Source of the DNA: Sabellastarte sp. h YS-2021 | Taxonomy: Eukaryota; Annelida; Polychaeta; Sabellida; Sabellidae | Assembly: GCA_964017235.1 (NCBI GenBank) | Contig: OZ024931.1 | Coordinates: 102,070,221 to 102,134,220 of the forward strand | Reading direction: 5' to 3' | DNA length: 64,000 nucleotides | Shown: piece by piece, positions 1-64,000 of the stretch | How positions within the stretch are numbered: position 1 is the stretch's first letter | Layout: every line of letters starts with the position of its first letter | Notes under the pieces: model-generated | Seen by the model: the letters and a program-made list of their open reading frames with translations, nothing else | Told to the model about the DNA's origin: nothing | The model's database searches: none | Position numbers and translations under genes: made by a program

Positions 1-600
1 AGGTGTTTTTTGTCAGTCATGAAAAGTGCTTATATCTCCCTTATTATTGATCCTAGAGGTTTGGGATGATAAACCAACCTGTAGGAAATCATGGGGTGGG
101 AATCTTTTGGTGTGGTCAGATTTGACCTTCAATGACCCCTCCTTCAAGGTCAAACAAGGATAGCCAAACTTAAAAGTGCTTATAACTCGCTTATTATTGG
201 TCCCAGAGGTTTGGGATGGTAAACAGACAGGAAATCATGGGCTGTGAATCTGTTGATATGGTCCGATTTGATCTTGGAACCCTCCTTCAAGGTCAAATGA
301 GGATAGCGAAAATTGAAAGTGCCTACAACTCGCTTATTATTGGTGACAGAGATTTGGGATGGTAAACCATCCCATAGGAAATCATTGGCTCGGAATCTTT
401 TGGTATGGTCAGATTTGACCTTTGGACCCCTCCTTCAAGGTCAAATGAGGACAGCCAAGCTTAAAAGTGCTTATAACTCATTTATAATTGGTCCTAGAGG
501 TTTGGAATGGTAAACCATAGGAAATCATGGGCTGGGAATGTATTTATGTGGTTAGATTTGACCTTGGACCCCTTCTTCAAGGTCGAACGAGGATATTGCA
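1..600. repeat. Tandem array of a ~147-bp unit, about 4 copies
   Basis: Units begin near 23, 173, 316 and 462. Each runs from AAAGTGCTTATA through TTATTATTGGTCCTAGAGG, GGAAATCATGGGCTG and a closing 'CCTCCTTCAAGGTCAAA'. Related single or double units occur at 22030-22330 and 50030-50200. The array probably starts left of the window. There is no coding potential beyond shadow frames. Confidence 0.8.
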
Positions 601-1007
601 TTTGTAGTATTTCTTTAAATATGTTTTAACTTATTTTTTACACTTAAACAATTACCTTGTTATTTTCCTTCATAATACCATTTACAGGGCACAACTTTTT
701 TATCCTTTTCTTCTGTCAGCTTCGGAATTTCTTTCGAACTTGCTGTTCAGTTACCATTTACTGTATTTCTGTACAGCCCTTTTCCTGATAATTATTCTGT
801 CCTCTAATCACCTTCACAAATCAAAAACACTCAGTCAGCTGACACAGTGCCCGTTCACGGGCACTCTCCTCTTGTTGGCTAAACAAAATGAAATGTGGTA
901 TGCCGGTTTACCGTTCACACGACTGCCGTATGTGTGCTTCTTTTGTTAATGTTTGTAAAGTTGCTTACTGATATTGTTTATGCAGCTTTCTGATCCCTGT
1001 GTTGTAG
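601..1007. repeat. Dispersed-repeat tail with perfect hairpin
   Basis: AT-rich intron sequence whose 660-880 part recurs at 7150-7290 and 15560-15890 (GGGCACAACTTTT ... TCAGCTGACACAG). It ends in a perfect hairpin, AGTGCCCG-TTCA-CGGGCACT, at 846-865. It looks like the 3' end of an array-bearing element whose array is the 147-bp repeat to its left. The left end is outside the window. Confidence 0.55.
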
Positions 1008-1133
1008 GTGCTGGGGATGCTGGTGTGTGTGGTGTGTGTGGCAGACATTGGGGTCAGGGTCCATGAGCACCGGACAGGAGAAGCTCTACATGCGGCTGCC
1101 ATACTGGCACCAGCATGCCGATTCCTTGCCACG
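1008..1133 (+). CDS. ABCC1: ABCC exon 1 of the visible set (TMD0 helix region)
   Basis: Acceptor TTGTAG precedes the exon and donor GTGAGG follows it. It has 42 codons, phase 0 at both ends, beginning VLGMLVCVVCVADIG and ending ACRFLAT. It aligns with human MRP1 TMD0 around LGFLLWIVCWADLFYSF and LLGITMLLAT. It encodes one transmembrane helix and the start of the next. The sequence is divergent, as is usual for TMD0, so the support is the match in order, the phase and the following exon. Confidence 0.82.
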
Positions 1134-1892
1134 GTGAGGGTGCACAACTGATTTACTGAGGACCTTCAAAAAAAAAAAAAATTAATTTAAAGAAACAAAT
1201 AAGAAACCATATGACTTAATGTACACAAAAATGGATCTTAATTTAGTTCAAACATTCCATCCAAGTATTTTGGGCTCATTAAATGTTAAGTTAGCACTTG
1301 TGAAAAGAAGTTAAAAAGAGTTTCTTTCTTCGTTTGTGTAGTGAAAGGCTATTGTATTACAGAATATATCTAAAATTGATAATATATACATTAACTCAAA
1401 GCATTAACTTGTCAGTAGTGTTGTAATGGGTTGACTATAACTCAAATCGTTACTCGGTGTGCAGTATTTAGAGATCACATCGATATACAAAATTTAAACT
1501 TGAGTTTTTAAGAAATAAATAATGGTATACTAACCTTGTTACAAATTGACCCTTTTTGCAGCTGATCAAGTCACTAAAACTTTAAAACCAATATTTCATT
1601 GTCGTTTTTATTTACCATGCTTATGAAGTGTATATACATATGTGTACCTGTGCAATTTATCCGACAAAAAATAATATATTTCCTTGCAATAAAACGGTAC
1701 TAAACACAATTAATGATAATATTTCGACATTATCTTATTCTATTTATATTTTTCTTCATTTATTCAAGCACAACTCGAGTTCAACTCACTTCTAACAAGT
1801 GATCCTCGAGCTTCAGAAATCGCCAGTGATAACAGCCCTACTTGTCAGTAAATAAGCAGTGAATCTGTAGTGTATTTTTCTCTTTCTTCCAG
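1134..1892. other. Intron 1, AT-rich, nothing recognised
   Basis: Very AT-rich intron with an A-run near 1168-1180. I see no repeat family, RNA gene or ORF worth calling. Confidence 0.5.
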
Positions 1893-2033
1893 TGTATTGC
1901 AATCTCTCTCATCCAGTTAGGGCGTAAGAAGGGAGTGAGAAGTACTGGCACTCTATTTCTCTACTGGCTCTTGCACTTCATTGCAGCCATCTTCATTTTG
2001 ACTTCCAGGGTCAGAAATGTAGCAACTGGTCAT
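1893..2033 (+). CDS. ABCC1: ABCC exon 2 of the visible set (TMD0)
   Basis: A pyrimidine-rich tract and AG precede the exon; donor GTAAGTGG follows. The 47 codons read CIAISLIQLGRKKGVRSTGT and then LFLYWLLHFIAAIFILTSRV. This matches the MRP1 stretch FLIQLERRKGVQSSG...LTFWLVALVCALAILRSK, a cytosolic loop followed by a TMD0 helix. Phase 0 at both ends. The intron downstream is about 14 kb and contains D1 and D2. Confidence 0.9.
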
Positions 2034-2269
2034 GTAAGTGGTAAACTGGTTTTGTTTTAGAGAATTTCCCATTCAATGAGAAATTACCTGGTTTTACCCC
2101 AAATTTTCCCTAACATGACCAAACACGCCAATCAGTCTTTTGTAGAATATCTCTGAGTAAAAGTTCACACACTGAAATTTTCTCAACAGTATATTGAAAA
2201 CCATTCATTGTATCTCATTTCTGAGGTTCAGGTAAGTTAACGTTAAGGTCCCCATATTAAAGAAGTTAT

Positions 2270-2475
2270 GGCTATCACTGTGGCCTAGTGGGTAACACAC
2301 TTGCCTAGGAACACAGAGGACATGGGTTCAAACCCAGGTACAGGCACATACATAGTGGCTCGGATGACCACTTAAAATGACGGTCCACTGTCATTGAATC
2401 CTATCCGTTGATAAATGGTCATCCTTGAGCCTCTGTCTTTAGAGCCTAGAGCCTCTGTAGAATACAAATATGTGA
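2270..2475 (+). mobile_element. tRNA-derived SINE
   Basis: A polymerase III promoter is readable: A box TGGCCTAGTGG at 2281-2291 and B box GGTTCAAACCC at 2325-2335. A body of about 130 bp without tRNA folding follows. The spacing matches a tRNA head. The continuing body and the lack of an acceptor stem make it a SINE and not a tRNA gene. Target-site duplications were not clear. Confidence 0.7.
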
Positions 2476-2539
2476 AATGCATACTTTCTAGGTGGAATTT
2501 CTATGAAAACATTCTTTCTAGCAAGTAAATTTTAGAGCT

Positions 2540-2800
2540 ACAATTTCTCTTCTCCCAATCTATAGCCTTTGTTAGGTTAACTTTGTATACTATACTACCT
2601 GACAAAACACGATAAATCTCACATTCTGTTTACAGTCTTATTCCGCAACTGCTACAGCTTTTAAATAACCCACTTTTCCATCAGGTACAAAACACAATAA
2701 AGCTTACACTCTACTTACAGTCTGATACTGCAACTACTACAGGTTTTAATAACTCATGTCTCCATTGGGACCGCTTCATTTTGTTAGCAAAAACCTTTTT
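2540..2800. repeat. Pair of ~95-bp direct repeats with end hairpin
   Basis: Two units built on AAAACACRATAAAGCTTACA ... CTGCTACAGCTTTTAAATAA, ending near TTTTGTTAGCAAAA. The same two-unit block and end hairpin recur at 45888-46085 (CTTTTG-TTAG-CAAAAG), so it is a dispersed repeat and not local duplication. Confidence 0.65.
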
Positions 2801-2911
2801 AGTTTTTGTGCAAGGAAACAAGGAAATACATATATAGGACCAATAGAAGTAGCAAAACTGTGGAAGAGTATTGGAGCCAGTGAAAAAAATTTTTTTTTTT
2901 TTGAATTGTAG

Positions 2912-3206
2912 ACTAATTATTTCAATGTGTTTGAGTAAGTATCTCAATGTGTCAGCTAAGTAACGCAACATGTTGACTTAGTATTTCAACATGTTGACTT
3001 AGTATCTAAACATGTTCGCTTATTATCTCAATGTGTTGATTTTGTATCTCCATCTTGGCTTATTGTCTCAAAATGTTGAGTTAATATCTCAGCATATTGA
3101 GTTAGTATCTCAACATGTTGACTTATTGTATCAATATATTGACTTAGTATCTCAGTATGTTAACTTAGTATCTCAGCATGCTGAGTTAATATCCTGATAT
3201 TGACTT
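2912..3206. repeat. 21-bp minisatellite
   Basis: About 14 diverged copies of a unit like TTGACTTAGTATCTCAACATG. Because 21 is a multiple of three, one frame stays open for 61 codons with a seven-residue period (L-V-S-Q-H). No splice context or start supports a gene. Confidence 0.8.
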
Positions 3207-3548
3207 ACATGAGAGTAGTGTATTGGAGTTGTATGGTTGTGACTTGTGTTTTAAATCAAATCTGTCAATTCAATGTGTACATCCCCCCCTAAGATCCAAA
3301 GGTCAAATTAAAAATCTAAAAATGTAAATGGTTTTTATTGCGTTAATAGATCTTACCTAGCTGACTCCAGCATATGCCCGGTGCAAGCCGGTCCCGCCAA
3401 ACGCCAGAAAAAGACGTTTTGAGTAGAACTCCCGGTCGGGACCAGTGTTGTCTTCCATTCACTAGGTGGCTAATGCCTCCCTCACTCGCTAGGTGTCCTC
3501 CGGGTGACGTCATCTTCTTGTTTGGCACGAATTCTTTCAAGTCGAATT

Positions 3549-4544
3549 ATGTCCACCCCACTGGGGGGTGGACATGTTATTTTTGCTTTTTCCGGCATCC
3601 GCCGTCCGGATGCTTGGTTTCCGCTCATTTGAGGAAAAGTATTTATCCTATCTTTACCAAATTTGGTATGGGTGTTTATTGGGTTAATAGCTTGCATGGG
3701 ATTGCTTTTGGTGAAGATAGGTCTATAGCTAACTGAGTAATAGCTACTTTTGTGTACTTCTTTTGTTTCCGGGCATTTTAAGGAAAAATATTTGACATAT
3801 CTTTACCAAATTTAGTATGAGCATTACTTAGGTCGATAGCTTGCTTGGGATTGCTTTTAGTGATAATAGCTGTATAACTGACTGAGTAATAGCTACTTAG
3901 CTACTTTGCCAAAAATGGAAAAACACAACTTTGTTTCTATCTCCTTAACCCTTCAAGGTAGAGCGATTTCGTCGAAATTTTCGACCCACAGGGTATCTGA
4001 GAAATGTACACTTGGCAATTTTCAAAAAATTTTCCCCTCCCCAAAAATGGCGGCCATTTTGAATTTTCGAATTTTTGCCAAAAATGGCAAAACACAAATT
4101 TGCTTCTATCTCCTTAACCGTGCGAGATAGAGCAGTTTCGTCGAAATTTTCGATCCACAAGGTATCTGAGCAGTGTACTCTTAGCAATTTTCAAAAAAAG
4201 TTCCTCTTCCCACATATGGCGGCCATTTTGAATTTTCGTCAAAAATGGAAAAACACAAATTTGCTCCTATCTCCTTAACCGTGCGAGATAGAGCAATTTC
4301 GTCGAAATTTTCGACACAACCAATGCAAAAAGGCATGAAGCTAAAATAATTTACATGTATACTAATAAATATTTAAGTATCATTGATATATTTTACAAAT
4401 GAAACAGGGTCTTGTAAGACTACTGTACAATTTTTGCAAAAGGTTCATGGGGTGGACATTACACATGATAATATGTGTTCTTCTATGCTATCCTGTTTCT
4501 ATTCATATGTTGCAGCTACTATCAACAGGGCGTCCTATTTCTAG
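3549..4544 (+). mobile_element. H1 copy a: array-bearing non-autonomous element
   Basis: It starts with an 11-bp hairpin, ATGTCCACCCC ... GGGGTGGACAT (3549-3576). Two ~145-bp units follow (3620-3900), then about 2.5 units of the 169-bp satellite (3903-4320). An inverted copy of the 5' end, GGTGGACAT, lies at 4451-4459, next to a hairpin ACACAT-(loop)-ATGTGT, and the copy ends CTAG at 4541-4544. The second copy at 51046-52927 has the same start and end, which fixes both borders. Inserted in D1. Helentron-like by structure (inference). Confidence 0.75.
3903..4320. repeat. 169-bp satellite units within H1a
   Basis: About 2.5 copies of the unit TTGCTTCTATCTCCTTAACC ... ATAGAGCGATTTCGTCGAAA ... 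AAAATGGCGGCCATTTT ... TTTTGCCAAAAATGG. Short ORFs on both strands here are products of this repeat. Confidence 0.85.
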
Positions 4545-6375
4545 TTGTATTTCAGAGTGTACAAATATTGTGTTTTCTCAGGATATTCTGTCAAGTGGAT
4601 TATTAAGTTCATAGATCACAATAGCGTCCACTTCCGGGCAGAAAAGGGGAGTTTGTGGCCATGTAATGGCATCTTTTGATATGCACGTTTGATGTGCAAG
4701 ATGTCAAGTGAAAGTGGTAGGGTCGGACCCTTGTGTATGTGGTGAAGTGCCATGTAAGTTCTGTGTTATTTTAACCCCGGAACAAATACTTAAGCTGGCC
4801 ATTCCAAAATATAAAATTAGAAAGGAAAAGAAGGCAGAAGGTAAACAAGACACTGAACTTGTAGATCCACAGGAGGTTTCTGTAATCAAAGCTGTGTCAC
4901 CGTTGAAGAATCATCCCTCTTCTGCCCCGGTGAGTGCTTATATTAGTTCTGCTATGGTTTCCAGTCCTTCTACTGATCTGGACAAACGTTTAGATAATCT
5001 ACAAGATGAATGGGCAACTCACTTTGCCAGGATTGAAGCATTGCTCACTATGAAACCAAAAACTGATGCCGTCTTCTCTCCAGTTAAAGTACCGGTAAAC
5101 AAGACTGCTTAATCTGTTTCTAAGACGCCTTTTTTTTTACCCTTCCGTCCCTGACCGAAAGGTTCGTACCAGGTCCCAGAAGAGCAACATGATTTTAAAA
5201 TGAAATCTCCTCTTCAAGATTTGTATGGTGAATCCAAATTGGATCGTGACCCTTTGTTTTTTCCACTTCCGGTGCCCCTGCCGGTTCGGCAGCCGGACCG
5301 GAAGTAGATGACAGGGAAGATATCAGTGAGGGGGAATTGGTTACCAGTTTGGATACAGAACTTCCACCGGATCAGGAAAACATTCAAAGTGAAGACCAAT
5401 CTTATAGAGAGACAGTAAGAGGTGTTAGATCTTATATGGGGTGGAACTTTATTCCTGATCTTGAGTCTTCTGCTAAAAGTTCTTCTGACAACCCCTGGGT
5501 TGGAGGTCGCCCACAACCAGTTGGCAAGGTTTCTGTTGCCTTCCCTGCTGAAGAATGACTTTGCAAAAAGTTTGAGGATTTGAACCGTACTACCATATCT
5601 GGATATTATTCAAAGTCCATGAAAGCTGGAGGTTTTCAGACTGACCAGTTTTGAAGCCACCTAAAAGTCTATTCCGCTGGTACGTCATTCATAATTTGCC
5701 AGATCCAGCCACTGCCAGACCAGGATGTTCTGTTCACTACTGGTCCAGTGATGCATCTAAGTTAAATAGCCTGTTGCCAAGGCAGGTTGCCGAACCGGTT
5801 CCCCCACCTTGTAGGCAACTCCCTCAGGAGACAGTCAGAAAATGGGAGAAAGCTGCCCGTGAAACCTATATCAGCAATCAGGCGGCAGGATTCAACTGTT
5901 GCGTTACAAAATTGTAGGACAAAATTCAGGAGAACGTCAGAATCCTTCAGAAGGAGTTGTCCAAAGGCAAAGGATCACAGGTGGTTTTGGATCTAGTGGA
6001 GCTGTCAGTTCAGATCACTCTCTGCCTACCTCAGCAACCTGATCTAGTGGTTAAACCGTTCAACGGGAACCTACACAGGGATCTGGTCAGTCTGAACCTT
6101 CATGCCTGGCTCCTAGGGTCGAGGCGATCACACAACAGGGATTCTCTGATTAAGTGGCAGCAAGAATTGAGCCTCCTCAAAGACCGTCAACCAGGGCTAT
6201 CTACGAAGCGAAGTGGGCTCTTTTTGTTCGTTGGTGCCAGTCAAACCAGGTGGACTTGCGGTCACCCTCTATCAAACAGGTAGCGGATTTGCTCCTGTAC
6301 CTGTTTCAGGAAAACGGTTTGCAACCCAGTACCATTGAAGGATGTCAGGCTGCGGTAGCCGACAAACTAGTTTTG

Positions 6376-7290
6376 GGTCAGCTATAACATAGTAAAATTG
6401 CATACCTATAGCTCATTGCATAACTCAGCTATAGCTACTTTGAGTTTTTCACTATTGAGTAAATCAGTTGTATCTTGAAAACTGTTGCATTTAGAGAATT
6501 TTGTTTACAAATGCTGTTATGTACTTTTGAATCAGCTATAACATAGTAAAATTGTTGACCTATAGCTCATTGCATAACTGAGCAATAGCTACTTTCAGGT
6601 TCTCACTGTTGAGTAAATCAGTTGTAACTTGAAAATTATTACGTTTACAGAATTTTGTTTAAATATGTTATTCACCTACTTATGGGTCAGCTATGTCATA
6701 GTGAAATGGTAGACCTGCAGCTCATGGCATAGTTGAGCAATAGGTACTTTCAGGTTCTCACTGTTTAGTAAATGAGTTGTAACTTGAAAGCTATTGCATT
6801 TAGGGAATTTTGTTTGAATATGTTATTCATTACCTATGGGTCACCTATAACATAGTGAAATTACAGGCCTGTAGCTCATTGTATAGCTGAGCAATAGCTA
6901 CTTTCAGGTTTTCACTGTTGAGTAAATCACTTGTAACTTGAAAGTTATTGCATTTAGATATTTTTCTTTAAATAAGTTATTCACCTTCCTTTGGGACAGC
7001 TATAACATAGTAAAATGGTACCTGTAGCCCATTGCATAGCTGAGCAAAAGTACTTTAAGATTCTTATTGTTGAGGAAATTAGTTGTAACTTGAAATCTAT
7101 TGCATGTACAGTATTTTCTTTAAATGTGTTTTTCACCAACTTTTTACATATTTAGAGTTAACTTTGTACTTCTGAATACCATTTGCAGGGCACAACTTTT
7201 GTGTCCTTTTCTTCATTCACTTCTACTCTGAAACTCAAAACACGCAGTCAGCTGACACAGAGCCCGTTCATGGGCACTGATTGCTTGTTT
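6376..7290. repeat. ~155-bp tandem array (5 copies) plus hairpin tail
   Basis: Units starting near 6376, 6530, 6685, 6838 and 6990 share GTCAGCTATAACATAGTAAA ... GAGCAATAGCTACTTTCAGG ... TATTCACCTAC. After the array, 7150-7290 carries the same tail as 660-880, with AGAGCCCGTTCATGGGCACT. Unit order and landmark words resemble the 133-bp satellite of H2, so the two probably share ancestry. The left border coincides with the end of D1. Confidence 0.7.
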
Positions 7291-9118
7291 AACTGTTTGG
7301 TCTGCTGGTTTCTAGAATTGAAAATGTGTGTTCAGTCAGTGTAAATGTAAAATAGTTGTCTGCTAATCCCCAATTAAAGTTCATATTTATCCGTCTGCTG
7401 GTTTATTGCACAGTCACTGTTTAGGTAAAGTTGTTGTCTGCGCATCTACGTGCCTCCATTTATTCATCAAAGCAAGACAATTTATTTACAAAGTATTTGT
7501 TATTAAGCAGTCACATAACTTGACAGGTATTTGTGTTTAAAATACGTAGTCCCAGCCTTACTCATTTGTCAAACAACCCGTAAAAAATTAATGAATAAAG
7601 TAACATCATGGTAGTGCGAGATTTGTGAGTTAATTTGTTTTCTACATGTTTATCACTATTTATTTGCTTTTCTCACAAAGATAACGTTAGTAATTGCAAA
7701 TATATTATTCTGTGTACAGTGCCCTCTTAATTTCAGAACGTGTTAGTACAGTGGATTTGGTCTAAGTCGAAGTTGCAAAATTTCAGCCATTTACATTACT
7801 TATGGCAACTTCTAGCTATACCCATTTTGAGAAATAGATTAAGTACTAAAGATACTATGTAATTAAAGTCTCTTGCAATAATCAACACTTGTGTGATCAC
7901 TTTACTGTGAAATTTATTGGCTTGGTGTTCAGACTTGATAACACAAAAGTGGGGAATCTGGTACAAAGTGTCACAATGGTACTATTTTGTTACCTCTTTC
8001 TTGGATATTGACACTTCTGTACACACAAGATTTATAGCTTCTGCTTATACCTTGTTTTTCCCATTAAAAAGTAACACTATTCTGGTTATAGCCACTTTCT
8101 GTAAGTTGATCTTGTAGTTATAGTAATTGTTGGGACTACCTCTACTTATGACATTATTCTACTTATGTCGGTTCTACTTACACCAAATCAACTGTAGTTG
8201 TAAAGTCTTCTAATATCGGCCTCCAAACTGGATAGACAGAAAAATAGATGTAATTTTACTACAGATCGTGATAGTAGACTTCAATGTATAAATGTCTTTT
8301 TTCTTGGCATACTTAAATGAATAATTTGTAACGGTTTTGTCTACTGGTTTCTAGACATGAAAATGTATGTGCAGTCAGTCTAAATGTAAAATAGTTGTTT
8401 GCGCATCCCCAATTAAAGTACATATTCATTTATCTTTTGGTTTATCGCACAGTCACTGTTAATGTAAAATTGTTATCAGCGTCACTTCATTCATTCATTT
8501 AAGTATGACAATTAATTTACAAACTATTTGTTATGAACCAATCATTTGTCAAACAAATAAAATTAATGAATGAAGTGAAGTCACTGTAGTGCATGAAATT
8601 GGTCAATAAAAATTTTGGTGGATGCGCAATGATTTGACACTAATATTGACTGTGCAACACTTGATGGTTATATTGGAAACATTTATGACAATGAAATTTG
8701 CTTTCTACATGTTTATCGCTATTTATTTCAAAGTATTTGTATTTGTCACACAGATGACCTTATATTTGTCACACAGATGACCTTAATAATTGCAAATATA
8801 TTCCGTGTACAGTGCCCCTCTAATTTCAGAACCTGTTAGTTGTAAAATTCGTGACAGAGAATTCAATGAATGTATGCATAACTCCGTAGTTCTACATTCA
8901 ACCACTTGAAGGCGTTATAGGGGGTTTCCATATCCTAGAAGTTATCATGTGATTTAATTTGTTTGTCATCTGTTTCAATTGTGTTACAAGAACTTCTAAT
9001 ATATTTTATGTATCTGGAAAATATGTCAGAGATTAAAATACTGATCATCAAAAGCTCATATTAAAAGAAGACAAATAAACTAGCTTGACCACGGAGTAAA
9101 TACAACTGTAAAAGATGT
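7291..9118. repeat. AT-rich intron with ~480-bp direct repeat pair
   Basis: 7305-7780 and 8330-8840 are diverged copies of one sequence (TGGTTTCTAGACATGAAAAT ... CCCCAATTAAAGT ... CAGTCACTGTT), offset about 1025 bp. A third partial copy lies at 21120-21390. A 24-bp tandem duplication ending CACACAGATGACCTT sits near 8740-8790. No coding signal. Confidence 0.6.
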
Positions 9119-9330
9119 TTTTATTGCGTTAATACATCCTATCCAATGGACAGTTGCTTTACCGGTCGGCGCAACCGGTCCTGCCAAACACCAGAAAAAG
9201 ACGTCCTGTATATACTACCGGCAGGACCGGTCACAGAGTGTGCATTCGCTAGGTGGCACCTCATACTTCCTTCCTGTCTTGACAGTGTGACGTCATAGCA
9301 TCTTTTTTGTTGGGCGCGTGGAGTGTGCGG
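9119..9330 (+). repeat. D2 left inverted terminal repeat
   Basis: Begins TTTTATTGCGTTAATACATC, then CTATCCAATGGACA. Contains the stem ACCGGTC...GACCGGT-like core and GACGTCCTGTATATACTACC. Its reverse complement is the right ITR at 14905-15104. Confidence 0.92.
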
Positions 9331-9433
9331 ACGTGTTTTCAACTAAGAGACGTTTTTGAAGTTTATCAACGAATTTCACCATTTTATGAACTTTTAAGTA
9401 TTCCTACTTAATTCTACGAGTTGTATCATCATT

Positions 9434-11030
9434 ATGTCATCACCTGGACAGAAAAGAGGAATCTGCGGGCACGTTATGGCTGTTTTTGATAACCACAAGA
9501 AATGTGCATGTTGCAGGGACAAGGGAGTGGGTGATGATCCGTGTGTTTAAAAAGCAGGAATGTAAGACCTGTCAGGCTCTCACTCCTGCGCATTTGAAGC
9601 AGCTTTCCACCCCCACCTACCAGTCCAGGAAAGAACGTGAATTGAAGAAGTCCATCTTCAGATTCCCCTGCTAGTGTTACCCCCATTCTCGTGGACCCAG
9701 CAAATGTTAGTGTGTTGGGACGGGTACACAAGGAATCTGATGGAAGTTCACCTGCTAGCAAGAAGAAGAGGGCAGACCCTTCCCCTACCCCCAAGGCTAG
9801 CAGTAAGAAGAAATCCAGCAGCAAGTTGAGATCTGATGATCTGAAGGAACTGGATGAGAAATGGTGTGAACGTTTTGCCAGGCTGGAGGCTATGCTGGTG
9901 TCCAACACGTTCACGGTTCCTGTGAATCCTGTACAGAACCCCCCTTCAGTGGTTACCAGTGATCAGCCCTTTTTTGATCCTGGAACTTCCACCAGTGGCG
10001 TGTCCTCTGGTGTGACTGTTGGGGGTACCGGTTCCAGTCTTGTTCAGACCACCGGTGAGGCTGCTGTGATGACAGAAGCTGGCAACAAGAGTGCTACCCA
10101 CCCTGTTGAGGGTCCCGGTACTGATGTGAAGCAGCAGAATGCCACCCAGCCTGTTGAGGCTCCCGGTGCAAGGACAGCCACCCAGCCTGTTGATGCTCCC
10201 GGTGCAGGTCCTGATGTTCTGCCAACCGCTGCTCTACATGCTGAGTTTTCCGGTTCTGACAGTGAGGAAGAACTCCAGAGTGATCCAGGACTTCCCGTCG
10301 ATGGCAACGTCCAGGAAAGTTCCTCAGACCTCTCCAAGAATGAAGCAGCTGATCAGGAGTTGTCTGAAAAGTCTACATACAGGGAGACTATCAGAGGCGT
10401 GAGGTCGTTCATGGGTTGGCATCAGATCCTTAAATTTGACAGTGTATCTTCTGCAGATAAACAACCCTTTTGCTGGTTCCAGAGCTCCACCAACCGGTAA
10501 AGTGTCTGTAAAGTTACCGGTAGATCACTGCCTGTGCATGAAATGGAGAAATTAAACCTCACTGTTGCTGAAGGCTACCCTTCCAAAAGTTCTGAACCTG
10601 CTGGACTGTTCCGGGACCAATTTGTCAAAACACCTAGGCCGTTTAAATGGTACGACATGCATGTTGACAAGAAAGAATGTGATAGAGCCACTGTGTGTTC
10701 CTGGTCTCCGGAACCGGCAAAGCTCAACAGTACCTTCAGTAGGGTTGCCAGGCGAAATCTACCTACTGCCCCACCCTCCCGGGCCCTTAACCAGGACATC
10801 TTGAGGCGTTGGGAGAGAGCAGCCAGAGAACAGTCGATTTTGTGCAACCAGGCTGCTGGACTCTCCAGATGTTTAAGCTTAAGTTATCTGGAATATTTAC
10901 ACGCTGGGGTTAAACAGGACACGCTTGCTGCACTGAGTACTGCACCCATTCATATACACTCACTGTTCCCGGACCAGCTTCTCATGAAGGCTGGAAGAGG
11001 AAGTGGCCAGAAGTGAGGAGAGGTGTTCTT
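9434..11030 (+). pseudogene. D2 gag-like zone (DIRS ORF1 fossil)
   Basis: Begins MSSPGQKRGICGHVMAVFD. Has a zinc-binding pattern C-x-H-x4-FD-x-H-x2-C-x2-C near the start, then a long low-complexity Ser/Pro/Thr-rich part. The same pattern is present in D1 and at the right edge of the window (D6). Part of a fossil element. Confidence 0.8.
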
Positions 11031-11599
11031 CTAGCCAGTCATACCGGAAACCCGGTCGTTTTCACCCTTATGCTTCCAGTGACAAGTCATTGCTTCAACA
11101 GAACCGGAAATCATCTGTGCCAGCTTGGAAGCAAATAAGAGAACGTCAGCAAAGCAGTAAAGGTCGTGGCAAGGCCTCCACCTTTTCACAGAAACAGTGT
11201 GCTACCGGGCTGAAGGACTGTGTATGTGTGCCCGGTCAGTTAGATTTGAACCCTTCACCGGTGGTGGCCAAGGACAATTTTATGACCAGCAAGAGCGAGA
11301 CTATTTTTATATGTAAACTCTTGTGTTGCAAATGTTCATTCTGTCACCGGGTTGCCACAAAAGAAAGGCGTAAATCCCAGTTATTGTCCAAATTACACAG
11401 AAATAAAATATGTGAAAGATGTTTCCTGTGTAGGTCACTTGAGTTCTGCAAATCTTGTCACAAATGCCCCAACTGTTGCTATAACTCCACCTGTAGGGTC
11501 AAGGTTACAGTAGTTTTGGGAGAAGTGGGAAGCTCTGGGTTCGAGTCCAAAGGTAGTCACAACACTGAGAGAGGGCTACACCCTCCCCTTCCGGTTCAG

Positions 11600-12510
11600 A
11601 CCAAATCTAACCAGGTCACCAACTGTCATAAGCAACTATGTCAATCCACAGAGACAGTCCAACCTTTTGGAGGCACTGTATCAACTGATGAACAAAAATG
11701 CAGTGGAACCGGTAGCAAAGCAAAACTCACTGGGTTTTTACAACCGGCTATTTTTGGTACCCAAACCCAACAACTGGTGGAGACCTATCCTGGACCTGAG
11801 CACCTTGAACACCTTCCTAAACACAGAGTCTTTCAAAATGGAGACCCCAGAGACAATAAGAACCTCCGTACAGCTAGGGGAGTGGGTTACCTCCATAGAC
11901 TTCAAGGATGCATACTTCAATATACCAATTCACAGTCAGTCCAGGAAGTACATGCGTTTTCACATCCAGGGTCAGTCCTACCAGTTCAAAGCCCTACCCT
12001 TTGGCCGGTCCACAGCACCTATGGAGTTCACAGTGGTGGCCAAAGAGGTCAAACTGATGGCTTTACAGAGAGGTATAAGAATCCACCAGTACCTAGACGA
12101 CTGGTTGGTGAGAGCCACATCCCACCAAACTTGTCTCCAACATACACAGACCTTGGTAGCTCTCTGTCAAGAACTAGGTTGGCTGGTGAACAAGGAGAAG
12201 TCAGAACTGGACCCAAAACAGGTTTTCAACTTCGTAGGTTACCAGTTCGATCTCATGGAGGGCAAGGTCAGACCCACACCAGAGCGTTGGCAGACCTTAC
12301 CAGACAAGATACTGTCAATCCTGTCCAGTCCGGTGTGCTCGGTCCGGCAGTTCATGTCCCTCATAGGACTTCTAACAGCCACAGAAAAGCAAGTCCATCT
12401 AGGTCGACTTCATATGAGACCCATACAGTGGCACTTGAAGAACAACTGGAGGGTACCAGAATCACTAGAAAAGGTGATACCCATTCCCACGTTCCTAGGT
12501 CGCTCCACCC
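11600..12510 (+). pseudogene. D2 reverse transcriptase zone
   Basis: RT motifs are readable: GFYNRLFLVPKPN, WRPILDLSTLN, SIDFKDAYFNIPI, FKALPFG and the YLDD catalytic box at 12090-12101. A cysteine-rich cluster precedes it (11400-11500, CERCFLC...CKSCHKCPNCC). Belongs to the broken element D2. Confidence 0.92.
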
Positions 12511-12529
12511 CCATTTAAGGTGGTGGCTG

Positions 12530-13400
12530 GAGGAAAAGAATGTGCTTCCAGGTCAACCATTACACCCACTAAAACATGCACTGCAGATATTTACAGACAC
12601 ATCAAAAGAAGGGTGGGGCGCTCACTTAAACGAACGCACTGCAAGGGGAACCTGGTCCCTTCCAGAAAGCAAGTTACACATTAACCACTTGGAACTAAAG
12701 GTGGTCTTTCTGGCCCTAAAAAAGTTCAAAGACCTTTGTTCAAACAACATAGTCCTGGTAGCCACAGACAACACAACAGTGGTTGCCTATATCAACAAGG
12801 AAGGGGGGATGAAGTCGGGCTCCCTGTGTGCCCTACTGTGGAGAATCCTGTCCTGGTGCACCAGGAAACAGGAAACTCTCAAGGCATGTCACATCCCTGG
12901 CCGGCTGAACGTGATAGCAGACAAGCTATCCAGACCATTCAAACAGAATGGTCCCTTCACCCAGGAGTGTTTCAAGTTATATGCTCCCTGTTTGCCACCA
13001 GATTCAACAACAAACTCCCACAGTTTGTGTCACCAGTCCCAGACCCCCAGGCTTGGGCAGTGGATGCACTCAGCCTGTCTTGGGAAAATCTGGACCCATA
13101 TGCCTTCCCACCAGCAGCCATCTTGGGCAAAGTGGTGGAGAAGTTACAGGACTACCCCTGCAACAGTATCATTTTGATCGCCCCAGGGTGGCCCAACATG
13201 CCCTGGTTTTGGGATCTAGTGGCAATGTCCAGTCAGATCCCTCTGTGTCTGCCCAACCTGCCCAATCTGGTATCTCAACCTTTCAACCAGACCCAGCACA
13301 AGAACCTGTCAAACCTGAACTTACATGCCTGGCTCCTAGAGCCACAGCAATCAAGGAGCAGGGCTTCTCTGAGGCAGTGGCAGCACCAATTGAGGCTCCT
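12530..13400 (+). pseudogene. D2 RNase H and methyltransferase-like zones
   Basis: RNase H begins near FTDTSKEGWGAHL with VATDNTTVVAYIN and HIPGRLNVIADKLSR. It is followed by the post-RNase H domain of DIRS elements, which resembles phage N6-adenine methyltransferases (DALSLSWENLDPYAFPP ... IILIAPGWP). The tyrosine-recombinase reading frame overlaps this zone in another frame, as the family does. Confidence 0.85.
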
Positions 13401-14408
13401 CAAAGAGGATCAACCAGATCCGTCTATTAGGTAAAGTGGACCATTTTTACAAAGTGGTGCCTCAGTAATCAGGTGGACTTCAGGGCACCACCTCTAAAAG
13501 CCATAGCTGACTTCCTGTTGCACCTGTTTCAGGATAGGAAGTTGCAACCTGGTACCATTGATGGTTACAGATCAGCCATTGCTGACAAATTGGGCAACTC
13601 TACCATTAATGTCAGCAAAGATGAGAATCTCACCCGTCTCCTGGATAGTTTCCATAGAGACAGACCCAAGGGCAGGAGGGGTATACCCTCCTGGAACCTG
13701 TCCCTGGTCTTACACCAGCTGACTAAGGCTCCCTTTGAACCTTTAAAAGAGGCCTCACTAAAACACTTGACCTTCAAGACTGTTTATGCTGGCCCTGGGT
13801 TCTGGTAAACGCAGGAGTGAGATCCATGCTTGGCTACATAAAAACATCAGACACCAGTCAGACTGGTCTAAGGTGTCCTTGTACCCTTTACCCAGCTTTC
13901 TATCCAAGAATCAGCTGGCTAAGGAGGGTTCAGATAGTGTGGCTCCAGTGGTCATACCAGCCCTGGTCCCCACTCTGGATAAGTCACTCAAGGGTGACAG
14001 GTCTTTGTGTCCAGTCAGAGCCCTTCGCTATTACTTGGACAGGACCTCAGATCTTAGGCAGAACAAGGAGTTGGTCTTTGTCTCCTTCAAGAAAGGTTTT
14101 GATAAAGACTCTCACCTGCCACCATCTCCTCATGGATCAAACAAACTGTGATCCTTTGTTATGAGCTCTCTGACCAGGAGGCCCTCACACTGCATCAGAT
14201 CAAAGCCCATGATGTCAGGGCCTTTGCTGCTTCTAAGGCCTTCCAATCGGGGGTCTCCTTAGAGCAGATTCTGTCAGCCTGCCACTGGAAATTCCATAAC
14301 ACCTTCACACAATTCTATCTGAACGATGCGGCTTGGGCTGATACAGAGCTTTTTCATTTAAGGCCAGTGGTGGCTGCCCAACAGGTCCACCACCAAGCCC
14401 AAAAATGA
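13400..14408 (+). pseudogene. D2 tyrosine recombinase zone
   Basis: Readable recombinase landmarks: GSGKRRSEIHAWLHKN (first catalytic Arg), KAHDVRAFAASKAF (H-x-x-R), SACHWK and FTQFYL (catalytic Tyr). It replaces the integrase of LTR elements and explains the lack of target-site duplication. Part of the fossil element D2. Confidence 0.9.
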
Positions 14409-14737
14409 GGAGATATGTAAATATGTATATATGTACATAGCTTGTACAATTGTATATAATATAAAAAAACAACAACTCTGACTTGCTTCCTCTGGGAAGT
14501 TTATTTCTTATGGCACTGAAGTCAACCCTCTCTTCCTATTCTCAGATCAGGTCTGAGAAAAAGGGGGGGGGGGGGCAACTTTGGTAGACTCCCGGATTAC
14601 CGGTTAGTCTTAGCCGTCCTTGACCTTTGGGGGATCATCTGACCCTAGGTCAACTGGGCCTTCTCAAGTTTGTTTTGTTTATGAATTCACTTGAGTCCCT
14701 AGTAACTTACCCGCCTACCAAACGGTAGTTTTTCAGC
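14409..14737 (+). other. D2 3' UTR with G-run
   Basis: Noncoding zone shared with the two other 3' ends (30485-30875, 34279-34627): GACTTGCTTCCTCTGGGAAG, a G-run (14563-14575), a CCGGTTA-containing stretch and CTACCAAACGGTAG just before the ICR. Confidence 0.75.
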
Positions 14738-15104
14738 AATTGTCCATTGGATAGGATGCATTAATGCAATAAAATTGCAAATTTAATAAGTAAATTAAAT
14801 TTTTAAAAGTTAATACCCTATCTGATGGACAGGCAAGGCCCATCCATCCGGCCCCACTATCAGCTTACTAGGGGTCTTAATATGTTTAGGGAACGAAAAA
14901 GATGCTATGACGTCACACTGTCTAGACATTAAGGAAGTACGAGGCGCCACCTAGCGAATGCACACTCTGTGACCGGTCCTGCCGGTAGTATATACAGGAC
15001 GTCTTTTTCTGGCATTTGGCAGGACCGGTCGCACCGACCGGTAAAACAATTGTCCATTGGATAGGGTATTAACTTATAAAAATTTAATTTACTTATTAAA
15101 TTTG
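14738..15104 (+). repeat. D2 internal complementary region and right ITR
   Basis: The ICR at 14738-14840 is complementary to the outer edge of the left ITR (CATTAATGCAATAAAA) joined to the outer edge of the right ITR (TTATAAGTTAATACCC-like). The right ITR, 14905-15104, is the inverted copy of 9119-9330. This layout is diagnostic of DIRS. Confidence 0.9.
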
Positions 15105-15550
15105 TAAATTCGTGGACTTGTACATCTCATTAATATTCATGAGCTTTACTGGTTTTGAAAGTGTGACAAAATATATTGCTTTCATCAGCGAATGTAACTA
15201 CTACAAAGATCTGCAAATATGTCTTCTCCCTTCAAAACCAATATTGAAACTGTGCAGTTACACAGATATCCCCAATATTTGTAGATCTAAACCTTTCACG
15301 TCATGTTTCACGTCACTTCAAAATACCCAACACATCTCACTACACAAGTCTGTGGACGTCTTTGCAAGTGCTTTGCAAATTGGGCCATAATAGAGGACTT
15401 TACAGATACGACACGCAGTGCTGTCCAAAGATTTGACTCCATGGTTGGCCGAAAGCCAGCCAATGCATTCTTGTTATGTTATAGTTGTGTCAATTGCATA
15501 TATCCAGAGCAACCAGGTCCTCAGTAGCTTCTTAGGAAGCACCTAACAGG
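15105..15550. other. Unassigned intron sequence
   Basis: Non-repetitive by eye within this window. Short open frames are present without splice or start context. Nothing recognised. Confidence 0.4.
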
Positions 15551-15910
15551 TAACTAAAGTATGTACTTTACTTCTGAATACCATTTGCAGTGCACAACTT
15601 TTACGTCCTTTTCTACTTTCACTTGTCACCTCTGAGATCGGAGTTCGAAACCCGGCCCGACCTCAAAAGGGAAAGCTGGTAGTTGCTCGCTGTTGGTCTG
15701 CAGTTTATAGTACAGAACCTTGACCAACTGTATGTACTGGTTTCCTCTGTCCATAAAACTACCTGTCGTGATATGACCTATTCAGTGTATTGAAAGTGAT
15801 GTTAAAACTCAAATAAATAATATTTTGACTTGTCTTCTGAAGCTCAAAACACAAAGTCAGTTGACACAGAGCCTGTTTACGGACACTGATTGCTTGTTTA
15901 TTTAATGTTT
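15551..15910. repeat. Dispersed-repeat tail split by a SINE
   Basis: The same tail as at 660-880 and 7150-7290 (CTGAATACCATTTGCAG ... GACACAGAGCC ... GATTGCTTGTTTA), interrupted by the SINE at 15628-15827. Confidence 0.6.
15628..15827 (+). mobile_element. tRNA-derived SINE, 5'-truncated, with 7-bp TSD
   Basis: Flanked by ACTTGTC at 15621-15627 and 15828-15834. B-box-like GTTCGAAACCC lies near the 5' end. The 3' tail GATGTTAAAACTCAAATAAA is AT-rich, as in other animal SINEs. The A box is missing, so the copy is 5'-truncated. Its target is a repeat tail that is intact elsewhere, which makes the insertion easy to see. Confidence 0.75.
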
Positions 15911-16008
15911 TGTGACTTAGCTACAATCCTGGGATGTTTTCTTTAATAATCTAGTGCTGTTTTAGTGACTGAGCATTCTCTCTGCTATCTGGAGATGTTT
16001 TGTTTTAG

Positions 16009-16137
16009 GTGGGTAGGTTGGACATCTACCATCTAGTCTCAATCAGTGTGTTCACATTGCTCATCACTGCTCAGGTCATCCTGGCTGCATTAGTGGACAG
16101 CTTTCCTGAGTTTTCACCAATCACTGAAGTCTCAAAA
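16009..16137 (+). CDS. ABCC1: ABCC exon 3 of the visible set (last TMD0 helix)
   Basis: Acceptor TTTTAG, donor GTCAGT. The 43 codons (VGRLDIYHLVSISVFTLLIT, then AQVILAALVDSFPEFSPITEVSK) match MRP1 [33 protein letters not shown]. The long hydrophobic run is a transmembrane helix that closes TMD0. Phase 0 at both ends. The donor GTCAGT is less canonical than the others. Confidence 0.85.
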
Positions 16138-16871
16138 GTCAGTACACAGTTCATATTAATGATCAGAGTTTCTTATGAGATTCTTCAAAATGAAATGTCT
16201 AGCATTTCTCAGTAAATAAATTACACATATCAATTAACAACAGTAGGTGCAATCACCAATTTTAACCATTTAAAACTTTTATGGATGCCTTGTAGGATTT
16301 ACTGTAAAAAGGGCTTTGGTTATCTGATCAACTATGAAATAAATATTTCATATGAAGTATTCAGTTACATGTATATTTTTGTTTCGGTTTAAATTTGCCA
16401 TAAACTTGGATTCTTTATCGTAGTTTTTGCATTTAGAATGTGCTCAGACAATGGCACATCTTTTGCTTACATAGTTAAACATGTTGACATGACATGCATG
16501 ACATGCCTACTGTACTTTGTGTTTAGAACAAGTGTCCTGAGGGAACAGCAAGCTTTCTGTCAGAAATAACCTTCTGGTGGTTCACCAGGTCAGTACAAAC
16601 TTGTCACTCAAAAGATAGGAAGCTTTCCACAGTTCTTGTATACTTATCAGCATTGGATTTAAACTCCATATGCTATTGAAGCATTTTCTGAGTCATTTGT
16701 TATCAATAAGTTAAATGATTTGTTGGCATAGATTCTCATACTTGTACTACTGATACTAATGACATGTCTCATTAAATCTGTGTCACACTGTTTCTGTTAT
16801 ATGCAGCCTGAGAATATCAGAGAAGAGCGTGTTTAAAAAATATTTTGTGCTGTTGCTGTATGTGGTTTTAG
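16138..16871. other. Introns around exon 4, nothing recognised
   Basis: Two short introns (16138-16526 and 16589-16871) of AT-rich sequence. No repeat family, RNA gene or conserved motif was seen. Confidence 0.45.
16527..16588 (+). CDS. ABCC1: ABCC exon 4 of the visible set (L0 linker start)
   Basis: A 62-nt exon between acceptor TTTAG and donor GTCAGT. It encodes NKCPEGTASFLSEITFWWFT, a clear match to the MRP1 motif [20 protein letters not shown] at the L0 linker, which is needed for transport in the family. It ends with two bases of a split codon that the next exon completes. Confidence 0.93.
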
Positions 16872-17003
16872 TCTGATTGTCCGCGGGTACAAGAAGAGTC
16901 TTGAAAGGAAGGACCTTTGGTCTCTCAATGACTGGGACACATCCCGTGTGGTCGTGCCACAATTCAATAAAAGGTGGCAGCATGAAATGGACAAGCATCA
17001 TAG
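16872..17003 (+). CDS. ABCC1: ABCC exon 5 of the visible set (L0 linker)
   Basis: 132 nt. The first base completes a serine codon, followed by LIVRGYKKSLERKDLWSLND (MRP1: [22 protein letters not shown]), then VVVPQFNKRWQHEMDKHH. The donor after CATCATAG is a weak GTTTTG. I chose it because it restores phase with the next exon and because reading on soon meets a stop. Confidence 0.88.
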
Positions 17004-17108
17004 GTTTTGTTTCATTACTTTTTTTTCTGCGTAAACAAATCTACCAAAGTTGTCCACGATAGTGCACTTTTTTGCATTATCGCCAAAAAACATGTAAAAC
17101 ATGCATTA

Positions 17109-17369
17109 ACCTCCACCCTGTCCAACCAAGTCCAGATCGTAAAGGAATTTTTATAATATTTCTCTTAATTTCCACTGGTTTTGCTTCACCCAAAGTTCAT
17201 AATTTCAACAATATTTAAAAAATGTACAAAAACACATAATGAAAGGGGGACCAAGACCCATCTTCTGATTTTTTTTCAGGAAGTTCCAACCAGTAGTATT
17301 TTGAGTAATCCTGCTAACAAACAGACAGACAAAAGAACAGTCGTGAAATAATACCTCCTCGGTGGAGGT
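17109..17369. mobile_element. Short element with ACCTCCACC inverted ends
   Basis: The left end ACCTCCACC (17109-17117) is matched by GGTGGAGGT at 17361-17369. The right end also forms the hairpin ACCTCC-TC-GGTGGAGGT. The TCCTGCTAACAAACAGACAG segment before it is a word I associate with dispersed elements in aquatic animals. About 260 bp, noncoding, within the exon 5-6 intron. Confidence 0.6.
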
Positions 17370-17580
17370 AAAAGTACACCATGGACTGTACTTTTTTCAT
17401 TTGATGAAGTCCAGTGGGAGCTCAATCTTCATGTAGATCTTATGTCTAGAACAGCCTCAATATACTTGCAGTAACATTGCAGTACTTATTTTTTTCAATA
17501 TCTATAGGTTCAGAACCTAACTGACTGATGGTGAATACCTGTATACCTGCCTGTTACTAGAGCTGTATTTACTGTGGCAG

Positions 17581-17817
17581 GTCACATAAACAGGTTGCAG
17601 AGTGCAAGGAGATTCAGGATCAGGATACATCAGACCTGCAGCTGAAGCCTCTGAGAGTGGAGGATACTCCAGAGGTGGATGTGAATACAGCCAAGACTGT
17701 GTACCAGCCTAGCCTGGCGAAAGCCATCATCAAAGCCTATGGACTCACCTTTGTGAAGGGTTCTGCATTCAAACTGCTGCATGACACACTCATGTTTGTC
17801 AGCCCCATGCTACTCAA
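17581..17817 (+). CDS. ABCC1: ABCC exon 6 of the visible set (L0 end, first TMD1 helix)
   Basis: Acceptor GTGGCAG, donor GTAAGTAC, 237 nt. A charged, poorly conserved linker (KEIQDQDTSDLQLKPLRVED) leads into YQPSLAKAIIKAYGLTFVKG, then SAFKLLHDTLMFVSPMLLK, matching MRP1 [20 protein letters not shown]...IHDLMMFSGPQILK. This begins the first canonical ABC membrane domain. The last codon is split two bases to one. Confidence 0.93.
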
Positions 17818-18099
17818 GTAAGTACAGGCTTGTATGGAAATAGAACTAATGCAGTTTCAGATGGCATGTGGATGTAATTTGTTCTCAAAGTGTGCTCTAT
17901 TTTAAGGTGACCTTAAACTCTCATGTATAAACAATTATATGGAGTTTTTAAGTTTTTCTATGTTTCCACAGAGTGTACCGAAATTGGCTTAACAGATTTC
18001 ATTCTAATTTTGCATGTGTATGTAAGTAACATAGATTTGTATGTTCTGTGTGTTTTATTACAAGTACATTATAGGGTTTGTGACTTGTATGTGTCACAG

Positions 18100-18277
18100 G
18101 TATATCATAGGGTTTGTGAGCTCTTCGGATGACCCGGTGTGGCATGGCTATGTGCTGGCGTCCCTCATGTTCACGGTGGCTTTTGTGCAGTCTATGCTGC
18201 TGCATCAATACTTCCACCGTTGCTTCCTGGTGGGCATGCACATCAGACAAGCTCTCATCTCTGCTGTCTACAGAAAG
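18100..18277 (+). CDS. ABCC1: ABCC exon 7 of the visible set (TMD1)
   Basis: Acceptor GTCACAG, donor GTGTGG, 178 nt. It encodes YIIGFVSSSDDPVWHGYVLA, then SLMFTVAFVQSMLLHQYFHR and CFLVGMHIRQALISAVYRK. This matches MRP1 [20 protein letters not shown]...[26 protein letters not shown]. It covers a transmembrane helix and the first intracellular loop. A partial duplicate of the exon start lies 36 bp upstream (18064-18083). Confidence 0.95.
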
Positions 18278-22000
<3,723 letters not shown>

Positions 22001-23027
22001 CCACGGCAGTAGTCTTGTTTGTTCTAACCTTTGGCCCCTGCTTCAAGACAAAACAGGATTGACTAACCAAAAATGCCTTGTATCTCACTTATTATTTGGC
22101 CTGGGAGTTTGAATGTCAAAAATACTCCTGTAATCATGGGCTTTGAATGTTTAGCTGGTGTGGCATTTGACTTTTCACCATTGCTGCATTTTCAAACAGG
22201 GTCGTCATACCAAAAAATGCCTAATGTCTCCATTATTATTAGTCCTAGCAATTTCAGAACAACTTCTAGAAAATCATGGGCTGTGAATATGTTTACAGGA
22301 TGAGATTTGAGCTTTGACCCCTGTTTCAAGGTTTGACATGACCGGCTTTCACTGAACACAAGCAATAGGTCAGATATATTACCACAATAAATTAAAAAGC
22401 TGCTCTAGCACTAATTCCGCCTTTGTGTCAGGTCCCGTATGTCCTAGAAACTATTGTCTTGCCTATTGTTTTCCCTTAGTAGGGACATTAGTTGGAGGGG
22501 GGATGTAGGTGTGCAAAGTCATGGTGTTATCTTGATTTGACCTTGCCATAATGACCTTGATGTTGAAAATCTTGCCTGGGCTATATCTCAAAAGCTGTAA
22601 GGTATAGTAAGTTGATAATTGGTAGGGACATTGGTTGGGTGTGAAAGTGTGCACCATCCTGGTTTGACCTGATTTTACCTTTGACCATACCATTGTGATG
22701 TTGAACTTTAAAATTTGTCCAGGCTATATCTTGGAAACCGTAAGGTGCAGGAAGGTGATACTTGGTAGGGACATTGGTTGGGGGTGTAGGTGTGCAACAT
22801 CATGGTGTCTGCTAGATTTGACCTTTGACCTGGCTGAAGTGACCTTGACCTTTTAAAATCATGTCCGGGCTATACCTTGGAAACTATAAGCTGTAGGAAG
22901 TTGATACTTAGTAGGGACATTGGTTAGGGGGTGTAGGTGTGCAGCATCATGTCTCACTGTTTGCACTGAACGTCTCCTGATCTTTGTACTGTATCACTGC
23001 TATATCTCATGGTGTTGAAAACTATGT
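22001..23027. repeat. 147-bp units and partial H3 array (copy e)
   Basis: 22030-22330 holds two diverged units of the array seen at 1-600. 22497-22960 holds about three units of the H3 146-bp repeat (GGGCTATATCTC, GTTGATACTTGGTAGGGACA, GACCTTGCC). An H3-like tail (ATATCTCATGGTGTTGAAAA) then runs to about 23030. The 5' hairpin head was not found. Confidence 0.65.
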
Positions 23028-23394
23028 TCCCAGGGAACCAGTCAATTGGTTGACCCTTATGACCTTGAGTATTGGATGCATCAATTTTTGCTTGAGAGTT
23101 TGTTACAGTACCCAGCTGTCGCCATCCACTGGGTAGTTATTTAGGCAATTTGTTAGGTAAGATATCTTAATGCAATAAAATAGAAAATTTGAATTATAAA
23201 TTAATTTTTTTATAAGTTAATATCTTGCCTAACAGGCATGGGATTCCCGCCCATCTTACTTGGAGCCACTGACAGAAGCAGATAAGGAAAAGAGGTAGGT
23301 AAGTGATTGTCCCCTAGCAAGTATGGAGGACACACTCCACCCAGTAAATGAATGAGATGATGCCAGTCTGACTGAAGCTCAGAAAGTCTTTTTT

Positions 23395-25600
23395 ACCCCA
23401 CAGCCCTAAAGGGCTGTCGGGTATTGTTTTCACCCATGGTGTCCTGATGGGCGTGCATGCGGGTAGCGGGAAAAAGTTTTTCCGGGCTGATATCTCAGAA
23501 ACCGTAAGGTATAGGAAGTTGATACTTGGTAGGGACATTGGTTATGGGATGTAGGTGTGCAACGTCATGGTGTGACCTTATTTGACGTTTGACCTTGCCG
23601 TAGTGTCCTTGAGTTTGAAAATCTTGTCCATACTATATCTTGGAAACCATAAGGTGTAGAAAGTTGATACTTGGTAGGAGTTGTAGGTGTGCAGCGTCAT
23701 GGTGTGACCTTAATGTGACCTTTGATCTTGCCATAGTGACCTCGACCTATAAAATCTTGTTTGGGCTATATCTCGGAAACGGTAAGGTGTAGGAAATTGA
23801 TACTTGGTTAGGGGGTATAGGTGTGCAACGTCATGGTGTGACCTTGATTTGACCTTTGACCTTGTCATGGTGACCATGAGTTTTAAAATCTCGTCTGGGG
23901 TATTACTTGGATTCCATAAGGTGTAGAAGGTTGACACTTGGTAGGGACATTGGTTAGGGGATGTAGGTGTGCATCATGGTGTGACTTTTAACTATGGCTA
24001 TGCCAAAGTGTGTTCATCTGCCATATTTGAGACATCTTTCTCTTTTAAGGGGCTATCAACGTAACGCATTACTTTTACGGCCCGACGAAAGTGGTTTCAA
24101 CAAGGGAATGATTTTTTCAGGGATGTATATTTCTTAGGCTTAAAGTCACAAATTATTGAGGAGAATATGTTTGTTTGTTCTGTGATATGTTGAATAAGAG
24201 AAATAAAGTTATACAACAAAATGTCCTTGTTGTTTTAAAGTTTTATATTTTTACATATAAACACCAAATAACAAAGATAAATGTGAAATAAATATGTGCT
24301 ATTTCTGGACACCTAAAACAGTGCATACCTTCCTGTTGTGACACAATTAACATACAAAAAGAAAAGCAACAACAGTTTTTTATACACTATTCCAAAGAAA
24401 AATGTCTCACAAAAATTTTGAATGAATTAGATTTTCATTTAATTTGGGCATTTATTTTCAGAGATAAAAACAAAGAAACACAACATTTTATGTTTTCATT
24501 TTTTCATCTCTATTTCTCATTACACTCATTTAAAATGTCAAGAAACCACTATTTAAAATTGTAAATCATTCAAATAAATCTGTATGCGTTTGGAGGCTTG
24601 TGTATGTATTTAGATCTTTATTTAGAACAGCATGGTTTATATATCGTGTCACAGTACAGAAGCATCTCCCTTCTCTCTGAGCCAACTTTTATAGCCTCTC
24701 ACCAGTAACTAAGGCGTAGTTATACAAAATATTCTATTTTTAATTTGGCTTCCTATATCTTAGTGTATATATCTCTAAATAAAAACAATTTTTCCTAACA
24801 TGTCTATATTTTTATAAGTAAACTACTCCATTCTCATTGAATATATGTACATCTTATCTTCCATCAGTGAGAATTATATTTTATATGGACAGATACTCTT
24901 TCAATGTAAGAAGTGCCTTGACTAATGAAAACAAAGCTTTGTAAATTATTGTTACACTTAAGAAATTTTCATCAGAATAGTATAACTTTAGATAAATTTA
25001 TTATATTAACAATTAAGATGACACAAATATAGATTCAGTGTGTGTAAAGAAATGTTTCACTGTAAGTAAGCAGAAAGGCTAAATACACACGCAGTGCATG
25101 TTTAAAAAATGTGGGTTCATTTTATCAGTGCAGAAAAGACTGGCACTCACATACAGTAACAGTAGTAAACTGGCAAGATCTACAAGAGCATTATTGATTT
25201 TTCCAAGTGGGTGCTATACATATATAGAAGGCAAGAGCATTATTTACAAAACGTAGTACTAAATGCAGTGTTTTATCATTTATACTGATCTTTTTCAACG
25301 GCTGAAAGAAAATGACGTAACTGTCCCTCTCGTAAATAATAGTCCGTGCATAGCAACAGTGACTCTGTCTGCTTCACCATCTGGCGGACGTTACGTAAAC
25401 AAATTTTATGTACTTACGTTGATAGCCCCTTAACAAAGATATATGGATTGTTGCAACTGATTATTATATAGATGGATTGTTGCAACTGATTATTAAATGC
25501 ACTTTTACATAATTGTGCTTTTTTCATCTTTGTACTGTTTCACTTCTATTTCTATATCTCATGGTGTTGAAAACTATTTTCCCAATGCTGTGGCTGACAT
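23395..25600 (+). mobile_element. H3 copy a, inserted in DC and split by a TTAA element
   Basis: Head hairpin ACCCCACAGCCCT-AA-AGGGCTGT (23395 on), leader ATTGTTTTCACCC, about 3.5 units of the 146-bp repeat (23470-24000), then a tail (CATCTTTGTACTG ... ATATCTCATGGTGTTGAAAA) with GCTGTGG at 25587-25593. The tail is interrupted at 24045-24048 by the TTAA-flanked transposon. A 30-bp duplication (GGATTGTTGCAACTGATTAT) lies just after that insertion. Confidence 0.75.
24049..25429. mobile_element. TTAA-flanked non-autonomous DNA transposon, 1381 bp
   Basis: Perfect 16-bp terminal inverted repeats, GGGGCTATCAACGTAA and its complement, flanked on both sides by TTAA (24045-24048 and 25430-25433). The interior is AT-rich with no ORF. 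TTAA duplication is known for piggyBac and some other superfamilies. The ends do not start with the CCC typical of piggyBac, so the superfamily is left open. Confidence 0.85.
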
Positions 25601-25851
25601 AGGCAAATTGTCCGTTAGGTAAGCTATTACCTTATAAAAATTCAATAGGTCAAGGTCAAACAGAACAGAGCTATCACAAAGGCCTTATGTCTCTTTTATT
25701 ATTGATCCAAAATATTCACAACATATAGCAACTTAAAGGAAATGCATGGGCTGCCAATCTTTTATTAGTGTCATATATGAACTATGAAGTAGTGGGTTTT
25801 ATGGGAGCATTCACACATCACTCAAGAGCAATTATCTGTGCATTACACTGA

Positions 25852-26491
<640 letters not shown>

Positions 26492-26752
26492 TGAACTTAC
26501 AGTAAAAAGAAGTAAAAAAAAAATCAGCATCTGGTGGATGGATTTCCCCGATGTTCTTCTTTCACCATTTCTTCCTCAGTTTTCTATGATGTGAGAAATT
26601 ATATGTACTTTTTAAATATGCTTGTGACTATAATTTACAACAGTATCAGGCCATGTTAATGTAGTTTTCATGGTGAAATTTTAGCTTGACACTTTGGCAC
26701 ATCTGGTTTAATTTTCCTTATTGTTGAGTTCTGTATGGTGTTTGTGTTCTAG

Positions 26753-26917
<165 letters not shown>

Positions 26918-27194
26918 TGACAAAACAACAAGGAACAAGGTGCTGTGATAGAAACTTGCACTGATTATGTTTGAATCTTGTCCAGGCTTTCAGTGGGAAA
27001 CATGATGGGTGCTTGCTAATGCCTCAGTGCAACATTTGAACTAATAGGCATGTTTTTATCCACTCCACAAACGTTTGGTAAATAGTCTATAAAATGTGTT
27101 GAAAAGAGGATATCAAAAATCTGGTTGAACTCACAAATTCTGCTTTTATGTACAAGATTTATGTACTTTTCATCTTCTATTCCTTGTATTTCAG

Positions 27195-27279
27195 GCCAAT
27201 GTGTCAAAGAAAAGATTGCAAAACTTTCTGAAGAATGAAGAGTTGGATCCAGCAAATGTAACTCCTATTAAAAATCGAG
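27195..27279 (+). CDS. ABCC1: ABCC exon 12 of the visible set (TMD1-NBD1 link)
   Basis: Acceptor TATTTCAG, donor GTAGGT, 85 nt. ANVSKKRLQNFLKNEELDPA then NVTPIKNR corresponds to MRP1 [22 protein letters not shown]. It ends with one base of a split codon. The intron that follows (27280-35488) contains the split DNA transposon and the DIRS mosaic. Confidence 0.94.
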
Positions 27280-28079
27280 GTAGGTATATTGATGTACCTT
27301 TATCACTTCAAAGTACATTAGGCATGGAAAAAATAGAAAAGTCTGCTCGTTAATAAAATCTGGTATAGAAAACCTAGCTTCTAATAATTTTACTGCACTA
27401 CTGGCAACACTTGGAAATATGTAAAATGAATTTATGCAAACAGCAGATAGTCTTTGTTATTGATTGTTTGCATAATAAATTCAGGGTTCGCGATTACGCC
27501 GTCCGAATATGTTAAACATGCGATTTGGACGCAAATTTTGGTTGTCAGTGCGTCCGTACGTGATTTTTATGTAGAAAATGTTTCTGCTTTAGAAGTGAAT
27601 TTCGGTTGGCAGGAAGCGTAGATATGCACGTAATATATATAACACTGAAGATAAGCTTTATATTTTAAAATTAAATGGTTTTGAGCGATTTCCTGGCAAG
27701 TTGTTTATGTCCACCATTGTTAAGTGAGATTTTATGCGTGACGAGATCCTGCCAAAACAGCCAGTGAATGCTGGTGTCGTAGACTAGCAAATCTACTTAA
27801 AACGTTATATATCGAAAGAAAGCCTGATCTCTGCACGGAGCCAATCGAAACAACAAGCCAAAACGGTGAACTTTCGTGGGAGACAAACTATACTAAATCT
27901 CAGAAACTCTTGATATTTAACTCTGGAAAGTCCATCGGAAAATAAAAGCTGTAACAAATATTCAATAGAATAATATTGCAACAAAAGAACTATATCTCTG
28001 GAACTACCCAATGAATTTTTATCAAACATAAAGCAATAGAAACTACAAATATTTTTCTTTCAAACAGTATAAATACCAT

Positions 28080-28290
28080 TTTTATTGCGTTAATACATCC
28101 TATCCAATGGACAATTGCTTTACCGGTCGGCGCGACCGGTCCCGCCAAACGACAGAAAAAGTCATTCTGTATAGAATACCGGCAGGACCGGTCACAGAGT
28201 GTACATTCGCCAGGTGTCGCCTCGTGCATACTTCCTGTCTAGACAGAATGACGTCACGGCGTCTTTTTTCGTTTGGCGCATGAGTGTACG
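28080..28290 (+). repeat. D3 left ITR (subfamily A)
   Basis: TTTTATTGCGTTAATACATC, then subfamily-specific GACAGAAAAAGTCATTCTGT and CAGGTGTCGCCTCGTGCATA. It pairs with 34815-35000 far better than with 31035-31200. Confidence 0.92.
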
Positions 28291-28302
28291 GACGTGTTTT
28301 CT

Positions 28303-28676
28303 ACTGTGTTGTGAAACGCTTGAAGTTTTAAAGACTACTCTTTTATTTACACTTTATTTTAATTTCATCTATTCTACCTTACTTCTGGAGTGTTATGGCG
28401 TCCCCTGGACAGAGAAGAGGGACTTGTGGCCACGCTATGGCTTTACAGACGCATCAAACGAAGGGTGGGGCGCTCACTTGGACGACCATACTGTGTTGTG
28501 AAACGCTTGAAGTTTTAAAGACTACTCTTTTATTTACACTTTATTTTAATTTCATCTATTCTACCTTACTTCTGGAGTGTTATGGCGTCCCCTGGACAGA
28601 GAAGAGGGACTTGTGGCTACGCTATGGCTTTACAGACGCATCAAACGAAGGGTGGGGCGCTCACTTGGACGACCAT
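28303..28676 (+). repeat. 187-bp tandem direct repeat inside D3
   Basis: 28303-28489 and 28490-28676 are near-identical copies, each starting ACTGTGTTGTGAAACGCTTG. The almost complete identity indicates a recent duplication or an event during reverse transcription. Confidence 0.9.
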
Positions 28677-29570
28677 ACTGCAAGGGGAACCTGGTCCCTT
28701 CCAGAAAGCAAGTTGCACATAAACCACTTAGAGCTAAAAGCAGTTTTTCTAGCTCTAAAGGAGTTTCGAACCCTGGTCTGCAACAAGACTGTGTTGATAG
28801 CTACAGACAACACAACAGTGGTTGCCTATATCAACAAAGAAGGGGGGATGAAGTCGGGGTCACTGTGTGCCCTACTGTGGAGAATCCTGTCCTGGTGTAC
28901 CAGACAGCAGGTAACCCTCAGGGCACGTCACATCCCCGGCCGGCTGAACGTGATAGCAGACAAACTATCCAGACTTGGCCAGACCATTCAAACAGAGTGG
29001 TCACTTCATCCAGCAGTGTTCCAAGCTGTATGCTCAAGGTGGCACCAGCCACAAATGGACCTGTTTGCCACCAGATTCAACAACAAACTGCCCCAGTTTG
29101 TGTCACCGGTGCCAGACCCCCAGGCTTGGGCAGTGGATGCACTCAGTCTCTCCTGGGAGGACCTGGACCCATACGCCTTCCCACCGGCAGCCATCTTGGG
29201 CAAAGTGGTGGAGAAGCTCCAGGACTACCCCTGCAACAGAATAATTCTGATTGCCCCAGGGTGGCCCAACATGCCCTGGTTTTGGGACCTGGTAGCAATG
29301 TCAAGCCAGATCCCACTGTGTCTGCCCAGCATACCCAACCTAGTGTCTCAGCCATTCAACCAGGTCCTTCACAGGAACCTGTCGAATCTGAACTTACATG
29401 CCTGGCTCCTAGAGCCTCAGCAATCAAGGAGCAGGGCTTCTCTGAGGCAGTGGCAGTACGAATTGAGGCTCCTAAAAGAAGATCAACCAGATCTGTCTAT
29501 GAGGCAAAGTGGACCATTTTTACAAAGTGGTGCATCAGTAATCAGGTGGACTTCAGGGCACCACCTCTGA
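28640..29570 (+). pseudogene. D3 RNase H and methyltransferase-like zones
   Basis: Open stretch with GFTDASNEGWGAHLDDHTAR (RNase H), VLIATDNTTVVAYINKEGG, HIPGRLNVIADKLSRL, then MDLFATRFNNKLPQF ... DALSLSWEDLDPYAFPP ... IILIAPGWPNMPWFWDLV. The last part resembles the phage N6-adenine methyltransferase fold with its catalytic DPPY replaced by AFPP. The sequence is closer to D2 (subfamily B) than to the downstream copy. Confidence 0.87.
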
Positions 29571-30484
29571 AAGCCATTGCTGACTTCCTCCTGCACTTGT
29601 TTCAGGACAAGAAGTTACAACCAGGCACTATTGATGGCTACAGATCCGCCATTGCTGACAAACTGGGCAATTCCACCATTAATGTCAGCAAAGATGAGAA
29701 TCTCACTCGTCTCCTGGATAGTTTCCATAGAGACAGACCTAAGGGCAGGAGGGGCATCCCCTCCTGGAACCTTTCACTGGTTTTACATCAGCTCACAAAG
29801 GCTCCCTTTGAACCCCTGAAAGAGTCCTCCTTGAAACATTTAACTTTCAAGACTGTTTTCTTGCTGGCTTTGGGTTCAGGTAAACGCAGGAGTGAGATCC
29901 ATGCTTGGTTACATAAGAACATCAGACACCAGTCAGACTGGTCTAAGGTGTCTTTGTACCCCTCACCCAACTTCCTATCCAAGAACCAGCTGGCTAAAGA
30001 GGGTTCAGATAGTGTGGCACCAGTGGTCATCCCAGCCCTGGCACCATCTCTGGATAGGTCACTCAAGGGTGACGGGTCCCTATGTCTAGTTAGAGCCCTG
30101 CATTACTACTTGGACAGGACTGCAGACCTTAGGCAGAATAAGGAGTTAGTCTTTGTCTCCTTCAAGAAGGGTTTTGGTAAAGACATCTCACCTGCCACCA
30201 TCTCCTCATGGATCAAACAGACTGTGGTTCTGTGCTATGAGCTCTCTGACCAGGAGGCCCTCACCTTACATCAGGTTAAAGCCCATGATGTTAGGGCCTT
30301 TGCTGCTTCTAAGGCTTTCCAATCAGGGATCTCCTTAGATCAGATCTTGTCAGCCTGCCACTGGAAATCTCACAACACCTTCACCCAATTCTATTTGAAG
30401 GATGTTGCCTGGGCTGACTCAGAGCTTTTCCACCTGGGACCTGTAGTGGCTGCCCAGCAGGTGCACCACCAGGCCCAGAAGTGA
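29450..30484 (+). pseudogene. D3 tyrosine recombinase zone
   Basis: The recombinase domain looks whole as a reading frame: KLQPGTIDGYRSAIADKLGN, GSGKRRSEIHAWLHKN (Arg), KAHDVRAFAASKAF (H-x-x-R), SACHWKSHNTFTQFYL (Tyr). The same frame stays open upstream across the methyltransferase-like zone (from 28577), overlapping it in another frame, as in known DIRS elements. Confidence 0.9.
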
Positions 30485-31243
30485 GGGGATGTTGTATATA
30501 TGTAAATATGTACATATTGTAAATATGTTAGATATGTACATAATGTAAATATGTTGAATGTACATATATGTTCAAAAAAAAACAAAAACAAAAAAACAAA
30601 AAACTGTGACTTGCTTCCTTTGGGAAGTTTATTTCTTCTGGGACTGAACTCAGCCCCTCTCTCTCTCTATCTTTCCAACTCAGACCAACTCTGAAAGGAA
30701 AGAAAAAGGGGGGGGGGCAACGTTGGTAGGCTCCCGGTTAACCGGTGAGTTAGTGGCCGACCCTGACCTTTCAGGGTTCTCTGACCCTAGGTCAAATGGG
30801 CCTGTTAAAATTTGTTGTTATGAGTTCACATAAGTCCCTAGCTGCTTACCCGCCTACCAAGCGGTAGTTATTCAGCAATTGTCCATTGGATAGGATGTAT
30901 TAACGCAATAAAATTGCAAATTTAATAAGTAAATTAAATTTTTATAAGTTAATACCCTATCCAATGGACAGGCAAGGCCCACCCAACCGGCCCCGCTATC
31001 AGCTTACTAGGGGTCTTACTAGGATTAGACACAAAAAAGATGCTATGACGTCAATAGGTAAACAGGAAATGAAGTACGATGCGCCACCTGGCGAATGCAC
31101 ACTCTGTGACCGGTCCTGCCGGTAGTATATACAGGACGTTTTTTTCTGGCGTTTGGCGGGACCGGTCGCGCCGACCGGTAAAGCAATTGTCCATTGGATA
31201 GGGTATTAACTTATAAAAATTTAATTTACTTATTAAATTTGCA
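30485..31243 (+). repeat. D3 3' UTR, ICR and inner right ITR (subfamily B)
   Basis: 3' UTR with GACTTGCTTCCTTTGGGAAG and a G-run at 30708-30717. ICR about 30876-30975 (GTATTAACGCAATAAAATTG joined to TTATAAGTTAATACCC). Right ITR to 31243, whose core GACGTTTTTTTCTGG and GTAGTATATACAGG matches D2 and not the left ITR at 28080. Confidence 0.9.
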
Positions 31244-31274
31244 AAATTCCCGAACATCAAAGTTCAATAAAATT

Positions 31275-32760
31275 TGTGAAAGGTGTTTCCTGTGTAAATC
31301 AATTGAGTTCTGTACAAAATGTCACCAATGTCCCACCTGTTGCACCAAATCCTCCTGTAGGGTCAAGATTGCACAATTTTTGGGAAAGATGGGCAGACTT
31401 AATTGTCAACCCCAAGGTTATATCAGTCCTCAGGGAGGGATACATCCTACCCTTCCGGTTCAGACCTTACCTGACCAGAAAACCCACAGTAACAAGCTGC
31501 TATGTAGATCCTCACAGGAACAGCTACCTGTTGGAGGCATTGCATCAGCTGTTAGACAAAAATGCTGTAGAATTGGTTTTTACAACCGGTTATTCCTGGT
31601 TCCCAAACCCAACAACCGGTGGCGCCCCATCTTGGATCTGAGCAAACTAAACAAATTTCTGGAAACCCAAACATTCAAGATGGAGACCTCAGAGACAATA
31701 CGGACCTCTCTCCAGACAGGGGAGTGGGTGACCTCCATAGATTTCAAAGACGCGTACTTCCATGTCCCAATAAACAGTCAATCCAGGAAGTACATGCGTT
31801 TTCATATCCAAGGCAAGACCTATCAATTCAAAGCACTACCCTTTGGCCTGTCCATGGCTCCCATGGAGTTCACAGTGATAGCCAAAGAGGTCAAGTGGCT
31901 AGCCATGAGACAGGGTATAAGGACCCACCAGTACCTAGACGACTGGTTGGTCAGAGCCAAGTCCCTCCAAGTCTGTCGTCAACAGACACAAAACCTAGTA
32001 ACACTTTGCAAGGACCTGGGATGGTTGGTAAACGAGGAAAAGTCAGAACTGGAACCCAAACAGATTTTCAATTTCGTAGGCTACCGGTTCGACTTGAAGG
32101 AAGGCAGGGTCAGACCTACCCAAGAACGTTGGCAGAATCTGCAGGTCAAGATACGGGAGATTTTAGCCTCTCCAGTGTGTCCGGTCCGGAACTTCATGTC
32201 TCTGATCGGGCTTTTGACTGCCACGGAAAAACAGGTACACATGGGCAGATTACATATGAGACCCATACAGTGGCACCTCAAGAACAACTGGAGAATCCCA
32301 GAGACTTTGGAGAAGACCATTCCCATACCCAAATCACTCCACTCACATCTGAAATGGTGGCTGGAGGAGGACAATGTTATCACAGGCCAACCCCTACACC
32401 CTCTAGCCCATGCACTGCAAATCTTTACAGACGCATCAAAAGAAGGGTGGGGGCGCTCATTTAAACGAGCATATGGCAAGGGGAAACTGGTCACTCCCAG
32501 AAAACAAATTGCACATAAACTATCTAGAGTTGAAGGCAGTTCTCCTGGCCTTAAGAGAATTCCAGGCTCTCTGCACAAACAGGGTAGTTCTCATAGCTAC
32601 CGACAACACTACTGTGGTAGCCTATATAAACAAAGAAGGGGGAATGAAGTCGGGCCCTCTGTGTGCACTACTATGGAGAATACTGACCTGGTGCACCAGA
32701 AATCAAGTAACCCTCAAGGCTCGACATATCCCCGGTTGTCTGAATGTCATAGCTGACAAA
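31275..32760 (+). pseudogene. D4 cysteine cluster, RT and RNase H zones
   Basis: Starts with the cysteine-rich cluster CERCFLCKSIEFCTKCHQCP, then RT motifs FYNRLFLVPKPNNRWRP, SIDFKDAYFHVPI, FKALPFGLSMAPM, QYLDDWLV and RNase H (FTDASKEGWG, VLIATDNTTVVAYIN). Subfamily A part of the mosaic. Confidence 0.9.
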
Positions 32761-34278
32761 CTATCCAGACTGGGCCAAACCATTCAAACAGAATGGTCCC
32801 TCAACCCAGAGGTATTCGAGGCAATATGCAGCCGGTGGCACAGGCCCCAAGTGGATCTCTTTGCCACCAGGTACAACAACAAACTTCCACAGTTCGTCTC
32901 CCCAGTCCCAGACACTCAGGCTTGGGCAGTGGATGCTCTCAGTCTGTCTTGGGAGGGACTGGATCCTTACGCCTTCCCACCAGCAGCCATCTTGGGCAAA
33001 GTGGTGGAGAAGTTACAGGACTACCCGTGCAACAGAATAATTCTGATTGCCCCACGGTGGCCCAACATGCCCTGGTTCTGGGATCTAGTGGCAATGTCCA
33101 GCCAAATCCCCCTGTGCCTGCCCAACATACCAAACTTAGTGTCTCAGCCATTCAACCAGGTCCTTCACAGGAACCTGCCGAATCTGAACCTACATGCCTG
33201 GCTCCTAGAGCCTCAGCAATCAAGGAGCAAGGTTTCTCTGAGGCAGTGGCAGCACGAATTGAGGCTCCTCAAAGAGGATCAACCAGATCTGTCTATGAGG
33301 CAAAGTGGACCATTTTTACAAAGTGGTGTCTCAGTAATCAGGTGGACTTCAGGACACCACCTTTAAAGGCTATAGCTGATTTCCTACTGTACTTGTTTCA
33401 GGACAGGAAATTACAACCAGGCACAATAGATGGTTATAGATCAGCTATTGCTGACAAATTGGGCAATGTGCCAATAAATGTCAGCAAAGATGAAAATCTC
33501 ACCCGTCTCCTGGAGAGTTTCCATAGAGACAGACCCAAGGGTAGGAGGGGTATACCTTCCTGGAACTTGTCCCTGCTTTTACACCAGCTGACAAAAGCAC
33601 CCTTTGAACCCCTAAAAGAGGCCTCTCTAAAACACTTGACCTTCAAGACCGTTTTTCTATTGGCCCTAGGTTCTGGTAAACGTAGGAGTGAGATCCATGC
33701 CTGGCTCCACAAGAACATCAGGCACCAATTAGACTGGTCTAAGGTTTCCTTGTACCCCTCACCCAGCTTCCTTTCCAAGAACCAGCTGGCCAAGGAGGGT
33801 CCAGAAAGTGTGGCCCCGGTGGTTATTCCAGCCCTGGCCCCCACTCTGGATAAATCACTCAAGGGTGACAGGTCACTTTGTCCAGTTAGAGCACTGCGCT
33901 ACTATTTGGACAGGACCTCAGATCTCAGGCAGAACAAAGAGTTAGTTTTTGTCTCCTTTTAAGAAAGGCTTTGACAAGGACATCTCTCCTGCCACCGTCT
34001 CCTCATGGATCAAACAGACTGTGATCCTATGCTATGAGCTCTCTGACCAGCAAGCCCTCACTCTACATCAGGTTAAAGCCCATGATGTAAGGGCCTTTGC
34101 TGCCTCTAAAGCCTTCCAATCTGGAATTTCTTTAGATCAAATTCTGTCAGCTTGCCACTGGAAATCTCACAACACCTGCACACAATTCTATCTGAAGGAT
34201 GTGGCCTGGGCTGACGCAGAGCTTTTCCATTTAGGGCCGGTTGAGGCTGCTCATCAGATCCACCAACAAGCCCAATAA
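32760..34278 (+). pseudogene. D4 methyltransferase-like and tyrosine recombinase zones
   Basis: The methyltransferase-like zone (VDLFATRYNNKLPQF ... DALSLSWEGLDPYAFPP) overlaps the upstream extension of the recombinase frame. Recombinase landmarks are GSGKRRSEIHAW, KAHDVRAFAASKAF, SACHWKSHNTCTQFYL. Part of the broken mosaic element. Confidence 0.88.
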
Positions 34279-35054
34279 TGAGGGGACATACTTGTAAATA
34301 TGTACATAGTGTATATACTCACACTTGGATAAGTATAAATCAATCAAAAAAAAACAAAAAAAAAATGTGACATGCTTCCTTTGGGAGGTTTATTTCTTGG
34401 GATTGAACTCATCCCTCTCTTCCCTCCACTCAGAGCAGTAATGCTTAAAAAAAGAGGGGGGGGGAGCAGTGTCGGTTAATTCATCCGGTTTAACCGGTTT
34501 CTGGATACCGACTTGGGCCCTATTGGGTTTCCTGGATCAGGACTACCCAGGCCTGGGAATGTTGTTAGTTTTTGAGTTCACTCAAGTTCCCTAGTAACTT
34601 ACCCGCCGACCAAGCCGTAGTTATTCAGCAATTGTCCATTGGATAGGATGTATTAACGCAATAAAATTAGGATTATTTTATTGAAGCTATAAATTTGCAA
34701 ATTTAATAAGTAAATTAAATTTTTATAAGTTAATACCCTATCCAATGGACAGACAAGACCCTCCCAACCGGCCCCGCTATCAACTTACTAGGGGTCTAAT
34801 AGGTTTAGACATCGAAAAAAGACGCCATGACGTCATTCTGTCTAGACAGGAAGTATGCACGAGGCGACACCTGGCGAATGTACACTCTGTGACCAGTCCT
34901 GCCGGTATTCTATACAGAATGACTTTTTCTGTCGTTTGGCGGGACCGGTCGCGGCGACCGGTAAAGCAATTGTCCATTGGATAGGGTATTAACTTATAAA
35001 AATTTAATTTACTTATTAAATTTGCAAATTTATAGCTTCAATAAAATAATCCTA
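34279..35054 (+). repeat. D4 3' UTR, extended ICR and outer right ITR (subfamily A)
   Basis: 3' UTR with a G-run at 34456-34464. The ICR (34628-34755) contains TAGGATTATTTTATTGAAGC, whose exact complement ends the right ITR at 35020-35054 (GCTTCAATAAAATAATCCTA). Both sites thus carry the same extra ~30 bp compared with D2 and D3. A run of A follows at 35056-35079. Confidence 0.9.
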
Positions 35055-35488
35055 CAAAAAAAAAAAAAAAAAAAAAAATTCACTCTAATTGCACCAAAAT
35101 GAAGTTTGTTGACTGGAGTACAGCTTTTTAAAATATTTTTAAAATTTATTTATCGACAAATACATATTATTTATCAGTTGAAAGGAAATTGAACAGTGCT
35201 TCTATATATTTAAATGTGTCCAGAAATAAGGGAGAAAAAATATTATTTGCACCCCATTTTCACACAATGGTACCCCATTTTTGATGTGCCATAAGATACA
35301 AGGTACCCAACATTTCATTACCCTATCACAAACACTGGACTCAGAAAAAAATGTTTGGGACTCCTTTTTTTGGAGGTCATGTAGTCTGTTGGGACTCCAT
35401 ATTTTAGAGGTACTTTGCGAACCCTGAAATTGGTCTGCTTTTGTACACTGATTGCTGTCGGTGGATTACTTTGATACTTTGCTTTCAG

Positions 35489-35586
35489 ATAGTAAAGTTG
35501 CCATCAGTATTGAGAAAGGGTCATTCAGTTGGGAGAAAAGGGGCTGCAGGGAGGGCAAAAACACACTAAAGAATATTGACTTACAG
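35489..35586 (+). CDS. ABCC1: ABCC exon 13 of the visible set (NBD1 start)
   Basis: Acceptor CTTTCAG, donor GTAAGTAT, 98 nt. After the split codon (D) it reads SKVAISIEKGSFSWEKRGCR and EGKNTLKNIDLQ. This is the first strand of NBD1 with the aromatic A-loop position (FSW; MRP1 [20 protein letters not shown]). Phase 0 at the end. Confidence 0.92.
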
Positions 35587-36801
35587 GTAAGTATATACCA
35601 TCTTTGCCACATATAGTTTATGGCATGCACATAGTTTTGCCCAGAGTGCCCAGGTTTAGCCACAGATATAGTGAAAAGCTTGTCTGACAGAAAGGTTTCT
35701 GTTTATTTTAGATAGCCGGGAATACACTGGATTCAGGTTTGTTGTGCCACTACCACCACAATAGAAATTTTCTTTTGTACAGGGTAACTAAAAAATGCAG
35801 CAACATTTTCTTTTGAAATGTGGTTCACATGTTAAGGATGGTCAAAATGAATATCCCTGTTATAAGATGACCTTAAACTCCAAATAATAAACAAGATATG
35901 ACCACCTTAAGGTGAAAAATGGAGCTTTGGCCACTTGAAGCCCTCTGTGTCACAAACAATGAGGTTTATCTAGCTAAAAATTTACCTGAGAACACAATAA
36001 CATATCCTTACATATGTCAAAAATCAAGACTTTAAGATGAGGTTATAATTCTCTTGAAAATGTATAAAAACGCGACCTGGTAACTTTTTAACACATTTTT
36101 CACAGATTTTGCCCTGTAGCTTGGAAATTGTAAGTAATTCATGTTGAAAATAAATTCTGTATGTTATCTTTGTAGAAATTTTGAGGTCTGTAGTTTTAAT
36201 TTTAAAAGTTGCCTTAAGGTTTCCAAAATGCCATAGGGACCTAGTTTTGGCTCTTGTAGCTGAAGTCTCATTTAAGAATATATTAATATTATCCTTTTAC
36301 CCGTGCCAAACTTCAAGTGAATATTTAACCTATGTATGAGGCCCATAAACACCCCACCAGGGTGACTTTTTCATATAGTTTGCCCAGTAATTACGTGTTC
36401 CTTGAAAAGGGGATGCTTATTTGTTTTATCCCATGTTTTCAGATGGCCTATGACACTACCACCACAGCGGAATCTTTTAAGTTGAATGATTTTTGGTGTT
36501 AATTTTTCTAGGCGTGGGAAAATCTTTTGACAAGTACAAATTTGACTTTTGACCTTCATTAAAGTCACATGATCAAAAACAATTTTTGTTGTTATACTTC
36601 CTTTTTACCAGATTTTTTTTCATTTCGAAATTGTTAGTCTGACCAACCTCAAACTGTATGGATGGAAATTCTACATTTGATGTTTGTGGAAAATCTTCGG
36701 TCTTTAGCTTTAATTTTAAGGTCACTTACCAGTGTTCATCACATACCTCTGAAAAAGGGACTACATGGCTTACAAAAAAAAATGAAGTGTAAATCATTTT
36801 T
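35587..36801. repeat. Intron with H4-type repeats
   Basis: Diverged copies of the H4 family: GGAATACACTGGATTCAG head-like region at 35717, then GACCTTAAACTCC, GAGGTTTATCTAGC, GCCCATAAACACCCC. Noncoding. Confidence 0.55.
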
Positions 36802-38893
36802 ACCCCACAGCCCTTGAGGGCTTTCGGGGTATTGTTTTCACCCGTGGTGTCCGCGGGCGGCGGGAAAAAGTTTGTCTGAGCTGTATCTCAGAAACCATAA
36901 GGTGTAGGAAGTTGATACTTGGTAGGGACATTGGTTAGGGGGTGTAGGTGTGCAACGTCATGGTGTGACCTTGATTTGACCTTTGACCTTGCCGTAGTGA
37001 CCTTGACCTCTAAAATCTTGTCCGGGCTATATCTCGGAAACCGTAAGGTGTAGGAAGTTGATACTTGATAGGGATATTGGTTAGGGGGTGTAGGTGTGCA
37101 GCGTCATGGTGTGACCTTGATTTGACCTTTGACCTTGCCGTAGTGACCTTGACCTATAAAATCTTGTCCGGGCTAGATCTCGGAAACTGTAAGGCGCAGG
37201 AAGTTGATACTTGGTAGGGACAATGGTTAGGGGGTGTAGGTGTGCAACGTCATGGTGTGACCTTGATTTGACCTTTGACCTTGCCGTAGTGACCTTGACC
37301 TCTAAAATCTTGTCCGGGCTATATCCCGGAAACAGTAAGGTGTAGGAAGTTGATACTTGGTAGGGATATTGGTTAGGGGGTGTAGGTGTGCAGCGTCATG
37401 GTTTGACCTTGATTTGACCTTTGACCTTGCCGTAGTGACCTTGACCTATAAAATCTTGTCCGGGCTAGATCTCAGAAACCATAAGGTGTAGGAAGTTGAT
37501 ACTTGGTAGGGACATTGGTTAGGGGGTGTAGGTGTGCAACGTCATGGTGTGACCTTGATTTGACCTTTGACCTTGCCGTAGTGACCTTGACCTCTAAAAT
37601 CTTGTCCGGGCTATATCTCGGAAACCGTAAGGTGTAGGAAGTTGATACTTGATAGGGATATTGGTTAGGGGGTGTAGGTGTGCAGCGTCATGGTGTGACC
37701 TTGATTTGACCTTTGACCTTGCCGTAGTGACCTTGACCTATAAAATCTTGTCCGGGCTAGATCTCGGAAACTGTAAGGCGCAGGAAGTTGATACTTGGTA
37801 GGGACAATGGTTAGGGGGTGTAGGTGTGCAACGTGATGATGTGACCTTGATTTGACCTTTGACCTTGCCATAGTGACCTTGACCTATAAAATCTTGTCCG
37901 GGCTATATCCCGGAAACAGTAAGGTATAGGAAGTTGATACTTGGTAGGGATATTGGTTAGGGGGTGTAGGTGTGCAACGTCATGGTGTGACCTTGATTTG
38001 ACCTTTGACCTTGCCGTAGTGACCTTGACCTCTAAAATCTTGTCCGGGCTATATCTCGGAAACCGTAAGGTGTAGGAAGTTGATACTTGGTAGGGATATT
38101 GGTTAGGGGGTGTAGGTGTGCAGCGTCATGGTTTGACCTTGATTTGACCTTTGACCTTGCCGTAGTGACCTTGACCTATAAAATCTTGTCCGGGCTAGAT
38201 CTCGGAAACTGTAAGGCGCAGGAAGTTGATACTTGGTAGGGACATTGGTTAGGGGGTGTAGGTGTGCAACGTGATGGTGTGACCTTGATTTGACCTTTGA
38301 CCTTGCCATAGTGACCTTGACCTATAAAATCTTGTCCGGGCTATATCCCGGAAACAGTAAGGTATAGGAAGTTGATACTTGGTAGGGACATTGGTTAGGG
38401 GGTGTAGGTGTGGAACGTCATGGTCTGACCTTGATTTGACCTTTGACCTTGCCCTAGTGACCTTGACCTATAAAATCTTGTCCTCGCTATATCTCGGAAA
38501 CCGTAAGGTGTAGGAAGTTAATACTTGGTAGGGACATTGGTTAGGGGGTGTAGGTGTGCAACGTCATGGTCTGACCTTGATTTGACCTTGTTGTAGTGAC
38601 CTTGACTTTTAAAATCTCCAACTCCACATTCATTGAATGTAATACCACTTCTGTATGCATGGTAATATTCAAAACATCTAAACCATAATTCGGCCATGTC
38701 AAATGTAGATAAAGAATACATGCATTATCTTTCTCTTAGACATTATTTTCTCTATTTAAACATTGGACCTTTATATAACTGACAGTGCTATGAAAGTGTC
38801 CTGAACTTTCTACTGATACACTACTTCTATATCTCATGGTGTTAAAAATATTTCCGTAGGCTGTGGGGTACGGGCATCTCTGATGCTATTTTT
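36802..38893 (+). mobile_element. H3 copy b: intact array-bearing element
   Basis: Head hairpin ACCCCACAGCCCT-TG-AGGGCT...GGGGT at 36802, leader ATTGTTTTCACCCGTGGTGT, about 12 units of 146 bp (36870-38610), a unique tail of ~280 bp, the inverted copy of the head GGCTGTGGGGT (38859-38869) and end hairpin GCATC-TCT-GATGC. Copy c at 46513-47510 has the same head and tail, which fixes the borders. No ORF; it must depend on proteins supplied elsewhere. Confidence 0.85.
36870..38610. repeat. 146-bp tandem array with 438-bp higher-order period
   Basis: Unit: CCGGGCTATATCTCGGAAAC, GTTGATACTTGGTAGGGACA, TGTAGGTGTGCAACGTCATG, TTTGACCTTTGACCTTGCCG. Variant units (GGCGCAGG, GATAGGGATATT, GGCTAGATCTC) recur every third unit, giving a 438-bp higher-order repeat. 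Also present at 22497-22960, 23470-24000, 41335-41700 and 46590-47020. Confidence 0.9.
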
Positions 38894-40015
38894 GGGGAAC
38901 TATAACATAATTAAGCGTGCCTGAAAAAAATTTGTTTCACTTCAGTTTCTTTGCCGCTGCCGCCGCCGCATTATGGTCTCCTTTGGATATCTCCCTTATT
39001 ATTGGAAGCTTTCCAACCGAATTAAGCAGTTATATTCCCTAGGCATGGAAAAAGTTTTCCACATGCTTAAATTGAACCTTTGATCTTTATCAAGGTCATA
39101 TGATTAAAAAATTGTTTTTTGGATACACCCGCCCGTCATCGCGGCTCAGCAAAATCTACTAACCGCAGAGGCTTGTAATTTCATACACATGTTCATACTG
39201 TCAAAAACGTGAGCTGATTAGATTTTGGGAGCAATCCATGGAAAATTGACTGATTTATGAGTGATTTTCTCACAGGTACCAACCAGAAAGCTTTCATGTG
39301 AAATTCATGTGAACCTATTATATTCTTAAGTATTGCATTTAGAGCCATAAAAGGTATTGGGGGTTAGGAGGAAACCATATGTGGAGAGTTTAGAAAGCAA
39401 GTCAAATTTCTGTGCTGTTTGTCTTACCAATATGGTCGTGTAAAAGTCAGGACATGTAAGAGTACATTAAAGAAACTGAAATTCCATCATCTAAATTATG
39501 AGATTTTCCAACTAACAAAATAAACAAAATTGTAATAATTTAAGTTGATCTGTTAAGATCTAATAATGTATTAACTTTATAATATTTCGTCTGTCCAGTA
39601 ATCAAATCATAAAAGCTGGTAAAACTGATTTGGCACATTTAGAATGGATAGTGAATCATTAAAATACTTAAATAAAGGGATCAAGCCTGTCACTTCAGGA
39701 AGATGGAAAATATTTTTTAATATTTATGTGTTGCATTTTCCTTTTGGAAAATACATATATTGTAGATTGAATTGCTGAAGTCGATATTTTAGGAAGTGAT
39801 TAGCTTTTTCTAATAATAATGGCATACATAAGCTGGGTCCTATGCAAAATACCCAATCAAATCCTGTGGCATGCGTGGTGACCTATCTTGAGATATGTTG
39901 GCACCAAGTTGGCCCAATCTGGTTGTTTTACAGATGTCATGTTGGTCTATGATTGCAGTTGTTGCTTTTTTTGCAACTGTCAGGTTTGTTTTCTGATTGG
40001 AGTGTTGTTTTACAG
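38894..40015. other. Intron before the Walker A exon
   Basis: Mostly unassigned. 38940-39120 has a GCCGCTGCCGCCGCCGC stretch and a repeat-like segment (ATCTCCCTTATTATTGG). 39735-39800 recurs near 20230. A degenerate duplicate of the next exon's acceptor lies at 39921-39960. Confidence 0.5.
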
Positions 40016-40129
40016 GTGTCAGACGGGTCTCTGATTGCAGTTGTCGGTCAGGTCGGCAGTGGAAAATCCTCTTTGTTGTCAGCCATTCTCGGAGAAATGA
40101 CCAAATGTGAAGGGGAGGTCAAACTCAAG
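40016..40129 (+). CDS. ABCC1: ABCC exon 14 of the visible set (NBD1 Walker A)
   Basis: Acceptor TTTTACAG, donor GTCAGA, 38 codons, phase 0. [20 protein letters not shown] and [18 protein letters not shown] carry the Walker A P-loop GQVGSGKSS that binds ATP phosphates (MRP1 [25 protein letters not shown]). A degenerate copy of the acceptor and exon start lies about 82 bp upstream (39921-39960) and lacks the P-loop. Confidence 0.96.
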
Positions 40130-40165
40130 GTCAGAACCATTGATTGCTGTGTTATGATTGATTAT

Positions 40166-41230
40166 ATCCCCAGATGAAAGTCGGGGATAGATTGGTTTCA
40201 TGTCCTTCATGCTGCTGCCGCCGCCGTACCTTTTGACTTGTGTGCGCGATAACTCAAAAACATTTTCACGGATTTCATTCAAACTTGGCACACACATGTA
40301 TTTGGGTCAGGAGAGGAACCGTATTTTAATGTGACCTTAAACTCCCAATAATAAAGACCTTATGGCCACCTTAAGGTCAGAAATTTGACTCTTTGCCACT
40401 TAATGCCCTCTAGGTAGCAGACTATGTGGCTTATCTGGCTCAAATTTTACCTGGGAACACATTACTATGTTCTACTTACATATACGAAAAATCAAGACTT
40501 TATATTAAGGTTAAAATTGTTTTTGAGGCCCATAAAGACCATACTTAGACATTTTTTTTCGACATTTTTCCCATATTTTCCCCCATAACTCAAAGGTGGT
40601 TGGTCTGACAAGTCTGTAACTATAGAAGGTATAACTTCTACATGTACTCTAAGTCTGTGAAAAAGTTTAAGTCTGTAACTTTTTAAGGTCACCTTAAAGT
40701 CTGTAAATTGCCCACAGAGACCCAATTTATGGACTTTTTGCCACTTTGAAGGCCTATAGCTGTCAAACGATGTGACTGATACAGCTGAAATCTCATCTGG
40801 GAATATATGATTATATTCTGTTCACATGTGACAAAAATCAAGGCTTTAAATAGACGTTTAACCTGTGCATGAGGACCATAAACACCATCCGAGTGACCCG
40901 TTTACGACATTTTTAACATATTTGATCCTGTAACCTGGAAATGGTAAGTCTGACAAGTCTCTAACTGTATTAGATATAACTTCTACATGAAATCTTTGTC
41001 TTTCGAAAATTTTCAGTCTGTAAGTTTAATTTTAAGGTCACCCTAATTTATTGACTTTTTACCACTTTTAAACCCTATAACTGTCATAATATGCACCTGA
41101 TACAACTGAAATCTCATCTGGGAATATATTAATATCTTCTTTTTTTATGTGCCAAAATCCAAGGCTTTAAGTAGGCATTTAACATGTATGTGAGACCCAT
41201 GAATGATCCACTCAGAGGACTTTTTTTTAA
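40166..41230. repeat. H4 copy with TATCCCC hairpin head and ~330-bp units
   Basis: Head hairpin TATCCCC-(AGATGAAAGTC)-GGGGATA at about 40166-40190, then about three diverged ~330-bp units (ACCTTAAACTCCCAATAAT, CATCTGGGAATATAT, AATGGTAAGTCTGAC, TTTAATTTTAAGGTCACC). Other copies: 18362, 35710, 48690. I could not find the inverted 3' end copy, so its class is less sure than H1-H3. Confidence 0.6.
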
Positions 41231-41315
41231 AATTGACCCCCCAAAAATGAAAAAAAAAAAAAATGGCTTGACCCCTCCAAAAAAAAAAGAAAAAAAAAGA
41301 AGAAAAATAGTTAAT

Positions 41316-41702
41316 TACCCCACAGCCTTTAAGGGCGTAGGTGTGCAACGTCATAGTGTGACCTAGATTTGACCTTTGACTTTGCTGTAGTGACCTTGAC
41401 CTATAAAATCTTGTCCGGGCTACATCTCGGAAACCATAAAGTGTAGGAATTTGACACTTGATGGGTACATTGGTTAGGGGATGTAGGTGTGCAATGTCAT
41501 GGTGTGACCTTGATTTGACCTTTGACCTTGCCGTAGTGACCTTGACCTATAAAATGTTGTCCGGGTTAAATCTCAGAAACTGTAAGGTGTAGGAAGTTAA
41601 TACTTGGTAGGGACATTGGTTGGGAGTTGTAGGTGTGCAATGTCATGATTTGACCTTGATTTGACTTTTAATCTTACTGTAGTGACCTTGACCTTTAAAA
41701 TT
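41316..41702 (+). mobile_element. H3 copy d, truncated
   Basis: A shortened head (ACCCCACAGCCTTTAAGGGC) runs directly into about 2.5 units of the 146-bp repeat. The tail is absent, and the D5 fossil begins at 41703. Confidence 0.7.
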
Positions 41703-42480
41703 AAAGTACCACAAACCACCAGCACGACTGGTTGGTCAATGCCAGTCTACACCAAACCTGTCTCCAACATACACAACCTCTAGTAGCTCTGTGTCAGGAG
41801 TAAGTTTTAATGGTTAACATGAAAAATTAGAACTGCACCTCTAGCAAGTCTTTGACCTGGTAGGTTATCAGTTCAGCTTGAAGAGGGTAAGGTCAGATCT
41901 GCCCTAGTGCGGTACCAGCCCTTGAATGCAAATCCAGAAACTTCTCTCCCGACCCACAGGCCCTGTCCGGCAGCTGATGCCCCTGAAAGGGTTACTGACA
42001 CCCATAGAGAAGCAAGTCCACCTAGGTCGCCTCCACATGAGGCCAATACAGTGGCACTTGAAGAACAGCTGAAGGGTACCAGACTCACTAGAAAAGGTGA
42101 TCCCAGTTCACTCCACCCCATCTAAAATGGTGGTTGTAGGATCACAATGTGCTTCAAGGTCAACCATTACACCTACTTAAATATGTTCTGCAAATCCTAA
42201 CAAATGCATCAAGAAGGGTGAGTGCTCACTTAGGGGAACACACTGCAAGGGTAACCTGGTCCCTTCCAGAAGCAAGTTACACATAAAGTATCTGGAACCA
42301 AGGCGGTCTTTTGGCCCTAAAGAAGTTCCAAGACCTCTGCTTGAACCTTATTGCTACCATAGCTGCAGATAACACCATGGTGGTTACCTATTTAAGGGGG
42401 GGGGGGGAGTAATGATTCTATGGAGAATCCTGACCTGGTGCTCCAGGAAACAGGCTCAAGCCTGACACATTCACGCTTCA
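41703..42480 (+). mobile_element. D5: decayed DIRS RT/RNase H fragment
   Basis: Nucleotide similarity to D2 from the RT catalytic-box region to RNase H (ACGACTGGTTGGTCAATGCC; GGAGAATCCTGACCTGGTGC). Heavily decayed, many breaks, no terminal repeats. The oldest coding DIRS trace in the window. Confidence 0.8.
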
Positions 42481-43074
<594 letters not shown>

Positions 43075-43244
43075 TGAAATAGGAACAGGGCTACCACAGG
43101 ACTTAGAAAACCTAGAAAAATGGAAATTATCATGGAAAAGTCATGGATTTCAAAATTTGAATATGTTGTGGAAAAGTCCTGTAATTGTTGTAATGTAAAA
43201 AAGTCCCCACTGTAGTCCCCACAAGTTGTAATTAAGCGGCCCGT

Positions 43245-44290
43245 CAGGGCTATTTTTTTAAAATGGATACTTCATCTGTATCTCAAAAACAGTCAGGATT
43301 TCGGCGTTTTGTTGGATAACTTATTCAGCTACTTTTTGATAATCTTTCACATGCCAAAGTTGTTAGCCCTGTATCTGCAATCTTAAGGTCACACCTTACT
43401 GTCAAAAAAGTGGGTTTTAGCCCTCCAGTTCACTTAGTTTTTCACACTTTTCAACCAAACTTGGCATATATATTAAGATTTACAAAAGGATTATCCTGAC
43501 TTTATGGTGACCTTAAACTGTTAATATAATTTGAGCTATGGCCCCCCTAAAGTCATAAAATTGGAATAAAACTGTCTGGCCCCTTTATTTTTTTCTATTT
43601 TTAAAGAATCTATCTTATATTGATATTGAGGTTGATCAAAAGAAAACTCTAACTACCTTATGATTTAAATATTAATAATGTTATGGCCATCTTAAACTTA
43701 AAATGTAGGGTTTTTCAGCCCTAAGTTTGGTTAATGTTTAAATTTTTAGAATAAAACTTGGCACATTTATAAAGGTTGCCAGAAGGGATATTCTGATTTT
43801 ATGGTCACTTTAAAGTCCCAATATCAATGAAGTTATGGTCACCTTACAGTGAAAAAAGGAAATTTTCAGCCTTCAGCTATCTTATTGTTCAACTGACCTC
43901 AGCTAAACTTTGTCCACTTATAAAGGATTATAAAAGGGACATTCTTCTTTTATGGTCACCTTAAAGTCCCAATATGAATGAAGTTATGGCCACCTTGCAG
44001 TGAAATTATGGAGTTTTTAACCTCCAGCTATCGTATTGTTCGGCTGACCTCAGTTAAATTTTGCACACTTATTAAAGATGACAATAGGGACATTCTAATT
44101 TTCTTTCCACCTTGGAGTTCCAATACAAGTACAGCTATGGCCATCTTGACATAAAAATGAGGGTTTTCAGCTGCCAACTGACTTACGGTTCAAAAACATC
44201 AGTTTAACTTGACACATTGATTAAGCTTAAGGAAGATTTTTATGTCCTTTTTACTTAAAATTCTTGTATTTTAGAGACGTTGGTCATCTT
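43245..44290. repeat. ~136-bp tandem repeat, about 5 diverged units
   Basis: Units share TTCAGC, TCTTATTGTTCAACTGACCT, GACATTCTTCTTTTATGGTC and AAGTTATGGCCACCTT. A short hairpin (GCCCGTCAGGGC) at 43240-43255 may be its head. Diverged and noncoding. Confidence 0.65.
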
Positions 44291-44639
44291 AACATAGTAA
44301 ATATATAGTTCTTGCTCCCACCTCATTCAGCTGACATTATGGCATCACTCTGCGAACAACTTCTGTCCCAAAACTACAAGACCCAGAGACATGCTGTTAC
44401 TGTTAAAAGATACCTTATCTATCGAGGATGATAAATCGTAAAATTCATGCAGATCAGTCTGTTCGTCTATTTGCTAGAGCCATTAGAAGAGAGGTACCCC
44501 CACTCAAAGTATGAAAATTTCAACACTTTATGACAATTTTCTCATTGACTATTGCAGGGATCTCTCTCTTATCTTGCATATGTGTACTAGGCCATAAGTA
44601 AATTCCCTTGTGTGAGTATCACGCCTGGATCTTTTCTAT

Positions 44640-44820
44640 TTTTTTTCAGGCATTAAAACTCATGAGTTCATGCAGTAAATCACTTATAACTTAAAAAGTA
44701 TTGCATTTAGAAGATTTTGTTAAATATGTTTTTCACCTATTTTTCTTTCAGCTATAACATAGTAAAATTTCGGACTTGTAGCTGATTGCAAAATTATGTA
44801 ATAGCTGCATATAAAACTAT
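44640..44820. repeat. Single unit related to the 6376-7150 array
   Basis: Contains TAAATCACTTATAACTT, AGTATTGCATTTAGAA, TTTCAGCTATAACATAGTAA in the same order as the 155-bp units. A solitary diverged copy. Confidence 0.65.
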
Positions 44821-44869
44821 ACATTTGCCACATTTTCTGATCTGTGCAAAATCTGCATCAGAGAAAAGA

Positions 44870-44995
44870 ATTGCCTGTGTGTGTGTGTGTTACAAGAAAA
44901 AATAATTGCCTCTGTGTGTGTGTGTGTTATATATGTCTGTGTTTTCTCCCTTCAGTGTTTCAATTGAAGTGGAGAGGGGTGGGGAGGGGTGGGGA
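44870..44995. repeat. (TG)n microsatellites and G-quadruplex-type run
   Basis: Two TG runs (about 44877-44891 and 44916-44927) lie in a ~40-bp duplication. At 44976-44994 four GGGG runs are separated by single bases, a strong G-quadruplex motif. Intronic. Confidence 0.8.
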
Positions 44996-44999
44996 AGAT

Positions 45000-46312
<1,313 letters not shown>

Positions 46313-46512
46313 TAGGGACAAAGTGTGACACTTGTGTGTCTTCACTTATAAACTTGCATTGTTTCAATATCTGTGTACGCTTCAGAAAGAAGACCAATGT
46401 CACTTTTACAGCAGGCACAACCTGATCATCTTAGAAAATGAAGATTAAGGTATTGATGAGGATGTTTGTATTTAGAGGATGTTTGTATTTAGAAGTAAGA
46501 GACTTCATTTTT

Positions 46513-47510
46513 ACCCCACAGCCATTAAGAGCTGTTGGGGTATTGTTTTCACCCATGGTGTACGGATGGGTGGGTGGGTGGGCGGCGGGAAAAAGGTTGT
46601 CCGGGCTGTATCTCAGAAACCGTAAGGTGTAGGAAGTTGATACTTGGTAGGGACATTGGTTAGGAGGTGTAGGTGTGCAACATCATGGTCTGACCTTGAT
46701 TTGACCTTGCCGTAGTGACCTTGTGTTTGAAAATCTTCTCCGGGCTATATTTTGGAAACCGTAAGGTGTAGGAAGTTGATACTTGGTAGGGACATTGGTT
46801 AGGGGGTGTAGGTATGCAACATTATGGTGTGACCTTGATTTGACCTTGTCGTAGTGACCTTGACCTATAAAATCTTGGCTGGGCTATATCTTGAAAACCA
46901 TGAGGTGTAGGAAGTTGATGCTTGGTAGGGACATTGGTTAGGGGTTGTAGGTGTGCAGCATAAGGGTGTGACCCTGAATTGACCTTGTCATAGTGACCTT
47001 GACCTTTAAAATCTTGTTGCACCTTTGGTTCTGTCTTTTGATGCAGATTAAGCACTGTTAAAGTCATATTAGAACTCATTAAGAATTTTACTTTCATAAC
47101 TTCCCATTGTAACAGATGGAATTTCATCAAGTGACCCACAGACTTTGCTCCAACACCACACATAAGCATTCATTGAATGTATTACCACTTCTTTATGCAT
47201 GGTAATATTCAAAACATCCAAACCATAATTCGGCCATGCCAGATGTAGATAAAGACTGTCATAATGTTTAGTTTATTGATTAATGCTGTCATCTTGTTAT
47301 TGCATTGTCTTGTTTTAATACTTCATCTTTACATGCATTATCTTTCTTTTAGACATTATTTTCTCTATTTAAACATTGTTTTGACCTTTATATAACTGAT
47401 AGTGCTCTGAAAGTATCCTGAACTTTGTACTGATACACTACTTCTGTATCTCATGGTGATAAAAATATTTCCCTAGGCTGTGGGGTACGGGCATCTCTGA
47501 TGCTATTTTT
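46513..47510 (+). mobile_element. H3 copy c: array-bearing element
   Basis: Head ACCCCACAGCC...GGGGT at 46513, about three 146-bp units (46590-47020), and the family tail (CATTCATTGAATGTATTACC ... GACATTATTTTCTCTATTTA) with a short extra stretch near 47270-47330. The inverted end copy GGCTGTGGGGT is at 47476-47486 and the hairpin GCATC-TCT-GATGC at 47491-47503. It differs from copy b mainly in array length. Confidence 0.85.
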
Positions 47511-47623
47511 AAGATTGTATGCATTAAGTCACATCACGGTGACCCATGACCTTAACTACATTCATTATTTTGTATGAGTTGTTCTGTGTCAGTAACTCCA
47601 TGAATTATGTTTTCAAAATGCAG

Positions 47624-47810
47624 ACACGAGTGCTTGTGACACATGGTTTGAGCCACCTCCCTAAGATGGATCAGATTGTGGTTCTTGTTGAGGGTGAGAT
47701 AACTGAGGTAGGCACTTACAAGGAGCTGGTTGCTCAGAAAGGCGCATTTGCAGACTTCCTGAATACCTACATGTCAGAACACCAGGAAGAGCTGGAGGAG
47801 ATACAAGAGG
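47624..47810 (+). CDS. ABCC1: ABCC exon 17 of the visible set (NBD1 H-loop, end)
   Basis: Acceptor AATGCAG, donor GTGAGTG, 187 nt. TRVLVTHGLSHLPKMDQIVV, LVEGEITEVGTYKELVAQKG and AFADFLNTYMSEHQEELEEI. It has the H-loop histidine (VTHG; MRP1 VTHSMSYLPQVD) and the end of NBD1, then starts the acidic linker. It ends with one base of a split codon. Confidence 0.96.
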
Positions 47811-47962
47811 GTGAGTGTGAAGAAAACAGACTGTGTGTGTGATACACCAGAAACTACACACACTGGAATCTAATACATGTGACATATAATGTCACTCAAT
47901 GAGTTCACTTGTGTTTTCTTTTTATGTAATAAAGGGTAAAGTCATAGCAGATAGCAGTAATC

Positions 47963-48675
47963 ATCTAATCTAATCTAATCTAATCTACTGCTTTGCAGGC
48001 GCAATATCTTCCCCACTAAGGGGAACTCAGTGCGCTAGTAACAAAAATGATTTCTTATAAGGAGAGTCAAGGGGCGTTCAAGGTCAGTGTACCGGGTTTG
48101 TGGGTGGAACCGAGAGGGAAGGAGACTAAGTTGGGAAGCTAGAGTTGAAAAGGTGCGTTTTGAGGTGTTTCCTGAAAGATGCGACAGAGGGACTGTTTCT
48201 TATTTGGAAGGGGAGAGAGTTCCAAAAAACTGGGGCATAGTGACTAAAAGAATTTGAGAAGTGTTTAATTGATTTATGAACTCTACGGTCAAAAGTGGGG
48301 GTATGAAGGAACTTGAGTTTAGGGGTACTTCGTCTAGTATTTCTAAAGGAAGTGTAGGGGTGGATTAGTTCTCTTAGGTAAACAGGCTGACCTTGGTTGA
48401 GGATTTTATATGTAATGAGGCCTATTTTGAATTGTACCCTATACCTAACTGGAAGCCAATGGAGTTTTTTCAGTTGAGGGGTGATGTGAGAAAATTTTGA
48501 GGAACAGGTGACAACCCTGCAGAGTGAGTTTTGGACTAGTTGCAGTCTTCTTAGCTCAAAGTCTGTGAGTGATAGAAACAGGGAATTGCAGTAGTCCAAT
48601 CTGCTGCTGACCAAGGCATTGGCTAAAAGAACTGATGTTTTAAGGTCTAGAAGGGGGCGTATTCTGTAGAGGTCT
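47963..48675 (-). mobile_element. 5'-truncated CR1/L2-like LINE
   Basis: The minus-strand frame 48614-48126 (162 codons) is the C-terminal end of a LINE reverse transcriptase: VSSRLDYCNSLFLSLTDFEL, LKKLHWLPVRYRVQFKIGLI, YAPVFWNSLPFQIRNSPSVA, FRKHLKTHLF. Homology extends upstream to about 48672 (LLANAL). The 3' end is a TAGAT pentamer repeat at 47963-47987, typical of target-primed insertion by this clade. Dead by truncation; the remaining frame is open, so the copy is fairly young. Confidence 0.88.
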
Positions 48676-48689
48676 CATGATTACTTGTT

Positions 48690-49190
48690 ATATCCCCAGA
48701 CGAAAGTCAGGAGTATGCTGGATACACCCCTGTCTTGTCACTGTAAATTTTGACTTGTGTTTGTGATAAGCTGATAACACGAAAATGCTTTCACAGATTT
48801 CATTTTAATTTGGCTCACACATGTATTTGGGTGAGGAGAGGAACCCTGCCAAGAGTGTAAATTGAGGTTCAAACTGTGTTTGAGGTCCAATAAAGATTCG
48901 CCTGGGCACTTTTTTTCTACATTTTTCATATATTTTGCACTGTAGGTTGGAAATGTTAAGTCTGATCAGCATCACACTGTACTAGATATTATTTCTAAAA
49001 GTGATCTTTGTCTGAAAATTTAATGTCTGCAGCTTTAATTTTCAGGTCACTTTGTGGTCTCTGAAAATGCCCACAGAGACCCATTTTATTCACACTTTGT
49101 CACTTTAGGCCGTACATCTGTCAAAATATGTTGTAATATCTTTTCTGAGAATGTATTGCTATGTTCCTTTTACATGAAATAATGAACAAT
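48690..49190. repeat. H4-type repeat copy
   Basis: TATATCCCCAGACGAAAGTC head, then GTGTTTGTGATAAGC, ACATGTATTTGGG, GCCCACAGAGACCCA as in the other H4 copies. Adjacent to the LINE 5' truncation point. Confidence 0.6.
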
Positions 49191-49410
49191 GATTCATAAT
49201 AATTGTGGTACACAGAAAATGGTTCCCACAAAAAAAGACCCAGTCAGTGCCTGTTGCATGTGAGATGGTGTCTGGGAATATGGTGCTGTCAAGTTGGCAC
49301 AATCTAGTTTTAATAAGTAAGTACACTGGGCTTCTTATTACCCTATGCTTGATGGATTGTGTCTTGTTTCTGGCAGTCACTACACTACGCATGATTTATG
49401 TGTTTTGTAG

Positions 49411-49483
49411 AATATGAAATGAGGGAAGACATTCTTTCTGAAGTGGGGAGTGTCGGTGGAGATTTTCCTGAGATGCCAGACAG
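49411..49483 (+). CDS. ABCC1: ABCC exon 18 of the visible set (post-NBD1 linker)
   Basis: Acceptor TTTTGTAG, donor GTATGC, 73 nt. It completes the split codon and reads EYEMREDILSEVGSVGGDFP then EMPD. The linker is not conserved enough for a sequence match. Support comes from phase agreement, good splice sites and the acidic, loop-like composition expected between NBD1 and TMD2. It is the last exon visible. Confidence 0.72.
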
Positions 49484-49504
49484 GTATGCTGGCATTGTTT
49501 CTAC

Positions 49505-49700
49505 TTCTCTCAAGGTCCTCGGTAGCCTTGTTGTTAGCAAGTTTGGTATTTTATCACAGGCAGTCACCTCAGTGTGGGTTCAACTCCCACAAGTGACAAG
49601 CTGAGGACCTGCTCCATTATGATCCTGGGAGTTAAATGGAACGTAAAATCCGAACTTAGACATCTACTTCTGTCTCAATCAGGATCATTGCATCCACTGG
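49505..49700 (+). mobile_element. tRNA-derived SINE just after exon 18
   Basis: A-box-like GGTAGCCTTGTTGTTAGC from 49521 and B box GGTTCAACTCC at 49577-49587 inside a short stem (GTGGG...CCCAC). The body continues to about 49680. It begins about 20 bp after the donor of exon 18. Confidence 0.7.
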
Positions 49701-50498
49701 ATAGCATCCGGTGGATATTATGGATTTCGCTTCGTTATGCCACCGCTGCCGCAGTGTGTAGAGAGATTTCATCATTACCGCTCTAACAAAAAAAATATTA
49801 TAGCTAGCCTTCTCAAATTTGCTGGATATATTCTTTAACCATAAAATCTTGCCTGGGAATATTTTTGGCCTCATTTAAAAAAAAACAAGATGGCCGCCAT
49901 GGGTGTTTTTTCGACTTTCAGCAAGGAGTTTTGTTGGCCTTCTAGAGCATAATTTTAAAATCTTGACTGGGACAATTTTCTGCCTCATTTTGTAAAACAA
50001 GGTGGCCGTCACAAGCGTTTCTTTGTCAGTCATGGAACGTGCTTATATCTCCTTATTATTTGTCCTAGAGGTGTGGTATGTAAAGCCAACCTATAGGAAA
50101 TCATGGGCTGGGAATCTTCTGATGTGATCAGATTTGGACCCCTCCTTAAAGGTCAAACGAGGATCGCCAAACTTGAAAGTGCTTATAACTTGCTTATAAC
50201 TTATAAAATATTTGACATGTCTTTACCAAATTTGGTATGAGCAATAGTTAGGTCAATAGCTTGCTTGGGATTGCTTTTAGTGATAATAGTTATATAACTG
50301 ACTCAGCAATAGCTACTTAGCTACTTTTAGTAGCTTTTTTATTTTAAGCATTTTAAAGGAAAAGTATTTCACCTATGTTCACAAAATTTGGGATGGAGGA
50401 TGATTGGATCAGTGCCTTGCTTGGGATTGCTTTTGGTGATAATACCTGTATAGCTAACTGAGTAATAGCTATTGTGCTATATAGCTATTATGCTATTT
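49701..50498. repeat. Repeat fragments (hairpin head, 147-bp and 145-bp units)
   Basis: Imperfect hairpin ATCCACTGGAT-AGC-ATCCGGTGGAT at about 49691-49715, a 147-bp-type unit at 50030-50200 and two 145-bp units at 50200-50480 like those in H1 (3620-3900). Confidence 0.55.
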
Positions 50499-51045
50499 AC
50501 GCTTGTTTGTGTATGGGAGAGCTTCAGGTTCCGGCGGCTCCGCCGGCTCTGCCTGCCCCGCCGGCTCCGCATTTTGTTTTCCTTATAACTCTGTAACCGT
50601 TAGGCGGATTCTTTTCAAATTTGGCAGGTTTAGGCAGTAGCCTTGGGGAATTTTTTTGAATATGCTGCAGTGACATTTCAACCAATCAGAGAGGTCACAT
50701 GACCAAAAATGTCTTTTTTCGGTGGGGAAGCTTGTCCGGATGATAACTTGAAAGGAATTTTATCAATTCACCTGAAACTTGGCAAATACATTCATTCTAT
50801 TAAAATCTGGAAATCATTAGATTTTGGCATTGATTGGTCAAGAAATGGCCGAGTAATTAATGATTAATTAATCATTACGAATTTTCCAAATAAGGAAAAC
50901 ACAAAAATGCTTATATCTCGAAAACCGTGCTATATGGAGCGAACTCAACAAAATTTTAGACCTGCTGGGTATCTCTGCAGAGTAGCCATGTCAATTTTCA
51001 AAATATTTTTGTCTCGCCAAATGTAGCGGACATTTTTAATTTTTT

Positions 51046-52927
51046 ATGTCCACCCCCCTGGGGGGTGGATATATTATTTTTGCTTTTTTCGCCGTCCGAT
51101 GTCCGATGTCCGGCGTCCGGCGTCCGGCGTCCGATGTCCGGCGTCACGCATGGTTTCCGCTCATTTAAAGGAAAAGTATTAGAGCTATTGTCACCAAATT
51201 TGGTATGCAGGCTTATTGGGTCAGTAGCTTGCTTGGGATTGCTTTTGGCTGTTGTACCTCTTTTGCTTACTGAGTAATACTTAAGTACAGCTATTTTCAG
51301 TACCCATTGGTTTCCGTGCATTTAAGCCAAAATAATTAAAGATATTTTACTACAATTTTGAATACAAGATTGTTATGTCCATAGCTCGCTTGGTATTGCA
51401 TTTGGGACTGATAGCTTTGTCAGTACATGAGTAATAGCCATTTAGGTACTTCATTGTGTATTTTCAGTACTACTTTTGAGTAATTTGCTTCTATCTCCTT
51501 AACCGTGCGAGATAGAGCGATTTCGGCAAAATTTTCGACGCACAGGGCATCTAAGCAATGCAATCTTTGCAATTTTCAAAATATTTTCCCCTCCCCAAAA
51601 ATGGCGGCCATTTTCGAATTTTTGCCAAAAATGGCAAAACACAAATTTGCTTCTATCTCCTTAACCGTGCGAGATAGAGCGATTTCGTCAAAATTTTCGA
51701 CCCACAGGGTATCTAAGGAATGTAATCTTTGCAATTTTCAAAAAATTTTCCCCTCCCCAAAAATGGCGGCCATTTTGAATTTTCGAATTTTTGCCAAAAA
51801 TTGCAAAACACAAATTTGCTTCTATCTCCTTAACCGTGCGAGATAGAGCGATTTCATCGAAATTTTCGACCCACAGGGTATCTAAGGAGTGTAATATTTG
51901 CAATTTTCAAAAAATTTTCCCCTCCCCAAAAATGGCGGCCATTTTGAATTTTCGAATTTTTGCCAAAAATGGCAAAACACAAATTTGCTTCTATCTCCTT
52001 AACCGTGCGAGATAGAGCGATTTCGTCGAAATTTTCGACCCACAGGGTATCTAAGGAATGCAATCTTTGCAATTTTCCAAAAATTTTCCCCTCCCCAAAA
52101 ATGGCGGCCATTTTGAATTTTCGAATTTTTGCCAAAAATGGCAAAACACAAATTTGCTTCTATCTCCTTAACCGTGCCAGATAGAGTGATTTCGTCAAAA
52201 TTTTCGACCCACAGGGTATCTGAGCATTGTACTCTTGGTAATTTCTAAAAAATTTTCCCCTCCCCTAAAATGGCGGCCATTTTGAATTTTCAAATTTTTG
52301 CCAAAAATGGCAAAACACAAATTTGCTTCTATCTCCTTAACCATGCGAGATAGAGCGATTTCGTCGAAATTTTCAACCCACAGGGTATCTAAGGAATGTA
52401 ATCTTTGCAATTTTCAAAAAATTTTCCCCTCCCCAAAAATGGCAGCCATTTTGAATTTTCGAATTTTTGCCCAAAATGGAAAAACACAAACTGGCCTTAA
52501 CCGTGCAAAATAGAGTTATTTTGTTGAAATTTTCGACCCATAGGGTATCTAAGAAATGTACTCTTGGCAATTTTCAAAAAAATTTCCTTTTCCCAATAAT
52601 GGCGGCCATTTTGAATTTTCAAATTTTTGCCAAAAATAGAAAAACAGGAATTGGCTTCTATCTTCTTAACCGTGCAAGATAGAGTGATTTCGTCAAAATT
52701 TTCAACCCAACCAATGCAAAAAGGCATGAAGCTGAAATAAATTACATCTACACTATCAAATATTTAAGCATCATTGATATATTTTACAAATGAAACAGGG
52801 TCTTGTAAGACTACTGTACAATTTGGGCAAAAGGTTCATGGGTGGACATTACACATGATAATGTGTGTTCTTCTATGCTATCCTGTTTCTATTCGCATCT
52901 ACTATCAACAGGGCGGCCTATTTCTAG
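51046..52927 (+). mobile_element. H1 copy b, nested in H2 copy A
   Basis: Head ATGTCCACCCC...GGGGTGGAT at 51046, 145-bp units, seven or eight 169-bp units (51480-52730), inverted end copy GGTGGACAT at 52841-52849, then CTAG at 52924-52927. The empty site is visible at 56486-56510 and 63440-63465 (AATTTTTTATTTTTTGC-like), so the insertion is well supported. Confidence 0.8.
51480..52730. repeat. 169-bp satellite array (H1 type)
   Basis: Units of ~169-171 bp with AACCGTGCGAGATAGAGCGA, TTTCGACCCACAGGGTATCT, CCCCTCCCCAAAAATGGCGG. Each carries the palindrome AAAATGGCGGCCATTTT or a close variant. Repeated short ORFs of 71-80 codons on both strands are echoes of this unit. Confidence 0.92.
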
Positions 52928-52929
52928 TT

Positions 52930-53795
52930 TATTTTTTGCAAAACACAAAAATGCTTATATCTTGAAAACCATGCTAGATAGAGCAGACTGCGCTGACTTT
53001 GGTTGCCACAACAGTATAAGGCTAGAAACGAAGCATTTTCTTAATACTTTAGCACTCACCTTTATATCCTTTTATAAATTTTTGACCCGCAGGGTATCTC
53101 TGTGGAGTAGTTTTCCCAATTTTCAAAAAATTTTTGTCTCGCCCAAAATGGCGGCCATTTTGAATTTTCGAAATTTTCGCAAAAATTGCAAAACACAAAA
53201 ATGCTTATATCTCAAAAACCGTGCTAGATAGAGCAATTTCGACAAAATTTTTGACCCGCAGGATATCTCTGCGGAGTACTTTTCCCAATTTTCAAAAAAT
53301 TTTTGTCTCGCCAAAAATGGCGGCCATTTTGAATTTTCGAAATTTTCGCAAAAATTGCAAAACACAAAAATGCTTATATCTCGAAAACCGTGCTAGATAG
53401 AGCGATTTCGACGAAATTTTTGATCCAAAGGGTATCTCTGCAGAGTAGTTATCCCTATCCCAATTTTGAAAAAAATGTTGTCTCGCCAAAAATGGCGGCC
53501 ATTTTGAATTTTCGAATTTTTCGCAAAAATTGCAAAACATAAAAATGCTTATATCTCGAAAACCGTGCTAGATAGAGCGATTTCGACGAAATTTTTGACC
53601 CACAGGGTATCTCTGCAGAGTAGCCATGCCAATTTTCAAAAAAATTTTGTCTCGCCAAAAATGGCGGCCATTTTCAATTTTCGAATTTTTGCGCAAAAAT
53701 TGCAAAACACAAAAATGCTAATATTTCGAAAACCATGCTACATTTCCACGAAATTTTTTATCTTCAGGGTATCTCTGCAGAGCAGCTATCCCAAA
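52930..53795. repeat. 169-bp satellite array (H2 type)
   Basis: About five units with ATGCTTATATCTCGAAAACC, GTGCTAGATAGAGCGATTTC, GGTATCTCTGCAGAGTAG, TTTTTGTCTCGCCAAAAATG. Clearly a sister variant of the H1 unit, with the same AAAATGGCGGCCATTTT core. Confidence 0.92.
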
Positions 53796-56200
53796 GAGCT
53801 TTCACTTGGTGAAGTTTCAGACCCATAGCTAATTGCTCACCTACTCAAAAAGAGTAAATGCGAATTACCTCTAAAAGTATTGCAGATGGCCAATTTTTCT
53901 CAAATAACTCATTCACCTACTTTTGGAAGAGCTTTCACTTGGTAAAGTTTCAGACCCGTAGCTAATTACTCACCTACTCAAAATGAGTAAATGCTAATTA
54001 TCTCAAAAACTATTGCGGATACCCAATTTTTATCAAATAACTCATTCATGTACTTTTGGGAGAGCTTTCACATGGTGAAGTTTCAGACCTGTAGATGATT
54101 ACTCACCTACTCAAAATGAGTAAATGCGAATTAGCTCTTAAAAGTATTGCAGATAGCCAATTTTTTTCAAATAACTCATTCACCTACTTTTGGAAGAGCT
54201 TTCACATGGTGAAGTTTCAGACCCATAGCTAATTACTCACCTACTCAAAATGAGTAAATGCGAATTATCTGTAAAAGTATTGCAGATAGCCAATTTTTCT
54301 CAAATAACTCATTCACCTACTTTTGGGAGAGTTTCACATGGTGAAGTTTCAGAACCATAGCTAATTATTTACCTACTCAAAATGAGTAAATGCTAATTAT
54401 CTGTAAAAGTATTGCGGATACCCAATTTTTATCAAATAAATCATTCACCTACTTTTGGGAGAGCTTTCACTTGGTGAAGTTTCAGACCCATAGCTAATTA
54501 CTCACCTACTCAAAATGAGTAAATGCGAATTATCTCTAAAAGTATTGCAGATAGCCAATTTTTCTCAAATAACTCATTCACCTACTTTTGGGAGAGCTTT
54601 CACTTGGTGAAGTTTCAGACCCATAGCTAATTACTCACCTACTCAAAATGAGTAAATGCGAATTATCTCTAAAAGTATTGCAGATAGCCAATTTTTGTCA
54701 AGTTAATCATTCACCTACTTTTGGGAGAGCTTTCACTTGGTGAAGTTTCAGACCCATAGCTAATTACTCACCTACTCAAAATGAGTAAATGCGAATTATC
54801 TCTAAAAGTATTGCAGATAGCCAATTTTTCTCAAATAACTCATTCACCTACTTTTGGGAGAGCTTTCACTCTGTGAAGTTTCAGACCCATAGCTAATTAC
54901 TCACCTACTCAAAATGAGTAAATGCGAATTATCTCTAAAAGTATTGCAGATAGCCAATTTTTCTCAAATAACTCATTCACCTACTTTTGGGAGAGCTTTC
55001 ACTTGGTGAAGTTTCAGACCCATAGCTAATTACTCACCTACTCAAAATGAGTAAATGCGAATTATCTCTAAAAGTATTGCAGATAGCCAATTTTTCTCAA
55101 ATAACTCATTCACCTACTTTTGGGAGAGCTTTCACTCTGTGAAGTTTCAGACCCATAGCTAATTACTCACCTACTCAAAATGAGTAAATGCGAATTATCT
55201 CTAAAAGTATTGCAGATAGCCAATTTTTCTCAAATAACTCATTCACCTACTTTTGTGAGAGCTTTCACTTGGTGAAGTTTCAGACCCATAGCTAATTACT
55301 CACCTACTCAAAATGAGTAAATGCGAATTATCTCTAAAAGTATTGCAGATAGCCAATTTTTCTCAAATAACTCATTCACCTACTTTTGGGAGAGCTTTCA
55401 CTTGGTGAAGTTTCAGACCCATAGCTAATTACTCACCTACTCAAAATGAGTAAATGCGAATTATCTCTTTAATAGTATTGCAGATAGCCAATTTTTATCA
55501 AATAACTCATTCACCTACTTTTGGGAGAGCTTTCACTTGGTGAAGTTTCAGACCCATAGCTAATTACTCACCTACTCAAAATGAGTAAATGCGAATTATC
55601 TCTAAAAATATTGCAGATACCCAATTTTTCTCAAATAACTCATTCACCTACTTTTGGCAGAGCTTTCACTTGGTGAAGTTTCAGACCCATAGGTAATTAT
55701 TCACCTACTCAAAATGAGTAAATGTGAATTATCTCTAAACGTATTGCAGATAGCCAATTTTTCTCAAATAACTCATTCACCTACTTTTGGGAGAGCTTTC
55801 ACTCTGTGAAGTTTCAGACCCATAGCTATTTTTTCACCTACTCAAAATGAGTAAATGCTAATTATCTGTAAAAGTATTGCGGATACCCAATTTTTATCAA
55901 ATACTCATTCATCTACTTGTGGGAGAGCTTTCACATGGTGAAGTTTCAGACCCATAGCTAATTACTCACCTACTCAAAATGAGTAAATGCGAATTATCTC
56001 TAAAAGTATTGCAGATAGCCAATTTTTCTCAAATAACTCATTCACCTACTTTTGGGAGAGCTTTCACTTGGTGAAGTTTCAGACTCATAGCTAATTATTC
56101 ACCTACTCAAAATGAGTAAATGTGAATTATCTCTTTAATAGTATTGCAGATAGCCAATTTTTCTCAAATAACTCATCCACCTACTTTTGGCAGAGCTTTC
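53796..56200. repeat. 133-bp satellite array, about 18 units
   Basis: Unit: GAGCTTTCACTTGGTGAAGT, TTCAGACCCATAGCTAATTA, CTCACCTACTCAAAATGAGT, AATGCGAATTATCTCTAAAA, GTATTGCAGATAGCCAATTT. Contains the inverted repeat ACTCA-AAA-TGAGT. Most units differ at only a few positions. Noncoding. Confidence 0.95.
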
Positions 56201-56705
56201 ACACACGAAAATGAAAAATTATGAATATCTCGGAAAAGCTATTTCTTTTGCTTTAATGCTCGGCGGGAGATACACACCGCGGCAGTGGTTTTGACAAAAA
56301 TTTTTGTCTCCCCAAAAATGGTGGCCATTTTGAATTTTCAAAGTTTTTGCAAAACACAAAAATGCTTATATCTCGAGAACCGTGCTATATGGAGCGAACT
56401 CAACAAAATTTTAGACCTGCTGGGTATCTCTGCAGAGTAGCCATGTCAATTTTCAAAATATTTTTGTCTCGCCAAATATAGCGGACATTTTTAATTTTTT
56501 TATTTTTTGCAAAACACAAAAATGCTTATATCTTGAAAACCATGCTAGATAGAGCAGACTGCGCTGACTTTGGTTGCCACAACAGTATAAGGCTAGAAAC
56601 AAAGCATTTTCTTAATACTTTAGCACTCACCTTTATATCTTTTTCGGGACGCTTTGTTTTTGCTATGCAAAAACATTATTTTTTTTTTTGCGAGCGATCC
56701 TCTAG

Positions 56706-58661
56706 TTTGAGTTAACTTTCTTCTGAACATTTTAATGAAACAATGTTTTTTATCTTCACAAAAATTTATATGAAGGATAATTGGGTCAATAGTTTAGCCA
56801 GGATAGCTTTTGGTCGATGATAGCTTTGTAGCTATCTGAGTAATAGCTGCGTTGCTACTTTGAGCCTACTCTGAATTGCATTTCTGTTTTCACTCTTTTA
56901 AAGGAAACATATTTAACTCATCTTTGTAAAATTTGCTGTGAAGGTTTATAGGGTCAATTGCTTGCTTGGTATTGTTGTTGGTGGTAATAGCTTTAACCTC
57001 CTGAGTAATAGCTACATAGCAAAAAACATAAATATGTTTATCTCCTAACGGTGCGAAATAGAGCGATTTCGTCGAAAATTTCGATGCAAAGGGTATCTAA
57101 GCAATGTACTCCTGCCAGTTTTCAAAAAATTTTCCTCTCTCCAAAAATGGCGGCCATTTTGAATTTTCGAATTTTTGCCAAAAATGCTAAAACACAAATT
57201 TGCTTCTATCTCCTTAAACGTGCGAGATAGAGCAATTTCCTTGAAATTTTCGACCCATAGGGTATTTAAGCAATGTACTATTGGCAATTTTCAGAAAAAT
57301 TTCCTCTCCCCAAAAATGGTGGCCATTTTGAATTTTCGAATTTTTGCCAAAAAATGCAAAAACACAAATTTGCTTCTATCTCCTTAACCGTGCGAGATAG
57401 AGCACGAAATTTTCGACTCAAAGGGTATCTTAGCAATCTACTTTTTTGAAATTTTCAAAAAATTTTACTCTCTCTAAAAGTGACGGCCATTTTGAATTTT
57501 CAAATTTTTGCTGAAAATGGAAAAACACAAAGTGGCTTCTATCTCCCTAACCGTGCGAGATGGGGGGATTTCGTCGAAATTTTTGACCCTCAGGGTGTCC
57601 AGAGTGTACTGGCTTTTCACAAAAACTCACTTTTCCGCCAGTTTTGGCGGCCATCTTGAATTTCTGTGTGAAATGTTAAAAACACTTATCTCGGAAACGG
57701 TGCTTGATAGAGCAACTTTGAAGAAATTTTTGGCCCGCAGGGTATATGAAAAGTCTACTGGCAACTTTAATCAAAAATCGCTTTCCCGCCACTTTCGGCG
57801 GCCATCTTTAATTTCTGCATAAAATGCAAAAGCGCATTTATCTCAGAAACGGTGCGAGATAAAGCAATTTCAACAAAATTTTTAACCCACAGGGTATATG
57901 CAGAGTCTACTGGCAACTTTTCGCAAAAATTGCTTTCCCACCACCTTTAGCGGCCATCTTGAATTTCTGTGTAAAATGCAAAAGAGCATTTATCTTGGAA
58001 AGCGTGCGAGATAGAGCGATTTCGACAAAATTTTGGACCCCCAGGGTATCCTCAGAGTCTATTTCCGACTTTTTGTAAAAATTGCTTTCCCGCCACTTTG
58101 GCAGCCATCTTGAATTTCTGCTTAAAGCACAAAAGCGCATTTATCTCAGAAATGGTGCGAGATAGAGTGATTTCGACAAAATTTTGGACCCACAGGATAT
58201 CTGCAGAGTGTACTGTTGACGCAAAACACATCTGGGAAACCATTCGAGATAGAGTGATTTCAACGATTTCTGACATACTGGCGACTTTTTACAAAAATCG
58301 CTTTCCCGCCATTTTTGGCGGCCATCTTGAATTTCTGCGTAAAATGCAAAAACTAATTTATCTTGAGAATGAGATTTTGGCTGTCATCTTGAATTTTACG
58401 GAAATTGAAAACGTCATTTATCTTAAAAACCCTTGATAAAGTGATTTCGAGCAATGTTTGGACCCTTTGGGTTCTAAAGACCTTAGATATAGTGCCTGTG
58501 AAAAAAGTTGAATTTCCAGAATTTTGTCCGCCATCTTGAATTTCGGCAGAAATTGAAAATGTCGTTTATCTCGAAACCGTAAGGGATAGAGCAATTTCAA
58601 GCTAATATTTTACCATTTAGATATTAGAGATCTTTGGTATATTGCCTCTGAAAAATGTCAA
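56706..58661. repeat. Diverged satellite units between H2 copies
   Basis: 56720-57020 has two 145-bp-type units. 57030-57600 has three or four diverged 169-bp units. 57600-58640 holds older ~150-bp relatives with GCTTTCCCGCC and GGCGGCCATCTTGAATTTCT. The gradient suggests an ageing array. Confidence 0.75.
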
Positions 58662-59204
58662 TTTTATTGCGCTACAATAGCTTACCATGTGGGACTGAAT
58701 GCTAACTCGGGAGGCCGCAACTCCAGCCAACGACCAAGAAAAATGGACGTTTGGAATTGGCGGAGTCCGTGGTTTAGTATGTACCATAGCAGTGTCGTTT
58801 GGTAATTAAGCGTCCCGCAAGGGACGCTTGTTTGTGTATGGGAGAGCTTCTGGCTCCGCCGGCTCCGCCGGCTCCGCATTTTGTTTTCCTTATAACTCTG
58901 TAACCGTTAGGCGGATTCTTTTCAAATTTGGCAGGTTTAGGCAGTAGCCTTGGGGAATTTTTTTGAATATGCTGCAGTGACATTTCAACCAATCAGAGAG
59001 GTCACATGACCAAAAATGTCTTTTTTCGATGGGGAAGCTTGTCCGGATGATAACTTGAAAGGAATTTTATCAATTCACCTGAAACTTGGCAAATACATTC
59101 ATTCTATTAAAATCTGGAAATCATTAGATTTTGGCATTGATTGGTCAAGAAATGGCCGAGTAATTAATGATTAATTAATCATTACGAATTTTCCAAATAA
59201 GGAA

Positions 59205-60478
59205 AACACAAAAATGCTTATATCTCGAAAACCGTGCTAGATAGAGCGATTTTGACGAAATTTTTGACCCGCAGGGTATCTCTGCGGAGTAGTTTTCCCA
59301 ATTTTCAAAAAATTTTTGTCTCGCCCAAAATGGCGGCCATTTTGAATTTTCGAAATTTTCGCAAAAATTGCAAAACACAAAAATGCTTATATCTCAAAAA
59401 CCGTGCTAGATAGAGCAATTTCGACAAAATTTTTGACCCGCAGGATATCTCTGCAGAGTACTTTTCCCAATTTTCAAAAACTTTTTGTCTCGCCAAAAAT
59501 GGCGGCCATTTTGAATTTTCGAAATTTTCGCAAAAATTGCAAAACACAAAAATGCTTATATCTCGAAAACCCTGCTAGATAGAGCGATTTCGACGAAATT
59601 TTTGACCCACAGGGTATCTCTGCAGAGTAGTTGTCCCAATTTTGAAAAAATTTTTGTCTCGCCAAAAATGGCGGCCATTTTGAATTTTCGAATTTTTCGC
59701 AAAAATTACAAAACACAAAAATGCTTATATCTCAAAAACCGTGCTAGATAGAGCAATTTCGACAAAATTTTTGACCCGCAGGATAACTCTGCGGAGTAAT
59801 TTTCCCAATTTTCAAAAAATTTTTGTCTCGCCAAAAATGGCAGCCATTTTGAATTTTCGAAATTTTCGCAAAAATTGCAAAACACAAAAATGCTTATATC
59901 TCGAAAACCGTGCTAGATAGAGCGATTTCGACGAAATTTTTGACCCGCAGGGTATCTCTGCAGAGTAGTTATCCCAATTTTGAAAAAATTTTTGTCTCGC
60001 CAAAAATGGCGGCCATTTTGGATTTTCGAATTTTTCGCAAAAATTGCAAAACATAAAAATGCTTATATCTCGAAAACCCTGCTAGATAGAGCGATTTCGA
60101 CGAAATTTTTAACCCGCAGGGTATCTCTGCAGAGTAGCTGCCAATTTTCAAACAAAAAATTTCTCGCCAAAAATGGCGGCCATTTTGAATTTTCGAATTT
60201 TTCGCAAAATTGCAAAACACAAAAATACTTATATCTCGAAAACCGTGCTAGATAGAGCGATTTCGACGAAATTTTTGACCCACAGGGTATCTATGCAGAG
60301 TAGGCATGCCAATTTTCAAAAAAATTTTGTCTTGCCAAAAATGGCGGCCATTTTGAATTTTCGAATTTTGGCGCAAAAATTGCAAAACACAAAAATGCTA
60401 ATATTTCGAAAACCGTGCTACATAGAGCGATTTCAACGAAATTTTTTATCTTCAGGGTATCTCTGCAGAGCAGCTATC
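59205..60478. repeat. 169-bp satellite array in H2 copy B
   Basis: About eight units. Alternating variants (CGTGCTAGATAGAGCAATTT with GACCCGCAGGATA against AGCGATTTC with CAGGGTATC) give a 338-bp two-unit period. YY1-like core AAAATGGCGGCCATTTT in nearly all units. Confidence 0.92.
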
Positions 60479-60483
60479 CCAAA

Positions 60484-63160
60484 GAGCTTTCACTTGGTGA
60501 AGTTTCAGACCCATAGCTAATTGCTCACCTACTCAAAAAGAGTAAATGTGAATTACCTCTAAAAGTATTGCAGATAGCCAATTTTTCTCAAATAACTCAT
60601 TCACCTACTTTTGGGAGAGCTTTCACTTGGTGAAGTTTCAGACCCATAGCTAATTACTCACCTACTCAAAATGAGTAAATGCGAATTATCTCTAAAAGTA
60701 TTGCAGATGGCCAATTTTTCTCAAATAACTCATTCACCTACTTTTGGAAGAGCTTTCACATGGTGAAGTTTCAGACCCATAGCCAATTACTCACCTACTC
60801 AAAATGAGTAAATGCGAATTATCTCTAAAAGTATTGCAGATAGCCAATTTTTCTCAAATAACTCATTCACCTACTTTTGGGAGAGCTTTCACATGGTGAA
60901 GTTTCAGACCCATAGCTAATTATTTACCTACTCAAAATGAGTAAATGCTAATTATCTGTAAAAGTATTGCGGATACCCAATTTTTATCAAATAACTCATT
61001 CATCTACTTGTGGGAGAGCTTTCACATGGTGAAGTTTCAGACCCATAGCTAATTACTCACCTACTCAAAATGAGTAAATGCGAATTATCTGTAAAAGTAT
61101 TGCAGATAGCCAATTTTTCTCAAATAACTCATTCACCTACTTTTGGGAGAGCTTTCACTTGGTGAAGTTTCAGACCCATAGCTAATTACTCACCTACTCA
61201 AAATGAGTAAATGTGAATTATCTCTAAAAGTATTGCAGATAGCCAATTTTTCTCAAATAACTCATTCACCTACTTTTGGGAGAGCTTTCACTTGGTGAAG
61301 TTTCAGACCCATAGCTAATTACTCACCTACTCAAAATGAGTAAATGCGAATTATCTCTAAAAGTATTGCAGAGAGCCAATTTTTGTCAAATTAATCATTC
61401 ACCTACTTTTGGGAGAGCTTTCACTTGGTGAAGTTTCAGACCCATAGCTAATTACTCACCTACTCAAAATGAGTAAATGCGAATTATCTCTAAAAGTATT
61501 GCAGATAGCCAATTTTTCTCAAATAACTCATTCACCTACTTTTGGGAGAGCTTTCACTCTGTGAAGTTTCAGACCCATAGCTAATTACTCACCTACTCAA
61601 AATGAGTAAATGCGAATTATCTGTAAAAGTATTGCAGATAGCCAATTTTTCTCAAATAACTCATTCACCTACTTTTGGCAGAGCTTTCACTCTGTGAAGT
61701 TTCAGACCCATAGCTAATTACTCACCTACTGAAAATGAGTAAATGTGAATTATCTCTAAAAGTATTGCAGATAGCCAATTTTTCTCAAATAACTCATTCA
61801 CCTACTTTTGGGAGAGCTTTCACTTGGTGAAGTTTCAGACCCATAGCTAATTACTCACCTACTCAAAATGAGTAAATGCGAATTATCTCTAAAAGTATTG
61901 CAGATAGCCAATTTTTCTCAAATAACTCATTCACCTACTTTTGGGAGAGCTTTCACTCTGTGAAGTTTCAGACCCATAGCTAATTACTCACCTACTCAAA
62001 ATGAGTAAATGCAAATTATCTCTAAAAGTATTGCAGATAGCCAATTTTTCTCAAATTAATCATTCACCTACTTTTGGCAGAGCTTTCACTCTGTGAAGTT
62101 TCAGACCCATAGCTAATTACTCACCTACTCAAAATGAGTAAATGCGAATTATCTGTAAAAGTATTGCAGATAGCCAATTTTTCTCAAATAACTCATTCAC
62201 CTACTTTTGGGAGAGCTTTCACTTGGTGAAGTTTCAGACCCATAGCTAATTACTCACCTACTCAAAATGAGTAAATGCGAATTATCTCTAAAAGTATTGC
62301 AGATAGCCAATTTTTCTCAAATTAATCATTCACCTACTTTTGGGAGAGCTTTCACTTGGTGAAGTTTCAGACCCATAGCTAATTACTCGTCTACTCAAAA
62401 TGAGTAAATGTGAATTATCTCTAAAAGTATTGCAGATAGCCAATTTTTCTCAAATAACTCATTCACCTACTTTTGGGAGAGCTTTCACTTGGTGAAGTTT
62501 CAGACCCATAGCTAATTACTCACCTACTCAAAATGAGTAAATGCGAATTATCTCTAAAAGTATTGCAGATAGCCAAGTTTTCTTAAATAAATCATTCACC
62601 TACTTTTGGGAGAGCTTTCACTTGGTGAAGTTTCAGACCCATAGCTAATTATTCACCTACTCAAAATGAGTAAATGTGAATTCTCTCTAAAAGTATTGCA
62701 GATAGCCAATTTTTCTCAAATAACTCATTCACCTACTTTTGGGAGAGCTTTCACTTGGTGAAGTTTCAGACCCATAGCTATTTATTCACCTACTCAAAAT
62801 GAGTAAATGCTAATTATCTGTAAAAGTATTGCGGATACCCAATTTTTATCAAATACTCATTCATCTACTTGTGGGAGAGCTTTCACATGGTGAAGTTTCA
62901 GACCCATAGCTAATTACTCACCTACTCAAAATGAGTAAATGCGAATTATCTCTAAAAGTATTGCAGATAGCCAATTTTTCTCAAATAACTCATTCACCTA
63001 CTTGTGGGAGAGCTTTCACTTGGTGAAGTTTTAGACCCATAGATAATTATTCACCTACTCAAAATGAGTAAATGTGAATTATCTCTTAATAGTATTGCAG
63101 ATAGCCAATTTTTCTCAAATAACTCATTCACCTACTTTTGGAAGACCTTTCACACACGAA
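60484..63160. repeat. 133-bp satellite array in H2 copy B, about 20 units
   Basis: Same unit and the same variant units (CACTCTGTGAAG; CAAATTAATCATTCACC; GCTAATTATCTGTAAAAG) as in copy A, in a partly similar order. This points to copying of whole arrays and not independent growth. Confidence 0.95.
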
Positions 63161-63896
63161 AATGAAAAATTGTGAATATCTCGGAAAAGCTATTTCTTCT
63201 GCTTTAATGCTCGGCGGGAGATACACACCACGGCAGTGGTCTTGACAAAAATTTTTGTCTCCCCAAAAATGGTGGCCATTTTGAATTTTCAAAGTTTTTG
63301 CAAAACACAAAAATGCTTATATCTCGAAAACCGTGCTATATGGAGCGAACTCAACAAAATTTTGGACCTGCTGGGTATCTCTGCAGAGTAGCCATGCCAA
63401 TTTTCAAAATATTTTTGTCTCGCCAAATATAGCGGACATTTTTAAGTTTTTTATTTTTTGCAAAACACAAAAATGCTTATATCTTGAAAACCGTGCTAGA
63501 TAGAGCAGACTGCGCTGACTTTGGTTGCCACAACAGTATAAGGCTAGAAACGAAGCATTTTCTTAATACTTTAGCACTCACCTCTATATCCTTTTCGGGA
63601 CGCTTTGTTTTTGCTATGCAAAAACATTATCTTTTTTTTTTGCGAGCGATCCTCTAGTTCGTCCTTCTTCTCTCGTTGGCCGCCATATTAGAAAGTCATT
63701 TGAAATATCTCTGAATAATTTACTGATTTCTCAGCACATATGTATTGTTGGATGTCTATTTTCAGTCATTTGTTTTATTTTATTGTATAGAACGTTCTGT
63801 AAAATTTTGGGAAGCACAGGATAAGTATTCTTTGAATATTTAATGTTTTTGTGAGTTTTCCGCGTTCCGACTCGGATTTCTTATTGCAGTAAAAAT

Positions 63897-64000
63897 GTCT
63901 TCCCACCAAACTAGTTCAAAACCAAGATCGTCTAAATGCCGTCACTTCTGCTATCCATTCGATACACACAATTATTGTCCCACTTGTGGGGAATCTGGCA
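63897..64000 (+). pseudogene. D6 gag-like N-terminus, cut by the window edge
   Basis: The frame starts MSSHQTSSKPRSSKCRHFCY and contains C-x-H-x4-FD-x-H-x2-C-x2-C (CRHFCYPFDTHNYCPTC), the same spacing as the D2 gag start (CGHVMAVFDNHKKCACC). Outside this motif it is very different, so it is a separate DIRS subfamily. State of the rest unknown. Confidence 0.65.

Follow-up and report, generated by a model that had tools for sequence, protein, structure and literature searches.

What kind of element builds one architecture out of different sequences? The question is raised by a 64,000-nucleotide stretch of contig OZ024931.1 of the annelid Sabellastarte sp. h YS-2021 (hereafter the window), in which a first-pass annotation described three families, H1, H2 and H3, as unrelated yet laid out on one plan: a hairpin at base 1, internal arrays, an inverted copy of the first bases near the 3' end and a short hairpin at that end. 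This layout was likened to that of Helentron-type rolling-circle elements. One ABC-transporter exon was also detected in the window. The features located there are as follows, with window positions, strand and basis.

3549..4544, +: H1a, complete element, 996 bp (start motif, ends, inverted copy)
3549..3575, +: H1a 5' hairpin, 11-bp stem, 5-nt loop (folding)
3905..4315, +: H1a 169-bp tandem array, 2.5 copies (tandem-repeat analysis)
4449..4459, -: H1a inverted copy of first 11 bases, exact (motif match)
4461..4478, +: H1a 3' hairpin (folding, not better than tail shuffles)
23395..23946, +: H3c, damaged, 5' part with array; 3' end not seen (motif, array)
36802..38893, +: H3a, complete if the 3' TTTTT is counted in (ends, inverted copy)
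36872..38589, +: H3a 146-bp array, 11.8 copies (tandem-repeat analysis)
38859..38869, -: H3a inverted copy of first 11 bases, exact (motif match)
38874..38886, +: H3a 3' hairpin GCATC-TCT-GATGC (folding)
41317..41701, +: H3d, damaged start with array; 3' end not seen (motif, array)
45841..46072, +: paralogous empty site for the H3 copy of locus L071 (alignment)
46513..47510, +: H3b, complete if the 3' TTTTT is counted in (ends, inverted copy)
46597..47016, +: H3b 139-bp array, 3.0 copies (tandem-repeat analysis)
47476..47486, -: H3b inverted copy of first 11 bases, exact (motif match)
50499..56705, +: H2b, 5'-truncated H2 copy interrupted by H1b (by eye)
51046..52927, +: H1b, complete element nested in H2b, 1882 bp (ends, inverted copy)
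51093..51145, +: H1b microsatellite 3' of the 5' hairpin (tandem-repeat analysis)
51482..52709, +: H1b 169-bp array, 7.4 copies (tandem-repeat analysis)
52839..52849, -: H1b inverted copy of first 11 bases, 1 mismatch (motif match)
53076..53740, +: H2b 169-bp array, 3.9 copies (tandem-repeat analysis)
53795..56202, +: H2b 133-bp array, 18.1 copies (tandem-repeat analysis)
56646..56654, -: H2b inverted copy of first 9 bases (motif match)
58808..63657, +: H2a, complete element, 4850 bp (ends, inverted copy)
58808..58829, +: H2a 5' hairpin, 9-bp stem, loop GCAA (folding)
58852..58877, +: H2a microsatellite 3' of the 5' hairpin (tandem-repeat analysis)
59203..60482, +: H2a 169-bp array, 7.6 copies, homologous to the H1 array (tandem-repeat analysis, alignment)
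60483..63153, +: H2a 133-bp array, 20.1 copies (tandem-repeat analysis)
63597..63605, -: H2a inverted copy of first 9 bases, exact (motif match)
63606..63626, +: H2a 3' hairpin, 9-bp stem, loop TAT (folding)

H2b, whose H2 body flanks H1b on both sides and whose 3' CTAG lies at 56702-56705 (by eye), had escaped the first-pass annotation, as had the damaged H3 copies at 23395 and 41317. Open frames of at least 110 aa overlap the elements.

The core of the proposed plan was borne out. All three families have a 5' hairpin starting at base 1, which shuffled sequences equalled in 0, 0, 0, 4 and 1 of 200 foldings (two H1, H2 and two H3 elements, in that order), and a core formed by a tandem array with a unit of 139-169 bp, with an additional unit of 133 bp in H2. 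In the five complete elements an inverted copy of the first 9-11 bases sits 24-85 bp before the 3' end (H1a 85, H1b 78, H2a 52, H3a 24 and H3b 24 bp), exact in four and with a single mismatch in H1b; shuffled tails matched the start equally well in 0 of 2000 cases, or 2 of 2000 for the shorter H2 9-mer. The 3' hairpin follows the plan less evenly, being clear in H2 and H3 but present and weak in H1, where 54 of 200 shuffles folded as well (0/200 in H2 and 3/200 in H3, with one copy folded per family). Downstream of the start hairpin, H1 and H2 carry a microsatellite. Both also end in CTAG as annotated, although the flanks are TT on either side rather than single Ts, and the terminus of H3 reads CTA-TTTTT.

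A genome-wide search for these ends, which the annotation had recommended, covered 1.786 Gb in 647 contigs, each pattern being also counted read backwards as a control of enrichment. The H1 motif ATGTCCACCCC returned 17,459 matches against 682 for its backwards pattern, while H2 starts with any 4-base loop (6,953), H1 starts with any 5-base loop (2,002) and strict H3 starts (119) each had 0 backwards counterparts. The element ends are not a product of chance. Flanks mostly differ between dispersed copies, and the elements also lie in one another: H1b is inserted into the truncated H2b, and at locus L069 an H3 copy starts immediately 3' of the CTAG-TT of an H2 end. Across the 400 bases 3' of the hairpin, 31 H2 copies have a mean identity of 97.9%, and are thus young.

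The insertion sites provide additional clues on the nature of the elements. TT directly precedes the start in 5/5 H1 (not counting four rows in which the hairpin is read backwards) and 31/31 H2 cases, with an A before it at 29 of the 31 H2 starts. Two of the H2 loci, L039 and L040, share a flank and may count as a single event. On the other side TT follows CTAG at 7/8 H1 and 3/3 H2 ends, the exception (L002) being altered. In H3 the left T-run is exactly five long in 23/31 copies, its TT being uninformative as part of the search pattern, and the right one in 11/15. Paralogous empty sites were recovered for two insertions, each in a T-run. The H3 insertion of L071 aligns with 45841-46072 at 88% identity over 238 columns across the junction, with one T5 in the empty site and T5 on both sides of the filled one; a more distant copy of this empty site, at 2582, reads C plus four Ts. 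The empty sites of H1b are two H2 copies (56381-56618 and 63332-63569), with 7 T or G plus 6 T when unfilled and 6+3 T (9) when filled. The net gain is therefore the element plus 2 T for H1 and plus 5 T for H3. T-runs at both empty sites make it ambiguous where exactly the border falls and whether the T-run was duplicated, and the definition of borders from empty sites, as called for by the annotation, succeeded only to this extent: the added Ts are either part of one element end or a duplicated T-run, and the two look the same. At the H3 locus L085, TTCTT on the left faces TTTTT on the right, which favours a 3' T-run encoded by the element, though a single mutation would also explain it. For the HINEs (non-autonomous Helentrons) of mites, the number of Ts at the borders is likewise described as uncertain in the available part of PMC4067079.

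This ambiguity leaves some room for the elements being MITE-like members of a cut-and-paste (DDE) family, whose flanking Ts would be a duplicated T-run target. A gain of the element plus 5 T or 2 T is what duplication would give, and the H3 T-runs of exactly five bases would fit as well, bearing in mind that TT was search-required on the left. Nevertheless, terminal inverted repeats at both termini are absent, the inverted copy lying 24-85 bp inside the 3' end, and L085 has no exact duplicate, even if one mutation could account for this. We therefore regard a DDE origin as highly unlikely.

The protein repertoire of the genome was examined through the Helitron_like_N domain (PF14214), with 24 Pfam matches. 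Rep motif 2 reads GSPH in nine of these loci and WPH or WPY in eight, with no clear motif in the other seven; GLPH occurs in 0 of the 17 readable loci. The GSPH form has been called diagnostic of Helentrons (PMC4067079). Four Rep copies (L012, L014, L015 and L017) share about 99% identity along 2-3.5 kb. A single open frame, spanning L015 and L093 and scanned as two halves, combines DUF6570, Helitron_like_N, PIF1 and a C-terminal Exo_endo_phos match (E 4.6e-05; 23.7 bits, slightly under the Pfam cut-off of 24.5), so that Rep, PIF1 helicase and C-terminal endonuclease meet in one frame, the endonuclease at a sub-cut-off score. An end pair of its own was not recognised within 1.6 kb upstream and 6.4 kb downstream of this frame, and about 13.7 kb around it (a 1-kb gap aside) are free of H1, H2 and H3 ends.

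The first-pass annotation had also called for an autonomous partner with a Rep/helicase protein and the same ends. Helentron proteins are present, as described above, but none could be linked to H1-H3 ends. End patterns were sought in L009-L032, and arrays and left and right parts also in L093 and L094. For the left and right parts, the 24 Rep loci together with L093 and L094 gave a single firm match, an H3 element at L025 that lies next to a decayed Rep fragment, on the opposite strand; array matches of at least 80 bases were found in 1 of 26 stretches each for A151, H1_169, H2_169, H3_146 and A143. An autonomous copy with H1, H2 or H3 ends was thus not found at the Rep loci, read mostly to at most 1.5 kb. 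Because the reading reached beyond 1.5 kb at one locus only (L015 and L093), we do not count the absent partner against its existence.

Canonical Helitrons end in CTRR. The CTAG of H1 and H2 comes close to this and is accompanied by a 3' hairpin, so that the families could be taken for canonical Helitrons rather than Helentrons. We give this very little credence: the targets are TT or T-runs, the terminus of H3 differs, and among the 17 readable loci Rep motif 2 is GSPH in nine and GLPH in none. Furthermore, PMC4067079 and PMC7492417, in their accessible parts, count a 5' sequence repeated inverted close to the 3' terminus among the traits of HINEs and Helentrons. Finally, the idea that satellite arrays and chance hairpins produced the layout as a by-product, with no mobile element at all, can be practically dismissed. 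Although arrays take up the greater part of H2a, H3a and H1b, copies sharing one start are dispersed in their thousands, mostly with different flanks, and empty sites exist.

The supported and best reading is that of non-autonomous elements of Helentron type, and H1, H2 and H3 very probably represent three families of HINEs. They combine a subterminal inverted repeat, a 5' inverted repeat, a microsatellite downstream of the start (in H1 and H2), an array core, a 3' palindrome and a T-rich target, which includes most of the structural traits of HINEs, in a genome with Helentron-type Rep, PIF1 and endonuclease proteins; the Helentron-type layout of the first-pass annotation is in this respect upheld. 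We put forward that a Helentron Rep protein, acting in trans, would recognise the 5' hairpin, its inverted copy and the 3' hairpin, and nick 5' of the element. Rolling-circle replication would then displace one strand as far as the 3' hairpin, and this strand would be joined into a T-rich target. The tandem arrays are presumably passengers, gaining and losing units within the element.

Are the families indeed unrelated? At their right ends (about 220-295 bp), H1, H2 and H3 resemble one another no better than shuffled sequences do, and the same is true of the first 60 bp for H1/H3 and H2/H3, whereas the H1/H2 pair is borderline (equalled by 12 of 500 shuffles), as are the longer left parts of these two (score 31, against a maximum of 30 in 100 shuffles). 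The claim that no end sequence is shared thus holds for the right ends and becomes borderline for the left ends of H1 and H2. The cores tell a different story, which corrects the description of the families as unrelated: H1 and H2 have homologous 169-bp arrays, whose consensus units are identical at 142/169 columns (84%), about 105 standard deviations above shuffles. This array is present in 29/30 H2 and 6/8 H1 loci, while the H3 array is present in 30/30 H3 loci. Of 238 monomers in all stretches examined, 31 were assigned to neither an H1 nor an H2 element; the remaining 207 all sort by family (163/163 H2 and 44/44 H1). Judged from these alignments, the pattern would be explained most simply by a single old transfer of the array between the H1 and H2 families, followed by separate homogenisation. 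In an alternative scenario H1 and H2 are old relatives with fast-changing ends, as the borderline likeness of their left parts would allow.

Forty-five pairs of array units and left parts were also searched for an iteron-like motif common to the arrays. Among the 22 pairs listed, seven beat all 100 shuffles. Two were clear (the H1/H2 169-bp units, and the H2 133-bp unit with the array at 6367) and the others weak, linking the H2 169-bp unit to the H3 unit and the array at 22, and the H2 left part to the H3 unit, a unit in L093 and the H1 left part. The H2/H3 array match amounts to 16/17 bases. Support this thin does not carry the claim of a common motif.

The start hairpin of H2 (stem AAGCGTCCC/GGGACGCTT, loop GCAA) shows an additional peculiarity. 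In 631 of 6,953 intact starts the loop is reverse-complemented to TTGC, with all four bases changed and the stems intact, which is unlikely to have come about by four point changes in parallel. The 100 places listed carry GCAA (70), TTGC (14), ACAA (7), TTGT (3) and other loops (6). TTGT is the reverse complement of ACAA. The loop state is linked to element base 39 (chi-square 192): GGGAGACCTTC occurs at this position in 243 of 631 inverted copies and in 842 of about 5,302 non-inverted ones, the latter total being approximate as the difference of two patterns of unequal length. Inverted loops therefore occur on both base-39 states, in 243 of about 1,085 copies (22%) and 388 of about 4,848 (8%), and the different proportions on two backgrounds disfavour one origin without exchange as well as one uniform rate. 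In a tree of 31 H2 copies, without firmly supported branches, the loop changes five times, against 5.6 with shuffled labels, and a single origin of the inversion is compatible with this tree. Inversion is rarer in H1, where the inverted loop CCAGT was found in 25 starts on ten contigs, against 2,002 any-loop starts (the two patterns differ in one free base), and a strict inverted H3 start occurs 0 times in the genome, where H3 copies are few. As a control, the 3' hairpin has one inverted loop among 38 matches listed, of 7,555, a rate not significantly lower (p 0.25 against 631/6,953; p 0.07 against 14/100). This shows that 3' loops can invert too, in a 38-row control too small to decide whether they do so less often.

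Hairpin loops are known to be turned round by short-range template switching (PMC8794818), and template switching at hairpins is our default explanation. Nevertheless, the rates of H2 and H1 differ about eight-fold although the H1 stem is longer, and a tie to transposition is thus possible. The ends of parvoviruses exist in flip and flop orientations. By analogy, the 5' hairpin may be re-made in transposition and its loop copied in either direction, a tentative idea that we consider rather doubtful. If the inversion were tied to transposition, the loop state would record the copying or resolution of the hairpin in a rolling-circle intermediate. No description of hairpin-loop inversion in Helitrons or Helentrons was found in the mainly open-access literature searched.

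Elements of this kind are already published: HINEs are known in mites, Drosophila and the Pacific oyster (PMC4067079, PMC7492417; both available in part). The mite HINE-Mo and the Drosophila DINE-1 resemble H1-H3 in having palindromic subTIRs near the 5' end, an inverted copy near the 3' end, a 3' palindrome and T-rich targets (PMC4067079). The inverted copy stands 38-60 bp from the 3' end in the mite and 24-85 bp here, and the hairpin begins 2-4 bases in there but at base 1 here, unless the flanking Ts are counted (PMC4067079). The partner Helentron-Mo encodes Rep, PIF1 and an AP-like endonuclease, to which the proteins found here are comparable; two mite HINE subfamilies are tied to autonomous partners by 84-99.9% identity, in contrast to none here (PMC4067079).

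A further close counterpart, likened by description, is Cg_HINE of the Pacific oyster, which shares with H1-H3 a 5' subTIR with inverted repeat, a short microsatellite, a 3' subTIR with palindrome, arrays of 138-181 bp monomers in fixed orientation, and TT or T-rich targets. In the available part of PMC7492417, several sequence-unrelated families on one plan are already reported for the oyster, and its authors likewise linked no autonomous partner. On the same descriptive basis H1-H3 are like the bivalve Pearl elements (central repeats of about 160 bp, conserved flanks), which the first-pass annotation took to be probably the same kind and which had already been re-classed as non-autonomous Helentrons (PMC7492417). 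Our results widen the picture of satellite-carrying Helentrons from oysters to a further large genome, in which copies number in the thousands.

What is new is the core array common to different ends, together with the frequent inversion of the start loop. Arrays of one type are known both within elements and outside them, and several types can be present in a single element (PMC12628747), so the movement of arrays as such is not new. For one HINE array under different flanks, no description was found in the literature searched, including the accessible portions of PMC12628747, PMC8268682 and PMC11136912. In the oyster an array cluster always comes with one pair of flanks, though not the reverse, while here one array family (169 bp) sits between two pairs of ends, H1 and H2 (PMC7492417, as available). 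This likely exception to the oyster rule suggests that arrays may pass between element families. Loop inversion, not mentioned for Cg_HINE in the same available text and frequent here, is the most testable new detail, common enough to be counted and thus a simple signature for testing models of Helentron transposition.

The ~99% identity among four Rep copies suggests that Helentrons have recently been active in this genome. The following features bear on the setting of the three families read as non-autonomous Helentrons (H1, H2 and H3).

C3:168669951-168684636: long open Helentron frame, then tandem arrays (stretches L094, L015 and L093; 1 kb within unread)
Window 25852-26361: exon-like frame matching the ABC-transporter transmembrane domain PF00664
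Window 9646-14151 and 28332-34278: retroelement copies with RVT_1 and weak Phage_integrase matches

The arrays following the Helentron frame have units of 130-146 bp and belong to a further family. In the window, a 154-bp tandem array (6367-7144) is homologous to the 133-bp array of H2, scoring 133 where none of 100 shuffles scored above 32; inspection by eye revealed no H1-H3 ends beside it. Furthermore, a short stretch resembling TATATCTCGGAAACCGT is common to the array units of H2 (59203-60482) and H3 (36872-38589), and recurs, less exactly matched, in the left part of H2 (58891-58935).

At the H2 insertion sites, an A directly precedes TT in 29 of 31 starts (fetched stretches L033-L062 plus window 58808), and thus the left target or border of H2 may be ATT. 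Two H2 copies (L050 and L054) start at the same position within what appears, judged by eye, to be the 143-bp repeat of window 22-595. The loop of the H2 5' hairpin (window 58808-58829) occurs both ways round genome-wide, being inverted in 631 of 6,953 starts, and that of H1 is likewise inverted in 25.

The gene in which the first-pass annotation placed these families is probably an ABC transporter. As for the retroelement, its reverse transcriptase match is accompanied by a tyrosine-recombinase match below cut-off, the domain scan of window 28332-34278 having taken in only two frames; by its make-up, we take it to be DIRS-like.
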